Shown piece by piece: positions 1-64,000 of a stretch of DNA of 64,000 bases. The position numbers and the translations under genes were made by a program. Source of the DNA: Nonomuraea gerenzanensis (GTDB taxonomy: Bacteria > Actinomycetota > Actinomycetes > Streptosporangiales > Streptosporangiaceae); NCBI RefSeq assembly GCF_020215645.1, contig NZ_CP084058.1, forward strand, positions 6,634,001 through 6,698,000. Reading direction: 5' to 3'. Under the pieces are notes generated by a model, which was not told where the DNA came from, made no database searches, and worked only from the letters and a program-made list of their open reading frames with translations. Within the stretch, counting starts at the first letter, position 1, and the number at the start of each line of letters is the position of its first letter.

Positions 1-373
1 GGCGTCCATGCTGACCGACGTCGTCGCCCTCCACCCGGAGGGCCTCGACCACGAGGTCCGCGACCGCGGCGCGAACCTGTCGGGCGGCCAGCGCCAGCGT
101 CTCTCCCTGGCCCGCGCCCTGGCCGCCGACCCCGGCATCCTGGTCCTGCACGACCCGACGACGGCGGTGGACGCGGTCACCGAGCAGCTCATCGCGCGCA
201 ACGTGGCGGAGCTGCGGCGGGGGCGCACGATGATCGTGATCACCAGCAGCCCCGCGCTGCTCGACGCGGCCGACCGCGTGCTCGTCCTGGACGGTGGGGT
301 CGTCACCGCCGAGGACACCCATCGCCACCTGTTGCACACCGACGAGACCTATCGTCAGGCGGTGGCCAGATGA
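1..373 (+). CDS. ABC transporter ATP-binding protein, C-terminal part (cut by left edge)
   Basis: The reading frame is already open at the first base, so only the last ~124 residues of the protein are here. They form the second half of an ABC nucleotide-binding domain: the signature LSGGQRQRLSLARAL, then a Walker B region reading ILVLHDPTTAVD, then a switch-like region (MIVITSSPALLDAADRVLV) and the usual C-terminal end. In a canonical ATPase the Walker B is LVLDEPT; here the Asp-Glu pair is His-Asp, as in the degenerate half of some heterodimeric exporters. The N-terminal membrane part, if present, lies outside the window. The exported substrate cannot be told. It converges with the 144-aa minus-strand gene at 433-867 and is probably not part of the island. 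Confidence 0.9.
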   Translation, partial: ASMLTDVVALHPEGLDHEVRDRGANLSGGQRQRLSLARALAADPGILVLHDPTTAVDAVTEQLIARNVAELRRGRTMIVITSSPALLDAADRVLVLDGGVVTAEDTHRHLLHTDETYRQAVAR

Positions 374-395
374 CGATCGCGGCCTGAGGCAGACT

Positions 396-421
396 CCGGG
401 GCGGACGAAGCGCCGCCCCGG
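396..421. terminator. GC-rich hairpin between convergent genes
   Basis: CCGGGGCG at 396-403 pairs with CGCCCCGG at 414-421 around a 10-base loop, in the 59-base gap between the ABC gene and the convergent minus-strand gene. There is no U-tract, so this is an actinobacterial-style terminator by position and GC stem only. Confidence 0.5.
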
Positions 422-432
422 GTCTCGCCGGT

Positions 433-867
433 TCAGACCAGCAGGAAGGACGGGGTTCTGGCGAGCTCGACCACTTGGAAGCCGGAGCTGACGAAGTCCA
501 CGTTGTAGTGGAATCGTCCCGTCACCCCGCTCGGCACGGTGATCGAGTACCGCAGCACCCCGGGGCTGGAGCCGGAGCGCACGAAGTCGTTCCCGCTCGG
601 CGTCCAGGCCGGCGCCTTGAACTCCTCCTTGAAGGGATTCCCCGTCGGCACGAGGCTGGCCACCGGAAGGCCGGTGTTCTCGTTGATGGCGACGATGTTC
701 AGCGTGTAATCGCCGCCGCTCTGACCGAGTACGTTCCCCGCCTCCAGCTGCAGGACGAGATCGAAGGTCGGCGACCTGGGCGGACCCGCGTTGGGCGTGT
801 CGTCGGCGACGGTGCCGTTGGGCGCCGTGGTGTAGGCAGCCGCTATTCTCGCGTCGCTGGAATTCAT
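433..867 (-). CDS. 144-aa hypothetical, predicted beta-sandwich protein; last gene of the left island arm
   Basis: I do not recognise a family. The start at 867 (ATG) is chosen because GGGAGG lies 4 bases upstream; the longer frame running from 1902 is a shadow of the CHAT gene. The 144 residues open with a polar N-terminus (MNSSDARIAAAY) and continue as alternating hydrophobic strands (FDLVLQLEAGNVL, YTLNIVAINENTG, VLRYSITVP, FHYNVDFVS), suggesting a small immunoglobulin-like or C2-like fold. There is no signal peptide or membrane segment. It lies 98 bases downstream of the CHAT gene on the same strand, so it could be a CHAT substrate, regulator or target-binding adaptor; that is inference from position only. 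The 98-base gap is AT-richer than its surroundings and could hold its own promoter. Confidence 0.75.
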   Translation of the reverse strand: MNSSDARIAAAYTTAPNGTVADDTPNAGPPRSPTFDLVLQLEAGNVLGQSGGDYTLNIVAINENTGLPVASLVPTGNPFKEEFKAPAWTPSGNDFVRSGSSPGVLRYSITVPSGVTGRFHYNVDFVSSGFQVVELARTPSFLLV

Positions 868-965
868 GTGACCTCCCGAACAGGAATGGCGAAAGCATTT
901 CCCCCGCCATTTCCATGATGGCCGCGATTTCCAGGTCCCGGAATTCGTGAAATTACGTATCCGAT

Positions 966-3900
966 TCACACGCCATAATGCACGAACGAGCCCCAGAAAT
1001 AAGGTGATCCGATCTCTGGCCCGGGCGCGGGCCCTTCGGGTCGCAGGTCCCGCGCCCCGGAGGCCCCGCCTGTGCCGACGTCGCGCCGCAGGGTCTCGTA
1101 CGCGACATCCCGTGCGTCCTCGTCGAGCGTGCGCACCCAGCGCCGGACCGAGGTGAGAGCTCGCGTGACGCCGTCGCCCGCTGCCAGGCGCCGATACATC
1201 CCCGTCATGAGCAGGGCGGCGGCCTGATCGTCGGCCGGCCACAGCGATACCACCACGTGCCGCGCGCCGGCCGTCACCGCGGCACGGACCAGCCCCACGA
1301 TGTCCCCGCCCGCGGTGGCGGTGCCCTTGCCCGTATGGCACGCCGACAGCACCACGAGGTCGGCGCCGAGGTCGAGCCCCATCAGGTCCCCCACGGTGAG
1401 CCGGCCGTCGCCGGCGAGCGCGAGGTAGCTGCGGTGCGGCGCCAGTTCGTCGACGAGGCCGTGCGTGGCGAGGTGCAGGATGCGGCACCCCGGCGCCCGT
1501 GTCCTGACGGCCTGCTCGGTGGCGTCGTCGCCTGTCAGGACCTCCGCGTCGCCGAGCAGACCGGCGATCGCCGCCACTTCGGTGGCGCTGCCTCCCAGTG
1601 GGTGGAGGCCGCGCTGCGGGCTGTACGCCGGGTTGCCCACCAGCAGCGCCGGCCCGTTGAGGTCCGGTACGCGTGCGGCCCCCGGGCGGGCGAGCAGCGC
1701 CGCCGACGGCAGGTGGGAGACGTGGTTGCGCTCTCCCAGGACCTTGTCGCGCCAGGGCAGGGCGTGGAAGGGAAGCAGAGCCAGCGATCGGTGCGGCACG
1801 ACGATCACGTGACTGTCGTCCGGGATCATGGACTCGACCGGTCCGAGCAGCAGCCCCGTGAGCCGTTCGCCGAGTCGCCGGTCGTACCAGCCGGTGGCGC
1901 ACGATTGGTGGAACGCCCTGACGTCGGCGGCCAGGTCACGCTCGCGGATCCGTACGCGGTAGTGGCGCAGGCCGTCCGGGTCGGCGGCCCAGACCACCAG
2001 GTCCTGTCCGAACGCCTCGTAGTAGAGCAGGACACGATCGCCGGTCAGTCCGGCGCGTACCTCGTCCCAGTTCGCGCCGGGCCGTCTCTCCCGCCACCCG
2101 GTGAGCACCTGCGGCGCGAGCTCGGCGACCGCCGACTCCGCCGCTTCGAGCTCGTCCTCGACGGCCAGGATCCGGCGCTGGACCTCCTCCGGCGCGGGTG
2201 GATCCGCCGATGCCCCCGCCACCTGCCTGGCCAAGCCCTCGTAGGCCGCCGCCCAGGCGGAGCCTGCCCTCAGCCAGTGGCCGACGGCGTCCCGAGGCGC
2301 GCCGTCGGGCAGCTCGTCAAGCGCACGCAGGAGATCGACGACGAGCCCGCGGCAGCGGTCGGCGAGCTGGAAGGCGTCGCGGACGGCACGGTCGGCCTCC
2401 GCCGGGGAGCCGGCCTGGCCGGCCAGCCCGAGGTGGGCCATGACGGCGAAGTGGTACATGGCAGCGACGTTGACGTCGTCCGTCATCGAGGTACGCAGTA
2501 CCTCCCTGACGAGCCCGGCCGACCTGTTCTCGAAGTCCTCGATGGCACGGGCACCGTGCGTGACTGCCTCGTCGAAACGACCGAGCGCGGCGGCCAGCTC
2601 CGCGCGGCGCGCGGGGCCGAGCCAGGGCCGCCTGGCCGGTGGTGGCCAGCCCTGCTGGTCGAGGACCTGCAACGCGAGTTGCGCCGTCTCCGGGTCCTCG
2701 AGGATGAGGAAGAGCGACACGGCGAAGTCCAGGTGCAGCCTCCCGGCTTTCAGCAGCGTCATGGTGATCTCATGCGCCTCGTCCCGCCGGCCCAGCTCCG
2801 CCAGCAGGACGATGCGCAGGAGGACGTCGTCGTCGCGCAACGCGTCCAGCGCCTCCTGGAGGTGCATCCGGGATTCCCTGCGGCGTCCGGCCTGTTCGTC
2901 TCGCCGTCCCTCGTAGCGCAGGATCAGCGGGCGCGCCTGCCGAGCGGCCTCGCGTGTGGCGGCGAGGGCCTGCTCGACCCCGGCGGGGCGCTCCCGGATG
3001 CGATCCGCGGCGTCCACGACCGCGTTCAGGTACGCGGCCGCGACTCTCTTGAGATCCGGATCGGCGCTGCTCTCCGCCACGTTGTCCAGTTCGTTCACCA
3101 CGTCGGCGGCCCGCGTCCACGCCAGGGCGTCGACGGAGCCGGTGCCCAGCCCCGCCACGTGCTGCGCGGCCTCACCCGCGAGCAGCACAATCGAGGCGAA
3201 GCGGAAGTTGGCCTCGCTGACCAGGTCGATCAGGTCGCGGCCGGCCAGCGCCCGTTCCTGGGGGGCGTCGGCGAGGGTGGCGAGCCGCCTGGCCAGCCGC
3301 ATCGCCCGCATGGCGGGCAGGGACGGCCCGCTCTCCCGTAGCTGGCGGGCCCTGGCCAGCAGCAGCCGAACGATGCCCTGCGCGAACCCGTCGCCGCCCT
3401 CGGCCCGGCTCCACGCCGCCAGGGCGTCCATCTCGTCGAGGGGCACGTCCTCACCGGCGTCGAGCCGGTCGAGAAGCAGGTGCGTCTCTATAAGGCGGCG
3501 CATGGACCGCCGCCCTGAGCCGGCCGCCGCCTCGGCGGCCTGCCGCAGCAGGGGCACCGGGTCGCCGGCGGCGTCCTCGCGCATCAGGCAGGCCAGCCGC
3601 AGCGTGACCGCCGCGCGTCCGGCGGTGGCTCCCGCGCTCGCGTACAGCTCTCCGGCCCGCAGGTAGTGCCCGCGGGCCGACGTGAGGTCGGCGGCGGGCA
3701 GCGCCACCTCGACGGGGAGCCGGGTCAGCGACAGGGACAGGATGTCCGGATGTGCGGCCGGGGCCAGGGCCCAGTCCCCTTCGGTGAGCGCGAGGTGCGC
3801 GTTCATCAGCGGATCGTCGCCCGCCAGCCGATGGGCCTCGGCGAGAGGGGCCGCCACTCCCTGCATGCTGCCCGCACGCCTGGCCACGTCGGCCTGCGCC

Positions 3901-4415
3901 AGCAGCAGATAGCAGAGCGCGTCCCGCGAGGTCAGCCGTTCACCGAGCTCCTGGAACTCCTTGTACACGGCGGACATGCCCTCGTCGACGCCCGCGAGCG
4001 CGCTCTCGGCCACCGCCCTCGACCACGCAACGAGCGGGATCATGCGTGCCGCGACCTGGACGACGAGGTCGGCTCCCGGGTCCGCCGGCGCCGAAACGGA
4101 CCCGGCATCGAGCAGCGTGTCCTGAGGCGCCCCTCCGCCCGGATAGAGGTGGATGTCGGCCGTCCGGGCGGCCACCCGCAGCGCCGCCGCCACCTCCAGC
4201 ACCTCGACGGACCCCCGCAGGCCGTCGAGGGCGCGCAGGGCGCGCTTGGGCTCTCCGGCGGTGATCGCCGCGGCCGCGGCGACCAGCGGGCGCTCGGCTT
4301 CCGGGATCGTGGCCAGGGCGGTTGATCGGCCCTCCTCTCCCAGGAGGGGTGTGAGGTCGTCACCGTGACGTTCCGTCAGGAGCAGCGATACGAGCAGATC
4401 GGTCGAGTGCAACAT
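966..4415 (-). CDS. CHAT-domain protease with long helical-repeat N-terminus (1149 aa)
   Basis: CHAT domains are caspase-like cysteine peptidases of the separase superfamily. The C-terminal ~300 residues show the two catalytic motifs: His985 in ILHLATHG and Cys1026 in VVLSACHTG, followed by the conserved ARHVVVSLW strand and the typical FWGSFVHYG ending. The first ~800 residues are Ala/Leu/Arg-rich helical repeats of TPR type, expected to bind partners or hold the protease inactive. No signal peptide is visible, so it should be cytoplasmic. The ATG at 4415 is preceded by GGGAGG 5 bases upstream. It follows the 80-aa LuxR protein by 15 bases, so co-transcription is likely. It is one of three CHAT proteins in the island, and its repeat domain is unlike the other two on reading. 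Confidence 0.93.
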   Translation of the reverse strand: MLHSTDLLVSLLLTERHGDDLTPLLGEEGRSTALATIPEAERPLVAAAAAITAGEPKRALRALDGLRGSVEVLEVAAALRVAARTADIHLYPGGGAPQDTLLDAGSVSAPADPGADLVVQVAARMIPLVAWSRAVAESALAGVDEGMSAVYKEFQELGERLTSRDALCYLLLAQADVARRAGSMQGVAAPLAEAHRLAGDDPLMNAHLALTEGDWALAPAAHPDILSLSLTRLPVEVALPAADLTSARGHYLRAGELYASAGATAGRAAVTLRLACLMREDAAGDPVPLLRQAAEAAAGSGRRSMRRLIETHLLLDRLDAGEDVPLDEMDALAAWSRAEGGDGFAQGIVRLLLARARQLRESGPSLPAMRAMRLARRLATLADAPQERALAGRDLIDLVSEANFRFASIVLLAGEAAQHVAGLGTGSVDALAWTRAADVVNELDNVAESSADPDLKRVAAAYLNAVVDAADRIRERPAGVEQALAATREAARQARPLILRYEGRRDEQAGRRRESRMHLQEALDALRDDDVLLRIVLLAELGRRDEAHEITMTLLKAGRLHLDFAVSLFLILEDPETAQLALQVLDQQGWPPPARRPWLGPARRAELAAALGRFDEAVTHGARAIEDFENRSAGLVREVLRTSMTDDVNVAAMYHFAVMAHLGLAGQAGSPAEADRAVRDAFQLADRCRGLVVDLLRALDELPDGAPRDAVGHWLRAGSAWAAAYEGLARQVAGASADPPAPEEVQRRILAVEDELEAAESAVAELAPQVLTGWRERRPGANWDEVRAGLTGDRVLLYYEAFGQDLVVWAADPDGLRHYRVRIRERDLAADVRAFHQSCATGWYDRRLGERLTGLLLGPVESMIPDDSHVIVVPHRSLALLPFHALPWRDKVLGERNHVSHLPSAALLARPGAARVPDLNGPALLVGNPAYSPQRGLHPLGGSATEVAAIAGLLGDAEVLTGDDATEQAVRTRAPGCRILHLATHGLVDELAPHRSYLALAGDGRLTVGDLMGLDLGADLVVLSACHTGKGTATAGGDIVGLVRAAVTAGARHVVVSLWPADDQAAALLMTGMYRRLAAGDGVTRALTSVRRWVRTLDEDARDVAYETLRRDVGTGGASGARDLRPEGPAPGPEIGSPYFWGSFVHYGV

Positions 4416-4430
4416 GTGGCCTCCCGCGGC

Positions 4431-4673
4431 TCAGTCATGGCGCGCGGTGATCGGGAATGAGAGCAAGCCGAGCGCGTACCCCCTCAGCACGGCCGTGAGC
4501 CGGTCGGAGGTGCTGAGCTTGCGGTAGAGGTTCTCCTGGTGCTTGCCGACGGTGCGCGGCGAGACGCCGAGCCGCCGGGCCATCTCCTTGGCCGTCAGCC
4601 CTTCGGCGAGTAGCCGGAGCACACTGTGCTCGCGTGGAGTCAGCCGCGGCCGGGTCTGTGGTGTGGTCGTCAC
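4431..4673 (-). CDS. 80-aa LuxR-type HTH-only DNA-binding protein
   Basis: The protein is almost only a GerE/LuxR helix-turn-helix: LTPREHSVLRLLAEGLTAKE, then MARRLGVSPRTVGKHQENLYRKL. The start is taken as GTG at 4673, giving VTTTPQTRPRLTPRE; the frame is open further upstream but that sequence is a shadow of other genes. No strong ribosome site precedes it, so the start is uncertain. LuxR proteins normally carry an N-terminal receiver or ligand-binding domain, and none is present. It sits between the 74-aa gene and the CHAT gene on the same strand, so it may autoregulate the left arm or compete with the LAL regulators for operators. Confidence 0.8.
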   Translation of the reverse strand: MTTTPQTRPRLTPREHSVLRLLAEGLTAKEMARRLGVSPRTVGKHQENLYRKLSTSDRLTAVLRGYALGLLSFPITARHD

Positions 4674-4780
4674 CTGGTCACCGTCTCGTCCCGGGGCGTG
4701 CGCGTCATGGGGAGAAAGGAGCGAACGTGCCGTACGGCAACCCTTAGGCCCGGCCCGTCCGCCCCTTAGCCGCCCGGGTC

Positions 4781-5005
4781 TCAGCCGGAGTGGAACCCGA
4801 TGATCGCCCCGTTGAGGTCCATGGTGACGAAGTCGAGCCGCTCGCCGTTCAGGATGATGGTGAGCGGGTTCCCGTGGTAGACGACCCCGATGGACAGCGG
4901 CTTCTTCAGGTCCATCGCCTTGAGTATGTCCTCGGTGAGCGCGTTGGGATCGGCGCCTTCCTGCAGTTCGAACGACTTCCCGTACAGGTGGATCTTGCTT
5001 GCCAT
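4781..5005 (-). CDS. 74-aa hypothetical protein between LAL regulator and CHAT
   Basis: I do not recognise this family. The ATG at 5005 has a good site (AGAGGAAAG) about 6 bases upstream. The 74-aa product looks like a compact alpha/beta fold: a strand-like start (SKIHLYGKSFEL), an acidic helix (NALTEDILKAM), then strands (LSIGVVYHG, LTIILNGERLDFVTM) and the end GAIIGFHSG. It has no signal peptide, membrane segment or cysteine. It is spaced 41 bases from the LAL regulator gene and 107 bases from the LuxR-HTH gene on the same strand. A small folded protein beside a CHAT protease is a reasonable candidate for a protease substrate, inhibitor or signal, but no function can be read from the sequence. 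Confidence 0.8.
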   Translation of the reverse strand: MASKIHLYGKSFELQEGADPNALTEDILKAMDLKKPLSIGVVYHGNPLTIILNGERLDFVTMDLNGAIIGFHSG

Positions 5006-5046
5006 GGTGCTTTCCTCTCTGGTGATCCGATGAGTTGAAAGGAGGA

Positions 5047-8025
5047 TCAGGGATCGACGAGGCCGTGCCGGCGCGCCGTGACCGCGGCCACACCGCGGGT
5101 GGCGGCGCCGAGCTTGGTCATGATGTGCGACACGTGCACGCTCGCCGTCTTCTCGGTGATGAACAGGGCGCGTGCGATCTGCCGATTGCTCTGTCCCTGC
5201 GCCAGGTGCCTGAGCACCTCGCGCTCGCGCCGGGTCAGCCCGAACGGGTCGGGCACCTGTTGCGGCGGCGGCCGGTGGCCTGCGTCCACGCTCACCCGGG
5301 CCGCCACGGCCATGGCCATGACCTCGGCGCGCAGCGGCTCCGCGCCGATCCGTCCAGCGATGCGGGCGGCCTCGCCCAGGGGCTCCGCGGCGGCCAGGCG
5401 GTCGCCGAGCTCGATCGCCGCCTCGCCCTGCCGCCATCGCGCGTACGCGGCCGGGTACGGACGCCGTAGCGACAGCCAGGACTCCGCGACCGCCTCCCAT
5501 GCATCCACGTCGTGACGGCCGGCCAGCCGGGCACTCTCCGCCCGGCACAGCGCCAAGGTCGCCGACATCTCGGGCAGCGGGGTCTCCTCCGCGCCGAGCG
5601 CCGCGGCCTCGGCCTGGGACAGGAGCCGGGCGCCCACCTCCACGACCTGGTCGATCTCCGCCTGGTCAGGCCTGGGTAGGGAGCGCAACCGCCGCGCCTC
5701 GTCAGCTGTCACCCGCAGTCCCATGGCGCACAGTCGCAGCGCGAAGCCACCGTGATCGCCGTGTGCCGTAGCGGCGAGCCCGTTGTCCACGCAACCTAGT
5801 GCCCGCGCGTGCTGCCCACGCCAAAGCGCCAGCTCGGCCCACAGCACGTGCAGCGGTCCCGCGAACTGCGGCTCGTCGAGCCGAGCGGCGACCGAGCCCG
5901 CCTCGTTCAGCCGCTCCTCGGCCGCGGCGAAGGCACCCCGTCCAATCTCGATCTCGGAGCGGACGATCTGCAGGTAGAAGTCAAAGCCGGGCGGCAGGTC
6001 CCGCGCGCTCGCCGCGCCGGCCACCTCCTCAGCCTCGTTCCACCTGCCCAGCAGCACCAGCACCGAGGCCGCGTTGGCCACCAGCGCGCCGCCTCCGGTC
6101 AGCTCGAGCCCCAGGTCGCGGCCCCGGTCCACGCCCCGCCGTGCCACGTCGAGCGCCTCTTCGAGCTCGCCGGTGACCTCCAGGACGTAGGCCAGGTTCG
6201 CGTACGCCCGGAAGACGTCCTCCAGCGCGCCCAGCTCATCGGCGATGTCCGTGGCGGTGCGCAGCGCGGCGGTGCCGGCCTCCGGCGCTCCCGTCAGGGT
6301 GAGGGCGACACCCATGGTGTTCAGTGCCCGCCCCTCCTCCGCCCGGGCTCCCACGAGGCGGGCGATCCGCAGGGCCTCCTCGCTCTGGCCGATGGCGGCG
6401 CGATAGTGTCCTGCCTGCATGAGCGCGGTCGCGTACCCGGCCCGGGTCCAGGCCACCTCGGCCGAGGGCGGCTCGCCGGACAGGACCCTGGTGGCCTCCT
6501 CGTACGCCCGTAGCGACTCCTCGCCCCGGCCCAGCTCCCACAGGTAGCGACCCTTGCGTTCGAGCAGGGTTCCGGCCCGCGCGGCCTCGCCGTCGTGACC
6601 GAGCTTGGCCAGGATCTCGTCGAGCAGTCCCACCGCCTCGGAGATCCGGCCCGACCAGCGGTAGGCGTCGGCGGCCCGGACGAGCAGGTCCTCGCGGGCC
6701 AGCCCGGCTCGGTCCTCGGCGTCCGGCACGCGGGTCCACAGCCGTAGCGCACGGTCGTACTGCCGGGCCGCCTCGGCGTAGGCGAAGACGGACACCGCCG
6801 CCGCGGCGCCGCGTACGGACTCCGCCAGCGCCTGGGGGACGTTGTGCGCCTGCTCCCAGTGGTGTGCCAGCTCGGCCGCCAGGTTGAGGCTGTCGGTCTG
6901 TGACAGGGCCGGGTCCTCGGTAAGCGCTTCGGCGATCGCGCCGTGCAACCAGCTGCGGTCGCCGGGCAGCAGCTCGGCGTAGACGGCCTCTCGCGCCAAC
7001 TCGTGACGGTAGCCGTAGGTCTGCCGGGACGGCTCGACGACGAGGATCTGCCGTCCCACGCATTCCTGCAACGTCCGCCTCAGCTCGCGCTCTCGCAGGT
7101 CGCAGACCCTTGCCAGCAACGGGTGCGTGACCTGCCGGCCCGCTGTCGCCACTACCCGCAGCACCTCCTGCGCGGGCTCGCTGAGCGCCTCGATCCTGGC
7201 CAGCACGACGTCGCGGACCGCGATCGGGACGCCCTGCTCGCCGAGGTCCCGCGCGGCGATCAGCTCCTCGGTGAAGAACGGGTTGCCGTCCGAACGGTCG
7301 AACACCCGATCGGCGAGGTCGCCTGGAGGGTCGCCCCCCAGAATGGCCGCCACCAGTTCCCGGTGCCGATCGCGGTCGAGCCGCGCCAGCTCGCAGCGGC
7401 GGCAGCGACCGCTGAGCTCGATGTCGGCCAGCGTGCCTCTGAGCATGTGGCCGGGCAGCAGGTCGTCGGTCCGGTAGGTGAGAACCACCAGCACTCGCTC
7501 TTCCTGGAGCGTGCGGATGAGGAACACCAGGAGGTCCAGCGTGGAGCGGTCGGCCCACTGCAGGTTCTCCACGGCGAACAACACGGGCCCCGTCTCGCCG
7601 AGCTCGTCGAGCAGGTGCAGGACCGCCTCGAACAGGCGGCGCTGGGTCCCTTCGCGGGACGGCTCCTGCTGATCCTCCTCCATCAGGACGGGGAGAAGCA
7701 GCCCGAGCTCTCGCCAGTTGCGCCCGGCCAGCCTGCGCACGGCGGGCGCCCCGAGCTCACGCACCAGTCTGCGCAGCGCCTCGGTCAGCGGCGCGTAGGC
7801 CATGTCGCCGGCGCTGAGGTTCAGGCAACCGCCGGCCAGGACCCGGGCTCCGTGACCGGAGACCCAGGCGGTGAAGTCGCGCAGCAGCCTGGTCTTGCCC
7901 GACCCGGCCTCGCCGCCGACCACGAAGGCGACCGGAGCACCGCCGCTCGCCGCGCCGAAGGCGTCCCGCAGCATGGCGAGTTGGTCCTCGCGGCCTACCA
8001 TCCGGTCGGCTGACAAGAGTGTCAC
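5047..8025 (-). CDS. LAL-type ATPase transcriptional regulator, AAA/STAND plus LuxR HTH (992 aa)
   Basis: This is a large ATP-binding LuxR regulator of the MalT/LAL type. The N-terminus starts with MVGREDQLAMLRDAF and a Walker A, GGEAGSGKT, at about residues 38-45. A Walker B-like PVLFAVENLQWADRSTLDLL follows near residue 155. The middle ~600 residues are TPR-like repeats. The last ~70 residues are a GerE HTH (LTRREREVLRHLAQGQSNRQ, then IARALFITEKTASVHVSHIM). Such proteins are signal-gated switches that oligomerise on ATP and activate promoters. The GTG at 8025 is the first start in frame. It lies 62 bases downstream of the caspase gene on the same strand. The same LAL-caspase neighbourhood recurs in the right arm. 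Confidence 0.93.
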   Translation of the reverse strand: MTLLSADRMVGREDQLAMLRDAFGAASGGAPVAFVVGGEAGSGKTRLLRDFTAWVSGHGARVLAGGCLNLSAGDMAYAPLTEALRRLVRELGAPAVRRLAGRNWRELGLLLPVLMEEDQQEPSREGTQRRLFEAVLHLLDELGETGPVLFAVENLQWADRSTLDLLVFLIRTLQEERVLVVLTYRTDDLLPGHMLRGTLADIELSGRCRRCELARLDRDRHRELVAAILGGDPPGDLADRVFDRSDGNPFFTEELIAARDLGEQGVPIAVRDVVLARIEALSEPAQEVLRVVATAGRQVTHPLLARVCDLRERELRRTLQECVGRQILVVEPSRQTYGYRHELAREAVYAELLPGDRSWLHGAIAEALTEDPALSQTDSLNLAAELAHHWEQAHNVPQALAESVRGAAAAVSVFAYAEAARQYDRALRLWTRVPDAEDRAGLAREDLLVRAADAYRWSGRISEAVGLLDEILAKLGHDGEAARAGTLLERKGRYLWELGRGEESLRAYEEATRVLSGEPPSAEVAWTRAGYATALMQAGHYRAAIGQSEEALRIARLVGARAEEGRALNTMGVALTLTGAPEAGTAALRTATDIADELGALEDVFRAYANLAYVLEVTGELEEALDVARRGVDRGRDLGLELTGGGALVANAASVLVLLGRWNEAEEVAGAASARDLPPGFDFYLQIVRSEIEIGRGAFAAAEERLNEAGSVAARLDEPQFAGPLHVLWAELALWRGQHARALGCVDNGLAATAHGDHGGFALRLCAMGLRVTADEARRLRSLPRPDQAEIDQVVEVGARLLSQAEAAALGAEETPLPEMSATLALCRAESARLAGRHDVDAWEAVAESWLSLRRPYPAAYARWRQGEAAIELGDRLAAAEPLGEAARIAGRIGAEPLRAEVMAMAVAARVSVDAGHRPPPQQVPDPFGLTRREREVLRHLAQGQSNRQIARALFITEKTASVHVSHIMTKLGAATRGVAAVTARRHGLVDP

Positions 8026-8087
8026 GGCTCGCTCCGTTCACGTGGGTACGAAGGCTCGGCGGGGCCGGGCGGCGTGCCGTGCTCTCG

Positions 8088-10559
8088 TCAGTGCGGGAGA
8101 ACCTCGAAGGCGAGAGAGACGCCAGGCATGCTCACCGTCTCCATGCCGGTGACGGTGCCGAAGGCCTCGCCGGAGAGCAGGCATGTGCGGTAGAGCGCGA
8201 CGACGTTCGCCTCCTGCTCGGCGAGGAGCCCGTGCGCCAGGTCGACGAACTTCGCGGTGGCGGTCATGGCGGCGATCGCCGGGTCCACGGCGGCCGGTGG
8301 CGTGATCACCTGGCCGGCCAGCAGATCGGCCAGCGGCCGCTGGCCCGCCTTGGCGGGAGACAGCCAGATCGCCAGGTCGAGATGGTCGCGCACCGGGCCG
8401 TCGAAGAGCATCTGCGGAACGTCGTCCGCCCCGGCCGGGCCGGTGAAGGCGTGGTAGGCGACGTGACCGCCGTTTCCGCCGGGTGCGCCGGTCACCACGA
8501 GCGCGTGCACGCGCAGGGGCGCATCGCCCGCGATCGGTTCGGACACCGACAGCTCCGTCAGGCGGAGCGTCACCCCGGCCGGTGGCGGTGTCGCCGGCTG
8601 AGCAGGCAGCACACGCAGGGATCGGTCGGGCAGATCCGCGAACCGGAATCGCGTGACCTCCTCCTCGGGTGGCGGAGCCGGATGCACCATGATCGGGAAC
8701 TGGCGGACCGCGTAGCGGATGCTGTACTGCTGTTCCGACTCCGACTCCTTGAGCTCGCGCCCACCGCCGAGCGCGACCTGGGCCACCACGTGCCACAGCG
8801 GCGACTCGTCGCCTCTGATCGCCTTCTGTACTCCCTCCTGCTGCAGGACGCTCAGGTCCTCGGCCCGGTGAGTGACGATCACGATGATCGTCTCCAGCCT
8901 CGGCGTCGTGCCGGCGAACCCCTCCGGCCACTCCAGCTCCAGGCCGGCGAGCTCCCGGGTCGCGGGGCTGCGGCCCACCCACCATTCCTCGTCTCTGTCG
9001 AGTGCGAGGCCTTCGGGGTTGGTGTTGGTGCTGAGACTGATCCTCCGGCTGACGCCGACGTCGAACATGAAGAAGAACAGCCTGCTGGGGCTGGTGTTGC
9101 GCATCCGCACGTACACATGTTCCTGGCAGAAGAGCATGCTGCCCGGAGCGATGATCGGCACGGGCCGCCCGTCGACGACCCGCCCGAACTCCACCTCGAA
9201 CGACGCGCCGAGCGTGGACGTGCCCGTGCCTGAGGTCAGCTCCTCAAGCGTCAGTGCCCGCGCGTACCTGTTGAGATCGCGGACCGTGCGCACGACGCCG
9301 GTCATCGCCGTGGCGTCCCGCGGCAGGGTCAGCGCTCCCTGGGGATCGCGCAACTCCACGGTCCCCCCGCTGACGTGCGCGCTGACGGGGACGTCTGCCT
9401 CGGCAGGTTCCGCCACCCGCACGTGGCTCGCCTCGGCGACGGCGGCGCGCACGGTTTCGGCCTCCGGGCCGGTTCCCACGACGGCCACCGGCCTCCTGCG
9501 CATCGACAGCTCCACCGGATGGGCCCGCGCGTTGCGCGGCAACTCGGTGGCACCGCCCAGAAAGACCAGCTCAACCACGGCATCGGTGGAGGAGACCTGG
9601 GTGACCGTCGCCCTGGCGAGGCTGGTCTCCAGCGACTTGAAGGGAGCCCCTGCGGGCTGTACAGCGTAGACGTCGCCCCGCGCCACCCCCGCGATCCGGC
9701 CGGCGGGCAGCCTCACCTGCCCGTCGAGATCCACCTCGACGGGCAGGACTCCGGTGAGGTCGGGGACGTCCGTGGTGAAGGGCAACCGATCGTAGGGTCC
9801 CTCGGCCCCCGGCCACTGGTTCGGGAACAGGCGCCGTACGCGGTAACGGACCCGGCGGATGATCTCCGCCCAGGTGAGCCCGGCATCGCCGACCTCCTCC
9901 AGAGTGTCGCTGAGCGCCTCGGTGAACGCACCGACCACGATGCCGTCGCGGTTCTCGTACTCGTAGGCCGACTCCTCAGGGCCGCAGGCCACCAGCCGGA
10001 CCGCCCACGGGTTCCCTGCTGCGTCGCGCCTGCTGCGGACCTGGTCGAGGACTCCCCGCCTGATCAGGTGCGCCTCGACGTCGGCCCATTGCGCGCGGGG
10101 CAGGGCACGGGACACGACGCCCGCGTCCCTGGACATCCGCGAGGAGTAGCAGGAATCCCAGATAGTCGTGACGTTCCGCGTCTTCCCGGTGAGCTCCCAC
10201 TGCAGGAGCGAGAGCTCGGTCGCGGTGATCCCGCGCAAGTCGTCCGGGGTGGACTCAGGAAAGTCCGTGGGCACCCATAACCGGTGGTCGAGGGCCGGCG
10301 AGTCGCCCGGCCCCGCTTGGGCCCGGACACCGTGACCGGACGCGTAGACCACCACGCAGTGGTCGGAGGTGGCGTCCCCGATCAACTCGCGGTAGGCCGC
10401 CACGACCGCGTCCCTGGTCGCCGTCTTCTCCTGATGCCGGCGGATCTCGAACCCCCTGGACTCGAGCAGGCTCTGCATGATGTCGAGGTCATGGTGCGGG
10501 CCTCTGAGATTGAGGATCTCCGACGCGATCAGCAACGCGACTTTCTCCACGGCCACCAT
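8088..10559 (-). CDS. Caspase-family (C14) protease with DUF4384-like and C2-like C-terminal regions (823 aa)
   Basis: The first ~200 residues are a caspase p20-like peptidase: KVALLIASE start, catalytic His76 in VVVYASGHG and Cys137 in WDSCYSSRMSRD. A specificity region (GPEESAYEYENRDGIVVGAF) follows. After a ~250-residue divergent linker comes a beta-rich region that looks like DUF4384 (YVRMRNTSPSRLFFFMFDVG), then a C-terminal beta-rich domain with VVALYRTCLLSGEAFG. The protein is collinear with the right-arm caspase at 18867, so the two are paralogues. No signal peptide is seen. GGAGG is only 2 bases before the ATG at 10559 but 5 bases before a GTG at 10556, so the true start may be one codon later. 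It is 26 bases from the upstream 79-aa gene. Confidence 0.92.
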   Translation of the reverse strand: MVAVEKVALLIASEILNLRGPHHDLDIMQSLLESRGFEIRRHQEKTATRDAVVAAYRELIGDATSDHCVVVYASGHGVRAQAGPGDSPALDHRLWVPTDFPESTPDDLRGITATELSLLQWELTGKTRNVTTIWDSCYSSRMSRDAGVVSRALPRAQWADVEAHLIRRGVLDQVRSRRDAAGNPWAVRLVACGPEESAYEYENRDGIVVGAFTEALSDTLEEVGDAGLTWAEIIRRVRYRVRRLFPNQWPGAEGPYDRLPFTTDVPDLTGVLPVEVDLDGQVRLPAGRIAGVARGDVYAVQPAGAPFKSLETSLARATVTQVSSTDAVVELVFLGGATELPRNARAHPVELSMRRRPVAVVGTGPEAETVRAAVAEASHVRVAEPAEADVPVSAHVSGGTVELRDPQGALTLPRDATAMTGVVRTVRDLNRYARALTLEELTSGTGTSTLGASFEVEFGRVVDGRPVPIIAPGSMLFCQEHVYVRMRNTSPSRLFFFMFDVGVSRRISLSTNTNPEGLALDRDEEWWVGRSPATRELAGLELEWPEGFAGTTPRLETIIVIVTHRAEDLSVLQQEGVQKAIRGDESPLWHVVAQVALGGGRELKESESEQQYSIRYAVRQFPIMVHPAPPPEEEVTRFRFADLPDRSLRVLPAQPATPPPAGVTLRLTELSVSEPIAGDAPLRVHALVVTGAPGGNGGHVAYHAFTGPAGADDVPQMLFDGPVRDHLDLAIWLSPAKAGQRPLADLLAGQVITPPAAVDPAIAAMTATAKFVDLAHGLLAEQEANVVALYRTCLLSGEAFGTVTGMETVSMPGVSLAFEVLPH

Positions 10560-10585
10560 CTCCTCCGTCGTGGAATCCCGAAGAT

Positions 10586-10825
10586 TCAGAACTTCATGTT
10601 CTCGATGACCTGCATCGCCGCACGGTGCTGCGCCGCGGACGCGTCGCTGAGGCTCTTGGCGAGCTCCCCGCTGTCGACAGGCTCGGGAGCCGATTCCTGA
10701 CCGGTATCCTCCGTGGACTCCGGAAGGGCATCCATGGGGACTTCCTCGACAGTTATGTAACCCACGAGCGTCATCTCGTCGGTTTCGACGGACACCTCGT
10801 AGAGCTCAGGGAATTCCTCGGACAT
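10586..10825 (-). CDS. 79-aa acidic hypothetical protein
   Basis: Small acidic protein of unknown family. The ATG at 10825 follows AGGAG by about 7 bases. The N-terminal half is Glu/Asp rich with short strands (YEVSVETDEMTLVGYITVEE); the C-terminal half is a low-complexity acidic linker followed by a predicted amphipathic helix (LAKSLSDASAAQHRAAMQVI). It has no membrane segment and no cysteine. It sits 12 bases after the Hsp70-CD225 gene and 26 bases before the caspase gene, all on one strand. A flexible acidic polypeptide next to a caspase-like protease could be a substrate, propeptide-like inhibitor or chaperone client; this is inference from context. Confidence 0.8.
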   Translation of the reverse strand: MSEEFPELYEVSVETDEMTLVGYITVEEVPMDALPESTEDTGQESAPEPVDSGELAKSLSDASAAQHRAAMQVIENMKF

Positions 10826-10837
10826 GGTCGTCTCCTT

Positions 10838-12229
<1,392 letters not shown>

Positions 12230-12256
12230 GACTTGCTCCAATCAGCGGTTATCGCT

Positions 12257-14026
12257 TCAGCCGAGCGCGGCCTTCAGCTGCCCGGCACGTGCGGCGAGCT
12301 GGCGGGTGCATTCGCGCAGCTCCTCCGTGGCGGCCGCGTCCGGTCTCGCGGAGGCCGACTCCAGGTCGGCCTGGAGTCGGCGCCTGCGGCTGTCCAGACG
12401 GGTGGCGATCTCGCCTTCGAGGCGGCGGCGCAGATCGATCACGTGCTTGCTGAGCTGAGCTGTCATCTCCCGCCTGATCAGCTCAAGCCTCTCCTTGGCG
12501 AACAGGCGGGCCTCGCGCTGCGTGCGCACGCGTGTCAGCTCGTTGTACCGGTGCCGCAACATCGCCGAACTCACCACGAGCGCGGCTGCGGGCCCGAGCG
12601 GCCCCAGCACGGACGACAGCAGCGTGCTGCTCGCCATGAACACGCCCAGGGCGGGCCAGCCGGCGGACAGAAGGTCGCCGAAGCCGTCCTCGCCCGGTGG
12701 CTGTGGCTCATCGGCCGCCACCAGCGGTAGCGCGCGCAGCCGCCCCGGCATCGGCAGGTCGTCGATGTCGATCCGGGCGTCCTCGCGCAGCAGAATCTCG
12801 GCCACGACCTCCTCGGCGCTGGTCCTGACGAAGGCGTTGAGATCGGCCCACCGTCCGTCCACGGCGTCACCGAGCTCCCGCGGCATGGTCTCCAGCAGCT
12901 CCGGCGCTGCCTGCACGATGATCCGCTCACAGCGGCCCGACAGCTCCTGCAGGTGCCGGGCGATCTCACTCTGCAGATCCACACCGATCTTCTGGAAGCC
13001 CGCCGCCAGGTCCTGGCGCCAGCGGGCGGACAGCCTGGTGAGCTCTTCGTAACGTCGCCGCTCCGCCCCGAGACCACCCGACGGGTCACCGGCGGCCGCG
13101 GCCAGCCGGGCCGACAGCGTGTGGTCGATCCGATCCAGCACGGTCAGGACCAGCCGGGTCAGGTTGACCGCCCGTAGCCGCTCGGCCCGGCCGATGACGT
13201 CGTCGGCCAGCAGGCGTTCGAGCCGGTCGAAGCCGCTCTCGTGGTGGAGCTGCTCGGCGATGTCCACCTCACCCTCGGCCCTGGCCAGGTCAGCCTCGGC
13301 CTTGAGGCGGCTCGACACCGGTATGACGGGGGCGGCGGCGAAGCGGGGCGCGTGCAGGCGCAGCAGCTCCCGGTTGGCCTCGGCCACGCTCGCCCACCCG
13401 GGATGGACGTCCGTCTTGGTGAGCACGACGGAGACGTACTCGACCCGTTCCGTCGCGCGGGCGAGGAACCGCAGCTCGGCCGCCGTCAGAGGCGCGGACG
13501 CGTCCACGACCAGGAGCAACGCGTCCGCCATGGCCAGCGCGGCAAGGGTGATCTCCGTGTGGCCCGCCTCCAGACCGGCGACCCCCGGGGTGTCCACCAG
13601 GTCCAGGCCGCGGCCGAGCAGGGCGGCGTCCAGTCCGACCGTGACGGAGCGTACGCCCTTGGCGTTGCCCGGGTTCCCTTCGGCCGAGGCGTAGGCGGGA
13701 ATCCCGGCCACCCCGATGTCCAGCGGCTCGGACCCGTCCACCAGGTGAGCCAGGGCGCCGTCCTCAGGGGCGTGACGGACCGTGATGTGCACCGCGGTGG
13801 CGATGTCCGCCTCCACCGGCAGCAGGCCGGGCCGCCCGACCAGCGCGTTGATCAGTGAGCTCTTGCCTCGCTTGGTCTCGCCCACGACCACCACCGTGGC
13901 GGCCGGCGGGCCGTCGACGTCCCGCTCGGCGCACAGCCGCTTGGCGGCCTCCGGCAACCCGGCCTGCTCGGACAGGGCCGCGACAGACGTCGTCAGTTCC
14001 CTGAGGCGAGCGATCGGATCGTTCAT
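12257..14026 (-). CDS. Dynamin-like GTPase (589 aa)
   Basis: Large GTPase of the bacterial dynamin-like type. Visible motifs are G1 GETKRGKSS at about residues 49-57, G3 VDTPGVAGLEAGH, and G4 VVLTKTD. The C-terminal half is helical with coiled-coil character (QSEIARHLQELSGRCERI; EARLFAKERLELIRREM), and carries a hydrophobic stretch at about residues 455-490 (GVFMASSTLLSSVLGPLGPA) that could be a membrane-inserting paddle or hairpin. Such proteins bind or remodel lipid bilayers using GTP. The ATG at 14026 overlaps the stop of the GrpE-like gene by 4 bases (ATGA), indicating translational coupling. It is 27 bases upstream of the Hsp70-CD225 gene. Bacterial dynamins often come in tandem, and here the second copy is at 14445. 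Confidence 0.9.
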   Translation of the reverse strand: MNDPIARLRELTTSVAALSEQAGLPEAAKRLCAERDVDGPPAATVVVVGETKRGKSSLINALVGRPGLLPVEADIATAVHITVRHAPEDGALAHLVDGSEPLDIGVAGIPAYASAEGNPGNAKGVRSVTVGLDAALLGRGLDLVDTPGVAGLEAGHTEITLAALAMADALLLVVDASAPLTAAELRFLARATERVEYVSVVLTKTDVHPGWASVAEANRELLRLHAPRFAAAPVIPVSSRLKAEADLARAEGEVDIAEQLHHESGFDRLERLLADDVIGRAERLRAVNLTRLVLTVLDRIDHTLSARLAAAAGDPSGGLGAERRRYEELTRLSARWRQDLAAGFQKIGVDLQSEIARHLQELSGRCERIIVQAAPELLETMPRELGDAVDGRWADLNAFVRTSAEEVVAEILLREDARIDIDDLPMPGRLRALPLVAADEPQPPGEDGFGDLLSAGWPALGVFMASSTLLSSVLGPLGPAAALVVSSAMLRHRYNELTRVRTQREARLFAKERLELIRREMTAQLSKHVIDLRRRLEGEIATRLDSRRRRLQADLESASARPDAAATEELRECTRQLAARAGQLKAALG

Positions 14027-14457
14027 GACCGGTTCTCCTCGTTCGTACGTGTGTGGTCGAAGACGGTGACTTCGGCCTCGCGGAGCACTTCAGGCCCGCT
14101 CTCGTAGCCGGGCCGCACCACCGCGGCGACCAGGCCGTGACGGCCGGGATCGTCGGTGGGCTCCCGGTCGACCGCCCGATGGCGGAGCGTGGAGAACGGC
14201 TCGCCGCAGGCCGCGATCACCTGGACGCCGGCGTCGGCCAGCGCCCGGTGCACCTGGGCGCGCAGGGCCTCGCTGGTGAGCTGGTCGGCCAGCTCGATGC
14301 AGGCCAGGACGAGCCGGTCGTCCCTGGAGCGGGACACGGTGTGCGGCACGCAGTCCGCGGCCCAGCGATGCTGCCTGAGCAGCCCGCCCAGGCAGAGCCC
14401 GGCCGCGAATGCCGTCACGGCGAGCAGGAGCCACAGCCCGGTGATCAGGAACGACAC
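14023..14457 (-). CDS. Membrane-anchored GrpE-like nucleotide exchange factor (144 aa)
   Basis: A single transmembrane helix occupies about residues 3-25 (FLITGLWLLLAVTAFAAGLC), followed by a soluble domain. The soluble part ends in a stretch very like the C-terminal beta domain of GrpE: ADAGVQVIAACGEPFSTLRH, then REPTDDPGRHGLVAAVVRPGYESGPEVLREAEVTV in pieces matching GrpE's GxPFDPxxHEAV and RPGY blocks. GrpE releases ADP from Hsp70; the Hsp70-type ATPase at 10838-12229 is the obvious partner. The long dimerising helix of housekeeping GrpE is largely missing. The GTG at 14457 follows GGGAGG by 7 bases, overlaps the preceding GTPase gene by 13 bases, and its stop overlaps the next GTPase start. 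Confidence 0.82.
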   Translation of the reverse strand: MSFLITGLWLLLAVTAFAAGLCLGGLLRQHRWAADCVPHTVSRSRDDRLVLACIELADQLTSEALRAQVHRALADAGVQVIAACGEPFSTLRHRAVDREPTDDPGRHGLVAAVVRPGYESGPEVLREAEVTVFDHTRTNEENRS

Positions 14458-15959
14458 GGGATCGCCTCCCCGGCATGGCCGCACGCGCCGGCCTGGGCGT
14501 ACAGATGCAGGTAGGAGAGCTTCACGGTCCTGGCCACCCGCGCGGTGGCCCTGCTGGTCCCCGGCCGGTTCTCGGCGGCCTGCCAGCGACTCGCTCCCGC
14601 GAGGGCCGCCTCGCGCACCGATGGCGCGCCACCGCCGGCGGTGAGACCCAGCCGGGTGGCGGGATCGGTTCCGGTCATCACGCGCAGCGCTTCCTCTTCC
14701 AGCTCCGCCGGCAGGCGTGCCGTGCCGGTCGCGATGAGCCGCATCGCGTCCATCTCCTCGAGCTGGTGCATGTCCGGGGTGAGGCGGATGCGCTCCAGCT
14801 CTCCTCGCAGTCCGGCGAGGTCCCCGTAGGCCAGTGACTCCAGCGTCCTGATGGCGGTGACCGCCTTCATGGGGTCGGCTCTGCGGGTCAGCGACCGTCC
14901 GATGAACGTGTCCACCTCCCGGACCCCGGAGAGCTCGTAGAGCACGCGGACGAGCTGGGCCGCCGATCCGGCACCTGAGTCGATCTGTCCGAGTGCTTGC
15001 CGGAGCCCGTACAGACCGAGGAGGGACAGCAGGTGCCGGCGCCGCGCCGCGGGAACGGGTGCGGTGCCCTCGCGGACGAAAAGATCCGCGCTGAGCAGCA
15101 GCCGCCGGCGCGTTCCCGCGCTGAGCGCGGCCAGGGCGCGCAGGTCGCTCGCGTCGCGCTCGGTGAGCAGTCCCGCCCCGGCGGCCTCGCCGAGCAGCCC
15201 CACGACCGGCAGCACGTCGGCCACGAGCATGCGGAAGCGGTGACCGTACTTGGTGGCGATCCTCCTGGCATCCGGCCACGGGTCAGGAACGTGTCCTGCC
15301 AGCGTGTCCACCCGGCTCAGCACGCCGAGCGCGTTGAGCGCGGACATCCCGGCGAGCGCGTCCCGGAAGTCCTCGAGCCGCAGCATGTCGTCGCTGCGCG
15401 GCTGCTGGAACAGGTAGATGAGCGCATCCGCCTGGCTGATCGCTCTGGTGGAGGCGCCGTCCAGGGCGAGCAGCCGGTGGGTGCGCGCGCTCAGCCGGGC
15501 GTCGGACGACTCCAGCCCGGGCGTGTCGACAATTGTCACGCTCCTCAGCCGCTCGTGCGAGAGGTATACCGTCATGTGGGAGATGCGCGAGTGCTCAAGG
15601 CCGATCTCCTCGTTGGCGGGCAACCGCCCTCCGTGCAGCGGCAGCACGATCGACGGCCCCTCATAGGGCTGGACATCGACGTGCTCGTGATGGTGGTAGC
15701 GGTACCAGGTCACGACCTTGGTACAGGTCCCGACCGCGGTAGGCGCCACCCGCCGCCCGAGCAACGCGTTCACCAGCGTCGACTTGCCGGCCTTCTCCCG
15801 CCCGCCGATCGCCACGCGCAGCGGCTCGCACAAGCGGTCGCGGACGCCGGTCACCGTCGCCCGTTGATCGGGCTGCGTGAGCGAGCCGAGCAACCGGTCG
15901 CACAGCCCCAGCAGCCGCCGGGCGAGCGGCCCAAGGTCGTCATCTCGAAGAAGGTTCAC
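14445..15959 (-). CDS. Dynamin-like GTPase, first gene of the left arm (504 aa)
   Basis: GTPase with G1 GGREKAGKS at about residues 52-60, a threonine-containing switch I stretch (TAVGTCTKVV), G3 VDTPGLESSD and a G4-like LGVLSRVDTLAG. The remainder is helical with no long transmembrane segment, unlike the 589-aa partner, so the pair may form a heteromeric dynamin-like complex. The start is uncertain: I take GTG at 15959 (VNLLRDDDLG) because the frame upstream to 16049 looks non-coding and overlaps the AT-richer control region, but no clear ribosome site precedes it. It is transcribed away from the LAL regulator gene at 16089 and overlaps the GrpE-like gene by 13 bases. Confidence 0.85.
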   Translation of the reverse strand: MNLLRDDDLGPLARRLLGLCDRLLGSLTQPDQRATVTGVRDRLCEPLRVAIGGREKAGKSTLVNALLGRRVAPTAVGTCTKVVTWYRYHHHEHVDVQPYEGPSIVLPLHGGRLPANEEIGLEHSRISHMTVYLSHERLRSVTIVDTPGLESSDARLSARTHRLLALDGASTRAISQADALIYLFQQPRSDDMLRLEDFRDALAGMSALNALGVLSRVDTLAGHVPDPWPDARRIATKYGHRFRMLVADVLPVVGLLGEAAGAGLLTERDASDLRALAALSAGTRRRLLLSADLFVREGTAPVPAARRRHLLSLLGLYGLRQALGQIDSGAGSAAQLVRVLYELSGVREVDTFIGRSLTRRADPMKAVTAIRTLESLAYGDLAGLRGELERIRLTPDMHQLEEMDAMRLIATGTARLPAELEEEALRVMTGTDPATRLGLTAGGGAPSVREAALAGASRWQAAENRPGTSRATARVARTVKLSYLHLYAQAGACGHAGEAIPCRS

Positions 15960-16088
15960 GGGACCAGCGTCTGATGACACCGCCCGAAATCGATACCGGG
16001 AAATCCCTATTCCTGCGAAATACCGGGTAGTACGCATTGATACGTACAAAAGCTAGATTTAGATCATGAATGCGCTCATGCTTGAGCC
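15960..16088. promoter_or_regulatory. Divergent control region of the island
   Basis: This 129-base gap separates the two arms and is clearly AT-richer than its surroundings, as expected for back-to-back promoters. It contains an inverted repeat GTACG (16030-16034) / CGTAC (16043-16047) with an 8-base spacer, a possible operator. For the plus strand a weak TTGATA (16037-16042) and TAGATC (16060-16065) lie 17 bases apart, a poor match to the -10 consensus. The promoter assignment rests on position and composition. Confidence 0.5.
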
Positions 16089-18833
16089 GTGTTGTACGGG
16101 CGGGAATCCGAGACGGGCGCCATACTGGACGCCCTAGATCGCGCACAGCGCGGCCATGGCGCAGCACTGTTGATCCACGGCGAGCCAGGGATCGGCAAAA
16201 CAGCGTTGCTGCGGTATGCCCGCGATCACGCGCAGGACATGCGCATACTCCTCGCCGACTGCTCCCCTACCGAGGCGACCGTTCCGTTGGGAGCCCTGTC
16301 CCTATTGATCCGGCTCCTGAAGAACGATGTTGGAGATTTGCCGGACTTTCAACGAAATGCCTTGATTGAGGCTTTGTCGTTACGGCTGACGACGGACAAG
16401 AACCACTATCCGATTTATGCCGCTTTCCTGGCATTGTTGTCGGCCGCAAGCCGGCCTCTGCTCGTGTGCGTGGACAACTCCCAATGGCTCGACAGCTGCT
16501 CGGCCGAGGCGCTGATGTTCGCGGCCCGGCGTCTGCGGACGGAAGGCGTCGCGATGCTGGTGGCCGGGCGGCCGCAGGAGGTACCCCGCAACGATCAGGA
16601 GAGCGGCCTGCCCGTCCTGCGGTTGCGTCCGCTCGGCAGGGACGCCTCCCTGCGGTTGATCGCCGCCGCGGCGCGGGACCGCGAGACGCACGCCGCCGTG
16701 GCCGTCGAGATCGCCCGCCAGGCAGCCGGTCATCCTGACGCCCTCGCCGAGATCGTCCACGGTCTCGACGACAGCCAGCTCGCCGGGCGCGGCCCGCTAC
16801 CGGACCCGCTGCCGTCGGCCGCCGCGGCGGGCCGGCTCTTCGGCCCGCGCATCACCTCGCTCGACGCGGCGGCCCGCCGGGCGATGCTCGTCACAGCGGT
16901 CCACGGTGAGGGTGAGCTCGGCCCCGCGCTCGCGGCGCTGCGGCTGGCCCGCGTCCCCGACTCGGCGCTCGAAACGCTGGAGAACGCGGATCTGGTCTCC
17001 CTTCGCGGGCACGGGATCACCTTCAGCCATCCCCTGGTGCGGTCCGCCGCCATGGACCTCGCCCGGCCCTGCGAGCTCCGCGAAGCACACCGCCTGGTCG
17101 CCGAAACCCTGCTGGAACCGCGCTTGGCCGAACGCAGGGCCTGGCACCTGGCCGAAGCCTGCCTGGCGGCCGACGAGCAGGTGTCCAGCATGCTGGAGGA
17201 GACCGCGGAGTTCGCCCGGCGGCGGGGCGGGCACGCGGCCGCCGCCCAGCGGCTGGACCGCGCCGCGGAGCTGAGCCCGGACGCGGGACACCGGTCCAGG
17301 CGCTGGCATCTGGCCGCCGACCACGCCAGGCGCGCAGGCCGCCCGGGGTACGCCGCGCTGCTCCTGGACAAGGCCCGAGCGAACGGTCCCCAGGAGACGA
17401 CCACCTACGCCGACCGCACGCGGGGCCGCTTCCACCTGTTCACCGGTGGCGATCCGGACCAGGCCGCCGCCCTCCTGCGCGCCGCTGCGGACTCTCTCGC
17501 CGTGCACAAGTCCCCGGCCGCGGCCCCGGCCTACGCCGATGCGGCCATGGCCGCCTTCCTGGCGGGAGACCCCGTAAGCGCCAGCGATCACGCCTTCGCC
17601 GCCATGGCGCCGGAGCTGGCCGCCCCGGCGGGGATCAGCATGATCAGCGGTCTGATCGTCGGGATGGCATGCCTGCAGACCGGTCATGTGGTGGACGGCC
17701 TGCGCATGCTCCGCGAGGCCGTCGCCGCCGTCCACGAACGCGGCGTCTCCACCGACGACCTGGAATACGCCGTGTTCCTGGCCCTCGCCCACGTATGGGT
17801 GGGCAATCTGCCCGCTGCCCGGACTCTCACCACCACGCTGGTCGACGAGCTGCGCGTCCGAGCGGCATTCGGGACGTTACCCCTGGCCCTGTACGGTTCC
17901 GCGTACGCCCACCTCGCGTCCGGCCGCTTCACCATGGCCCGCGACCAGGCATGTGAGGCGGTCGAGCTGGCCGGCGACACAGGCAACCCTCTGTGGTCGT
18001 ACTTCGCGCTGAGCTGCCTGTCCCTGGTGGAGGCCCACCAAGGTGACGAACGAGGCTGCCGCGAGCACGCCGCGGCTGCCTCGGCACTGCGGGACTCCTC
18101 CGACCTGCGGTTCCCGCGTGACTCGCACAACGCCCTCGGGTTGCAGGAGCTCAGTCTCGGCAGGCCGAAGGCGGCTCTGACGCATCTGGAGGCCGCCCAT
18201 CGCAACCCCCGGCCGGGCAGCCCGGTCGTCTTCCACGGCCCGTCCGGCGCCGATCTGGTCGAGGCCTACGTGCGCGCGCTCGGCGCCGTTCCCGGCGAGC
18301 TGGCCGAGCAGGTGATCCACCAGTCGGGACACCTGGACCCCGGTGGCGACGCGGCACTGGCCTGGCGGTGCAGGGGCCTCATGGCCGACGACGAGATGTT
18401 CACCGAGTTCTTCGAGCACGCGCTCGCTCTGCACAGTGACGCCGGCTCGCGCTACGACAAGGCGCGAACGGAGTTCTGTTTCGGGGAACGGCTTCGCCGC
18501 ACCGGTCGGCGCCGTGATGCGCGCCGGCATCTGCGACAGGCCTACGAGGCGTTCCTGGCACTCGGCTCCCCGCTGTGGGCGCAGCGCAGCGCCGGTGAGC
18601 TACGGGCGACAGGCGAGCAGGTGCGGCCCGTCCCGGACGGTGGCCAAGAAGCACTGACGCCTCAGGAGCACCGGGTCGCGGCGGTCGTCGCCACGGGTGC
18701 CACCAACAACGAGGCCGCCGAGACGTTGTTCCTCAGCCCCAAGACCATCGAGGCTCACCTCTGCCGGATCTACCGCAAGCTGGGCATCCGCTCGCGCGCG
18801 CAGCTTGCCGTCCGGTTTCGGCCCGGCTCATAG
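16089..18833 (+). CDS. LAL-type ATPase transcriptional regulator, AAA/STAND plus LuxR HTH (914 aa)
   Basis: Second MalT/LAL-type regulator of the island. The N-terminus reads LYGRESETGAILDAL with Walker A HGEPGIGKTALL at about residues 30-41 and a Walker B-like PLLVCVDNSQWLDS. Helical repeats fill the middle. The C-terminus is a GerE HTH: ALTPQEHRVAAVVATGATNN, then EAAETLFLSPKTIEAHLCRI. It starts at GTG 16089 with only a weak ribosome site. It is the first gene of the right arm and is divergent from the left arm, so it is well placed to control both. The caspase gene starts 33 bases after its stop, repeating the LAL-caspase association of the left arm in reversed gene order. Confidence 0.92.
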   Translation: MLYGRESETGAILDALDRAQRGHGAALLIHGEPGIGKTALLRYARDHAQDMRILLADCSPTEATVPLGALSLLIRLLKNDVGDLPDFQRNALIEALSLRLTTDKNHYPIYAAFLALLSAASRPLLVCVDNSQWLDSCSAEALMFAARRLRTEGVAMLVAGRPQEVPRNDQESGLPVLRLRPLGRDASLRLIAAAARDRETHAAVAVEIARQAAGHPDALAEIVHGLDDSQLAGRGPLPDPLPSAAAAGRLFGPRITSLDAAARRAMLVTAVHGEGELGPALAALRLARVPDSALETLENADLVSLRGHGITFSHPLVRSAAMDLARPCELREAHRLVAETLLEPRLAERRAWHLAEACLAADEQVSSMLEETAEFARRRGGHAAAAQRLDRAAELSPDAGHRSRRWHLAADHARRAGRPGYAALLLDKARANGPQETTTYADRTRGRFHLFTGGDPDQAAALLRAAADSLAVHKSPAAAPAYADAAMAAFLAGDPVSASDHAFAAMAPELAAPAGISMISGLIVGMACLQTGHVVDGLRMLREAVAAVHERGVSTDDLEYAVFLALAHVWVGNLPAARTLTTTLVDELRVRAAFGTLPLALYGSAYAHLASGRFTMARDQACEAVELAGDTGNPLWSYFALSCLSLVEAHQGDERGCREHAAAASALRDSSDLRFPRDSHNALGLQELSLGRPKAALTHLEAAHRNPRPGSPVVFHGPSGADLVEAYVRALGAVPGELAEQVIHQSGHLDPGGDAALAWRCRGLMADDEMFTEFFEHALALHSDAGSRYDKARTEFCFGERLRRTGRRRDARRHLRQAYEAFLALGSPLWAQRSAGELRATGEQVRPVPDGGQEALTPQEHRVAAVVATGATNNEAAETLFLSPKTIEAHLCRIYRKLGIRSRAQLAVRFRPGS

Positions 18834-18866
18834 AGAACCGTGGCTCACCCAAGACTGGAGGAAGGC

Positions 18867-21407
18867 ATGAGACGTCTAGCGCTGTTGGCCGGAGCCCAGA
18901 CCGAGGGCCTCACGGGCGTGGGGACCGACGTGGCGGCGATGGCGGATCTGCTCGGCCGCCGGGGGTTCGAGATCCGCCGGTGCGAGGGCGACACGGCCAC
19001 GCGGGAGGGGATCATCGGGGCGTACGAGCGGCTGATCCGCGACGTACGCGAGCAGGACGCCGTCGTCTTCTACTTCAGCGGCCACGGCATGTACGCCGCC
19101 ACGGCCGAGGCCGGCCTGCCCGACGTCCAGTTCATCGTCCCCTGGGGCTACGGCACCGCCGGCAACGGGTTCGACGGCATCACCGACGTCGAGCTGTCTG
19201 TGTTGCAGGCCCGGCTGACCTCCGTCACGCCCAACGTCACCGCCATCATCGACTCCTGCCACGCCGCCCGCATGTCCAGGGATCCGCGGCTGCGGCCCAA
19301 GGCGCTGGCCCATCCGGTACCTGCCGAGGTCGTCGCCGAGCACCTGCACCGGCTGAGCGCCGAGGGGTGGGACCTCGGACAGCGGCACGCCGACGCCAAT
19401 CCCCTCGCCGTGCGCCTGGCCGCGTGCCGGCGCTGGCAGACGGCCTTCGAGTACACCAACGCGCAAGGCGTCACCACGGGCGTCTTCACCGAATCCCTGT
19501 GCCTCGCCCTGCAGGAGGCAGAGGAGGCCGAGGCAGCCGGCACGAGGGCGAGCTGGCAGCGGATCATGAAACGGGCCGAGGAGCGCGTGCTCGCCCTGGC
19601 TCCCGGCCAGCGCGCGCACGTCGAGGGCAACCCGTGGCGGCTGCCCTTCGAGCTCGGGGAGGAGACGCACGAAGACCTGCTCGACGCCGAGCGACTGCCG
19701 GACGGCCGGATCCGGCTCCTCGGGGGGCACCTCCTCGGCGTCGAGCCCGGTGACGGCTATGCCCTCATCACCGACCAGGACTCCGTGCTCACCGACGTGA
19801 CCGTGAGCACCGTGACCGGCGCCACCTCCGTCGCCGCCGTGACCTCCGGCTCGCCACCCGCCGGCCTTCCGCAGCGCATGCGAGCCCGTCTGGTCCGCCG
19901 TGAGCTGCCACGGCACGCCGTCAGGGTGCACGGGTCAGGTCCCGCGGCGGACGACATGCGTGCGGCGCTCGACGCCGCACCGCACGTCCGCCTCGCCACG
20001 GCCGAGGCCCCCGCGGTCCTGTGCACGGTCGAGGTCTCGCAGGAGCCGGGCCGGATCCGGCTGCGGGACGAGGTCGGTGATCTGGTCGGCCCCAAGGCCG
20101 CCTCCCCTGAGGGCATCGCCGCCACAGTCGGCAACGTGGCCAAGCTGGCGCGCAGCGCGACTCTGCGCACCCTGCCCAGCGGTGCGGGCGATTGCGAGCT
20201 GCTCGTCCCGTACACGGTGGAATGGGGACGGGTGAGCGAGGGCGCACCGGAGCGGCTGCCCGACGGCGGCGCCGTCTGCTACACCGGCGAGCCGATCTAC
20301 GTCCGACTCCGCAACGACGGTGACAGGCCCCTGTACTTCTGGCTCTTCGACCTGGGCATCACCGGGGGTGTCACGCACATCACGAATGCCGATCCGTACG
20401 GGCTGCCGCTCGCCGGCGGCAGCGAGTACACCGTCGGGCACTCGCCCGACACGGGACTGACCGGTCTGCGGCTGTCCTGGGCAGAGGACGTGCCGGCGGA
20501 CGCACCCCGCCCGGAGTCGTTGCTCGTCGTCGTGGCCGACCGGGAGCAGGACCTCGCCGCCTTGCAGCAGACGGCCGCCCGTGGCGCGAAGGGCCAGGCC
20601 GCCGTCCGCGCGAGCCTGACGCCCACCTCATCGGTGCTCGAGAGCATGCTGCATCGGACCATGGCCGGCATGAGTAGGGAACTGCCCGCCGAGCAGCACG
20701 CCCGTCCGGTTCGTTACGCGGTCGAGCACCTCGATTTCCTCCTCCACCCGGCCCCGGCGGTATCCCGTGAGACCGCCTCGTTTCTCATCGATCAACGGCC
20801 CGACCGCTCACTGCGCATCCCGCACAAGGGGCGGGCACGCGGCGGCCCCGTCCCGGTCGCGCTACGGCTCGGGGAGCTCGTCGTCCATCGCAACCGGGCG
20901 CTGCGCGGCGGGGACGTGCGGATCGACGCGTTGGTGCTCACCGGGGCCGATGGAGAGCTGCCCGCGTACCGCGCCGAGACCGTCCGGTTCTCCGGCGTAC
21001 GCGACGGTGACCGCCTCCCGCTGGACGACCTCCTCCTTTACCACGGGCCTGCCGTCGACTACCTCGACCTGGCGCTCTGGGTGTCCCGCGACCGGCAGGA
21101 CAGCCTCCACCTCAGCGACATGCTGAGCGAACGCCTGGGATCGATGGACTTCAAGCAGGCGGCCGTCGACGTGGCGGGGCTGGCGATGGCCGCACCGCAG
21201 GTCCTGGCAGCGGTCACCGCGCTCGGCGCCACCGCCACCATCGTCAACATCGCCTATCAGCTGCTGTCGGCAGCGGTCGGCGACAGCATCGGCCTCTATC
21301 GCACGTCGCTGCTGCAGGCGGAGGGTTTCTGCCTGGGCCACCACCCGTCCACCGGCCTCATGCGGGCCCAGGATTTCTCCTTCAGGTACGAGGTGCTCAA
21401 GGTGTGA
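18867..21407 (+). CDS. Caspase-family (C14) protease, paralogue of the left-arm caspase (846 aa)
   Basis: The peptidase domain carries His73 in VVFYFSGHGMYA and Cys131 in IIDSCHAARMSRD; the RMSRD tail after the catalytic Cys is identical in the left-arm caspase. The C-terminal two thirds match that protein along their length: YVRLRNDGDRPLYFWLFDLG (DUF4384-like), the QRPDRSLRI and LYRTSLLQAEGF motifs, and the ending DFSFRYEVLKV. An alanine-rich helix pair near residues 750-810 is an extra feature. The ATG at 18867 is chosen because GGAGG lies 5 bases upstream; an in-frame GTG at 18840 has no such site. The stop is followed by a 100-base AT-richer gap before the CHAT gene. Confidence 0.92.
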   Translation: MRRLALLAGAQTEGLTGVGTDVAAMADLLGRRGFEIRRCEGDTATREGIIGAYERLIRDVREQDAVVFYFSGHGMYAATAEAGLPDVQFIVPWGYGTAGNGFDGITDVELSVLQARLTSVTPNVTAIIDSCHAARMSRDPRLRPKALAHPVPAEVVAEHLHRLSAEGWDLGQRHADANPLAVRLAACRRWQTAFEYTNAQGVTTGVFTESLCLALQEAEEAEAAGTRASWQRIMKRAEERVLALAPGQRAHVEGNPWRLPFELGEETHEDLLDAERLPDGRIRLLGGHLLGVEPGDGYALITDQDSVLTDVTVSTVTGATSVAAVTSGSPPAGLPQRMRARLVRRELPRHAVRVHGSGPAADDMRAALDAAPHVRLATAEAPAVLCTVEVSQEPGRIRLRDEVGDLVGPKAASPEGIAATVGNVAKLARSATLRTLPSGAGDCELLVPYTVEWGRVSEGAPERLPDGGAVCYTGEPIYVRLRNDGDRPLYFWLFDLGITGGVTHITNADPYGLPLAGGSEYTVGHSPDTGLTGLRLSWAEDVPADAPRPESLLVVVADREQDLAALQQTAARGAKGQAAVRASLTPTSSVLESMLHRTMAGMSRELPAEQHARPVRYAVEHLDFLLHPAPAVSRETASFLIDQRPDRSLRIPHKGRARGGPVPVALRLGELVVHRNRALRGGDVRIDALVLTGADGELPAYRAETVRFSGVRDGDRLPLDDLLLYHGPAVDYLDLALWVSRDRQDSLHLSDMLSERLGSMDFKQAAVDVAGLAMAAPQVLAAVTALGATATIVNIAYQLLSAAVGDSIGLYRTSLLQAEGFCLGHHPSTGLMRAQDFSFRYEVLKV

Positions 21408-21453
21408 TCGTTACGTAGCGGCCGGATTTCTGCCTGGCAATACGCAAGAAAAC

Positions 21454-21474
21454 GCATTTTCCCGCAGAAAATGC
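21454..21474. promoter_or_regulatory. Perfect palindrome upstream of the first right-arm CHAT gene
   Basis: GCATTTTC (21454-21461) and GAAAATGC (21467-21474) form a perfect 8-bp inverted repeat with a 5-base spacer, 34 bases before the CHAT start. It lies in the only AT-rich gap inside the right arm (21408-21507). It could be an operator, or a weak hairpin that lowers readthrough so the CHAT genes respond to an extra promoter. Confidence 0.45.
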
Positions 21475-21507
21475 CGTCGCATTATGGCGACAAAAGGGGG
21501 GAAACAC

Positions 21508-24500
21508 ATGAACGTTTCCGACGAAGAGCGTTTCGCCGAATGTCTCACGGCGTTCGCGGCCCGGGACTACCGACGCTGCGCCACAGCCGCCAAACGCGAC
21601 GACCCCCATTGGGAGCCGCCGGGCCACCTCGTCTTCCGGCAGCTGCTGCCGATCTGCGTCTACCGCCTGGGCCAAGGAGCCGACCTCGATCCACAGCGGC
21701 TCCCGATCCTGTACTCCCTTCCCGACCACTGGGAGAGGGCGCTGCTGCGGCTCACGTTCGGCATGGCCGATCTGGAGACGGTCTGGCGGTCCGCGACGGA
21801 CGACGAGCGGCGTTGCCAGGCGCTCTACTACGCCGGCGCCAGGCTTCTCACGGTCGGCGACTTCGCCACGGCCAGGGAACGCCTGCTCGACTGCCTGAGC
21901 CAGGGCGTGGACTGCGCGGAGGCCCGACTCGCCGAGATCGACCTGGCCGCACTCGACCTCGACGATCAGCCGGAACTGGCCGGGCAACGGGCTGACATCT
22001 ACCTCGATCGCGCGCAGACGTCGATCCTCGAGGGCCGGTTCGACGCGGCGGTCGACGAGGCCGGGCAGGCGTCCCAGCACGCGGGCGAGGACGCCGTCCG
22101 CCGCACACGCGCGCTGCGCCTGCGACTGCATGCGCTCGCCGAGGCCGACCGGCTCGCCGAAGCGATGGAGCTGATGCCCACAGCGCTCGAGACCGGATCC
22201 GCTCACTTGCGGGAGGACGATCCTGAGCTGGCGCGACTCCTGATCATCGGCGCCCACCTCCACAACAGGATCGGCGACCTCGACGAGGCGAACCGGCTCT
22301 ACCGGACGGCGGCCGACAGCCTGGACCGGGCGCCAGGACATCGGGCGGAGCAGGCCGCCGCCCTGCACGGACTGGCCCGGATCGCATCGCGGCGACGACG
22401 TCTCGAAGAGGCAGAGCTCCTGTTCCAGCAGGTTTTCGACAGAGTCGAGGACCTGGATGACGACGCCGGGCTCGGCGCCACCGCGCTCGTCGATCTGGCG
22501 AACGTCCGCGGCGCACGAGGCGATCACGAGGCTGAGGAGCGTCTGCACCTGCGCGCCCTGGACCGGCAGCGCGAGCGATTCGGGGCGGATCATCACCTGT
22601 TCGCCCAGGTGCTGAGTGACCTCGGCCGCCTGCGCCTGGCACAGGGCCGCTTCGCCGAGGCGGAGCGGCTCCTCACCCGCGCCGCCGACATCCAGTCACG
22701 CGTGCTGGGCCGTCTCCACCCGGACACACTCGCCACGTTCGCCGCGCTGCTCGAGATGTACGAGGCGACTGGTCAGCACAAGGCCGTCGAAGACCTGCCG
22801 CACCGCATTCTGACCGGCGCGGAGCCGTCATGGGGAGACGACATTCCCGCTCCGCACCCGCTTCCCGAGCTGACACCGATGTTCCAGGTCCTCGAGTCGC
22901 TCCTGCCGGAGACGGCGAGGCGCCCGGAAGCCGTCGGCGGTGCGCCCGGCCAGTGGTCGCCCGACGATCAACGACTGTTCGGCACCGTCGCCGCCGACTT
23001 CGCCGAGGGTGACCACGGCGCGTGCGTGCTGGACGCGATCCAGCTCAACGCCCGTCAGGCGACACACGAGGCCCTGCAACTGTTCCTGATGTGCCAGACG
23101 CTGGGCACCGCCTCCGGCGACATGGAGGCGCTGATCTCCCAGCCCGTCTTCACGGAGCTGCCCACGCAGATCGCCGACCCGTGGTACTCGGCGCTCGTCG
23201 CCTTGACACTCGGCCAGAGCGGTCCTGACGAGGTCGCGCGGCTGGCCGATGACGACGAGAAGGCCTGTCAACTGCTCTTCTACACCGCGCAGCGGCGGAT
23301 GAGCCAGGGGCACGTCCAGGAGGCGCTGCACGGTCTGCTCGACTGTGCAGGCACCGGCGTGCCGTGCTTCGAGACGTGGATGGCGGATCGGCTGCTGCGG
23401 GCCGCGCCGCGCGCGTCCGACCGCGCCCTGGCCGCCCAGGTGCGAGAGCTCAACCGGACGACGGTACGCCTGCTCGGCCGGGCGGACTTCGCGGCGGCGC
23501 TGGGCTCGGCGCAGGCCGCCTGGCGGCTGGCGGACGGCTTGGAGGTGAACTCGCCCGAGCGGACCTCGAGCCACTACCACCTGGCCGTGGCCGTCTACAG
23601 GACAGGCGACCGTGACCGCGCGGGGGCGCTGCTGCGCGACCTGGTGACGCAGGCGAGACAGGCACCAGGCCGTGACCACGTCGCCGTGGCCAGGGCGCTC
23701 GGCGTGCTGGGCGTGATCCACATCGACCTCGCCCGGTATCCGCAGGCGATCTCCGCTCTGCGTGACGCGCTCGAGGAGATCCAGCTCGCCGAACGGCCGG
23801 ACGACGCTGTGCGCGCGCAGATACTAGCCGATCTCGCCGAGGTCCATCGGGAGATGAGGGACCTTCCCACCGCGATCCGGCTCGGCCAGGAGGCGGTGGA
23901 GACCCAGCGGGCGGCTCTGGGAGGACGGCATCCCGACCATGCCCGCACGCTGGGCAATCTCGGCCTCATGTACGAGGAGACCGGCGACTCTCAGCGCGCC
24001 GAGGCGTTGCTCACCGAGTCGGGCGAGATCCTCAGGAACGAGTTGCCGTCCCACCATCCCGACATCACGGCCAACGCCCGGGCTCTCGCCGCGGTGTACG
24101 CGCGCCAAGGCCGGCTCGACGAGGCGGAGCGGGTGCTGCAGCAGGTGTCGCACGGTGATGAGAGCGCCACCCACGAGGACGCGCTGTGCCTCGCCGGCTT
24201 GGGCAACGTGGCCGCCCTTCGCGGCGATCTCGGCGAGGCACGCCGCGCCTTCGAGCAGAGCCGATCGATCCTCGAACGGGCCGCCGGCCCTCTGCATCCG
24301 GACTCTGTCACCGTCACGCTCTGCCTGGCGATCCTGACCGCGTGGGCAGACGACCCGCGTGGCGCCCTCGACCTGGTTCAGCAGTCCGAGGAGGGAACCT
24401 CTCGCCTGCTGCTCGACGTGTTCACGATCGCCGCCGAGCGGCAGCGGCTGCAGCTGCTGGAGAACGTGCACGCGCGCCTGTCCGTCCTGCTGTCCCTGGT

Positions 24501-26184
24501 CGGTGCCGCGGGAATGCCGGACCAGGCGGTCGCGGACGCCTTCGACCTGGTCCTGCGCCGCAAGGGCATCGACGGCGAGGTGCAACGCGCCTGGCGCGCG
24601 AGCATGGACGACGAAGACCACCCGGACCTGCGGCCGAAGATGGAGCAGCTACGCTCGTTGCAGGCGAAGGTCGCCGGCGCGACGCTGAGCGGGCCCGGCC
24701 CCGAGGGCCGCAAGGCTCACAGCGAGGTTCTCGCCGGCTGGCGCCAGGACAAGGAGCGGCTGGAGGCAGAGCTGGCCGGCGCCGTTCCTCACCTGCGCCT
24801 GGGACAGCGGCTGGCGAGCGTGAGCGGGCAGCAGGTCGTGGCGCTGCTTGCGGAGGGCTCAGCGCTGGTGGAGTTCGTCCGCTTCCAGGTGCTCCCCGAC
24901 ACCGCGCCCGAGACGGGCGCATCCCGGCGCCCGGCCCGGCACCGCTACTGGGCGTTCGTGCTGCGGCCGCAGGCGGGTCTCAGGCTGGTCGACCTCGGCG
25001 ACGCCGACGAGATCGACCGCCTCGTGGCGACCTACCGGCAGGCGATCATCACGGCCGCCGGCACCGGAGAGGTTCCGGCTGTCCCTCCGTCCGACCAAGC
25101 GCGTGACGTCCCGCCCCTGGTGGCGGCACCGGCGCCGCAGAGCGAGCTCGACGCGGGTCTGAGGCTGCGATCCGCAGTCTTCGATCCGTTGCGCACGGCA
25201 CTCGGAGACGACCGGACCCTGTTCCTCTGCCCGGACGGCGATCTGTCCCGTCTCCCCTGGGAGGTGCTCCCCCTCGGCCCGGACCGGCGCCTCACCGACG
25301 AGTACGCGATCAGCTACCTCGGCACGGCACGCGACCTGGTCCGGCTCTCGGCACCGGCGGCACAGGAGCCCACGGCGCCGCTGGTCGTCGCGGACCCGGA
25401 CTTCTGGTGGCAGACCACCGCCGCCCCGGCCCAGGAACAGGCGGCGGACCGGGGATCACGGGCCGCTCACGACCTACGGTGGCTGAACGTGCAGTTCGCG
25501 GCGCTGCCGGGCGCGGCAGCGGAAGGCGAGGAGGTCGCGAAGCTGCTGGGCGTCAAGGCCGTCACAGGCAGGGACGCCACCGAAGGGACCGTCAGATCGT
25601 GCCGGCGCCCGGCGATCCTGCACCTGGCCACGCACGGCTTCTCCCTGCCCGGCCCCGAAGGTCAGAACCGGCCGGAGCCGGTGCTGACGGACGAGCTCGC
25701 CGAGCTGCTGACAGGGCTCGGCCGGCTGTCGAACGCGAGCGCGAGCCCGTTCCTGCGCTCCGGGCTCGCACTGGCCGGGGCCAACACCTGGCTTGCCGGC
25801 GGCGTGCTGCCGGCCGAGGCGGACGACGGCATCCTCACGGCTGAGGAAGTCTCGGGGATGGATCTGGACGGAACCAGGCTGGTCGTCCTGTCCGCCTGCA
25901 AGACCGCCCTGGGCGCGCAACATCCCGTCGAAGGAGTGCTGGGCCTGCGCCGCGCGTTCACCCTCGCCGGTGCGCGCACAGTGGTGACGAGCCTGTGGCA
26001 GGTGCCCGACACGGAGACCCGGTACTTGATGGAGATCTTCTACAAGCAGCTGATGGCGGGGCGCAGCCCGGCGGACGCGCTGCGTGCGGCTCAGTCGAAG
26101 CTGCGCGGCAGCCATCCGGAGCCCTTCTTCTGGGGCGCGTTCGTCTGCCACGGCGATCCGGGCACCCCGGGAGGACCATCGTGA
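21508..26184 (+). CDS. TPR-CHAT protease with duplicated N-terminal module (1558 aa)
   Basis: The largest protein of the island. The C-terminal CHAT domain shows His1376 in ILHLATHGF and Cys1464 in VVLSACKTA, then ARTVVTSLWQV and the closing FFWGAFVCHG. The rest is TPR-rich. Reading the sequence shows an internal duplication: the block DDERRCQALYYAG near residue 97 and its LLDCLSQGVDC reappear as DDEKACQLLFYTA near residue 581 with LLDCAGTGVPC, each followed by TPRs of kinesin-light-chain character (GRRHPDHARTLGNLGLMYEE). The ATG at 21508 follows a G-rich site (GGGGGG) 6 bases upstream; the ATG at 21484 lacks one. Its stop overlaps the next CHAT gene's GTG. TPR-CHAT proteins act as cytoplasmic effector proteases released by a partner. 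Confidence 0.93.
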   Translation: MNVSDEERFAECLTAFAARDYRRCATAAKRDDPHWEPPGHLVFRQLLPICVYRLGQGADLDPQRLPILYSLPDHWERALLRLTFGMADLETVWRSATDDERRCQALYYAGARLLTVGDFATARERLLDCLSQGVDCAEARLAEIDLAALDLDDQPELAGQRADIYLDRAQTSILEGRFDAAVDEAGQASQHAGEDAVRRTRALRLRLHALAEADRLAEAMELMPTALETGSAHLREDDPELARLLIIGAHLHNRIGDLDEANRLYRTAADSLDRAPGHRAEQAAALHGLARIASRRRRLEEAELLFQQVFDRVEDLDDDAGLGATALVDLANVRGARGDHEAEERLHLRALDRQRERFGADHHLFAQVLSDLGRLRLAQGRFAEAERLLTRAADIQSRVLGRLHPDTLATFAALLEMYEATGQHKAVEDLPHRILTGAEPSWGDDIPAPHPLPELTPMFQVLESLLPETARRPEAVGGAPGQWSPDDQRLFGTVAADFAEGDHGACVLDAIQLNARQATHEALQLFLMCQTLGTASGDMEALISQPVFTELPTQIADPWYSALVALTLGQSGPDEVARLADDDEKACQLLFYTAQRRMSQGHVQEALHGLLDCAGTGVPCFETWMADRLLRAAPRASDRALAAQVRELNRTTVRLLGRADFAAALGSAQAAWRLADGLEVNSPERTSSHYHLAVAVYRTGDRDRAGALLRDLVTQARQAPGRDHVAVARALGVLGVIHIDLARYPQAISALRDALEEIQLAERPDDAVRAQILADLAEVHREMRDLPTAIRLGQEAVETQRAALGGRHPDHARTLGNLGLMYEETGDSQRAEALLTESGEILRNELPSHHPDITANARALAAVYARQGRLDEAERVLQQVSHGDESATHEDALCLAGLGNVAALRGDLGEARRAFEQSRSILERAAGPLHPDSVTVTLCLAILTAWADDPRGALDLVQQSEEGTSRLLLDVFTIAAERQRLQLLENVHARLSVLLSLVGAAGMPDQAVADAFDLVLRRKGIDGEVQRAWRASMDDEDHPDLRPKMEQLRSLQAKVAGATLSGPGPEGRKAHSEVLAGWRQDKERLEAELAGAVPHLRLGQRLASVSGQQVVALLAEGSALVEFVRFQVLPDTAPETGASRRPARHRYWAFVLRPQAGLRLVDLGDADEIDRLVATYRQAIITAAGTGEVPAVPPSDQARDVPPLVAAPAPQSELDAGLRLRSAVFDPLRTALGDDRTLFLCPDGDLSRLPWEVLPLGPDRRLTDEYAISYLGTARDLVRLSAPAAQEPTAPLVVADPDFWWQTTAAPAQEQAADRGSRAAHDLRWLNVQFAALPGAAAEGEEVAKLLGVKAVTGRDATEGTVRSCRRPAILHLATHGFSLPGPEGQNRPEPVLTDELAELLTGLGRLSNASASPFLRSGLALAGANTWLAGGVLPAEADDGILTAEEVSGMDLDGTRLVVLSACKTALGAQHPVEGVLGLRRAFTLAGARTVVTSLWQVPDTETRYLMEIFYKQLMAGRSPADALRAAQSKLRGSHPEPFFWGAFVCHGDPGTPGGPS

Positions 26185-28724
26185 CGTCCGCCGGGAACTA
26201 CGACGTGCTGAGAGCCCTCGCCGATGACGCGCCGGCCGGGGCGGACACCGCCGAAGCCGTGCAGGCGACGGCAGAAGCCCTGGCCTGGTGCCGGGAACGC
26301 CTGCCTGCCGGTGATCCCGGGCTCGTGCCGGCCCTGGTGCGTCATGCCCGGGCCGTGTCGATGGCGGGGCAGATCGGATCCGCGACCGAGTTCGCGTACG
26401 AGCTGCTCTTCGACGAGGCGCTCGCCATCCTCCGCGCGGGTCGGGGAGGGCAGGACGAGCTGGTGGCCGCGGTCCTGTGGACGTACGCCCAATGCCTGCG
26501 CCGCCTCCGTCCCGCCAAGTGCGTGACGACCCTCGAGGAGTGGCTGGGGCTCCTGCGGAAGCTGCGCGGGCCGTCCCATCCCGACGTGGCGGCGGCCGAG
26601 TGCCGGCTCGCGGGAGAGCTGCGGCAGCAGCGAAGACACCAGGAGGCCTTGACTCACTACCAGGAGTCGCTGCGCATCTGGTCGCTGCATCCGCCTGACA
26701 CATGGGGGCTGATGGCCGCGGAGGGGGTGGGATACCTGGCGGAGCTGACCGGTGATCTCGGCACGGCCGCCGACGCCTACGCCCAGGCCGTGCTGACCGC
26801 CCAGGCGCTGGGGGACGATTCGGTCGGCACCTACCTGGTGGCCTGCGCCCGAGTGGCGGCCGGACGCGGCGAAGACGCCCTGCCGCAGTTCGAGAAGGCG
26901 CTGGCGGAGCAGCGAGCGGCGCTGGGAGACGCCCATCCCGACGTGGCGGCCACCTGGATGTCCATCAGCCTGGCCACGAGCGGCGAGCGCGCTCTGCACG
27001 CCACGCGCGAAGCCTTGCGCGCCGCCGGTGCATGGCTCGAGTCGGGCGGGGCCACGACGGTGGGCGACCAGCGCCGCCGCGACTTGATCACGGTCTTCGC
27101 CCGGTACGCCGAACATCACCTGTCATGGTGGACGGCGAGCCGGTCAACCCCGGCGGAGGCCCCGATGGCAGAGGCCCTGGAGGTGGCGGCCTGGCGGCGC
27201 CGGCTACCCCAGCTGCTGTGGTCCCCCTGGCGGTTACCTGGCCGGCGTCATCCCGGCGAGGCCGAGCTCAACGCCGTGATGGCGCGGATCGCTCACCGCC
27301 TGCAGGATCGGTACCAGGCCGCGGGCAGGCGGCCGGGCGCGGCGGCAGCCGAGCCGGCCTGGATGGAGCACGTCACCGAACTGCCGGTCCTGGAGAGCAG
27401 GCAGGCCGAGCTGGAGACGCGCCTGTGGCAGGAGTGCCGGCCCGGCGTGCTGGCCCGGCCGCTGGCGTCCACCGCCATGGCCGCCGCTCGCCGGGCGCTG
27501 GCCGCCGACGAGCGCCTGGTGGACATCATGGGCGTCGAAGGACGGTACGCGGCGTTCGTGGTGGGACCGCTCGACGAGCAGAGCGCCGTCGTCGACCTGG
27601 GACCAGCGGCACGGATCGAGCAGGAGGCGCTGCGCGCGAGAGTCACGCTCGAAGGACCGGACCGGGCGGCGGCCTTCCGCGATCTGACGCCCGTGCGGGC
27701 CGCCTCCGCCGGTGATCTCCGGCCCCTGGCTCAGCTGCTGGTGGCGCCTCTGCTGCCCGCTCTGGCGGGCTGCCGGCGCGTCCGGATGGTTCTGGACGGG
27801 CCGTTGCTGCACGTGCCTTTCGGCGTCCTGCCGGTGGACGCCGCTGGAAGCCCGCTGCTGACCATGTTCGCCCTCGACTACCTGGTCACAGCCGACGATC
27901 TGGCGGCGGACACCGGTCCCGGTGCGGAGCCGGGGCCGGAGCTGGTCATGGCCGCCCCCGACTTCGACCTCGGCAGTGTGGAGCCCGGGCAGACGGGTTT
28001 CCTCTTCGGGTCGCTCGACGGCACCGCCGGAGAGGCCGAGGGCATCGCCGGGCTGCTCGGGCCGCGAGCCGTCGTCCTGCGCGGCGACCAGGCGTTGAAG
28101 GGGCGGCTGCGCGAGACGCGATCTCCCCGGCTGCTGCACCTGGCGACGCACGGCTACGTGCTGTCCGGCATGAGCGAGGCGGCGGTGCGGGAGACGGATC
28201 GCCGCCTGCGTGGCACCACGAGTGAGCTGGCAGGGCGCTTCGCGAACCTGCGCCGCCACCCCAGCCTGCGCAGCGGCCTCGCGCTCGCCGGCGCGAACAG
28301 GTGGCTGGCGCACGGCGTTCCCGGCCCCGGGGCGGAGACGGGAATCTTCACCGTGGCGGATGTCAGCGCTCTGGACCTGTCAGGCACCGCGCTGGTGGTG
28401 CTGTCGGCGTGCGACACCGGTGTCGGGGATCTCGACGCGGTGGACGGTCACGTCAGTCTCAGGGCAGCATTCCTGCGATCCGGGGCCGGAGCGGTGGTGG
28501 CGAGCCTGTGGAAGGTGCCGGACCTGCCCACCCGCGACCTCATGATCCGTTTCTACGAGTTGCTGGGCCGGGGGCATCCACCGGCTGACGCCTTGCGCAC
28601 CGCCCAGCTGGAACGTCACGCGGCCGTAGAGCCGGTACTGAACTGGGGCGCGTTCGTGTGCTACCTCGGCGCCCGACGACAAGAGGGCCAGGGGATCCGA
28701 GCTCAGAACTGGGGGAGATCATGA
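26181..28724 (+). CDS. TPR-CHAT protease (847 aa)
   Basis: Third CHAT protein. The catalytic pair is His657 in LLHLATHGYVL and Cys744 in VVLSACDTG, followed by AGAVVASLWKVPD and the ending NWGAFVCYLG. The N-terminal ~450 residues are helical repeats with TPR-like units (EALTHYQESLRIW; DAYAQAVLTAQALG). The true start is GTG 26181, since GGGAGG lies 6 bases upstream and the codon overlaps the previous stop (GTGA); the longer frame from 25995 lies inside the preceding gene. Tight coupling to the 1558-aa CHAT protein suggests the two are made in a fixed ratio and may form a complex, or one may process the other as in CHAT-gasdermin-like cascades. No gasdermin is recognisable nearby. Confidence 0.92.
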   Translation: MTSAGNYDVLRALADDAPAGADTAEAVQATAEALAWCRERLPAGDPGLVPALVRHARAVSMAGQIGSATEFAYELLFDEALAILRAGRGGQDELVAAVLWTYAQCLRRLRPAKCVTTLEEWLGLLRKLRGPSHPDVAAAECRLAGELRQQRRHQEALTHYQESLRIWSLHPPDTWGLMAAEGVGYLAELTGDLGTAADAYAQAVLTAQALGDDSVGTYLVACARVAAGRGEDALPQFEKALAEQRAALGDAHPDVAATWMSISLATSGERALHATREALRAAGAWLESGGATTVGDQRRRDLITVFARYAEHHLSWWTASRSTPAEAPMAEALEVAAWRRRLPQLLWSPWRLPGRRHPGEAELNAVMARIAHRLQDRYQAAGRRPGAAAAEPAWMEHVTELPVLESRQAELETRLWQECRPGVLARPLASTAMAAARRALAADERLVDIMGVEGRYAAFVVGPLDEQSAVVDLGPAARIEQEALRARVTLEGPDRAAAFRDLTPVRAASAGDLRPLAQLLVAPLLPALAGCRRVRMVLDGPLLHVPFGVLPVDAAGSPLLTMFALDYLVTADDLAADTGPGAEPGPELVMAAPDFDLGSVEPGQTGFLFGSLDGTAGEAEGIAGLLGPRAVVLRGDQALKGRLRETRSPRLLHLATHGYVLSGMSEAAVRETDRRLRGTTSELAGRFANLRRHPSLRSGLALAGANRWLAHGVPGPGAETGIFTVADVSALDLSGTALVVLSACDTGVGDLDAVDGHVSLRAAFLRSGAGAVVASLWKVPDLPTRDLMIRFYELLGRGHPPADALRTAQLERHAAVEPVLNWGAFVCYLGARRQEGQGIRAQNWGRS

Positions 28725-30922
28725 CAAGGGCTGCGAAGATCGCCGCCATTCAGGCGCAACGCGCGACGAGTGCGGCAACGGCGGAGGGCATGGAGCGGCG
28801 GCTGGCTGCCCTGGCCGAAGGGCTCTCCCGCCTGGAGGCCATCAGAGCCGACCTGGTCACGCGGGTCGAGGACGACGCGAGGGACCAGTTGAGCGCACTC
28901 GCGGAGCCGCTGAAGGATCTCATGCTGGGTGTGCGCAGGGAACGGGCCGAACTCGAGCGCGTCCTGGCCAGGCTCCGCCGGACCACCTTGAACATCGGTG
29001 TCGTGGGCCGGGCCGGCCAGGGCAAGAGCAGGCTTCTGCAGAGCCTCACCGGTCTGACGACCAGGGAGATCCCCGACGGTAGCGGCGGGTTCTGCACGGG
29101 CGTGCCAAGTGTCGTCAGGCACGCGCCTGGGACCACCACGTACGCGGACGTGTTCTTCCACACCGAGCAGTCCTTCCTGCACGAGGTTGTGACGCCCTAC
29201 TTCGAGCGCCTCCGCCTCGGCCGCTCCCCGACGTCGCTGGAGGACTTCGCCGGCCCGCTGCCACCGCTGGAACGGGAGGGACAGGAGGACATCGCGCGCA
29301 AGGAGAGCGCCTACGCCCATCTGTCGTCCTTCCGTACCACGCTGACCGAATACCGGCGATGGCTGGGCACGACATCCCCGCATCGCATCACCGCGGACCA
29401 GATCCGCGAGTTCGTCGCCCAGGACGATCCAGACGGGAACCGTCGTTACCACGCCTTCCGCGCGGTGCGCCGCGTCCACATCACCACCTCCTTCCCCCAC
29501 GACGACCTCGGTGGCATCGGCACCATCGACCTGCCGGGACTCGGCGACACCAACCTCGGCGACTCCCGCCTGCTGTTGAGCGCGCTCAGCGACGACGTGG
29601 ACGTGGTGCTGTTCGTACGGCGGCCCGCCCCCGAGCGGGACGCCATCCAGGACACCGACATCGATCTGTACGACCTGGCACAGAGCGCGCTGCCGGACAT
29701 TCCCATGGAGAAACGCTCGTTCCTGCTGCTCAACCATCGGCGCAGCCTCGATCAGGACAACCTGAACAACGCCAGGTTGTTCCGCGACCAGATCCCCGGC
29801 TCGGCGATCAAAGTGGCCGGCACCGACATCGTGGACTGCTCCGACGCCGAGGCCGTCGCTACGGCGTTCGAGCCCGTGGTCGACTACCTGCTCACGCACG
29901 TCGGCGAGCTCGACCGCATGCTGCTGCGGGCGCGCAGGCAGACCATGGCGGAGCTGGGCCGCCAGATCACCCTCCTGATCAGCCAGGCGCGCCGGCTCGA
30001 CGCGCTCGCCCAGCCGGCGAGCATGTGGTTCCCCACCTTCCAGTCCCTGTTCAAGCAGGCGCACACCAGCCTGTCGGCCGAGCTTGACCAGTTGGTCGAC
30101 CGGCTGAGGGAAGAGCGCGGGCTGCGTGACACGGCTTTCAGCCAGAGCGTACGAGCCGTCCTCGCCCTGGCCCGCAGTGACGACGGCATTCCCGCGCCGG
30201 AGGACATCAGGACCCGGTTCGCCGTGGAGGGCACCCGGCAAGCCGCCTACAGTCACCTGCTCGACGAGACGCGTGCCCATCTGTCCAGGCACTTCCTCGG
30301 CCTGCACGACGGGTTGCGCGAATGCGTCGGGCAGATGCACGAGGACGTGGCGGCCCTGCTCGCGCGTGCGGGCGGCCTGGCCCCGCTGAGCGGCAGGCAG
30401 GGCAGGCTCTTCCTGCTGGACGTGGCGGAGCGGATCCCGCCGACCCTGCGGCAGGGCCGGCCGAGCGAGATCCAGTACGCGCTCACCATGCTGACGGAAT
30501 TCGAGCTGAACTACCGCGGCTTCGTTCAGCACCGCATCCGGCCGTGCCTGGACGGCCTGCACGGCGACTCACCGGCCATGGCACTGCCGTCGGACGGCAC
30601 CCTGGTGGATGAGAAGACCATGCGGGAGATGCTGCGGATCTCCTACGAGGAGGCACTGGACCGCTGTGACACGGCCCTCGACGGGCTGACCACGGAGCCG
30701 AACGGCGCGGTGTTCGCCATCGTCGAGGAGTTCCGCGACCGCGTGCTGCGCGCGGAGGGCAGCACGGACGAATGGCGTGCCTTCTACCAGGACATCAGGG
30801 CAGAGCTGTGGAGCGACACCTTCTCCGCCCTGGCAGAGCAGGCAGGCCATCTGAGAGTGTGGGACGAGGCCGTACAGGCTCTGGCCTCGCTCCTCGACCA
30901 GGGTCACGAGGAGGAGAAGTGA
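28721..30922 (+). CDS. Dynamin-like GTPase with N-terminal coiled coil (733 aa)
   Basis: G1 reads GRAGQGKS at about residues 96-103, and G3 is IDLPGLGDTN; the G4 position reads LLLNHRRS rather than the canonical N/TKxD, so guanine specificity is uncertain. Residues ~20-90 form a heptad-rich coiled coil (RRLAALAEGLSRLEAIRADL) ahead of the G domain. The C-terminal ~350 residues are helical, with no obvious transmembrane segment. The ATG at 28721 has GGGGGAG just upstream and overlaps the CHAT stop by 4 bases. It is less similar to the two left-arm dynamins than they appear to each other. Membrane association through helices, as in dynamins, is inferred from the family. Confidence 0.85.
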   Translation: MTRAAKIAAIQAQRATSAATAEGMERRLAALAEGLSRLEAIRADLVTRVEDDARDQLSALAEPLKDLMLGVRRERAELERVLARLRRTTLNIGVVGRAGQGKSRLLQSLTGLTTREIPDGSGGFCTGVPSVVRHAPGTTTYADVFFHTEQSFLHEVVTPYFERLRLGRSPTSLEDFAGPLPPLEREGQEDIARKESAYAHLSSFRTTLTEYRRWLGTTSPHRITADQIREFVAQDDPDGNRRYHAFRAVRRVHITTSFPHDDLGGIGTIDLPGLGDTNLGDSRLLLSALSDDVDVVLFVRRPAPERDAIQDTDIDLYDLAQSALPDIPMEKRSFLLLNHRRSLDQDNLNNARLFRDQIPGSAIKVAGTDIVDCSDAEAVATAFEPVVDYLLTHVGELDRMLLRARRQTMAELGRQITLLISQARRLDALAQPASMWFPTFQSLFKQAHTSLSAELDQLVDRLREERGLRDTAFSQSVRAVLALARSDDGIPAPEDIRTRFAVEGTRQAAYSHLLDETRAHLSRHFLGLHDGLRECVGQMHEDVAALLARAGGLAPLSGRQGRLFLLDVAERIPPTLRQGRPSEIQYALTMLTEFELNYRGFVQHRIRPCLDGLHGDSPAMALPSDGTLVDEKTMREMLRISYEEALDRCDTALDGLTTEPNGAVFAIVEEFRDRVLRAEGSTDEWRAFYQDIRAELWSDTFSALAEQAGHLRVWDEAVQALASLLDQGHEEEK

Positions 30923-31962
30923 GCGAGAAGCCAGCCAGGCGGCAGCGCCTCGGCAACGCCCCTTGGCGGAAGATCACCGGCCGGTACGGCGAGGACGCGA
31001 TCATCGACGTCACCATGCTGGGCTCGGTCGGGGTGGGCAAGACCACGTTGCTGGCCTCGATGTACGAACGGTTCGGGCAGGTGATCGGCGCCACCGACCT
31101 TCAGGTGACACCCACTGACCGTAAGACCTCGGTGAGCCTGCAGGGCTACATCGAGGACCTCCGGCGCATCGCGGACGGCCTGCGGGTGCAGGGCGGCATT
31201 CAAGGCACCGGCGAGCTGCGGGACTACGCCTTCGACGTCGGTCGCAAGGGCCGTGCCCCGCTCTTCAAACTGCGATTTACTGACTATCCCGGCAAATATC
31301 TTCTTAATCCGGATAATTCAGACGACGAAAAGCTTCAGCGCGCGCTCGAACGGGCTCATGTCATCCTGGTGGCGATCGACTCCGCCGCGCTCATCGAACG
31401 CAACGGCCGTTATCACAACCTCATCAACATTCCTCAGATCGTCACCGACGAGATCAAGCGCATGCTGCAGGCGAGAATGGATCGGCTGATCATTCTGGCC
31501 CCACTCAAATGTGAGACCTACGTGGAGAAACCACCCGGCGCACAGGAGCTCAGGGCCAAAATAGTCGAAGAGTATCGGACGCTGCTCGACTACATCGGAT
31601 CCGGAGAGCTCCGCGAGCGTGTGGGGTGCGTGATCACCCCCGTGCAGACGGTGGGCGCGGTGGTGTTCCACCGGCTGGAGGAGGACCCGCAACACCGCAA
31701 CCCCGTCTTCGAATTCCGGGTGAAGGCCGTCGGCGCGCGGTACGCGCCGCTCCACACCGACCAACTCCTGCGGTACGCGCTGCGGTTCGTGGTGAACAAG
31801 TATCGCGACAGCGACCACCGCGGCGTCATGCGGGCGTGGTGGGAACGTGCCATGGGGACGGACGCGGCCATGGTCGAGGCCGCACGGGAGTTCGCCGCCG
31901 GCTGCAAGAGCGACGACGGCTTCGGCGTCCTGCAGAGCCATCCCTACCTGGACGGGCAATGA
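30919..31962 (+). CDS. TRAFAC-type P-loop GTPase (347 aa)
   Basis: The P-loop GSVGVGKTT is at about residues 35-43, followed by LLASMYERF, a pattern of the TRAFAC GTPases found in bacterial multi-gene conflict loci. A Walker B/G3-like strand reads LRFTDYPGKYLL. No standard N/TKxD was found with certainty (LIILAPLKCETY may be the equivalent strand). The last ~60 residues are helical. The GTG at 30919 overlaps the previous stop (GTGA), with GAGGAG immediately upstream, so the true start is not the longer frame from 30772. It is likely the switch component acting with the adjacent dynamin-like GTPase and with the membrane protein that starts one base after its stop. Confidence 0.82.
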   Translation: MSEKPARRQRLGNAPWRKITGRYGEDAIIDVTMLGSVGVGKTTLLASMYERFGQVIGATDLQVTPTDRKTSVSLQGYIEDLRRIADGLRVQGGIQGTGELRDYAFDVGRKGRAPLFKLRFTDYPGKYLLNPDNSDDEKLQRALERAHVILVAIDSAALIERNGRYHNLINIPQIVTDEIKRMLQARMDRLIILAPLKCETYVEKPPGAQELRAKIVEEYRTLLDYIGSGELRERVGCVITPVQTVGAVVFHRLEEDPQHRNPVFEFRVKAVGARYAPLHTDQLLRYALRFVVNKYRDSDHRGVMRAWWERAMGTDAAMVEAAREFAAGCKSDDGFGVLQSHPYLDGQ

Positions 31963-31963
31963 C

Positions 31964-32866
31964 ATGGGTGCCCGCTGGTTGGTGCAGACGCGCGGGCCGG
32001 GCGCCACGGAGGACTACCGGTGGCTGCCCGTCGGGCACGAAAACCTGAAGGCGCTGCGGCTCCTCGAGAAAGGGTGGCGGAAGGGCTCGTCGTTCCTCAC
32101 CCTGCTCGACGACGAGAGACCTGGGCTCCTGCTGTACCGGTTCCGGAGCGAAGGACTGCTCCTGCTGATCACAGGCCTCATCCCGGCCGGTCGCCCGGTC
32201 GACTCACGCAAACGCGCCATCAGGGTCAACGTGCTCGGCTGTACCCACGACAGCTCAGACCGGCTTCCCGGCGGGACCGATGACGGCAGCGGCGCCATCC
32301 TCGCCGTCGCCTGCGCGGCCCTGCGCGGCGACCTCTCCGACCGGCTGCCAGTGATCTACGGCTCGGACGGCGGGACCGGCTTCACGCTGGAGCCGGAGGA
32401 TTGGAACGACATGCTGGAGGACGTCAAGGGCGGGTACACGTCACCCGATACGCCGCTCACGCGCAGACCCCGCATCGACGATGACACGGAGACGGCGCGC
32501 GAGCGGGTGGCCGGCGAACTCGCGGCACTCCACAGCCAAGGGACGCTGGACCGGCTGTCCGGCACGCTGCTGGTCCTGCGCACACGCGTCCTCAGCCGAC
32601 GTCAGTCCGAGGCACTGGGAGCATGGCGGGTGCTGGTCGACATCCTGCCCGACGAGCGGGGGCCTGCGGAGCAGAGCCTCTTCAGCCAGCTCAGGGATCT
32701 CAGGAACCGGCTCGGCATCTCTCTGTTCCTCGGTCTGGTCGCGTTGGCGATGGTCGTCGCCGCGATCGTGGTGAACCTGCCGAGGTGGGACCCGCCGCCG
32801 CCGAACCCGACCACCAGCCCGACGGCGAGCACGCCCCGGAGCCCGCCCTCGACCACCGGCAGGTAG
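31964..32866 (+). CDS. Tail-anchored membrane protein of unknown family (300 aa)
   Basis: I do not recognise the soluble domain. Residues 1-~245 are globular and mixed alpha/beta (WLVQTRGPGATEDYRWLPVG; LLLITGLIPAGRP; VLGCTHDSSD). A single transmembrane helix follows at about 252-272 (ISLFLGLVALAMVVAAIVVN), then a Pro/Thr/Ser tail of ~28 residues. With no signal peptide, the bulk should face the cytoplasm and the tail should be outside. The ATG at 31964 comes one base after the GTPase stop, so it depends on translational coupling. As the last gene of the right arm it may recruit the GTPases to the membrane, or act as their regulator. Its stop meets the convergent flavoprotein gene at 32868 with one base between. 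Confidence 0.8.
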   Translation: MGARWLVQTRGPGATEDYRWLPVGHENLKALRLLEKGWRKGSSFLTLLDDERPGLLLYRFRSEGLLLLITGLIPAGRPVDSRKRAIRVNVLGCTHDSSDRLPGGTDDGSGAILAVACAALRGDLSDRLPVIYGSDGGTGFTLEPEDWNDMLEDVKGGYTSPDTPLTRRPRIDDDTETARERVAGELAALHSQGTLDRLSGTLLVLRTRVLSRRQSEALGAWRVLVDILPDERGPAEQSLFSQLRDLRNRLGISLFLGLVALAMVVAAIVVNLPRWDPPPPNPTTSPTASTPRSPPSTTGR

Positions 32867-32867
32867 C

Positions 32868-34652
32868 TCAACCGGTGTCGGCGAGGTCGTTGGCGGCCAC
32901 GTAGCCGAACGTCATGGCGGGCCCGATGGTCGAGCCTGACCCGGCGTAACTGTGCCCCATGACGGCCCCGCTGGCGTTGCCGGCAGCGTACAGGCCGGGG
33001 ATGACGGAGCCGTCCGCGCGCAGCACCCGCGCGCGGGCGTCCGTCCGCATCCCGCCCTTGGTGCCGAGGTCGCCGGGCACGATGCGGAACGCGTAGAAGG
33101 GCGGCAGCCACAGCGGGGCCAGGCACGGGTTCGGCCTGACCAGGGGGTCGGCGTAGTAGCGGTCGTAGGCGCTGTCGCCGCGCCTGAAGTCCAGGTCCCT
33201 GCCGGTGGCCGCGAACCCGTTGAACCGGCTGACCGTGCCGCGCAGCGCGGCCTGGGGCACGCCGATCTGCTGCGCGAGCTGCTCGATGGACCAGGCCTTG
33301 TAGGCGGCGCCGCCGGCGAACCAGGAGGCGGGCAGCGGCAGCAGCGGCGCGACGTCGCGGAAGAGGTACTTGTTGCGGTAGTGCTGGTCGACGATCAGCC
33401 AGGCGGGGATGTGCGGGGCGGTGGCGCTGTTGCGGTCGTACATGACGTGGACGACGTCGCTGTAGGGGGCGCCCTCGTTGACGAAGCGCACGCCGTTGCC
33501 GTTGACCAGGATGCAGCCGGGCAGGGTGCGCTCGGCCAGGCAGAAGTACGGCTCGCCGGGCAGCGGGATGGACGGGCCCCACCAGGCGTCGTCCATCAGG
33601 TCGAGCGCGGCGCCGGCCCGCTCGCCGGCCGCGATGCCGTCGCCGGTGTTCGCCTCGGCGCCCACGGTCCAGCTCGTGCCGATGGGCTGGCGCTGGAAGC
33701 GGGCGCGCATGGCCGCGTTGTGCTCGAACCCGCCCGATCCGATGATCACGCCGCGCCTGGCACTGACGGGGCCGGAGGGGGTGCTGACGCCGGTGACGCG
33801 GCCGGACTCCACGATCAGGTCGAGCATGGGGGTGTTCAGCAGCACGGGGACGCCGGCGGCCAGCAGCCCGGCGCGCAGGCCGGCGGCCAGCGACTGGCCC
33901 ATGGTCAGCGGCTTCTCGCCGCGCAGCGCGGCCTCGGTGCCCCGCAGCAGGCACGCGGCGCTCACCTCCAGGCCCTTGGGGTTGACGGCGGCCAGCGTGA
34001 GCCACTTGTAGTCGGCGCTGTGGACCACCATGCCGGCGGGGGTGGGGATGTACGGGCCGTTCAGCCGGGCCAGCTCGGCGCCGAGCAGGTTGCCGTCGAG
34101 CTGCGCGGGCTCGATGGAGCGGCCGTTCGGCATGCCGCCGGGCAGCTCCGGATAGTAGTCGGAGTAGCCGTCCATGAAGCGGAAGCGCAGGGGGCTGTTG
34201 CGCATCACGAACGACAGCATCGCCGGTCCGGCGGCCAGGAACGCCTGCTGGCGCTCGATCGGCACGGTGCCGCCGACGACGCGGGCCAGGTAGGCGGCGG
34301 CCTTGGCCGGGGTGTCAGGAACCCCGGCGGCGAGGATGACCTCGTTGTTCGGGATCCAGATGCCGGCGCCGGACCGGGCGGCGGACCCGCCGAACGTGGG
34401 CGCCTTCTCGATCACGACGGTGCGCAGCCCGCGCCTGGCCGCCGTCAGCGCCGCGGTCATCCCGGCCGCACCGGCGCCGATCACCACCACGTCGTACTCG
34501 ATCGCGGCGCGCGCCGGGACGCTGCCCAGCGCGGCGCCCGCCACCAGCGCGCCACCGGTCACGGCGGCCCCGCGCAGCACAGCGCGGCGGCTGGGGCCCT
34601 GAGGGCTCGAACTGCTCGTCGATCTCGTCAAGTCAGCCACGAGGCCAAGCAT
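32868..34652 (-). CDS. Tat-exported FAD-dependent oxidoreductase, 3-ketosteroid-Delta1-dehydrogenase-like (594 aa)
   Basis: FAD-binding fumarate-reductase/KstD superfamily. A twin-arginine signal (PSRRAVLRGAAV, then a hydrophobic stretch ending PARA) precedes the Rossmann motif VVVIGAGAAGMTAA at about residues 54-67. The substrate-domain segment SDYYPELPGGMPNGRSIEP and the C-terminal IVPGDLGTKGG with YAAGNASGAVMGHSYAGSGS resemble KstD enzymes, which introduce a 1,2 double bond into 3-ketosteroids. Export is unusual for KstD, so the substrate may differ. The ATG at 34652 lacks a clear ribosome site; GTG at 34640 is an alternative. No other steroid genes are nearby, so the assignment is to the family rather than the exact reaction. 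Confidence 0.85.
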   Translation of the reverse strand: MLGLVADLTRSTSSSSPQGPSRRAVLRGAAVTGGALVAGAALGSVPARAAIEYDVVVIGAGAAGMTAALTAARRGLRTVVIEKAPTFGGSAARSGAGIWIPNNEVILAAGVPDTPAKAAAYLARVVGGTVPIERQQAFLAAGPAMLSFVMRNSPLRFRFMDGYSDYYPELPGGMPNGRSIEPAQLDGNLLGAELARLNGPYIPTPAGMVVHSADYKWLTLAAVNPKGLEVSAACLLRGTEAALRGEKPLTMGQSLAAGLRAGLLAAGVPVLLNTPMLDLIVESGRVTGVSTPSGPVSARRGVIIGSGGFEHNAAMRARFQRQPIGTSWTVGAEANTGDGIAAGERAGAALDLMDDAWWGPSIPLPGEPYFCLAERTLPGCILVNGNGVRFVNEGAPYSDVVHVMYDRNSATAPHIPAWLIVDQHYRNKYLFRDVAPLLPLPASWFAGGAAYKAWSIEQLAQQIGVPQAALRGTVSRFNGFAATGRDLDFRRGDSAYDRYYADPLVRPNPCLAPLWLPPFYAFRIVPGDLGTKGGMRTDARARVLRADGSVIPGLYAAGNASGAVMGHSYAGSGSTIGPAMTFGYVAANDLADTG

Positions 34653-34752
34653 GCGCTTGGTTGTTTATCTCGTCAATGGACGGCTGCGGGCGCGGGCCTG
34701 CCGGCCGTCCTGCCGCGCCCTGGGAGGCCGCCGCACGGTGAGCACGCCGCGA

Positions 34753-34787
34753 CGGGCGGGCCGGGCTCCCGCGCCCGGACCCGCCCG
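34753..34787 (-). terminator. Hairpin downstream of the amidase gene
   Basis: CGGGCGGGCCGGG (34753-34765) pairs with CCCGGACCCGCCCG (34774-34787) with one bulged base and an 8-base loop, 15 bases after the amidase stop on the minus strand. It separates that transcript from the flavoprotein gene. Confidence 0.6.
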
Positions 34788-34801
34788 CCGCCCTTCCTCG
34801 C

Positions 34802-35143
34802 CTAGCCGCAGTGCTCGAACGGGCTGTCGTAGACGGCCGTGCCCGCCTTGCCGCCCCACTTCACGCACTGCCCCGCCGCCGCGGCCCGCACCGGGCCCGC
34901 GTAGTAGGCGAAGCTCCCGCTGTCGGTGATCCGGGTCTTGCCCTGCACCTCCAGGTACGCGCTGGTGGCGGTGGCCTGGCCGATCGAGGTCTTCTTGATC
35001 GTGGCCACGCAGTTGTTGCCGTTGGCCGAGTTGTAGAGCAGGAAGACCGTGCCGGCCGTGCCGAGCGCGGCGCTGTCGATCACCTTGTAGCCGGTGCCGC
35101 AGACCGACTCGGGGGTGTGCGGGTTGGTGGTGCCGCCGCCTCC
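34802..35143. repeat. Direct repeat copy 1: amidase C-terminal domain
   Basis: This 342-base block aligns without gaps to 36277-36618. In the first ~120 bases only about ten positions differ, clustered around the CVKWGGK codons. It encodes the shared C-terminal domain and the Gly-rich linker. Confidence 0.85.
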
Positions 35144-36235
35144 CGTGACGTAGTTCATGAACGTGGTCCAGTTCCAGTAGCCACCCGGGTCGGTGTGGTC
35201 GGTGCCGGGGACCTGGCTGTGGCCGACGATGTGCGTGCGGTCCTTGGGGATGCCGTACCGGTCGGCGATGTTGCGGGTCAGCGCGGCCGACGAGCGGTAC
35301 ATGGCGTCGGTGAACCAGGTGGCGTCGTTGACGAAGCCCTCGTGCTCGATGCCGACCGAGCGCCGGTTGTAGTCGCCGGCGTGGAAGGCGCGGTCCTTCT
35401 CCCTGACCATCTGGGTGACGGCGCCGTCGGAGGAGCGCACGACGTAGTGGGAGCTGACCTTCGCGGCCGGGTTCTGGAACCAGGAGATCGTCCCGGCGTA
35501 GGAGCCCTGGGCCACGTGGATGACGATGCGGTCGATCGCGTCGCTGGTGGGGCGGCTGGAGACGGCGTAGTTGGCGCTGTTGGCCGGCACCCAGGCGGCC
35601 TGCGGGTAGTCCACCGCGGCGGCCAGCGTGCTGGGGCCGTCCAGGTCCTCGGCCTTGCCGTACGCGCCGCGGTCCGGCTCGACGGCGCGCGGCTTGACCG
35701 TGACGCTCTCGCCGCCCGTGGTGGTGGCGCGCACGCCCCCCGCCATCAGGTCGTAGACGGTGTCGGCGTACAGGCGGGCCACGTCGGGGGAACTCGCGCC
35801 GCCGTACCGGGCGATGGCCGTGTACCAGCGGGCCGGGTCCTTGCGGGCGGCGGCGTCCAGGCCCGCCTCGTCGGCGTAGGCGCGCAGCACGGCGGCGCCG
35901 CCCGCGATGTTGGCGGCGTCGTCGCTCTTCAGGTCCGCGACGGGCTCGCCGGTGAGCGTGGCCGCGCGCTCCAGGGTGCGGGAGGCGACCAGGTGCATCA
36001 CGCCGTAGCCGCCGCTGGCGCTGGGCTCGCCGTCGTGGCCGTCCAGGTGGGTCTCGGCGTAGGCGAGCGAGACCAGCAGGTCGCGCGGCACCTCGTAGGT
36101 GCCGGCCGCCTCGGCGAACGCCCCCGCCACGGGGCCGTCGGCGGACGCCGCGGCTGCCGGGCCGCTCATCAGCAGCGTGGCGGGCATCAGCACGCCGGCC
36201 AGCAGCGCGGCCGAGCGGCACAGTTGGGCACGCAC
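34802..36235 (-). CDS. Secreted N-acetylmuramoyl-L-alanine amidase with duplicated C-terminal domain (477 aa)
   Basis: Sec signal peptide (CRSAALLAGVLMPATLLMSG, then PAAAAS). Residues ~35-160 resemble a lysozyme/transglycosylase-like helical domain (AYAETHLDGHDGEPSASGG). An Amidase_2/PGRP domain follows: IVIHVAQGSYAG, VGIEHEGF and HSQVPGTDHTDPGGYW hold the expected zinc ligands (His, His and the HTDPG-region His/Asp). It should cut the amide between MurNAc and L-Ala. The last ~113 codons repeat almost exactly the C-terminus of the neighbouring M23 peptidase. Start GTG 36235 has GAGGAG about 9 bases upstream. It lies 41 bases after the M23 gene on the same strand, forming a two-gene cell-wall hydrolase operon. 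Confidence 0.9.
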   Translation of the reverse strand: MRAQLCRSAALLAGVLMPATLLMSGPAAAASADGPVAGAFAEAAGTYEVPRDLLVSLAYAETHLDGHDGEPSASGGYGVMHLVASRTLERAATLTGEPVADLKSDDAANIAGGAAVLRAYADEAGLDAAARKDPARWYTAIARYGGASSPDVARLYADTVYDLMAGGVRATTTGGESVTVKPRAVEPDRGAYGKAEDLDGPSTLAAAVDYPQAAWVPANSANYAVSSRPTSDAIDRIVIHVAQGSYAGTISWFQNPAAKVSSHYVVRSSDGAVTQMVREKDRAFHAGDYNRRSVGIEHEGFVNDATWFTDAMYRSSAALTRNIADRYGIPKDRTHIVGHSQVPGTDHTDPGGYWNWTTFMNYVTGGGGTTNPHTPESVCGTGYKVIDSAALGTAGTVFLLYNSANGNNCVATIKKTSIGQATATSAYLEVQGKTRITDSGSFAYYAGPVRAAAAGQCVKWGGKAGTAVYDSPFEHCG

Positions 36236-36276
36236 AGTGTTTCTCTCCTCAGCAGTCTCTGTTCGGGGGACGCGCT

Positions 36277-36618
36277 CTAGCCGCAGTGCTCGAACGGGCT
36301 GTCGTAGACGGCCGTGCCCGCCTTGCCGCCCCACTTGACGCACTTGCCTGCGGCGGCGGCCCGCACCGGGCCCGCGTAGTAGGCGAAGCTCCCGCTGTCG
36401 GTGGCCCGGGTCCTGCCCTGGACCTCCAGGTACGCGCTGGTGGCGGTGGCCTTGCCCAGCGAGGTCTTCTTGATCGTGGCCACGCAGTTGTTGCCGTTGG
36501 CCGAGTTGTAGAGCAGGTAGGCGGTGCCCGCCGTGCCCAGGGCGGCCGAGTCGATCACCTTGTAGCCGGTGCCGCAGACCGAAGCGGCGGTGTGCGGGTT
36601 GGTGCTGCCGCCGCCTCC
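36277..36618. repeat. Direct repeat copy 2: M23 peptidase C-terminal domain
   Basis: Partner of 34802-35143 in the same orientation, 1475 bases apart. Recombination between the two copies would delete the amidase catalytic part, and gene conversion would keep the copies alike. Confidence 0.85.
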
Positions 36619-37266
36619 GCACTTGTTCTTCGAGGTCAGCGTCTGGTTCGGGTAGCCGAAGGTGGTGCCGTTGAAGACGGCCTTGCGGATGTTGCCCGGG
36701 TAGCTGGTGCCCTGGCGGACCTCGTAGTGCAGGTGCGGGCTGATGTTGTTGCCGGGCTTGCTGGTGTTGCCGAGCGTGCCGATCTTCTGCCCCTGGGCGA
36801 CCTGCGCGCCGGCGGCGACCGAACGCGCGTTCAGGTGCGCGTAGTACGACGTCCAGCCACCACCGTGGTCGATCTTGACCAGGTTGCCGTAGCCGTTCGC
36901 GGAGCCCTGGTGGGCGGAGATGACCACGGTGCCGGCCGCCGCGGCCACGACGGTGTCGCCGAGGTCGGCGTTGGCGGTGCTGCCGCGGTTGAAGTCGATC
37001 TCGTACGAGCGGTGGGCGCTGCTGTTGCTGGAGTTGCCCGTCCAGCTCTGGCCGCAGGGGAAGGGCAGCTGGAAGCTCGGCGCGGCCAGGGTCGAGACCT
37101 CGGGGACCTCGACCTGGTTCGGCGGATCGTTCGGATCAGGCGCGGGCGTCGTCGTCGCCGTCGTGGTGGGCGTGGGGGCCGGGGTCGGGGCGGCGGAGGC
37201 CACCTGGCCGGCCGCGAGCCCGCACACCAGGACGAAACCCATCGTGAGCACCCTGCTGGGTCGCAT
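36277..37266 (-). CDS. Secreted M23-family metallopeptidase (LytM/LasA-like) with shared C-terminal domain (329 aa)
   Basis: Signal peptide MRPSRVLTMGFVLVCGLAAG, then a Pro/Thr-rich linker (TPAPTPTTTATTTPAPDP). The M23 domain shows HRSYEIDFNRG (His and Asp zinc ligands), GNLVKIDHGGGWTSYYAHL and HLHYEVRQG. M23 enzymes cut peptide cross-links in peptidoglycan. The C-terminal ~113 codons, after a GGGGS linker, are the same domain as in the downstream amidase (CGTGYKVIDSAALGTAGT... to FEHCG), with paired cysteines, likely a wall-binding module. ATG 37266 follows AGGATCC. The gene heads the operon with the amidase; its promoter should lie in the gap shared with the divergent AfsR-type gene (37267-37457). 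Confidence 0.92.
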   Translation of the reverse strand: MRPSRVLTMGFVLVCGLAAGQVASAAPTPAPTPTTTATTTPAPDPNDPPNQVEVPEVSTLAAPSFQLPFPCGQSWTGNSSNSSAHRSYEIDFNRGSTANADLGDTVVAAAAGTVVISAHQGSANGYGNLVKIDHGGGWTSYYAHLNARSVAAGAQVAQGQKIGTLGNTSKPGNNISPHLHYEVRQGTSYPGNIRKAVFNGTTFGYPNQTLTSKNKCGGGGSTNPHTAASVCGTGYKVIDSAALGTAGTAYLLYNSANGNNCVATIKKTSLGKATATSAYLEVQGRTRATDSGSFAYYAGPVRAAAAGKCVKWGGKAGTAVYDSPFEHCG

Positions 37267-37457
37267 AAGGATCCTTTCCGTACGGCCCCGGGACGGGAAC
37301 CGCCCCGGCGCCGATCATGATCAAGTGGATCTCTCGACGTGCGCTTGCTGGGGCTCAAGATTGCGAGTACGGCGTACAAAGAACATCCAGGATCGATATA
37401 AAGGCTCAACCGGGCAATGGTTGCAATACCTCCAGCTAAGGAGTAGGTGCGGTCATA

Positions 37458-40400
37458 GTGGTTGATCAACCAGCCTTCGGCGTCCTCGGGCCGTTGCAGG
37501 TCCTGGCCGCGGACCGGAGCCTGCGCGTCGGCGGCACCAAGCCCCGGCTGCTCCTGGCCACCCTGCTCCTCGACGCGAACCAGGTGGTCGGCTCGGACAC
37601 GCTCATCGAGGTCCTGTGGGCCGGGAACCCGCCCTCGTCCGCCACCGCCAACCTGCGCACCTACGTCAGCTCCTTACGCGGGGTCCTCGGCACGGCCGGG
37701 GCCCGCATCGCCGCCCATCCCTCCGGTTACGCGATCGAGGTGGCGGTGGAGCGGCTGGACCTGCTGCTGTTCGAGGACCTGGTGGCGCGGGCGCGGGCGG
37801 GCGGGCGTACCGCTCAGGGCGCCGCGCATCTGCGCGAGGCGCTGGCGCTGTGGCGCGGCGAGCCGCTCAGCGATCTGCCCGCCAGTCCCGCGTGGGACGG
37901 GCGGCTGCGCGCGCTCACGCAGGCGCGGCTGGGCGCGGCCGAGGAGCTGGTCGCGACGAAGCTCGCCGGCGGGGAGCATGCCTCCGCGATCGAGGATCTG
38001 CGCGGGCTGATCGATGAGCATCCCTACCGTGAGGATCTGTGGCAGCAGCTCATCGTGGCGCTGCACCGGGGCGGGCGGCGGGCCGAGGCGCTGCACGCCT
38101 ACACCGTCGTGCGGCGGCAGCTCGTGGATGAGCTGGGCATCGAGCCGGGGCAGGAGCTGCGGGAGGCGCACGCGCGCGTCCTGGCCGACGACCACGAGCG
38201 ACCCGGCCCGATCCGCGCGGGCGCGCGTCCGGACGGCGGCGGGCACCAGCGCGCGGGCCTCAGCGGCGCCACGAGCGGCAGCACGGACACGGGCGGCGCA
38301 GGCGGCGGAGGAGGAGGCGGAGGCGGAAACGCGACTGCAGGCACAGGCGCGAGCGCAGGCGTGGGCAGTGGCGCGAGCGCAGGCGTGGGCAGTGGCGCGG
38401 GCCTGGGCAGTGGCGCGGGCCTGGGCAGTGGCGCGGGCCTGGGCGCGAGCGGTCGCGCAGGCGGTGGCGCGGGCAGTGGCGGAGGCGGTGGCGCGGGCAT
38501 GGGCGCGGGCATGGGGGCGCCGGCGCCGTTCCAGCTGCCGGCCGACATCGCCGACTTCACCGGCCGGGCCGCCGCCGTCACCGCCCTGACGAACGCCCTG
38601 GCCGCCGAGGACAGGCAACCGGACGGGCCACCGTCGCTGGCCGTGGTGGTCGGCCCACCGGGCATCGGCAAGACGGCCCTGGCCGTGCACTGCGCCCACG
38701 CCGTCCGATCCGGCTACCCCGCAGGACAGCTGCACCTGTGCCTGGGCGGCACCGACGCCACCCCCACCGACCCCGCAGAGCTGCTGGCGGAGGCGCTGCG
38801 CGCGCTGGGCGTCGGTGACGCGGCCCTGCCGCCCACCGTGCGCGAGCGCTCCGCCCTCTACCGCTCCCTGCTGGCCGACCGCCCCATGCTCGTCCTCCTC
38901 GACGACGCCGCCGACGCCGCCCAGGTGCGCGCGCTGCTTCCGGGCAACGGCTGCGCGGTCCTGGTCACCAGCCGCCGGCGCATCACCGAGCTGCCGGGCG
39001 CGTTCCTGCTGGAGCTGGACGTGCTGCCACCGGGCGAGGGCGAGCAGTTGCTCGGCCGCATCATCGGCGAGCGGCGGCTGGCCGCCGACCGGGAGGCGGC
39101 GCTGGCCATCCTGGACGCCTGCGGCCACCTGCCCCTGGCCATCCGGATCGCGGGCGCCCGCCTGGCGGGCCGGCCCGACTGGCCGCTCGCCGTGTTCCAG
39201 CGGCGCCTGTCCGACGAGGCAAGCAGGCTCGACGAGCTGCGCGCCGGCGACCTGGAGGTGCGCGAGTCCTTCGAACGCAGCACCCGCCGCCTGACCGGCG
39301 AGGCGGCCACCGCCTTCCGCGCGCTGGGCCTGCTCGGCCCGGTCTCCCTGCCCGGCTGGGTGGCCGACGCCGTTCTGGGCCGCCCCCGTACGGAGGCCGT
39401 CGTGGACTCCCTCGTGGACGTCAGCCTCCTGCGCCTGGCCGGCACCGACGCCCTCGGCCAGCCCCGCTACCTGCTGCACGACCTCATGCGCTGCCAGGCC
39501 AGGCAGCACGCGGGCGGCGAGGCGGAGCGGCGGGCGCTGGCCCGGGTGCTGGACGGCTGGACGAGCGCCGCCGGGCACGCCACGACCCGCCTGCCCACCA
39601 CCCTGTTCAGCCTGACGCCGGAGGAGCCCGCCTCCTGGAGACTGCCGGACGACACGCTGGCCCAGCTCACCGCCGACCCGCTGTCGTGGTTCGAGGCCGA
39701 GCGGGAGTCGCTGGTGGAGGCCGTGCGGCTGGCCGCGGGCACGGGGCTGGCCGCCTCCGCGTGGAGCCTGGCCGCCGCCCTGGTGCCCTACTTCGACCTG
39801 CACTGCCGCCTGGACGAGTGGCAGCTCACGCACCGCCTGGCCCTCGACAGCGCCCGCGCGGCAGGCGACCGCCGCGGTGAGGCCGCCATGCTGCGCGGCC
39901 TCGGCCAGGTGTGCCTGTACCAGGACCGCTACGCCGAGGCGGACGGCATGCTGCGGCGCGCCTGCGCGCTCTTCCGCGAGCTGGGTGACACGCGGGGCGA
40001 GGCGATCTCGATCTGCGGGCTGGGCGCGGTCAGCCAGTTCTCCGGCGAGCATCTGCGGGCGCTGGGCTCCTTCCGCCGGGCCCTGGCCATGTTCCTGACG
40101 ATCGGCGACCGCGGCGGCGAGGCGTACGCGCGGCAGGCGATCGGCCGCATCCACCTGTCACTGGGTGACCTCCGCCAGGCGTCCGGGTGGCTGACGCAGG
40201 CCCTGCGGCTGGCCAGGGATCTGGGCGACACCCACCGGGAGGGGTGCGTGTCCATGCAGCTGGGCCGCCTGCACGACATGAAGGCCGAGGCCGGGGAGGC
40301 GATGCGGTTCCAGGGGTGGGCCCTGGACATCTTCGAGGGCCTCGGCGACCGGCACTGCGGCGCGTACGCGATGCAGAGCCTCGGCGGGCTGCAGGCGGCC

Positions 40401-40640
40401 AACGGCGAGCGCGCCGAGGGCTCCGACCGCCTCCAGGCGTCCCTGGCGATCTTCCAGCAGCTCGGCGACCGCAGCGGCGAGGCGGCCACGTTCCAGACGC
40501 TGGGCGAGCTGTACCGCTCGGCCGGGCGGACCGCGCTGGCCGCGCACTACCTGCATCGGGCCGTCGAGCTGCGGCGGGAGCTGCACGACGACCGATCGGC
40601 GGGCTGCACGGTCCCGGGACCGCGCAGCCCGAGGGGCTGA
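37458..40640 (+). CDS. AfsR/SARP-type regulator: BTAD + NB-ARC + TPR (1060 aa)
   Basis: N-terminal winged-helix DNA-binding domain (FGVLGPLQVLAADRSLRVGG to ~residue 95) and a bacterial transcriptional activation (BTAD) domain to ~residue 245, as in SARP regulators of secondary metabolism. A 75-residue Gly/Ala/Ser low-complexity linker follows. The NB-ARC ATPase begins near residue 355 with FTGRAAAVTAL, Walker A GPPGIGKTAL and a Walker B-like MLVLLDDAADAAQV. TPRs (DTHREGCVSMQLGRLHDM) close the protein. The GTG at 37458 has AAGGAG about 14 bases upstream, a rather long spacing. No biosynthetic cluster is seen beside it, so its targets are unknown; the divergent cell-wall operon is one candidate. 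Confidence 0.92.
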   Translation: MVDQPAFGVLGPLQVLAADRSLRVGGTKPRLLLATLLLDANQVVGSDTLIEVLWAGNPPSSATANLRTYVSSLRGVLGTAGARIAAHPSGYAIEVAVERLDLLLFEDLVARARAGGRTAQGAAHLREALALWRGEPLSDLPASPAWDGRLRALTQARLGAAEELVATKLAGGEHASAIEDLRGLIDEHPYREDLWQQLIVALHRGGRRAEALHAYTVVRRQLVDELGIEPGQELREAHARVLADDHERPGPIRAGARPDGGGHQRAGLSGATSGSTDTGGAGGGGGGGGGNATAGTGASAGVGSGASAGVGSGAGLGSGAGLGSGAGLGASGRAGGGAGSGGGGGAGMGAGMGAPAPFQLPADIADFTGRAAAVTALTNALAAEDRQPDGPPSLAVVVGPPGIGKTALAVHCAHAVRSGYPAGQLHLCLGGTDATPTDPAELLAEALRALGVGDAALPPTVRERSALYRSLLADRPMLVLLDDAADAAQVRALLPGNGCAVLVTSRRRITELPGAFLLELDVLPPGEGEQLLGRIIGERRLAADREAALAILDACGHLPLAIRIAGARLAGRPDWPLAVFQRRLSDEASRLDELRAGDLEVRESFERSTRRLTGEAATAFRALGLLGPVSLPGWVADAVLGRPRTEAVVDSLVDVSLLRLAGTDALGQPRYLLHDLMRCQARQHAGGEAERRALARVLDGWTSAAGHATTRLPTTLFSLTPEEPASWRLPDDTLAQLTADPLSWFEAERESLVEAVRLAAGTGLAASAWSLAAALVPYFDLHCRLDEWQLTHRLALDSARAAGDRRGEAAMLRGLGQVCLYQDRYAEADGMLRRACALFRELGDTRGEAISICGLGAVSQFSGEHLRALGSFRRALAMFLTIGDRGGEAYARQAIGRIHLSLGDLRQASGWLTQALRLARDLGDTHREGCVSMQLGRLHDMKAEAGEAMRFQGWALDIFEGLGDRHCGAYAMQSLGGLQAANGERAEGSDRLQASLAIFQQLGDRSGEAATFQTLGELYRSAGRTALAAHYLHRAVELRRELHDDRSAGCTVPGPRSPRG
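38347..38430 (+). repeat. Tandem repeats in the AfsR-type linker
   Basis: Two copies of a 24-mer (38347-38370, 38371-38394) and two of an 18-mer (38395-38412, 38413-38430), followed by a partial copy. They encode Gly/Ala/Ser/Val blocks such as GASAGVGS and GAGLGS between the DNA-binding and NB-ARC parts. Copies are identical, which suggests recent slippage; unit lengths keep the frame. Confidence 0.9.
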
Positions 40641-40644
40641 GCCG

Positions 40645-41589
40645 TCAGGGCACGATGTCGAGGGCGTCGATCGAGACGGCCGGGTCGATGGTCAGGAAGG
40701 GCCGCTCGTCGCCGTCGTCGAGGTCGGTGGTGACGATCCGCCCGGGCTCGGCGCCGGGGCGGACGACGCGGCCGGCGCTGATGGCGAGGTAGCCGTCGAA
40801 GGTGCGCCGGGTGAAGCGGCGCTCGCCGCCCGTCCGCACGTCGATCAGGATCAGCGGGCTCTCGTCGTCGGGCTCGGGGTAGACGACCAGCTCATGCGCG
40901 GAGGCCCAGACGGAGTGCGGGCCGGGCAGGGCGACGCGTTCGGCGTAGGCGGCGAGCTCCTTGCCGGTGGGGTCGAGGACGACGGTGGTCAGCACGTCGT
41001 CCGGCGTGAGGTACGTCGCGGCGAGCAGCAGCCCGTCAGGCGACCAGCTGATCGAGGCCTCCTCCCAGTAGCCCTCGGCCTGCCAGATCCGCTGCCGGGT
41101 GCCGGTGCCGGTGCCGGTGCCGGTGCCGGTGCCGGTGCCGGTGCCGGTGCCGGTGCCGGTGGCGGTGGCGATCAGCTCGATGCCGGCCAGCTCGTCGCCG
41201 ACGCCGGGGATGCCGGGGCCGTCGGACAGGTCGGCCAGGACGGCCAGGCGGGTGCCGTCCGGCGAGAGCGCGGCGCGCAGGTAGTCGTCGGAGGCGAACT
41301 CCTGGCGGGCCCCGGTGGCGAGCGTGTGCAGCACGACGCGCGGCGGGCCGGCGCCGTCGTCCTGGCGCGCGGTGAGCACCAGCCGGGTGCCGTCGGACGA
41401 CAGCGACACCGTCTCCGGCGCGAGGTGCGCCGGCAGGCCGGGGACGGCCGCGAACGTGTCGCTGTCGGCGTCGAGCACGATCACCGCGCTGCCGCCCGGC
41501 CCGGTGGCCGCGAGCACCATCCGGGCCGCGCGCACCGGCCGCGCGGCCGGTGCGTCGAGTGCGATCTCCCATGACCGGTCGACGACCAC
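40645..41589 (-). CDS. Beta-propeller-like (WD40/TolB-type) protein (314 aa)
   Basis: No signal peptide or catalytic motif is seen. The sequence is a run of four-stranded blade-like units with the TolB/WD40-like pattern of SxDGTRLVLTAR, LSPDGTRLAVLADL and WSPDGLLLAATYL, so a cytoplasmic propeller is likely. A Thr-Gly run of about 12 dipeptides interrupts one loop and is encoded by the hexanucleotide repeat at 41101-41160. I choose GTG 41589 (GGGAGG 4 bases upstream); a TTG at 41628 is also in frame. It converges with the AfsR-type gene, with 4 bases between the stops. Function is unknown; propellers generally bind proteins or sense peptides. Confidence 0.78.
   Translation of the reverse strand: MVVDRSWEIALDAPAARPVRAARMVLAATGPGGSAVIVLDADSDTFAAVPGLPAHLAPETVSLSSDGTRLVLTARQDDGAGPPRVVLHTLATGARQEFASDDYLRAALSPDGTRLAVLADLSDGPGIPGVGDELAGIELIATATGTGTGTGTGTGTGTGTGTGTRQRIWQAEGYWEEASISWSPDGLLLAATYLTPDDVLTTVVLDPTGKELAAYAERVALPGPHSVWASAHELVVYPEPDDESPLILIDVRTGGERRFTRRTFDGYLAISAGRVVRPGAEPGRIVTTDLDDGDERPFLTIDPAVSIDALDIVP
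41101..41160 (+). repeat. Hexanucleotide tandem repeat, ten perfect GCCGGT units
   Basis: Exactly 60 bases of uninterrupted GCCGGT, followed by two degenerate units (GGCGGT). It lies inside the minus-strand propeller gene and encodes alternating Thr-Gly. Perfection over ten units means the tract is young or actively slipping. Confidence 0.97.
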
Positions 41590-41729
41590 GACACCTCCCG
41601 TTACTGATCCGGTGCGCAGCCTAGTCAAAGATCACCCGAATGGGGAGCCGATGATCTCTATCGCCAAACGATCTTTTGGGTGTACGGTCCCGCTGCCAGT
41701 CTTATGTTCTCTTTATTCGGGGTGAACGC

Positions 41730-44700
41730 GTGCGGCGTCTTTCTGTCTTCATGGTGGCCGTGCTCGTGGCCGGGTTCCTCGTGCCCGTGCCCGAGTTCCT
41801 GTTACCCAGGCGGGCGGAGGCGGCCACCGCCTGCTCCCCCAACAGCAGCGACTGGTCCAACGGCCGCAGCGGCCAGAAGCGCTGCGTCTTCAACCACCAG
41901 TACTCCACGCGCCGCCGCATCAACGAGGCGTGCCTGCGCGACCGCCCGGTGCTCGGCACCCACATCTACCAGCAGCCGAACGAGTGCAGCCCGTCCGGCG
42001 GCATCGAGGCCATCGGGCAGGCCCGGGCCATCAAGTACCTCAGCGACCAGATCGGCGGAAGCGGGGGGCTGATCAACCCCGAGATCCAGTGGGAGCCGAC
42101 CCTCAGCGGCGGCAGCGACCGGCCCGACATCGTCTACTACGACCGCGCCGGCAACAACTGGGGCCAGGTGATCGAGGCCAAGGTCGAGGGCAACCCCGAC
42201 TACTCCGGCTGGGGTGGCCAGGTCGTCCGCTACATCAACGTGCTGACCGGCGACGGCGTCAAGAACGTCGTCCCCGGCACGGTGCTCAACCGCTGGGGCA
42301 CCTACGACGACTGGTTCCAGGTCTACAGCAAGAACGCCTCCTGCAAGGTGGGCGACAAGGACGGCTACCAGTTGTCCACCTACCGGGCCCTGTCTCCCCT
42401 TCCCGGCCTGCTGCACATCGAGGAGGTCAAGAAGGAGCGCAAGTGCGAGGAGACCAAGAGGCAGCCCCCGCCGGGCAGCCCGCCCGCCGACATCCCCGAG
42501 CTGGACGAGAACGACGACGACCGCGACTGGCCCATCCCGCAGGGCCTGCGCCAGCTCATCGACCGCCTCACCAGACCGCCAGGCGGCGGCTCGAACGACT
42601 CGCAGAACAACGACGTGGCCAGGTACGGCAGCGCGGCGGCGGCCGCCGCCGCGCTGACCGCCGCCACCGTGGCCTTCCTGCGTACCCCGCAGGGCGTGCT
42701 GTTCCTGCGCGCGGCCGGCTTCGCCACCGTCGAGATGGCGCTGGCGCTCGGCGTGGGCGCGCTGGTCGCCCTCATCCTGCTGTGGTACTTCTCCGAGCAC
42801 GGCGGCCTGGTCAAGGGCGAGCCGCACTTCACCACCCTGGACGGCCTGGGCTACGACCTGCAGTCCGTCGGCGAGTTCGTCCTGGCCGGCTCCGAGAAAC
42901 ACGGCCTGGAGATCCACGGCAGGCTCAGCCCCGCCAGCGGCGGCCGGGACGTGTCGGTGATGTTCGACGCGGCGATGGAGGCCGGTGACCACAAGGTCGA
43001 GTTCGACGAGGACGACCTGTACATCGACGGCCAGAAGCTCACGCTGGAGACCGGCAAGATCCTCTACCTCGGCCAGGACGCGTTCGTGCTGCGCGAGGAC
43101 GGCAAGTGGCTCGTCATGTTCGACGGCCTGGAGGGTCCGGTGCTGTCCTGGAGGCGCGGCGCCGCCGGCCTCTACCTGCCGCCGTCCGCAGACAGCGACC
43201 TGGAGGGCCTGCTCGGCAACGCCGACGGCGACCCGAAGAACGACCTGAAGCTGCGCGACGGCACCCAGTTGCCCGCCAACGCCTCCCCGGCCCAGCTGCA
43301 CACCGACTACGCCAACTCCTGGCGGCTGGACGACACCGAGTCGTTCTTCACCTACGGCCCCGGCGAGAGCACGGCGACGTTCACCAACCTGCAGTTCCCC
43401 TCCCGTATCGTCACGATCCACGACCTGACGCCCGAGCAGATGCAGCTCGCGACGGCGCAGTGCGAGGAGAGCGGCGTCGCGCCTGGCGTGCCGTTCAACG
43501 ACTGCGTCCTGGACATCGCGCTGACCGCGGACACCTCGTTCGCCGAGGCCGCCGCCGAGCAGAAGACGGTCAGCCTCGACCCGGCCGCGCAGGCGGTGAA
43601 CGCCGGCGGGGACCTGGCGATCGACTTCGAGGGCACGCTGGGCAAGAACGTGCTGCCCTCGCGGGTGTCGGCCGACCCCGCGGTGAGCTCGTTCGCCGGG
43701 CCGTTCAGCGGCGGTGACTCCTACCGGTTCTTCGTGCAGTCGCTGCCGCTGCACAAGGCCGGCACGCTGGGCTTCGATCTGCTGGCCGTCGGCGACTGGG
43801 CGTCCGACTCCGACACCGAGACGATCAAGGTCGAGACCGACCGCGACGACCCGTACACGATCACGCCGGGCGAGCTGACGCCCGTCGCGTCCGGGACGCT
43901 GGCCAACGGCCTGCCGTGGGCGAAGTACCGCGTCACGATGCCGATCGCGCACAAGAACAGCCAGATCGAGGTCAAGGTCTCGGCCACCGGTACGGCGGGC
44001 CTGTCCAACCAGGCGTACGGGCTCGACAACGTGGCGCTCGATCTGGAGGTCACGCCGCCGCAGACGTTCCAGGTATCGCTGCCGTTCACGGCCTCGGACG
44101 GCGTGCCCGGCGAGGGCGCGGGCAACCTGGAGGGCGAGGTCGCGGTCGACGAGTACCGCTTCACGCTGGACCAGCCGGCCTCGGTCTTCGTCAACGCGCA
44201 GGAGTGCCCCGGGTCCGGGTTCGGGCTCCGGTGGGAGCTGGCGAACGCCGCGGGCGCGAGCGTCGCCACCTCCTACCTGTGCGGTGCCAAGCGCGTGGAC
44301 GGGCTGCCCGCCGGCGCCTACCGGCTGCGCGTGTGGCCGTGGAACGACGTGTTCGGCGCCTACAGGCTCAGCGTGAACACGCTGGGGGCCGACGTGAGCG
44401 CCACCGCGTCGATCGACGGGCCGCAGGTGCCGCTGCAGGTCACCGACCCGGGCCAGCGGGGCACCTGGACGTTCACGGGCACGGCGGGCCAGAAGGTCTC
44501 CGCCGAGCTCGCCGACGGCACGCTGACCTCGCTCAGCGACGCCACCCTGCAGCTGCGCGGGCCCGACGGGAGGGTGCTGGCGCAGGACTCCTGCGGCCCG
44601 GCCTGCTACGTCGACACCGAGACGCTGCCGGTCACCGGCACGTACGCGATGGTGTGGGACCCGAAGGACGCCAAGACGGGCTCGATCGCGCTGCGCCTGC

Positions 44701-47582
44701 ACGGGGTGCCCGAGGCGGTCACCGGGACGGTCGCCATCGGCGCGCCGTCCACGCTGACCACCACCGTCCCGGGGCAGAACGCGTCCTGGTCGTTCGCCGG
44801 CACGGCGGGCCGGCGGGTCGCGTTCGCGGTCAGCGGCCTGGCCGGCGCGGCCAGCGCCTCGATCGCCAAGCCGGACGGGACCCGGCTGTTCGGCTCCACC
44901 TACTGTTCGAAGGCCTGCGCCTTCGACACCACCACGCTGCCCGCGACGGGCACGTACACGCTGCTCGTCGATCCCAGCGACGTGCACACGGGGCCCGTCA
45001 CGGCCAGTGTGATCGAGGGTGACGTCGTCGGCGCCCTGACCGTCGGCGGCGAGCCGGTGCGGCTGACCACCACGGGGCCCGGCCAGCGGGCGTACTGGAC
45101 GTTCGCCGGCACGGCGGGCCAGCGGGTCGCGTTCGCGCTGACGGACGGCACGTTCAGCGGCGCGTACGCGTCGCTGCGCAAGCCGGACGGCACGGACCTG
45201 GTCCGCTCCACCTGGTGCAAGACGTCGTGCGCGTTCGACACGATCGCGCTGCCGGCGGACGGCACCTACACGCTCGTCCTGGACCCGTCCAACACCGCGG
45301 TGGGCGCCATCAGCGCGCAGGTCACCGAGGGCGACGTCACGGGCACGCTCACCGCGGGCGGCGGCCCGGTCAAGCTGACCACGACCGGCCCCGGACAGGC
45401 CGCCACGTGGTCCTTCGCCGGCACGGCGGGCCAGCGGGTCGCGTTCGCGCTGACGGAGGGCACGTTCGGCAACGCGTACGCGCTGGTGCGCAAGCCGGAC
45501 GGCACGGAGCTGTTCGACTCCACCTTCTGCAAGACGTCGTGCGCGTTCGACACGGTCTCGCTGCCGGCGGACGGCACGTACACGGTGGTGCTGGACCCCT
45601 CCGCCACGGCGGTGGGCTCCATCTCCGCGCAGGTCACCGTGGGCGACGTCACGGCGGCGCTCACGGCGGGCGGCGAGCCGGTCGAACTGACCACGAAGGG
45701 CCCGGGGCAGAACCCGATCTGGACCTTCGCCGGGACGGCCGGGCAGCGGATCTCGGTCACCTTCTCGGGCGGCACGTTCTCCAGCGCGAACGCCTCCCTG
45801 CGCAAGCCGGACGGCTCGGTCCTGGTGCCGTCCACGTTCTGCGCGAGCTCCTGCTACTTCGACACGACGGTGCTGCCGGTGGACGGCACCTATCAGGTGG
45901 TGGCCGACCCGGCCGGCATCCAGACCGGCTCGATCTCGGCCCAGCTCAACCTCGTGCCGCCGGACGTGACCGCGCAGATCGCCGTGGGCGGGCCGGCGTC
46001 CACGCTGACGACCGCCATCCCCGGGCAGCGCGGCCTGTGGACGTTCGCCGGGACGGCGGGGCAGCGGGTGTCGTTCGACTTCACCGGCTCGACGTTCACC
46101 TACGCCTCGGACGCCACCGTCAGGGTCAGGAAGCCGGACGGCCCCGACCTGATCCCCGACACCAACTGCGGCATCGGGTGCCTGCTGGAGCCGGTCACCC
46201 TGCCGGCGACCGGCACCTACCAGGTGGACCTGCGGCCCAAGGGCGCCAAGACCGGCGCGCTGACACTGCGGACGTACCTGGTGGAGGACGTCACCGCCAC
46301 GATCGCGGTGGACGGCGTCACCTCGACGCTGACCACCACGACCCCGGGGCAGAACGGCACCTGGACCTTCACCGGGACCGAGGGCCGCCACGTCAACCTC
46401 GCGTTCATGAGCGGGACGTTCTCCAGCGCCTCCGACGCCGCGGTCTCGGTGCGCGCCCCGGACGGCACCGTCCTGCGGGAGGACACCTCCTGCGGCAAGC
46501 TGTGCATGCTGGACCCGATCACGCTGCCCGCGCCCGGCACGTACACGATCCTGTTCGACCCGCGCAAGGCCCTGGCCGGCTCGCTGACCGCGCAGCTCAC
46601 CGAGGGCGACGTCACCGGGACGGCCTCGGTCGGCGGCCCGGCCTCCACGCTGACCACCGTCGGCGCCGGGCAGAGGGCCGTCTGGTCGTTCACGGGGACG
46701 GCGGGCCGGCGGGTGTCGTTCAACTTCACCGGCTCGACGCTCACCAGCACCTACGACGCCTACGTCGCGGTGCGCAAGCCGGACGGCACCGTCCTCATCG
46801 ACGACACGGCGTGCGGGAAGAACTGCCTGCTGGATCCGGCCGTGCTGCCGGTGGGCGGCACCTACACGGCCGAGTTCAGGCCGCAGAACGCCAAGACGGG
46901 CTCGATCACCCTGCAGCTGCACGAGGTCACCCACCTGAGCGCGAGCGTCACGCTCGGTGGCCCCGCCTCGACGCTGACCACCACCACTCCGGGCCAGAAC
47001 GGCACGTGGTCGTTCGCCGGGACGGCCGGGCAGGTGGTGTCGTTCAACCTCACCGACGCCGGCTTCACCGCCACCACCGGCGCGCGGGTGTCGGTCAAGA
47101 AGCCGGACGGGACCACGCTGGTGCCGGCCACCTACTGCGGCAGGAACTGCTTCCTGGAGCCGGTGGCCCTGCCCGTGACCGGCACGTACACGGTGGAGTT
47201 CGACCCGCAGGACGAGAAGGTGGGCAAGCTGACGCTCAGGGTCCACGCGGTCCGCGACCTCGCGCCGGCCGCCGTCACCATCGGCGGCGCGGCGCTCACG
47301 CTGACCACCACGACGCCGGGCCAGAACGGGAGCTGGACCTTCAGCGGCACCGCCGGGCAGCAGGTGGCCGTCACCTTCACCGGCACCAGCTTCGCCGCCT
47401 CCACCGACGCCCGGGTCGGCCTGCTGAAGCCCGACGGCACGGCGCTGGGCAGCTCCCCCTACTGCGGCCGCAACTGCACGATCGCGGCGACGACGCTGCC
47501 CGCCACGGGCACGTACACGATCGTCTTCAACCCGCAGGGCGACAAGACCGGCTCGCTGACCGCGAAGGTGGCGGTGCCATAG
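41730..47582 (+). CDS. Giant exported protein: nuclease-like motif, VWD domain and ten C-terminal repeats (1950 aa)
   Basis: A signal sequence (VRRLSVFMVAVLVAGFLVPV) starts the protein; GTG 41730 is chosen, with a weak GGGG site upstream. Residues ~85-180 contain a PD-(D/E)XK-like arrangement: Asp133 in DRPDIVYYD, then Glu149 and Lys151 in VIEAKVEG. An acidic/Pro-rich linker and a hydrophobic segment (~305-355) come next. Residues ~360-520 match a von Willebrand type D domain (KGEPHFTTLDGLGYDLQS; GLLGNADGDPKNDLKL). Ten repeats of ~105 residues follow from 44391, each with PGQxxxWxFxGTAGQ and a CxxxC pair. It is flanked by a strong bidirectional terminator. The nuclease call is a motif reading only; a contact-dependent or wall-anchored adhesin/toxin is possible. 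Confidence 0.85.
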   Translation: MRRLSVFMVAVLVAGFLVPVPEFLLPRRAEAATACSPNSSDWSNGRSGQKRCVFNHQYSTRRRINEACLRDRPVLGTHIYQQPNECSPSGGIEAIGQARAIKYLSDQIGGSGGLINPEIQWEPTLSGGSDRPDIVYYDRAGNNWGQVIEAKVEGNPDYSGWGGQVVRYINVLTGDGVKNVVPGTVLNRWGTYDDWFQVYSKNASCKVGDKDGYQLSTYRALSPLPGLLHIEEVKKERKCEETKRQPPPGSPPADIPELDENDDDRDWPIPQGLRQLIDRLTRPPGGGSNDSQNNDVARYGSAAAAAAALTAATVAFLRTPQGVLFLRAAGFATVEMALALGVGALVALILLWYFSEHGGLVKGEPHFTTLDGLGYDLQSVGEFVLAGSEKHGLEIHGRLSPASGGRDVSVMFDAAMEAGDHKVEFDEDDLYIDGQKLTLETGKILYLGQDAFVLREDGKWLVMFDGLEGPVLSWRRGAAGLYLPPSADSDLEGLLGNADGDPKNDLKLRDGTQLPANASPAQLHTDYANSWRLDDTESFFTYGPGESTATFTNLQFPSRIVTIHDLTPEQMQLATAQCEESGVAPGVPFNDCVLDIALTADTSFAEAAAEQKTVSLDPAAQAVNAGGDLAIDFEGTLGKNVLPSRVSADPAVSSFAGPFSGGDSYRFFVQSLPLHKAGTLGFDLLAVGDWASDSDTETIKVETDRDDPYTITPGELTPVASGTLANGLPWAKYRVTMPIAHKNSQIEVKVSATGTAGLSNQAYGLDNVALDLEVTPPQTFQVSLPFTASDGVPGEGAGNLEGEVAVDEYRFTLDQPASVFVNAQECPGSGFGLRWELANAAGASVATSYLCGAKRVDGLPAGAYRLRVWPWNDVFGAYRLSVNTLGADVSATASIDGPQVPLQVTDPGQRGTWTFTGTAGQKVSAELADGTLTSLSDATLQLRGPDGRVLAQDSCGPACYVDTETLPVTGTYAMVWDPKDAKTGSIALRLHGVPEAVTGTVAIGAPSTLTTTVPGQNASWSFAGTAGRRVAFAVSGLAGAASASIAKPDGTRLFGSTYCSKACAFDTTTLPATGTYTLLVDPSDVHTGPVTASVIEGDVVGALTVGGEPVRLTTTGPGQRAYWTFAGTAGQRVAFALTDGTFSGAYASLRKPDGTDLVRSTWCKTSCAFDTIALPADGTYTLVLDPSNTAVGAISAQVTEGDVTGTLTAGGGPVKLTTTGPGQAATWSFAGTAGQRVAFALTEGTFGNAYALVRKPDGTELFDSTFCKTSCAFDTVSLPADGTYTVVLDPSATAVGSISAQVTVGDVTAALTAGGEPVELTTKGPGQNPIWTFAGTAGQRISVTFSGGTFSSANASLRKPDGSVLVPSTFCASSCYFDTTVLPVDGTYQVVADPAGIQTGSISAQLNLVPPDVTAQIAVGGPASTLTTAIPGQRGLWTFAGTAGQRVSFDFTGSTFTYASDATVRVRKPDGPDLIPDTNCGIGCLLEPVTLPATGTYQVDLRPKGAKTGALTLRTYLVEDVTATIAVDGVTSTLTTTTPGQNGTWTFTGTEGRHVNLAFMSGTFSSASDAAVSVRAPDGTVLREDTSCGKLCMLDPITLPAPGTYTILFDPRKALAGSLTAQLTEGDVTGTASVGGPASTLTTVGAGQRAVWSFTGTAGRRVSFNFTGSTLTSTYDAYVAVRKPDGTVLIDDTACGKNCLLDPAVLPVGGTYTAEFRPQNAKTGSITLQLHEVTHLSASVTLGGPASTLTTTTPGQNGTWSFAGTAGQVVSFNLTDAGFTATTGARVSVKKPDGTTLVPATYCGRNCFLEPVALPVTGTYTVEFDPQDEKVGKLTLRVHAVRDLAPAAVTIGGAALTLTTTTPGQNGSWTFSGTAGQQVAVTFTGTSFAASTDARVGLLKPDGTALGSSPYCGRNCTIAATTLPATGTYTIVFNPQGDKTGSLTAKVAVP
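44391..47580 (+). repeat. Ten ~315-base protein-coding repeats
   Basis: Ten successive units, each opening with a DVT(A/G)-like strand, then LTTTxPGQxxxWxFxGTAGQxV, a KPDGT turn, a CxxxC cysteine pair and LPxTGTYTxxxDP. The fourth and third units are the most alike at DNA level. The pattern suits PPC-like beta-sandwich stalk domains, each with one disulphide. Confidence 0.9.
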
Positions 47583-47597
47583 TCCCCTGAACGAAAA

Positions 47598-47628
47598 GGG
47601 CACGGCCGGAACCGCTCCGGCCGTGCCC
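47598..47628. terminator. Strong bidirectional terminator
   Basis: A perfect 13-bp stem, GGGCACGGCCGGA (47598-47610) with TCCGGCCGTGCCC (47616-47628), and a 5-base loop. CCCTTT follows on the plus strand and AAAA precedes it, giving a short U-tract in both directions. It sits between the convergent giant gene and the deaminase gene. Confidence 0.93.
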
Positions 47629-47634
47629 CCCTTT

Positions 47635-48057
47635 CTAGTAGTAGCCCTCCAGCGGGACGCGGGCCTCCTCGAACAGCGCCGGCCCCTCCTGCGGCACCTG
47701 CGGCCAGCCGCCACCGGGCTTGAGCCCGGCGAGCTGCTCGTTGGACAGCGCGTACACCACGCGCCCGAGCCCGGACCGCTCGATCCCGCCGCGGCACATG
47801 TCGCACGGCTGGCAGCTCGTGTACATGGTGGTGGCCGCGGCGGTGGCCGGGTCCAGCTCGCGGGCCGCCCACCGGGCCAGTTTCAGCTCGGGATGGGCGG
47901 AGATGTCCCGGTCGCCGAGGACCGTGTTGTGCGCTTCGGCCAGCACGTCGCCGTCCGGCCCCACCAGCAGGGACCCGAACGGGGCCTCGCCGCCGGCGCG
48001 CGCCTTGGCGGCCAGCTCGATGGCCCTGCGCAGGAAGCTCTCCTCTTGCGGCGTCAC
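47635..48057 (-). CDS. Cytidine/deoxycytidylate-type zinc deaminase (140 aa)
   Basis: The CDA-fold signature is present: the zinc His and catalytic Glu in DISAHPELK (HPE instead of the common HAE), and the two zinc cysteines in TSCQPCDMC. Length and the ending suggest a stand-alone nucleoside or guanine-type deaminase rather than tRNA-specific TadA. The reaction is hydrolytic removal of an amino group from a base; which base cannot be read. The GTG at 48057 follows AAGGAG by about 6 bases. It comes 13 bases after the LLM oxidoreductase gene on the same strand, so they are likely co-transcribed. Confidence 0.9.
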   Translation of the reverse strand: MTPQEESFLRRAIELAAKARAGGEAPFGSLLVGPDGDVLAEAHNTVLGDRDISAHPELKLARWAARELDPATAAATTMYTSCQPCDMCRGGIERSGLGRVVYALSNEQLAGLKPGGGWPQVPQEGPALFEEARVPLEGYY

Positions 48058-48070
48058 TGTCGCTCCTTCG

Positions 48071-48925
48071 TCACTCGCGGGTGTCGTCCAGGCTCCACCG
48101 GTCCGCCACGGCGGCCAGCGCGTGCCAGGCCCCGGCCGGGTGCAGCGTCTCGGCGGGGTCGTCGTCGAACGGGTCGAGCACCACGGTGTCGGCCCCGAGC
48201 ACGCGCAGCTCCTCGAGGTCCTCGACGATCTGCTCGATGGTGCCCTCGCCCGCCCGCCGCTCGGAGCCGGTGACCGGGGTGGTGGTCAGCCGCAGCACGA
48301 TGCGCGGCACCAGGGCGGGCGCCGGGCGGCCCAGGTCGTCCGCGGCGGACTTCAGCCGGTGCGCCGCGTCGCGCAGCCACGGCAGGGTCGTGCGCAGGGG
48401 ATGGTAGGCGTCCCCCAGCCGCACCGCGCGGCGCAGCCCGGCCTCGCCGTTGCCGCCCACCCAGATGGGAATGGTGCCGGCGCGGTAGTCGTCGTCGTCC
48501 GCCCACGCGGTACGCATCGCCTGGAGGTGCTCGTCCGTCAGCCGGCCTCGCCGCTCGAACGGCACCCCGAGCGCCTCGAACTCCTGCCGCGCCCAGCCGG
48601 TGCCCACGCCCAGGACCAGCCGCCCGCCGCTGAAGCGGTTGAGGTTGGCCGCCATCCGGGCCATGAGCAGCGGGTGGCGGTACGGCACGATGAGCACCGA
48701 GGTGCCCAGCCTGACCCGCTCGGTGACACCGGCCAGCCACGCGAGCGTGGTGAACGGCTCGTAGAACGGAGCCGGGTACTGCTCGGCGACGTCGGGTGTC
48801 ACCACCACATGGTCCGAGATCATCAACAGGTCGTAGCCGAGGGCCTCCACCGTCTGCGCCCAGCGCCGCAGCACGGCCGGGTCGGTCCCCGGCCCGAAGT
48901 TCGGCACGTTCACCCCGATTCGCAT
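48071..48925 (-). CDS. LLM-class (F420-dependent type) flavin oxidoreductase (284 aa)
   Basis: Luciferase-like monooxygenase fold: MRIGVNVPNFGPG start, YDLLMISDHVVVTPDV, LGTSVLIVPYRHPLLMARM, FSGGRLVLGVGTGW and IPIWVGGNGEAGLRRA are the family blocks. Actinobacterial members mostly use coenzyme F420; the electron carrier and substrate are not certain here. I take ATG 48925 because the family consistently starts at MRIG; a longer frame to 48967 is upstream. No strong ribosome site is visible. It is divergent from the Lrp/AsnC gene at 49020, which may regulate it through the 94-base gap, and it is followed by the deaminase gene. Confidence 0.92.
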   Translation of the reverse strand: MRIGVNVPNFGPGTDPAVLRRWAQTVEALGYDLLMISDHVVVTPDVAEQYPAPFYEPFTTLAWLAGVTERVRLGTSVLIVPYRHPLLMARMAANLNRFSGGRLVLGVGTGWARQEFEALGVPFERRGRLTDEHLQAMRTAWADDDDYRAGTIPIWVGGNGEAGLRRAVRLGDAYHPLRTTLPWLRDAAHRLKSAADDLGRPAPALVPRIVLRLTTTPVTGSERRAGEGTIEQIVEDLEELRVLGADTVVLDPFDDDPAETLHPAGAWHALAAVADRWSLDDTRE

Positions 48926-49019
48926 AGCTGCGAGGCTATCGGGGTGACGGCCCGGAGCTGAAGGCATTGTTCACGGCGTCGGCGGAGGTTCGCCGGGATC
49001 CTGCCGGTATCGTGGCCGG

Positions 49020-49475
49020 GTGACCGAGGAACTCGACGAGACCGACTGGTCGATCCTGGCGGAGGTCCAGCGCGACGGCCGCGTCCCGTTCACGGAGCTG
49101 GGCCGCCGGGTCAACCTGAGCGCCTCGGCCACCACCGAGCGGGTCAGGCGGCTGGAGACGCTGGGCGTCATCACGGGCTACCGGGCCGAGGTCGATCTCA
49201 CCAAGGTCGGTTACGCCATCCTGGCCGTCGTCCGGCTGAAGTACCCCGGCAGCCGGCACGAGCCGCTGCGCCGCCTGCTCGGCGAGCGGGCGGAGATCCT
49301 GGAGTGCCTGCGTACGACGGGCGAGGACTGCTACACGCTGAAGGTGGCGGCCGGCTCGATGGCCCATCTCGAACGCATCGTGGACGAGCTCGCCCAGTTC
49401 GGCAGCACCACGACGAACCTCGTCTACAGCCGGACCCTGCCCTATCGCGGCCCGCGGACCCCGCCCCCGCCGTGA
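49020..49475 (+). CDS. Lrp/AsnC-family transcriptional regulator (151 aa)
   Basis: The N-terminal HTH reads LDETDWSILAEVQRDGRVPF, then TELGRRVNLSASATTERVRR, and the C-terminal RAM effector domain includes VGYAILAVVRLKYPG and EILECLRTTGEDCYTLKVAA. Full family length. It starts at GTG 49020 and is divergent from the LLM gene, the usual setting for control of the neighbour. The effector, commonly an amino acid, is unknown. Confidence 0.93.
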   Translation: MTEELDETDWSILAEVQRDGRVPFTELGRRVNLSASATTERVRRLETLGVITGYRAEVDLTKVGYAILAVVRLKYPGSRHEPLRRLLGERAEILECLRTTGEDCYTLKVAAGSMAHLERIVDELAQFGSTTTNLVYSRTLPYRGPRTPPPP

Positions 49476-49484
49476 TCGCGGCGC

Positions 49485-50372
49485 TCAGCCCCGCCCGTAC
49501 CGGTCCTCGGCCCGCCAGAAGTACCAGGATCCGGCCACGAGCGCGACGAGCGCCCACACCAGGCACGACACCCACACGAGCTGCGGCGGGGTGTGGCTGC
49601 CGATGAGGATGTCCCGCATCCACTCGATGTAGGAGGCCGCCGGGTTCAGGTACATGGCGGTGGCCACCCATTCGGGCAGCCCGGCGCTGTTGACCACCTT
49701 GTCGTGGATGGCGAAGAACACGCCGGAGGCGTACAGCCACGTCCGCATGATGAAGGGCAGCAGCTGGTTGAGGTCCCGCAGCGAGGCGCCGAGCCTGGCC
49801 AGGACCAGCCCCGCGCCGATGTTGAACATGCTCTGCAGCAGCAGCACGAGGGGGATCATCAGCCAGAACAGGGTCGGCGGCTCGCCGGTGAGCACCACGA
49901 TGACCAGCAGCACGCCCATGGAGATGACGAGCTGCTGCAGCTCCTGGATCGTGTACGCCAGCGGCAGCGAGGCCCGCGGGAAGTGCAGGGCGCGGATCAG
50001 CGACAGGTTGCCGGAGATCGACTTGGCCCCCGCCGTGACCGTGCGCTGGGTGTAGGTGAAGACGAACATGCCGGTCAGCAGGAACGCCGGATAGTTCGGG
50101 ATGTTCTTGCTGCCGCCGAGGATGAGGCCGAACATCACGTAGTAGATGGCGGCGTTCAGCAGCGGCGTGATCACCTGCCAGAGCTGGCCCAGGGCGGAGC
50201 CGGAGTACTTGGAGACGTTGCGCGAGGTCGCGTACGTCAGCACGAAGTGCCGCCGCTGCCAGAGCTGGCGCAGGTAGAGGCCGAATCGGGGGCGCGCGAT
50301 GGCGGGTTTGAGCCCGTGCCTGCGGGCCAGATCCGCCAGCGACTGCGGTGCGGGGTCTTCCACTTGGCTCAT
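49485..50372 (-). CDS. ABC-2 type transport permease, polysaccharide/teichoic-acid export type (295 aa)
   Basis: Six-helix permease of the TagG/Wzm type: cytoplasmic N-terminus, then hydrophobic segments around residues 65-85 (LLNAAIYYVMFGLILGGSKN), 95-110, 145-165 (LVISMGVLLVIVVLTG), 170-195 (FWLMIPLVLLLQSMFNIGAG), 220-235 and a last helix (LVWALVALVAGSWYFWRAED). The motif FPRASLPLAYTIQELQQL is typical of the family. ATG 50372 follows GAGG by 5 bases. Such permeases need an ATPase; none lies next to it here, so the partner is encoded elsewhere or outside the window. It converges with the Lrp/AsnC gene. Confidence 0.92.
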   Translation of the reverse strand: MSQVEDPAPQSLADLARRHGLKPAIARPRFGLYLRQLWQRRHFVLTYATSRNVSKYSGSALGQLWQVITPLLNAAIYYVMFGLILGGSKNIPNYPAFLLTGMFVFTYTQRTVTAGAKSISGNLSLIRALHFPRASLPLAYTIQELQQLVISMGVLLVIVVLTGEPPTLFWLMIPLVLLLQSMFNIGAGLVLARLGASLRDLNQLLPFIMRTWLYASGVFFAIHDKVVNSAGLPEWVATAMYLNPAASYIEWMRDILIGSHTPPQLVWVSCLVWALVALVAGSWYFWRAEDRYGRG

Positions 50373-50484
50373 GAGCACCTCGAAGCGTTGCGGTCACCGT
50401 GCCGGACGGCTGTTGCGCTGATCATGCCCCGTGGCGGGGGGCATCGGTCCAGTCTTGGGCCGGAGCGTCGCGGAGTCGAGGAGC

Positions 50485-51072
50485 TCAGCCGGTGAGATAC
50501 GGGCGCAGCGTCTGCGCGAGCGCAGCGCGCATCGCGTCGGGCAGCGGGCCCTCGCCCGTCAGCGCCCACAGGATCAGGGCGCCGTTGTAGGCCACCTGCA
50601 CCGCGCCGGCCAGCGGCTGCACCTGCGTGTCCGCGTGCAGCTCCCCGGCCGCCACCGCCTCGGCGAGCAGCGCGGTGATCTCCTCGCGGGTGCGGCGGGC
50701 GTGCTCGGCCGCGTGCGCGCGGAATTCGGGGTCGGTCAGGTCGAGCTGCAGGAACCCGAGGCTGCCCGCCAGCTCCTCGGGCGTGGACACGCCTTCGGCC
50801 AGGTGGACGAGCGCGGCGCGCAGCGCGGCCAGCGGCGCGGCGTGCTGCTGCCTGGCCTGCCGGAACGGCTCGGCCGCGGTGCCGGTGGCGTGGGCGGCGA
50901 AGGCCAGCAGCAGGCCCCGCTTGGAGCCGAACCGCTGCACCAGCGTGGCCGGGGACAGCCCGGCCTCCTGGGCGACGGCGGCCAGCGTGAGCCCCTGGGG
51001 GCCGTGCCGCCCGATCGCGCGGGCGGTCGCGCCCAGGATCGCCTCGTCGCTGGTGGTGCGGGGCCTGCCCAT
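50485..51072 (-). CDS. TetR-family transcriptional regulator (195 aa)
   Basis: The N-terminal HTH is MGRPRTTSDEAILGATARAI ... LTLAAVAQEAGLSPATLVQRFGSKRGLLL, a standard TetR domain; the rest is helical ligand-binding. ATG 51072 is preceded by GGGGGAAG about 6 bases away. It follows the LysR gene by 41 bases on the same strand. No target gene is obvious next to it. Confidence 0.92.
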   Translation of the reverse strand: MGRPRTTSDEAILGATARAIGRHGPQGLTLAAVAQEAGLSPATLVQRFGSKRGLLLAFAAHATGTAAEPFRQARQQHAAPLAALRAALVHLAEGVSTPEELAGSLGFLQLDLTDPEFRAHAAEHARRTREEITALLAEAVAAGELHADTQVQPLAGAVQVAYNGALILWALTGEGPLPDAMRAALAQTLRPYLTG

Positions 51073-51113
51073 GATCGCTTCCCCCGGAGGATTGACGAAT
51101 GCGCGTTTATAAA

Positions 51114-52019
51114 CTAACAGCTCCCGCCCGTGCCGAGGTCCGGCAGGTGGCGGCGGGCGTGCTCGATGAACGCCCTGGCGGCGGGGCCGCTCCGGCCGCC
51201 CTCCCGCCACACCACGCCCATCCGCCCGCGCAGGGGCGGCTCGGTGACGGCCAGCACGTGCAGCTCGGACTCCGCCGCCGCGACCGTGGACTCGGGCAGG
51301 ACGGCCACGCCGAGCCCGCGCGCGGCGAGCTGCCCCAGCACGTACGGCTCGGCGGCCTCGAACGCCACGTGCGGTGCGAACCCCGCCTCCCGGCAGACCT
51401 CCTCCAGCGCGGTACGCAGCCCCGTGCCGGGCGGCAGGCAGATCAGCGGCAGCCCCTTCAGCTCCGCCACCCGGATCGACCGCGCCCCGGCCAGCTCGTG
51501 CCCGCGGCTCACGACCGCCACCAGCGCCTGGTCCACGACCACCTGCACCGCCAGCCCCGGCGGCAGCGGGGCGCCGAGCCCGAGCAGGCCGAGGTCGATC
51601 CGCCCGCCGGCGACGCCGTCGAGCAGCTGCTCGGGGCCGGACTCCACGAGCGAGATCTCCACGGCCGGGTGCCGCTCGTGGAAGCCGGCGAGCATCCCCG
51701 GCAGGTCCAGCACGGAGGGCGTGGCCACGCCGCCCATCACGACGCGGCCCCGCAGCAGCCCGGTGAACTCGTCGGCGACCTGCCGCATCCCGGACACCGC
51801 GGCCAGCGCGGCCCGCGCGTACGGCAGCACGGCCTCGCCCACGGCGGTCAGCCGCACCTCGCGGCCCGACCGGTCGAACAGCGGCTCCCCCAGCTCCCGT
51901 TCGAGCTGGCGGATCTGCGCGCTCACGCCGGGCTGGGCGACGTGCAGCCGGGTGGCGGCCCGGGTGAAGCCCGCCTCCTCGGCGACGGCCACGAAATACT
52001 CGAGCTGCCGCAGTTCCAT
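51114..52019 (-). CDS. LysR-family transcriptional regulator (301 aa)
   Basis: N-terminal winged HTH (MELRQLEYFVAVAEEAGFTR, then AATRLHVAQPGVSAQIRQLE) and a periplasmic-binding-like effector domain (RVVMGGVATPSVLDLPGML; LPLICLPPGTGLRTALEEV). ATG 52019 gives the conserved MELRQLEYF start; GTG 52025 is two codons upstream. LysR genes usually sit divergent to a target, but the gene on its other side is a lipoprotein on the same strand, so the target is unclear. Confidence 0.93.
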   Translation of the reverse strand: MELRQLEYFVAVAEEAGFTRAATRLHVAQPGVSAQIRQLERELGEPLFDRSGREVRLTAVGEAVLPYARAALAAVSGMRQVADEFTGLLRGRVVMGGVATPSVLDLPGMLAGFHERHPAVEISLVESGPEQLLDGVAGGRIDLGLLGLGAPLPPGLAVQVVVDQALVAVVSRGHELAGARSIRVAELKGLPLICLPPGTGLRTALEEVCREAGFAPHVAFEAAEPYVLGQLAARGLGVAVLPESTVAAAESELHVLAVTEPPLRGRMGVVWREGGRSGPAARAFIEHARRHLPDLGTGGSC

Positions 52020-52085
52020 GGCCACCCATGCTAGGCCCCCACCCAGGCTGCGGGGTCAGGGCTGCGGGGGTCAGGGCTGCGGGGG

Positions 52086-52952
52086 TCAGGACGGCGAGGT
52101 CACGCCCGTCACCGCGAACCGCTCGACCTCGGCCACGTGGCCACCGGTCGAGGCCACGACCGTCAGCACCCGCCCCGGCCGCGGCTCGAACGTGACCCGC
52201 GCCGACCAGGCGGCGTTCTCGCCTCCCGCGGCCAGGCAGCACCGCTCCCCCAGCGGGGCCTGCGTGCCGGGCTGCCGGACCTGGATCCTGATGCTCTCGT
52301 CCACGCCGGTGATGCGCCCGCCGACGGTCAGCGGGGAGCCGGCGGAGGCGCCGTAGGCGGGTCTGGTCAGGGAGAGCGTGGTGTCGTCGGTGCCGACCAC
52401 CTCCCAGGGGGCGTCCTGGCCCGAGCCGTACCGTACGAGGTGCACGACGGCCGCGACCAGCGGCCGGGAGGTGTCCTCCGCGCGCAGGCCGACGTGCACG
52501 CGGGCGTGCGGGCCGTCCGTCACGGTCTTGACGGCGCGGTCGATGCCGGCGAAGCCGAGGAAGTCGCGGCTGAAGGCGATCGCGGTGAGGCGGGCGTCGA
52601 GGTGCCACGGCTGGTGGCCGCTCGCGCGGTACTGGCGCTGCCAGGCCGCCACCTCGCGCGGGCTGGAGAACGGCCACAGCGGCTGGTAGCGCCCGGCGAC
52701 CAGGTTCGAGCGCGGCGTGGGCCGGCCCTCGGGGCTGGTCGCGGGGGCGTCCGGGGCCGACGTGGCGGGGGCCGACGTGGCGGGGGCCTGCGTGGTGGGG
52801 GCCTGCGTGGTGGGGGCCTGCGTGGTGGGGGCCGGGGAGGGGCTGAGCGTGGTGGTGCTCTGCGAGCGCGGCGGCCTGGTGTCGCCGCAGCCCACCACCC
52901 CCACCCCCAGCACGGCGAGCAACGACAACACCCTTACGGTCAACGCTCTCAT
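52086..52952 (-). CDS. Lipoprotein with Thr/Pro/Ala repeat linker and Gmad2-like domain (288 aa)
   Basis: A lipoprotein signal (RALTVRVLSLLAVLGVGVVG with lipobox Cys) gives a membrane-anchored exported protein. A TTQAP/ATSAP repeat linker follows. Residues ~75-180 form a conserved domain (PLWPFSSPREVAAWQRQYRA; WHLDARLTAIAFSRDFLGF), and the C-terminal ~110 residues look like Gmad2, the immunoglobulin-like domain of spore-germination-type proteins (SPLTVGGRITGVDESIRIQV). ATG 52952 is chosen for AGGAGG 6 bases upstream; the frame continues to 53261 but that is non-coding. Function unknown; likely cell-envelope related. Confidence 0.87.
   Translation of the reverse strand: MRALTVRVLSLLAVLGVGVVGCGDTRPPRSQSTTTLSPSPAPTTQAPTTQAPTTQAPATSAPATSAPDAPATSPEGRPTPRSNLVAGRYQPLWPFSSPREVAAWQRQYRASGHQPWHLDARLTAIAFSRDFLGFAGIDRAVKTVTDGPHARVHVGLRAEDTSRPLVAAVVHLVRYGSGQDAPWEVVGTDDTTLSLTRPAYGASAGSPLTVGGRITGVDESIRIQVRQPGTQAPLGERCCLAAGGENAAWSARVTFEPRPGRVLTVVASTGGHVAEVERFAVTGVTSPS
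52756..52830 (-). repeat. Five 15-base units in the lipoprotein linker
   Basis: Two identical units (52756-52770, 52771-52785) are followed by three identical units of a close variant (52786-52830). On the minus strand they encode PTTQA and PATSA pentapeptides, the flexible linker after the lipid anchor. Confidence 0.92.
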
Positions 52953-53118
52953 GCGGCGCCTCCTGCTCATGGCCGTGGGAATGGGGGTTCGCCAGGCGCG
53001 GCCTGGTGACAGACCTACCCACTGGCCGCTCCCGCTTCCCGTGTGACGTGCCGGAAGTCCCGGGTCACGAGGTCGGACGGCCATGGCTGGGCGCGGCGTG
53101 CGCGGGTAGCGTCCAAGC

Positions 53119-53868
53119 ATGGCCACCTTCGATCTGACCAGCACACGCGCCGTCGTCTTCGACACCGACGGCGTGGTCACCGACACGGCCCGGGTGCACG
53201 CCGCCGCGTGGAAGCACGTCTTCGACGCCTTCCTCAGGGGACGCTCGGCGCCCTTCGACATCCGCGCCGACTACCTCGCCCATGTGGACGGCCGGCCCCG
53301 GCTGGACGGCGTGCGCACGTTCCTGGCCTCGCGCGGCATCTCGCTGCCCGAAGGCGGGCCAGGCGACGAGCCGGGCGCGCCGACCGTGCACGGGCTGGGG
53401 CTGGCCAAGGACGCCTTGTTCGTGGAGCAGATCCACCGGCACGGCGTGGCGGCCTTCCCCTCCACGGTCGCGCTGCTGCACGAGCTTCGGCAGCGCGGCT
53501 GCCGCACGGCGGTGGTGTCCGCCAGCAGGCACTGCCGGGCGGTCGTGTCATCGGCGGGGCTGCTGCACCTGTTCGACACGCTGGTGGACGGCAACGACGC
53601 GGCCCGCCTGGGCCTGCCGGGCAAGCCGGATCCCGCGCTGTTCCTGGAGGCGGCGCGGCGGCTGGAGCTGGCGCCGCGCGAGGTGGCGATCGTGGAGGAC
53701 GCGCTGCCCGGCGTGGAGGCCGGGCGCAGGGGCGGGTTCGGGCAGGTGGTGGGCGTGGACAGGAGCGGCACGCAGGCCGCCGCGATGCTGGCCGCGGGGG
53801 CCGACGCGGTGGTGGCCGACCTGGCCGACGCCGACGTGGCAGGCCGCGTGCCGGTGGGCGGGCGATGA
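53119..53868 (+). CDS. Beta-phosphoglucomutase-family HAD hydrolase (249 aa)
   Basis: HAD-superfamily motifs: nucleophile Asp and second Asp in VVFDTDGVVTDT, motif II Ser in VVSASRH, motif III Lys in GKPDPALFLEAA, and acidic motif IV in AIVEDALPGVEAG. The cap contains YLAHVDGRPRLDGV, typical of beta-phosphoglucomutase. It converts beta-glucose 1-phosphate to glucose 6-phosphate. Its stop overlaps the GH65 phosphorylase start by 4 bases (ATGA), the classic pairing in which the phosphorylase makes beta-G1P. The ATG at 53119 lacks a strong ribosome site. Confidence 0.93.
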   Translation: MATFDLTSTRAVVFDTDGVVTDTARVHAAAWKHVFDAFLRGRSAPFDIRADYLAHVDGRPRLDGVRTFLASRGISLPEGGPGDEPGAPTVHGLGLAKDALFVEQIHRHGVAAFPSTVALLHELRQRGCRTAVVSASRHCRAVVSSAGLLHLFDTLVDGNDAARLGLPGKPDPALFLEAARRLELAPREVAIVEDALPGVEAGRRGGFGQVVGVDRSGTQAAAMLAAGADAVVADLADADVAGRVPVGGR

Positions 53869-56789
53869 ACGGCCGTCCCGAGGACGCGTGGACGCTGGTC
53901 TACGACGGGTTCGAGCCGTCGGGCGAGGGGCTGCGCGAGGCGCTGTGCACGCTGGGCAACGGCCGGTTCGCCACGCGCGGCGCCACCCCCGACGGGGCGC
54001 CGCGCACGCCCGGCACGTACCTGGCCGGCTGCTACGACCGGCTCGACTCGGTGGTGGCCGGTCACACCGTGACGAACGAGGACATCGTCAATCTGCCCGA
54101 CTGGCTGCCGCTGACGTTCGCCACTCCGGGCTCCGACTGGTTCGCGCCCGAGCGGGCCGACCTGCCGCTCTACCGGCACGTGCTGGACCTGCGCCGCGGC
54201 GTGCTGGTGCGCGAGCTGCGCTGGCGCGACGGCGAGGGCCGGGTCACCCGGGTACGCCAGTGCCGCCTGGTGTCGATGGCGGACCCGTACCTGGCGGCGA
54301 TGCGGACCACGTTCACCGCAGAGAACTGGTCGGGCCCGCTGCGGGTGCGCGCCACGCTGGAGGGCCGGGTCCGCAACGAGGGCGTGGCCCGCTACCGGGA
54401 GCTGCGCGGCGACCACCTCACCGGGCACGCGACCGGCTCGGAGGACGACCTGGCCTGGCTGACGGTGAGCACCCGCTGCTCCCACGTCACCGTGGCCCTG
54501 GCCGCCAGGATCGACACGGACCCCGGGGGCACATCCGCGCGGCCGGTGCTGAGCACGGACCACATCAGCTCCGAGCACGTCCTCGACCTGGCCGAAGGGG
54601 TGCCGGCGGGCCTGAGCAAGGTGGTGTCGCTGACCTCCTCGCGCGACCCGGCCGCCCACGACGCGCGCTCGTCGGCGCTGCGGCACGTACGCCGGGCGCC
54701 GCCGTTCGAGGAGCTGCTGGCCCGGCACGAGGCGGCGTGGCAGCGGCTGTGGGCGCGGGCCCGGCTGGACGTGGACGGCCCCGCGCTGTCGCAGGCCGTG
54801 CACCTGCACGTCTTCCACCTGCTGCAGACGCTGTCCCCGCACACGGCCGACCTCGACGCCGGGGTGCCCGCCCGGGGCCTGCACGGGGAGGCGTACCGGG
54901 GGCACGTGTTCTGGGACGAGCTGTTCGTGCAGCCCTGGCTGGACCTGCGCTTCCCGCAGATCTCGCGCGGGCTGCTGCGCTACCGCTGGCGGCGGCTGCC
55001 GGAGGCGCGGGACGCGGCCAGGGAGGCCGGTCACGCCGGCGCGATGTTCCCGTGGCAGAGCGGCAGCGACGGCCGCGAGGAGACCCAGACCCTGCACCTG
55101 AACCCCAAGTCGGGCCGCTGGCTGCCGGACCACTCGCGACTGCAGCGGCACGTCGGCCTGGCCATCGCCTACAACGTGTGGCACCACTACCTGGCCACCG
55201 GCTCCATGCCGCCGTGGTGCGCCGAGCTGCTGCTCGACATCGCCAGGTTCTTCGCCTCACTCGCGGTGCCCGCCGGCGACCGGTACGAGATCCGCGGCGT
55301 CATGGGCCCCGACGAGTACCACGACGCCTACCCCGGCGCCGCCACGCCCGGCCTGGACAACAACGCCTACACCAACGTCATGACGGCCTGGCTGATGGCC
55401 CGCGCCCGTGACACCGCCGCGCTGGCCCCCGATCTGGCGCCCACCGGGGACGAGCTGGCGCACTGGGACGACGTCGGCCGCCGCCTGCGGGTCGACTTCC
55501 ACGACGGCGTGATCAGCCAGTTCACCGGCTACGGCGACCTGCTGGAGCTCGACTGGGAGCGCTACGCGGGCGTGCGCCGCCTGGACCGGGCGCTGGAGGC
55601 CGACGGCGACGACGTCAACCGGTACCAGGCGTCCAAGCAGGCCGACACGCTCATGCTGCGCTACCTGCTGACCGGCGACGAGCTGATCGGCCTGCTGCGG
55701 CACCTCGGCTACGCGGCCGGCCCCGACCTGCTCTCCCGCACCACCTCCTACTACCTGCGGCGCACCAGCCACGGCTCCACTCTCAGCGCCGTCGTGCACG
55801 CCTGGGTGCTGGCGCGCTCGAACCGGGCGCAGTCGTGGCGGTTCTTCACCGAGGCCCTCTACAGCGACATCAAGGACGTCCAGGGCGGCACCACCGCCGA
55901 AGGCATCCACCTGGGCGCCATGGGCGGCACGCTCGACCTGCTGCAGCGCTGTTACCTGGGCCTTGAGCTCCGGCCTGACGGGATGCGGCTCGATCCGCGG
56001 ATGCCCGACGAGGTCGGCCTGATGTCCATGCCGATCCGCTACCGCGGGCGTCAGTTGTTCATCGACGCCGACCACCACGAGGCCCGGCTCAGCGGCACCG
56101 CACGCCGTACCTATGGCAGAGGGGAAGTCATCATGGCAGGCACAGGGGATCTCGGCCGCCGGGTCATCCATCACCGCGAGCGGCTCGGGCTGTCCCGCGA
56201 GCAGGTCGCCGAGCGGGCCGACATGTCACCCGGTTACCTGAAATATCTGGAGGAGAACGCCGACACCCCGGACACCGGGGCGCTCTACCGGCTGGCCGAC
56301 GCGCTGGGCACCACGGTGCAGGACCTGCTCGGCGGCGGCCAGGACCGGCCACCGGGGCGCGGCCCCGCCATGGCCCACCCGGCCCTGGAGACCCTGGACG
56401 AGCAGGAGTGCCGGCGGCTGATCGCGCCGGGCGGGATCGGGCGGGTGGCGTTCAACGGCTCGCACGGGCCGACCGTGCTGCCGGTGAACTACAAGGTGCA
56501 CGAGGGCGCCATCGTCTTCCGCACCGCCGCGGGCGGGGCCATGGACAAGGACCTGCGCAGCGGGCTGGAAGGCGTGGACATCGTGATCGCCTTCCAGATC
56601 GACAACATCGACGAGACCAACCGGGAGGGGTGGAGCGTGCTGGTGCAGGGGCCCGCGCACCACGTGCCGCCGGAGGAGGCGGCCGGCGTCGCCGGCGCGG
56701 GCGTCACCCCGTGGGCGGGGGGCGAGCGGCAGCTCTACATCCGCATCGTCCCCCAGCACATCACGGGGCGCCGCATCCACGGCAGCTGA
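53865..56789 (+). CDS. GH65 disaccharide phosphorylase in frame with an HTH-PPOX protein (974 aa as one frame)
   Basis: Residues 1-~756 are a family 65 glycoside phosphorylase (maltose/trehalose/kojibiose type): N-terminal beta domain, (alpha/alpha)6 barrel with the catalytic acid in RGVMGPDEYHD and KQADTLML. The family's short C-terminal beta domain seems cut short after IRYRGRQLFIDADHHEARLS. Without any stop the frame continues into a 219-aa unit beginning at ATG 56133: an XRE-type HTH (DLGRRVIHHRERLGLSREQV) and a pyridoxamine-5'-phosphate-oxidase-like flavin/split-barrel domain (LDEQECRRLIAPGGIGRVAF). The ATG at 56133 has its own site (GAGGGGAAG), so the last part may also be made separately. 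The two parts are separate genes in related bacteria as far as I recall. Substrate unknown. Confidence 0.85.
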   Translation: MNGRPEDAWTLVYDGFEPSGEGLREALCTLGNGRFATRGATPDGAPRTPGTYLAGCYDRLDSVVAGHTVTNEDIVNLPDWLPLTFATPGSDWFAPERADLPLYRHVLDLRRGVLVRELRWRDGEGRVTRVRQCRLVSMADPYLAAMRTTFTAENWSGPLRVRATLEGRVRNEGVARYRELRGDHLTGHATGSEDDLAWLTVSTRCSHVTVALAARIDTDPGGTSARPVLSTDHISSEHVLDLAEGVPAGLSKVVSLTSSRDPAAHDARSSALRHVRRAPPFEELLARHEAAWQRLWARARLDVDGPALSQAVHLHVFHLLQTLSPHTADLDAGVPARGLHGEAYRGHVFWDELFVQPWLDLRFPQISRGLLRYRWRRLPEARDAAREAGHAGAMFPWQSGSDGREETQTLHLNPKSGRWLPDHSRLQRHVGLAIAYNVWHHYLATGSMPPWCAELLLDIARFFASLAVPAGDRYEIRGVMGPDEYHDAYPGAATPGLDNNAYTNVMTAWLMARARDTAALAPDLAPTGDELAHWDDVGRRLRVDFHDGVISQFTGYGDLLELDWERYAGVRRLDRALEADGDDVNRYQASKQADTLMLRYLLTGDELIGLLRHLGYAAGPDLLSRTTSYYLRRTSHGSTLSAVVHAWVLARSNRAQSWRFFTEALYSDIKDVQGGTTAEGIHLGAMGGTLDLLQRCYLGLELRPDGMRLDPRMPDEVGLMSMPIRYRGRQLFIDADHHEARLSGTARRTYGRGEVIMAGTGDLGRRVIHHRERLGLSREQVAERADMSPGYLKYLEENADTPDTGALYRLADALGTTVQDLLGGGQDRPPGRGPAMAHPALETLDEQECRRLIAPGGIGRVAFNGSHGPTVLPVNYKVHEGAIVFRTAAGGAMDKDLRSGLEGVDIVIAFQIDNIDETNREGWSVLVQGPAHHVPPEEAAGVAGAGVTPWAGGERQLYIRIVPQHITGRRIHGS
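56133..56789 (+). CDS. Possible separate product: XRE HTH plus PPOX-like domain (218 aa)
   Basis: Internal in-frame start within the GH65 frame, listed because GAGGGG lies 7-8 bases upstream. The product would be a full-length HTH-PPOX protein: HTH at residues ~5-60 (SREQVAERADMSPGYLKYLE) and a split barrel to the end (LPVNYKVHEGAIVFRT; ERQLYIRIVPQHITGRRI). Such proteins are putative flavin- or F420-binding regulators in actinomycetes. Whether it is made alone, fused, or both cannot be told from the sequence. Confidence 0.55.
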   Translation: MAGTGDLGRRVIHHRERLGLSREQVAERADMSPGYLKYLEENADTPDTGALYRLADALGTTVQDLLGGGQDRPPGRGPAMAHPALETLDEQECRRLIAPGGIGRVAFNGSHGPTVLPVNYKVHEGAIVFRTAAGGAMDKDLRSGLEGVDIVIAFQIDNIDETNREGWSVLVQGPAHHVPPEEAAGVAGAGVTPWAGGERQLYIRIVPQHITGRRIHGS

Positions 56790-56800
56790 CGGTACGGGGG

Positions 56801-57958
56801 TCAGGGGCAGCCCGTGGCGCCGAACGCCATGAACTGCGTCACCTCCTCCTCGGAGAAGTTGTCGTCGGAGCCGATCACCAGCGTGCACTCGCCGCCGGCC
56901 AGCCTCGGGCCCCAGGCCATGCCCTCCAGGTTCTGCACCGGCGGGCGGAACTCGCCGAGGTCGCGCACCAGCCGCTTGGAGACCGGCCGGAACGTGTCGG
57001 CCTCCGCCAGCGAGTCGCGGCCCAGGACGTCGGAGGCGCCGCGCACGTCGATCTCGTACAGCTTGACCCGGTATCCCACGCCCTGGATCCAGGACCGTTC
57101 CAGCGCCAGGTACCGGTGCTCGTCGATGGCCAGGATCTCCGACACGCCGCTGTCGGTCAGGCCGGTCGGCGGGTTCGGCGGGGCCGCCAGGGCGTCGAGC
57201 GGGTAGGCGTACTGGGCGCGGACCCGGCCCTGGCGGTCCCACACGGTCAGCCGCGTCATCGAGCCGCGCTCGGCGGTCGGGGTCGGCCCGTCCTCGAAGC
57301 GCGGCCCCTCGGTCACGGCCGTGACGGCGCGCTCGGTGACGGCCACCCCTTCGAATCCGAAATTGCGCCGGGGGCCGCTCTCCGCGTCCTCGAAACGCAG
57401 ATTCGACGGGAGCGGGAATTCGGCGAGCTGCCGCCCTTCGACGTCCATTCCCCGCACTTTCGGCTGCGAGATGGGAATATCCGGATTCGACTCGTCGGGC
57501 CGGTCCCCCTCGTCACCCCACAGCAGCCGCCCGCTCCACCGGTCGACCCTGATCGACTCGGGGTCGGCCGAGCCCGGCTTGCCGTAGGCGGGGTACGTCG
57601 TGCCGTCGGGCCGGTAGAGCATGGTGACGCCGGTCAGCCGAACGCCGGTGAAGTCGCCCGTCTTCCGGTTGAAGGCCAGGCGGTCGGTGTAGAAGCGGGC
57701 GGGGTTGTAGCGCCAGCGGTCGTCGGAGACGAAGTACCAGACGCCGGTGCGCGGATCGCGGTCGAACCCGGACAGGCCGCCGACGGTCGTGCCCCCGAGC
57801 TTGTCCATGTGCGGCACCCGCTGCTCGCCGAGGAAGCGGGTGATCCGTACCGGCTCCTGCGGCGCGGACGCGGCGGCGGGCGGGGCCGTGCCCGCCAGCA
57901 CCGCGAAAGCGAGGGTGATTTCCGTGATTCTCCGTGCAGTTTTCCGTGTACCTGGCAA
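56801..57958 (-). CDS. Secreted phytase-like/esterase-like beta-propeller protein (385 aa)
   Basis: Signal peptide (ITEITLAFAVLAGTAPPAAA) followed by the esterase-like-activity-of-phytase domain: GLSGFDRDPRTGVWYFVSDD, PESIRVDRWSGRLLWGDEGD, GFEGVAVTERAVTAVTEGP and EGMAWGPRLAGGECTLVIGSDDN. The family is a calcium-binding propeller, with phosphatase/esterase activity suggested by homology only. It starts with TTG at 57958, an uncommon choice supported by GGAGG five bases upstream. It converges with the GH65 frame, 11 bases apart, and is upstream of no operon partner. Confidence 0.9.
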   Translation of the reverse strand: MPGTRKTARRITEITLAFAVLAGTAPPAAASAPQEPVRITRFLGEQRVPHMDKLGGTTVGGLSGFDRDPRTGVWYFVSDDRWRYNPARFYTDRLAFNRKTGDFTGVRLTGVTMLYRPDGTTYPAYGKPGSADPESIRVDRWSGRLLWGDEGDRPDESNPDIPISQPKVRGMDVEGRQLAEFPLPSNLRFEDAESGPRRNFGFEGVAVTERAVTAVTEGPRFEDGPTPTAERGSMTRLTVWDRQGRVRAQYAYPLDALAAPPNPPTGLTDSGVSEILAIDEHRYLALERSWIQGVGYRVKLYEIDVRGASDVLGRDSLAEADTFRPVSKRLVRDLGEFRPPVQNLEGMAWGPRLAGGECTLVIGSDDNFSEEEVTQFMAFGATGCP

Positions 57959-58080
57959 TTGTTCCTCCGTCCCGGAATTCGACGGAGGACATGAAAGCGC
58001 GTCCCAGCAGTGAAGTCTACGAAGGAGACAACCGCATGCCGCACTGCAAAAGGCGCGAATCGCTGCGGGTCGCGGGGCGG

Positions 58081-58701
58081 TCAGGCGGGGGCCGACCCGG
58101 CGACGCCGTCGAGGATGAGCCGCAGGCCGTGCGCGAACGCCTCGTCGCTCGTGGGCGCGCCGCCCGTCCTGACGCCCTCCATGGTGAGCGGGTAGTCCCT
58201 GGCGTACGCGGCCGGGGCGGGGCTGTCACCCCGTTCCTGGCGGTCGCGCCCGGCCTGCTCGTTCAGCACGAAACCGAGCGTGTAGTGGCTGATCGCGGTG
58301 ATCGCGTGCAGCCCCTGGGCCGGGGTGAAGCCGAGCCCGGTGAGCGTCCTGAGCTCCTGCTCGAAGGCCCTGGCGACGTCGGGCCCCGGGTTGCCGGTCG
58401 CGATCAGCCGCGCGCCGTCGCGGTGGCTGAGCAGCGTGCGCCGGTAGCGGTGCGCGCGCCGGGTGAGCCACTCCCGCCAGCCCTCCCCCTCGGCCGGCCC
58501 GCCCATGTCGTGGGCGAGCAGCTCGCGGGCCATCTCGTCGAGCAGCTCCTGCTTGTTGCGGAAGTGCCAGTAGAGCGCCGGGTTCTGGACGCCGAGGCGG
58601 GCGGCGAGGCGGCGCACCGACAGGCCCTCCAGGCCGGTCTCGTCGAGCAGCTCGAGTGCCGCGCGGACGACGGTGCCGCGCGCCAGTCCCTTCTGTGCCA
58701 T
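58081..58701 (-). CDS. TetR-family regulator (206 aa)
   Basis: HTH of TetR type: RGTVVRAALELLDETGLEGL, then SVRRLAARLGVQNPALYWHF. The C-terminal domain resembles the tetracycline-repressor C-terminal class (HAITAISHYTLGFVLNEQA). The ATG at 58701 is the family start. It is 28 bases after the PrmC-like gene on the same strand. Target unknown; the adjacent methyltransferase or the phytase-like gene are possible. Confidence 0.92.
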   Translation of the reverse strand: MAQKGLARGTVVRAALELLDETGLEGLSVRRLAARLGVQNPALYWHFRNKQELLDEMARELLAHDMGGPAEGEGWREWLTRRAHRYRRTLLSHRDGARLIATGNPGPDVARAFEQELRTLTGLGFTPAQGLHAITAISHYTLGFVLNEQAGRDRQERGDSPAPAAYARDYPLTMEGVRTGGAPTSDEAFAHGLRLILDGVAGSAPA

Positions 58702-58729
58702 CGATCGATCACCTTAACAGCGCCGGGCA

Positions 58730-59527
58730 TCACGCCTGGCGGGTGCCGATGACGGCCGTGGCGTCCAGGTCGTCCGACGTCGCCACCCGGACCGTCAGCC
58801 CGGCGGCCCGCGCGGCCTCGGCGGTCGCCGGCGCCTGGCGCTCGCTGGTCTCCACCAGCAGCCGCCCGCCGGGAGCCAGCCAGCCGGGCGCCCCGCCGAT
58901 CACCCGGCGCACCACGTCGAGCCCGTCGGCGCCGCCGTCCAGCGCGTGCAGCGGTTCGTGCAGGCGGGCCTCGGGCGGCAGCAGGCCCACCGACTCCGAC
59001 GGCACGTACGGCGGGCTGGCGATCAGGATGTCCACCCGGCCGCGCAACGCGGCGGGCAGCGGGTCGTACAGGTCGCCCTCGTACACCGTCGCCGTCCCCT
59101 CCAGGTTGCGCCGGGCGCAGCGCACGGCGACGGGGTCGAGGTCGGCGGCGTGCAGCTCGGCCCGCGCCAGGCCCGCGACCACCGCCGCGCCCATCGCGCC
59201 CGTCCCGCAGCACAGGTCCAGGATCACCGGCGTGCCCGTGACCTCGCGCGCCAGCTCAGCGGCCGCCTCGATGAGGAAGCCGGTACGCGGCCTGGGCACG
59301 AACACGCCCGGCTCCACGTACACGCGCAGGCCGCAGAACTCCGCCCACCCCAGCACGTGTTCGAGCGGCTCCCCCGCGACCCGGCGCGCCACCATGGCGT
59401 CGAGGTCGGCGGGGGTGGGCGCGGTGGACAGGAGCAGCCCGGCCTCGTCCTCGGCGAAGACGCAGCCGGCGGCGCGCAGGCGGGAGACGATGGCGGCAGT
59501 GGTGAGCGATGACGAAGAAACCGACAT
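58730..59527 (-). CDS. PrmC/HemK-like protein N5-glutamine methyltransferase (265 aa)
   Basis: Class I SAM-dependent methyltransferase of the HemK/PrmC family: the substrate-side motif GLRVYVEPGVFVPRPRTGFL, the SAM motif VILDLCCGTGAMGAAV, and HAADLDPVAVRCARRNLE. PrmC enzymes methylate the GGQ glutamine of release factors, using an NPPY motif; here that site reads ASPPYVP, so Asn is replaced by Ser. This places it among the divergent actinobacterial paralogues rather than the housekeeping PrmC. The N-terminus is short. ATG 59527 follows AAAGG by 7 bases; the longer frame to 59668 overlaps the leader described separately. It is followed by the TetR gene. Confidence 0.88.
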   Translation of the reverse strand: MSVSSSSLTTAAIVSRLRAAGCVFAEDEAGLLLSTAPTPADLDAMVARRVAGEPLEHVLGWAEFCGLRVYVEPGVFVPRPRTGFLIEAAAELAREVTGTPVILDLCCGTGAMGAAVVAGLARAELHAADLDPVAVRCARRNLEGTATVYEGDLYDPLPAALRGRVDILIASPPYVPSESVGLLPPEARLHEPLHALDGGADGLDVVRRVIGGAPGWLAPGGRLLVETSERQAPATAEAARAAGLTVRVATSDDLDATAVIGTRQA

Positions 59528-59910
59528 GGGGAGCCTTTCGGGATGCCGATGGGCGCTCCCGCGGTCACCTAATCCCTGTGGGCCGCGCTCTGCGAGGGGA
59601 GCACCCGGACTGACACAGCGTTGATGGGTCTCACCTCCCAAGGACGATCCTCTTGACGAGACCGTCACAGTATCAGCCCGCGCAACGCCCTGCCCGGGGT
59701 GGGGTCGGTGGGTCGCTGACCTGCGGCTCCGTTACGATGAGTGACGTCACTCAGCCGTGCCGCCTGACGCGGGCGCGGCCCGGACGTCCGAGGGATCGCC
59801 CTGTCCGCGAGTCCGGACGAAGCACGCAGGTCATCACCGCAAACCTCGCCTGCGCCAACATCGGCGCGAGTCAGGGCAAAAGGTCGGCCAAGCGGCGGCG
59901 GGCCGACCGG
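59528..59910. promoter_or_regulatory. 383-base gene-poor region with a possible RNA leader for the methyltransferase
   Basis: No gene is supported here. On the minus strand, just before the methyltransferase, GGGAGCGCC (59552-59560) can pair with an upstream GGTGCTCCC (within 59596-59605, 9 bp with one G-U) or with GGCTCCCC next to the start (59528-59535, 6 bp). A short minus-strand reading frame (GTG near 59634 to TAG near 59569) could be a leader peptide. A GGTCTC/GAGACC pair lies at 59627-59632 and 59658-59663. From about 59700 to 59910 I see nothing beyond a likely plus-strand promoter area. Confidence 0.4.
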
Positions 59911-60231
59911 ATGAGGACAGGTGACGAACCTACGCTCATCCCAACGAACCCCTCGCTGACCGCTGAACCCATCGATAACGCCGCCTGGCCGGCGGCTGGA
60001 GTCATCCCGGTGATCACCGCAATCTTCTTCGCCATCGCGGCCGTCTCGGCCCTGGAAATCACGCTCGTCCTGGCTCTGCTGGGGTGGGGAGGCGCGCAGC
60101 TCGGCGCCTTCCTGCGCCACCATCCGCACGGTTCCGCCGGCGGCCTGCGCGACCTGGCCGCAGAAGCACGGCAGTGCGGGCTCCTCGCGCGCGACGCCGT
60201 GCGGCGTCGCTGGGAGTCCCACGGCCGGTAG
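59911..60231 (+). CDS. Small membrane protein of unknown function (106 aa)
   Basis: Unrecognised. One long hydrophobic segment at about residues 33-60 (GVIPVITAIFFAIAAVSALE and onward to a Gly-rich turn) is followed by a basic amphipathic tail (LRDLAAEARQCGLLARDAVR). The ATG at 59911 is the likeliest start, without a strong ribosome site. The next gene, also a small membrane protein, starts 66 bases later. Confidence 0.6.
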   Translation: MRTGDEPTLIPTNPSLTAEPIDNAAWPAAGVIPVITAIFFAIAAVSALEITLVLALLGWGGAQLGAFLRHHPHGSAGGLRDLAAEARQCGLLARDAVRRRWESHGR

Positions 60232-60296
60232 TGCCCATCATGCCCATGCGGGCCTGTTGTCGAAGGAACAAATCAAGAAGGGGACCGGGCTCAGGC

Positions 60297-61112
60297 ATGG
60301 GCGACGTTCAGCGGAAATCAGAGTTGACCGGGCCGCGCATCGCGGGCAACGCGCTGGCCGCGGCCACCGCCGCGGTCGCGGCGTCGCATCTCGGGGTGGC
60401 CGGCACCGTGCTCGGCGCGGCGCTGGTCAGCGTCGGCACCACGGCGGGCACCGCCGTCTACGCGCACTACCTCGAACGCACCGGTGAGAAGGTCAGGCAG
60501 CACACGGTCAAGGCCCGGCGCGGGCAGAGCTGCGCAGGTGGCGGGACGGACACGCTGGTGCCCGTCGAGGAGGCGGCGCCGAGGCGGTTGCCGTGGGCCA
60601 GGGTGGCGGTCGCCGCCGGGCTGGTCTTCGCCCTCAGCATGGGCGGCATCCTGACCTACCAGACCGTGGCCGGTCAGACCGTGGCCGAGCAGCTCACCGG
60701 CAAGCCGGCGCGCAAGACCGCGCGGGCCAAACCCACACCTGTCAAGGACAAGGACGCGGAGCCCGGCTACTCCGCTCGCCGCGTGCGGACGGCGGTGACC
60801 CCCGTGGCGAGCAGGTCCCCGGACCCGTCGGCCACGCCGGCCGTCACGGCCACCCTCACCGTGACGGTGTCCGCGACTCCGGCCGTCACGGCGGCGCCGG
60901 CACCGGCCGGCCATCCCACGCCCGCGCCGACGGCCACGACCGCCGCTTCCGGCTCCCCTGCGCCCTCGGCCCCGGCGCAGAGCCCCGCTCCCACCGGCTC
61001 CATGCCGCCACCGCAGCACGTCGAGCCGGGCGACCGCGTCCGGCGCCCGCCGGCGACACCGGACGAGAGCGCCAGGGTCCGGACCGCCGCCGCGCAGGAG
61101 GACGAGGAGTGA
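60297..61112 (+). CDS. Membrane protein with Pro/Thr/Ala-rich outer tail (271 aa)
   Basis: Residues 15-60 are a Gly/Ala-rich hydrophobic helix pair (GNALAAATAAVAASHLGVAG, TVLGAALVSVGTTAGTAVYA), and a second transmembrane segment sits near 105-120 (VAVAAGLVFALSMGGILTY). The last ~130 residues are a low-complexity Pro/Thr/Ala/Ser stretch probably outside the cell. The ATG at 60297 gives MGDVQRKSEL; the longer frame from 60084 is a shadow. The family is common in actinomycetes without assigned function. Confidence 0.7.
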   Translation: MGDVQRKSELTGPRIAGNALAAATAAVAASHLGVAGTVLGAALVSVGTTAGTAVYAHYLERTGEKVRQHTVKARRGQSCAGGGTDTLVPVEEAAPRRLPWARVAVAAGLVFALSMGGILTYQTVAGQTVAEQLTGKPARKTARAKPTPVKDKDAEPGYSARRVRTAVTPVASRSPDPSATPAVTATLTVTVSATPAVTAAPAPAGHPTPAPTATTAASGSPAPSAPAQSPAPTGSMPPPQHVEPGDRVRRPPATPDESARVRTAAAQEDEE

Positions 61113-61210
61113 CACCGGGGCGGCGCCGCGGGCGATGGAACGGGATGGAACGCCTTGGTTGACATGGAGGGCCCGGAGGCGGCCCTCGTCGTCTTCAACG
61201 GAGGCACAGC

Positions 61211-61729
61211 ATGTCGATCAAACGGGGATTAGCCGTCCTGACCGCCGCCCTGGCGTCGGCAGGACTCATCACGGCGGCTCAACCGGCACAGGCTCTGAAC
61301 TACTTCAAGATCGTCAGCTTCGCCAGCGGGATGTGCCTGCAGCCCGACCCGTCCGCCCCCGCCGCCTCCGACGCCCAGATCTTCCAGGCGCCGTGTGACG
61401 GCAGCGTGGGGCAGAACTGGTTGCCGCTGCAGGAGAGCGGCAGCAGCACGACGTACCGCTTCCTCAACCAGCGCACCGGCTGGTGCCTGGAGGCCAGGGA
61501 GGGCGCCGTGAACCTCGGGCGCGTCGACCAGTGGCCGTGCAACAGCATCAGCAACGAGCGGTGGGTCTGGCAGGGGTCGTTCAACAACTCCACACCCAAG
61601 CAGCTGCGCTCCGCCGTCAGCGGCACGCGTACGCACTGCATCGACGTGCCGGGGGGATCGCCGACGGTGCCGCTCTACGTCTTCCGCTGCAACGGGAGCG
61701 CGGCGCAGATGTTCTACATCCGTCAATGA
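61211..61729 (+). CDS. Secreted ricin-type beta-trefoil lectin (172 aa)
   Basis: Signal peptide (KRGLAVLTAALASAGLITAA, cleavage after PAQA). The mature part is a single ricin B beta-trefoil with QxW-like repeats: FASGMCLQPDPS, GSVGQNWLPLQ, RTGWCLEAREG, NERWVWQG and GSAAQMFYIRQ. Such domains bind galactose-type sugars. It has no catalytic domain, so it is a lectin alone. GGAGG lies 6-7 bases before ATG 61211. Confidence 0.9.
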   Translation: MSIKRGLAVLTAALASAGLITAAQPAQALNYFKIVSFASGMCLQPDPSAPAASDAQIFQAPCDGSVGQNWLPLQESGSSTTYRFLNQRTGWCLEAREGAVNLGRVDQWPCNSISNERWVWQGSFNNSTPKQLRSAVSGTRTHCIDVPGGSPTVPLYVFRCNGSAAQMFYIRQ

Positions 61730-61800
61730 CGGTGCGCGGAGCCGGCGGGCTGATGCGGGCGTGACCATCTGCGACGCCCGGCCTGACCCGCCCGGCCGCG

Positions 61801-61824
61801 CCTGTGCCTGTGCCTGTGCCTGTG
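61801..61824 (+). repeat. Four CCTGTG units
   Basis: Short perfect hexanucleotide repeat in the non-coding stretch (61730-61945) after the lectin gene. No gene is supported in that stretch. Confidence 0.85.
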
Positions 61825-61945
61825 CGCGCGACCAGGACTGACCACGGGCGACCGTACCGCACCACGGCCCTCGACCACCCCGCCGGTCGAGGGCTTCGCT
61901 CATGTCCGGCGATCGCACGACCGGCGGCAAGCGCCGGCCCGCGAG

Positions 61946-62352
61946 GTGCGGCCCGGCCGGACCATCCCCGGCGGGCTCGGGCGTCCTGAGGCGCAGGTGC
62001 ACGCCACCCGGCTCATCGCCCGCCTGGCCGACCTCACCAACGCCCGCCCCGTGTTCGTGCCGCTGCCCGGCGTGGTCGCCACCGGCGCGATCCGCGAGGC
62101 GCTGCTCCAGGACCCCGACCTGGCCGACGTGAGGCCCAGTGGCACGACCTGACGGTCACGCTGACCGGCATCGGCGACCTGGCGCCCGGCGGGTCATCGG
62201 CGTCGAAGCGGGCGACGTTCCGCGCCGTCGGGCGGCGGATCGGGATCGCGCGCGGGCTGCGCAAGCTCGCGGCGATCAGGGCGGCCGGCGAGGGCGGCCG
62301 GGTCAACGTGCTCATCACCGACCTGCGGGTGGCGCGCCGGCTCTGCTCCTGA
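61946..62352 (+). pseudogene. Remnant of a SorC/DeoR-type sugar-binding transcriptional regulator
   Basis: Two fragments in different frames match the sugar-binding domain of SorC-family regulators. Fragment 1 (about 61955-62130) reads GGLGRPEAQVHATRLIARL, then ARPVFVPLPGVVATGAIREA and LLQDPDLADV. Fragment 2 (62140-62352, shifted by one frame) reads WHDLTVTLTGIGDLAP, then IARGLRKLAAIRAAGEGG and VNVLITDLRVARRL before TGA. The family's intervening residues (the DVALVGIG approach and the GDI block) are mostly lost and the N-terminal HTH is absent. A frameshift plus deletions fit gene decay. It lies immediately before the AraC gene. Confidence 0.7.
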
Positions 62353-62361
62353 CGCTCCGGT

Positions 62362-63393
62362 GTGTCCTTTTACCTGGAACGCCGAGATCGCCGACGACGA
62401 TCATTCGGTGTGCTGCTCCGCAACCGTTCCGTCTTCGCCAGCTCCGACCTCGACGAAGTGCGCGGCGAGGTCGCCAAGGTGTTCTGCCCGCACCGGCTCG
62501 ACCTGTCCGGGGACGCGGGCCTGCTGTCGGCCCGGTTCAACTCCGTCCAGCTCGGCTCGGTCCGCGTCAGCTACCTGGACTACGGGGCCGACGTGCACAT
62601 CGAGCCGGGCGACCTGGAGACGTTCTTCCTGGTCATGATCCCGCTCGCCGGGCGCAGCCTGATCCGCGCCGGCGAGGCGGAGATCGTCTCCACCCCGTCG
62701 CTGGCCTCGCTGCCCTCGCCGACCCGCCACCTCGACATGCGGTGGGCCGCCGGCTGCCCCCAGCTGCTGGTCAAGTTCGAGCGGGCCTCGATCGAGCGCT
62801 CGCTTGAGCAGCTGCTCGGCGAGCCGCTCGACGCCCCGGTCGTCTTCGACCTCGGCGTGGACCTGACGGCGGGCTGGGCCAGGTCCTGGCGGGACCTGGC
62901 CGACCTGCTCGTCAAGGAGGCCGAGCGCGACGACGGGCTGGGCGGCCATCCGCTGGCCGTCGCGCACCTGGAGAACGCGCTGACCACGCTGCTGCTGACC
63001 ATGCAGCCCTCCAACTACTCGGCGCGGCTGACGGCCCCCAGGCCGCCGGCGCTGCCGAAGGTGGTGCGGCGGGCGATGGAGTTCATCGAGGAGCACGCGC
63101 ACCTGCCGCTCACCACCGCCGACGTCGCCGGCGCCGTCGCGGTCAGCAGCCGCTCGCTCCAGGAGGGGTTCCGTGCGCATCTGGGGCTGACCCCGATGGC
63201 CCACCTGCGGCGGGTACGGCTGGCGCGGGTGCACGACGAGCTGAGCGCGGCCGACCCCGCCCGGGTCACGGTGACCACGGTGGCCGCCCGGTGGGGCTTC
63301 CTGCACCAGGGCCGGTTCGCCGCCCAGTACCGCGACAGGTACGGGCAGCCGCCGTCGGAGACGCTGCGCAGAGGTTCCGCGCCGGGTGGATGA
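62362..63393 (+). CDS. AraC-family transcriptional regulator (343 aa)
   Basis: The N-terminal ~200 residues are an AraC-binding-like domain of the type found with aromatic/styrene genes (SFYLERRDRRRRSFGVLL; LDYGADVHIEPGDLETFFLV). The C-terminal double HTH reads FIEEHAHLPLTTADVAGAVA, VSSRSLQEGFRAHLGLTPMA and ARWGFLHQGRFAAQYRDRYG. It starts at GTG 62362. The next gene, 105 bases downstream on the same strand, is a styrene-monooxygenase-like flavoprotein and its probable target. Confidence 0.92.
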   Translation: MSFYLERRDRRRRSFGVLLRNRSVFASSDLDEVRGEVAKVFCPHRLDLSGDAGLLSARFNSVQLGSVRVSYLDYGADVHIEPGDLETFFLVMIPLAGRSLIRAGEAEIVSTPSLASLPSPTRHLDMRWAAGCPQLLVKFERASIERSLEQLLGEPLDAPVVFDLGVDLTAGWARSWRDLADLLVKEAERDDGLGGHPLAVAHLENALTTLLLTMQPSNYSARLTAPRPPALPKVVRRAMEFIEEHAHLPLTTADVAGAVAVSSRSLQEGFRAHLGLTPMAHLRRVRLARVHDELSAADPARVTVTTVAARWGFLHQGRFAAQYRDRYGQPPSETLRRGSAPGG

Positions 63394-63498
63394 GATCCGC
63401 GCTCAGCGGATGGCCCGGCCCCGGGCGCCGGCCGTACCGTTCTTGTCAGGCGCCGATCATCCACCTCTCCACTCGACCCCCGGAAGGGACACCTCACC

Positions 63499-64000
63499 AT
63501 GCGCGACATCCTCATCGTCGGCGCCGGGCAGGCGGGGCTCCACCTGGCCATCGGCCTGCTCCAGCACGGCTACGACGTCACCGTGGTCTCCAACCGCACC
63601 CCCGAGTCCATCCGCGACGGCCGGGTCATGTCCGGCCAGGCCATGTTCGGCACGGCGCAGGCCCTGGAGCGCGAGCTGGGCCTGGACCGGTGGGCCGGGC
63701 TCTGCCCGCCCATCGACGGCATCGCGCTGACGGTGCCCGGCCCGGACGGCGGCAAGGCGCTCGACTGGGCGGCGCGGCTGGACGTGCCGGCCCGCTCGGT
63801 GGACCAGCGGGTGAAGATGCCGGCCTGGCTGGGCGAGTTCGAGCGGCTCGGCGGCAAGCTCGTCCTGCACGACGCCACCGCCGAGGACCTGGAGCGGTAC
63901 GCGGCCCGGCACGACCTGGTCCTGGTCGCGGCAGGGAAGGGGGAGATCGCCTCGCTCTTCGAGCGGGACCCCGCGCGCTCGCCGTACAGCGCCCCGCAGC
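63499..64000 (+). CDS. Styrene/indole monooxygenase-like flavoprotein, N-terminal part (cut by right edge)
   Basis: The frame is open to the window end (167 codons visible). The start ATG 63499 has GGAAGG about 11 bases upstream. The N-terminus is an FAD Rossmann fold, ILIVGAGQAGLHLAIGLLQH, followed by VTVVSNRTPESIRDGRVMSG, a pattern of StyA-type two-component monooxygenases, which epoxidise styrene or hydroxylate indole using FADH2 from a reductase. The reductase (StyB-like), if any, is beyond the window. The AraC gene upstream supports an inducible aromatic-compound role. Confidence 0.85.
   Translation, partial: MRDILIVGAGQAGLHLAIGLLQHGYDVTVVSNRTPESIRDGRVMSGQAMFGTAQALERELGLDRWAGLCPPIDGIALTVPGPDGGKALDWAARLDVPARSVDQRVKMPAWLGEFERLGGKLVLHDATAEDLERYAARHDLVLVAAGKGEIASLFERDPARSPYSAPQ

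Follow-up and report, generated by a model that had tools for sequence, protein, structure and literature searches.

Eighteen genes in two divergent arms

In the 64,000-bp stretch of the Nonomuraea gerenzanensis chromosome that we analysed (contig NZ_CP084058.1; hereafter the window), 18 intact genes at positions 433-32866 are split over two divergent arms. The genes of this island, several of which belong to modules (A, B or C) defined below, are as follows.

S144, 433..867, minus strand: 144 aa, without a Pfam or NCBIfam match; 99% identity with Nonomuraea sp. PA05, dN/dS 0.02
CHAT1, 966..4415, minus strand: 1149 aa, C-terminal CHAT protease domain (PF12770, E 2.8e-60)
luxRs, 4431..4673, minus strand: 80 aa, LuxR-type HTH (GerE 60.8 bits), module C
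S74, 4781..5005, minus strand: 74 aa, probably belonging, if remotely, to the ~80-aa family of caspase partners, module C
LAL1, 5047..8025, minus strand: AAA_16-TPR-LuxR regulator (Pfam), module C
CASP1, 8088..10559, minus strand: caspase (PF00656) with a family-specific C-terminal part of ~580 aa, module C
S79, 10586..10825, minus strand: 79 aa, acidic; ribosome site AAAGGAG
Hsp70-CD225, 10838..12229, minus strand: nucleotide-binding domain plus CD225 membrane domain (PF00012, PF04505), module A
DYN2, 12257..14026, minus strand: IniA-like dynamin (PF00350; IniA 6j72), module A
GrpE-like exchange factor, 14023..14457, minus strand: PF01025, E 1.5e-9, module A
DYN1, 14445..16037, minus strand: second dynamin of the pair (PF00350, E 2.1e-12; start at 16037 or 15980), module A
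Divergent gap, 16038..16088: inverted repeats at 16030-16047 and 16074-16087
LAL2, 16089..18833, plus strand: AAA_16-LuxR regulator (Pfam) of a subfamily other than that of LAL1
CASP2, 18840..21407, plus strand: caspase, the closer of the two to the f39 module-C caspases
TPR-CHAT2, 21508..26184, plus strand: TPR repeats plus CHAT (PF12770, E 8.8e-67; TPR_12)
CHAT3, 26181..28724, plus strand: TPR plus CHAT (PF12770, E 2e-52); 4-bp overlap with each neighbouring gene
DYN3, 28721..30922, plus strand: dynamin-like large GTPase (Dynamin_N 24.9 bits; 392 relatives), module B
DO-GTPase2, 30919..31962, plus strand: small GTPase (PF19993, 44 bits against a cut-off of 27), module B
TM300, 31964..32866, plus strand: tail-anchored protein with a weak match to a longin-like fold, module B

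Pfam searches identified two LAL regulators (AAA_16 plus GerE), two caspases (Peptidase_C14) and three CHAT proteins among the island proteins, and also matched Dynamin_N in DYN1 and DYN2, Hsp70 (NBD) together with CD225, GrpE, and DO-GTPase2. These matches and the gene calls bear out the gene number, the two divergent arms and the protein families given in the initial annotation of this DNA, except that only two of its three dynamin-like GTPases, DYN1 and DYN2, are confirmed by Dynamin_N; the score of DYN3 falls below the Pfam cut-off of 27, so that "dynamin-like" is the fitting word for this protein. By eye, the caspases carry GHG and DSC and the CHAT proteins carry HLATHG and LSAC, which we take to be the catalytic motifs that such proteases should show. 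A P-loop is visible in 4/4 island GTPases, and the GrpE-like protein has a hydrophobic stretch at its N-terminus.

The island is syntenic with its counterpart in Nonomuraea sp. PA05 (92%), and dN/dS values of 0.02-0.41 across the 17 genes compared (S79 was left out) indicate purifying selection; together these findings argue that the island is more than a chance assembly. It is also rare, as CASP2 was found in only 2 of the 54 genomes of the genus. CASP2 was not found among 35 genomes of the family of G095, an empty answer that shows little by itself, and the gene of L240 that was expected to encode a CHAT protein has no CHAT domain according to Pfam.

The 51-bp divergent gap differs from that of PA05 at 2 positions. 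The arms had been proposed to meet at one control region; their divergence stands, but a scan of positions 1-20000 for sigma-70-type promoters, the only promoter type it covers, found none. We also rejected the idea of an operator common to both regulators, given that each inverted repeat occurs as one perfect copy in the window; copies with one mismatch are no commoner there than chance.

S79 lies inside the 278-nt stretch between the Hsp70 and CASP1 genes (10560-10837). The best conserved 250-nt segment of the island relative to PA05 (10608-10857, 98.8%) covers most of S79, and the S79 protein is 97.5% identical in the two; it matched no Pfam family and had no relative among the other loci compared. 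We considered this stretch as a regulatory RNA or promoter but prefer to see in it the 18th gene of the island; its fold z-score is -1.34, and no Rfam family reached its gathering score in 1-34000.

Module A resembles the mycobacterial iniBAC system

DYN1, GrpE, DYN2 and Hsp70-CD225 make up what we call module A, which by its sequence appears to be a relative of the mycobacterial iniBAC envelope-stress system. Residues 6-559 of DYN2 align over the full length with residues 5-565 of IniA (6j72; E 3.4e-29), the DYN1, GrpE and DYN2 genes overlap or abut, and DYN1 adjoins DYN2 in 34 of 40 module-A loci. Elsewhere, an IniA-like dynamin pair is often accompanied by an Hsp70 NBD, GrpE or a STAND/LuxR regulator. 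LAL2, a candidate IniR orthologue with AAA and LuxR domains, matches the regulators that adjoin dynamin pairs only weakly (best score 43 bits).

Passages of PMC5760070 describe how the STAND/LuxR-type regulator IniR turns on iniBAC under cell-wall stress in mycobacteria, and a passage of PMC6715688 describes the cutting of membranes by IniA. The island shares with iniR-iniBAC the full-length IniA-like dynamin, the adjacent second dynamin and an adjoining STAND/LuxR-type regulator, and in M. smegmatis a dnaK-like gene adjoins iniR, as one passage of PMC5760070 has it. It differs in that its operon adds the GrpE-like protein and Hsp70-CD225, with caspases and CHATs attached. The dynamin pair is also reminiscent of Eleos (LeoA/LeoBC), with 70 bits for DYN2 against LeoBC and 42 bits for DYN1 against LeoA in a profile library that gives no curated cut-off; DYN2 is, however, better matched by IniA (105 bits, in a different database from that of LeoBC).

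The chaperone pair beside dynamins had been thought an unfamiliar arrangement. This is not supported, since the arrangement recurs in actinobacteria, and passages of two earlier papers already report cyanobacterial dynamin-DnaK and dynamin-GTPase neighbours (PMC5827413) and HSP70 plus GrpE adjoining DO-GTPases (PMC7159879).

Module B is a recurring triplet

The tight triplet DYN3, DO-GTPase2 and TM300 is a module (module B) that occurs in actinobacteria, cyanobacteria and others, and the window has the three genes in this order. DO-GTPase is present in 61, and a relative of TM300 in 57, of the 71 loci with 2.5 kb of downstream sequence; PF19993 is matched by 19/19 aligned DO-GTPase2 relatives, and the position of TM300 3' of DO-GTPase is conserved. 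The AlphaFold model of TM300 (pLDDT 86) matches a longin-like fold weakly. The TM300 protein of N. monospora is 86% identical to that of the island. Because CHAT3 and DYN3, and DYN3 and DO-GTPase2, overlap by 4 bp and TM300 starts after 1 bp, modules B and C appear by their anatomy to lie on a common transcript. We found no description of the dynamin/DO-GTPase/TM300 triplet in the literature searched. Pfam contains GAP1 models; no GAP1-named family was matched by the window proteins or, for 36 TM300 relatives, stood among the 25 families listed of 68.

Like the DO-GTPase systems in passages of Kaur et al. 2020 (PMC7159879), where 14% of GAP1-N2 neighbourhoods include HSP70 and GrpE, the island has a DO-GTPase2. 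Unlike the systems in those passages, its DO-GTPase2 is partnered by a dynamin-like GTPase and TM300, and the word "dynamin" is absent from the main text of that paper. Passages of PMC5827413 describe cyanobacterial HSR1 and chaperone clades in which a dynamin has a downstream GTPase or a downstream DnaK, and the island resembles them in this respect. In nearly all dynamins of those passages, an INALL-type motif comes after the P-loop, at the place where DYN3 has SRLLQSLTGL, so that membership of DYN3 in the HSR1 clade is only possible, and the same passages describe no caspase or CHAT with these clades.

Module C joins a LAL regulator to a caspase

Module C combines a LAL regulator with a ~80-aa partner and a caspase, all such caspases belonging to one full-length family; a CHAT protein is often present as well. 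The CASP1 and LAL1 genes are adjacent, and a LAL1-type regulator adjoins 13/13 full-length f39 module-C caspases; LAL1 scores 490-754 bits against 12 of these regulators, the 13th being truncated by the contig end. Close relatives of luxRs (65-77 bits) adjoin 6 of these 13 caspases, and the ~80-aa partner is present at 12/13 f39 loci. S74 is the next-best match after the 12 members of the partner family (E 0.048; PA05 copy, 0.0084; hhalign probability 87). The caspase residues His82 and Cys140 (CASP2 numbering) are invariant across 41 aligned sequences. In fold searches with the caspases, matches to the protease domain crowded out the C-terminal part.

The two caspases are related over their full length (35%). 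In the caspase tree, a Sphaerisporangium protein is placed with CASP1 (100/99), and CASP2 joins a clade made up of f39 and Micromonospora proteins (98/93). From this tree, together with the 26% identity of LAL1 and LAL2 over 182 aa, we rejected the idea that the arms are duplicates of each other, and the different branches of the two caspases suggest that parts of module C may have been acquired twice. The genes most closely related to the f39 module C are spread over both arms: the minus arm has LAL1, luxRs and, as a remote relative, S74, and the plus arm has CASP2.

The LAL-caspase-small protein-CHAT module has no description in the literature searched. In passages of PMC7159879 on EACC1-caspase systems, the caspase is likewise the constant protease, in multicellular bacteria; CASP1, the one caspase scanned, reaches 27.6 bits with the model of the EACC1-associated caspase (NF047832), whose cut-off is 140.

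The modules mostly occur apart elsewhere

Using profiles built for this analysis and limited flanks, we counted the modules' co-occurrence. Of 80 module-B loci, 10 have a CHAT, 2 a caspase (PA05 is in both counts) and 3 a LAL, which does not support an enrichment of these genes near the triplet. CHAT or caspase was found at 0/40 module-A loci, and dynamin, Hsp70, GrpE, DO-GTPase or TM300 at 0/21 module-C loci. The initial annotation had staked its proposal on homologous loci not having the modules scattered; they do lie mostly apart elsewhere, which goes half-way to refuting it, yet the whole block is kept in two Nonomuraea genomes. The arrangement is thus partly known (module A) and partly a chimera (A with C, and C with B).

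Homology breaks off sharply at the right end of the island in 8/8 relatives compared, indicating that the site is variable. We rejected a mobile-element boundary at this break, since the window contains no tRNA and the two ends tested share no more than a direct match of 8 bases and an inverted one of 10. To the left, two genes recognised by eye, one for an NRPS and one for an ABC transporter, end at window position 373; this flank is common to PA05 (89-91% over the part compared) and so does not mark a left end for the island.

A candidate link between membrane damage and proteolysis

On the best reading we can offer, the island would respond to envelope damage under the control of sensors and have a proteolytic branch for death or defence, and we put the chance that it is a composite of three modules working together at about even. 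The joining of modules mostly found apart suggests a possible coupling of membrane damage to defence or cell death driven by proteases. Module A would contribute two dynamins for reshaping the membrane, together with an Hsp70-type ATPase that serves as a membrane-bound switch and the exchange factor of this ATPase; module B would be a second membrane GTPase device, its small GTPase and possibly longin-like TM300 controlling the dynamin-like GTPase; and module C (LALs, caspases, S74, the small LuxR protein and CHATs) would be the sensor and protease module. On binding a signal, from damage or from a metabolite, the LAL/STAND regulators would oligomerise and turn on the arms, and the dynamin modules would act at the membrane. 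Should damage persist, the caspase and TPR-CHAT proteases would cut cellular targets and the hyphal compartment would die or shut down, limiting spread (of phage, for example). The earlier description of the system as membrane-acting and signal-gated remains plausible, given that DYN2 is IniA-like and that the pair adjoins a STAND/LuxR-type regulator.

The main rival, which we lean against while taking it seriously, is that independent stress or defence modules gathered at a variable chromosomal site without acting jointly. The mostly separate occurrence of the modules in other genomes, the placement of CASP1 and CASP2 apart in the tree and the break at the right end favour such a chance neighbourhood, whereas the 4-bp CHAT3/DYN3 overlap and the division of the nearest module-C relatives between the arms argue against it. 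So does the intact block in PA05, although two closely related species also fit simple inheritance.

The NRPS gene and transporter next to the island, on a flank that PA05 shares, raise the alternative that the island protects or controls the biosynthetic cluster, the LALs governing biosynthesis and the dynamins guarding the producer's membrane. We consider this improbable, as 0/18 island genes are biosynthetic and modules B and C apparently occur elsewhere without the cluster. Streptomyces uses dynamins at its sporulation septa, and the host is a mycelial actinomycete, so a developmental system for hyphal septation or sporulation might be envisaged. We judge this very improbable: the restriction of CASP2 to two genomes means that it is not required for a genus-wide life cycle, and module B is also found in cyanobacteria.

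As an extension of the composite reading, module B could correspond in bacteria to the switches of eukaryotic membrane traffic and, in this Nonomuraea lineage, be wired with an Ini-type dynamin/Hsp70 device to LAL-sensed caspases and TPR-CHATs in one integrated membrane-demolition death system. In this scheme, which we think rather unlikely, the Ras-like DO-GTPase, under a tail-anchored longin-type regulator, would drive the dynamin-like membrane GTPase. Work on bacteria usually treats caspases and dynamins separately, and here they share operons; the literature listings searched contained no combined caspase/CHAT-dynamin system. The separate occurrence of the modules offers a clean way of asking what each contributes, and both the module-B triplet and the LAL-caspase-small protein-CHAT module recur and are small enough for cloning and testing. 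GTPase-longin pairing is known in eukaryotes and Asgard archaea, and would gain a dynamin-linked bacterial relative if TM300 is a longin-type regulator.

Gene content and conservation of the island

Reading frames with actinobacterial codon bias, together with family searches, place 18 genes at window positions 433–32866 of the 12.07-Mb genome, and the gene list of the initial annotation, its count of 18 included, proved correct. The genes form two divergent arms.

Minus arm, from the centre outward: DYN1, GrpE, DYN2, Hsp70-CD225, S79, CASP1, LAL1, S74, small LuxR, CHAT1, S144
Plus arm: LAL2, CASP2, TPR-CHAT2, CHAT3, DYN3, DO-GTPase2, TM300

The eighteenth gene, encoding the small protein S79, was recognised because the 278 nt that separate the Hsp70 gene from CASP1 are unusually conserved, with 4 differences (1.4%) from Nonomuraea sp. 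PA05 against 7.7% over the whole island. In PA05, window 1–34679 is present as a single block (92% identity); the PA05 copies of the 17 island genes tested are free of stop codons, and dN/dS is 0.02–0.41. Among the 59 genomes searched for DYN3 (own genome counted; 36 of the same genus), two gave a match. CASP2 was detected in two of 54 genomes of the genus, and of 341 genomes of the family three matched CASP1, one of them weakly and over part of the protein. Two perfect inverted repeats (window 16030–16047 and 16074–16087) flank or fill the divergent gap and are possible regulator sites.

On the right, homology to the window starts abruptly at 32873–32880, just beyond the last gene, in all eight relatives compared; on the left, an NRPS flank is common to the island host and PA05 too. 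The NRPS gene and an ABC transporter, recognised by eye in translation, end directly before the island on the plus strand (upstream locus L042, G000:C1:6622001-6634000, and window 1–373). The right flank holds the following genes, and PA05 carries ~6 kb of additional DNA beyond the first.

32868–34652: FAD-binding oxidoreductase
34802–36622: Amidase_2
36280–37314: M23 peptidase
37443–40637: BTAD/NB-ARC/TPR regulator

The chaperone–dynamin set is an Ini-type module

The chaperone–dynamin arrangement (module A) had been described as unknown, a claim that was too strong because this set is an Ini-type module found widely. DYN2 aligns with IniA over nearly its entire length and has a match in 44 of 246 class genomes. 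Among the 51 DYN2 matches listed we fetched 40 loci; the remainder were the copy in the window itself, two further pieces located within fetched loci, and eight others. In 34 of the 40, DYN1 and DYN2 share a strand and lie ≤1.5 kb apart; 19 have an Hsp70 gene (≥100 bits) ≤8.5 kb away, and nine a GrpE-like gene ≤6 kb away. Some of the 19 may be ordinary dnaK operons, because common DnaK-type matches score ~105–112 bits; nine Hsp70 genes at six module-A loci score 243–316 bits.

In all eight Hsp70 proteins scanned near dynamin pairs, the match covers only Hsp70 positions 1 to ~373 (of 599), and the C-terminal parts vary (WD40 in two, a PQQ propeller in one, a Vgb/YncE propeller in one, and none recognisable in the other four). 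Nucleotide-binding halves fused to such diverse C-termini (WD40, PQQ, other beta-propellers) stand beside the dynamin pairs of L153, L154, L156 and L164. The Hsp70 half is like a constant switch with interchangeable sensors, and the CD225 fusion in the window is a further variant of this type.

A scan of ten large regulators adjoining module-A dynamins, picked among LAL- and LuxR-like hits, showed GerE in nine, six of which also have an AAA/STAND match. In mycobacteria, iniBAC is activated by IniR, and the locus reacts to trehalose and to drugs that act on the cell wall (PMC5760070).

Three modules joined in one island

Outside this island module A, module B (DYN3, DO-GTPase2, TM300) and module C (LAL regulator, caspase and small partner, often with CHAT) are mostly separate. 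No caspase or CHAT was found at the 40 module-A loci, and module-B loci have CHAT in 10 of 80 and a caspase in two (PA05 included in both), counts that are lower bounds obtained with flanks ≤10 kb and profiles made in this analysis; one module-B locus, L100, has an Hsp70 piece (69 bits) at its end. In the island, the minus arm carries A then C and the plus arm C then B. On the plus arm three neighbouring gene pairs (TPR-CHAT2/CHAT3, CHAT3/DYN3, DYN3/DO-GTPase) have 4-bp overlaps, and TM300 starts after a 1-bp gap. The nearest relatives of the reference module-C loci are split, with LAL1 and the small LuxR, as well as the remotely related S74, on the minus arm and CASP2 on the plus arm; this fits a rearranged, integrated locus and is also compatible with two acquisitions. 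The genes and their combination are real, as initially claimed; that the three modules form one integrated system we regard as an evenly balanced proposition, and a chance neighbourhood of modules as possible, though we lean against it.

The best-supported picture is that STAND/LuxR regulators would sense and two kinds of dynamin device would work at the membrane, steps that draw on the Ini precedent. A protease branch may then kill or shut down the compartment, a role suggested by those of caspases and CHAT proteins elsewhere. Worth pursuing are modules B and C as recurring units, together with the way they are fused in this island.

Several module-C loci, frequently with two copies each, encode a protein of ~320–400 aa whose C-terminal end is similar from locus to locus; four of these proteins were scanned and matched no Pfam family, and none was seen in the window.

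L234: 10871–11956
L240: 15083–16132
L239: 16461–17480
L243: 3760–4710

Nonomuraea jiangxiensis (L044, 13237–16944) is a third Nonomuraea with the module-B triplet (64% identity); no caspase was found at this locus, and a CHAT-matching frame overlaps TM300 and continues past it. The module-B loci L087, L100 and L103 have two DO-GTPases and two or three tandem TM300 relatives.
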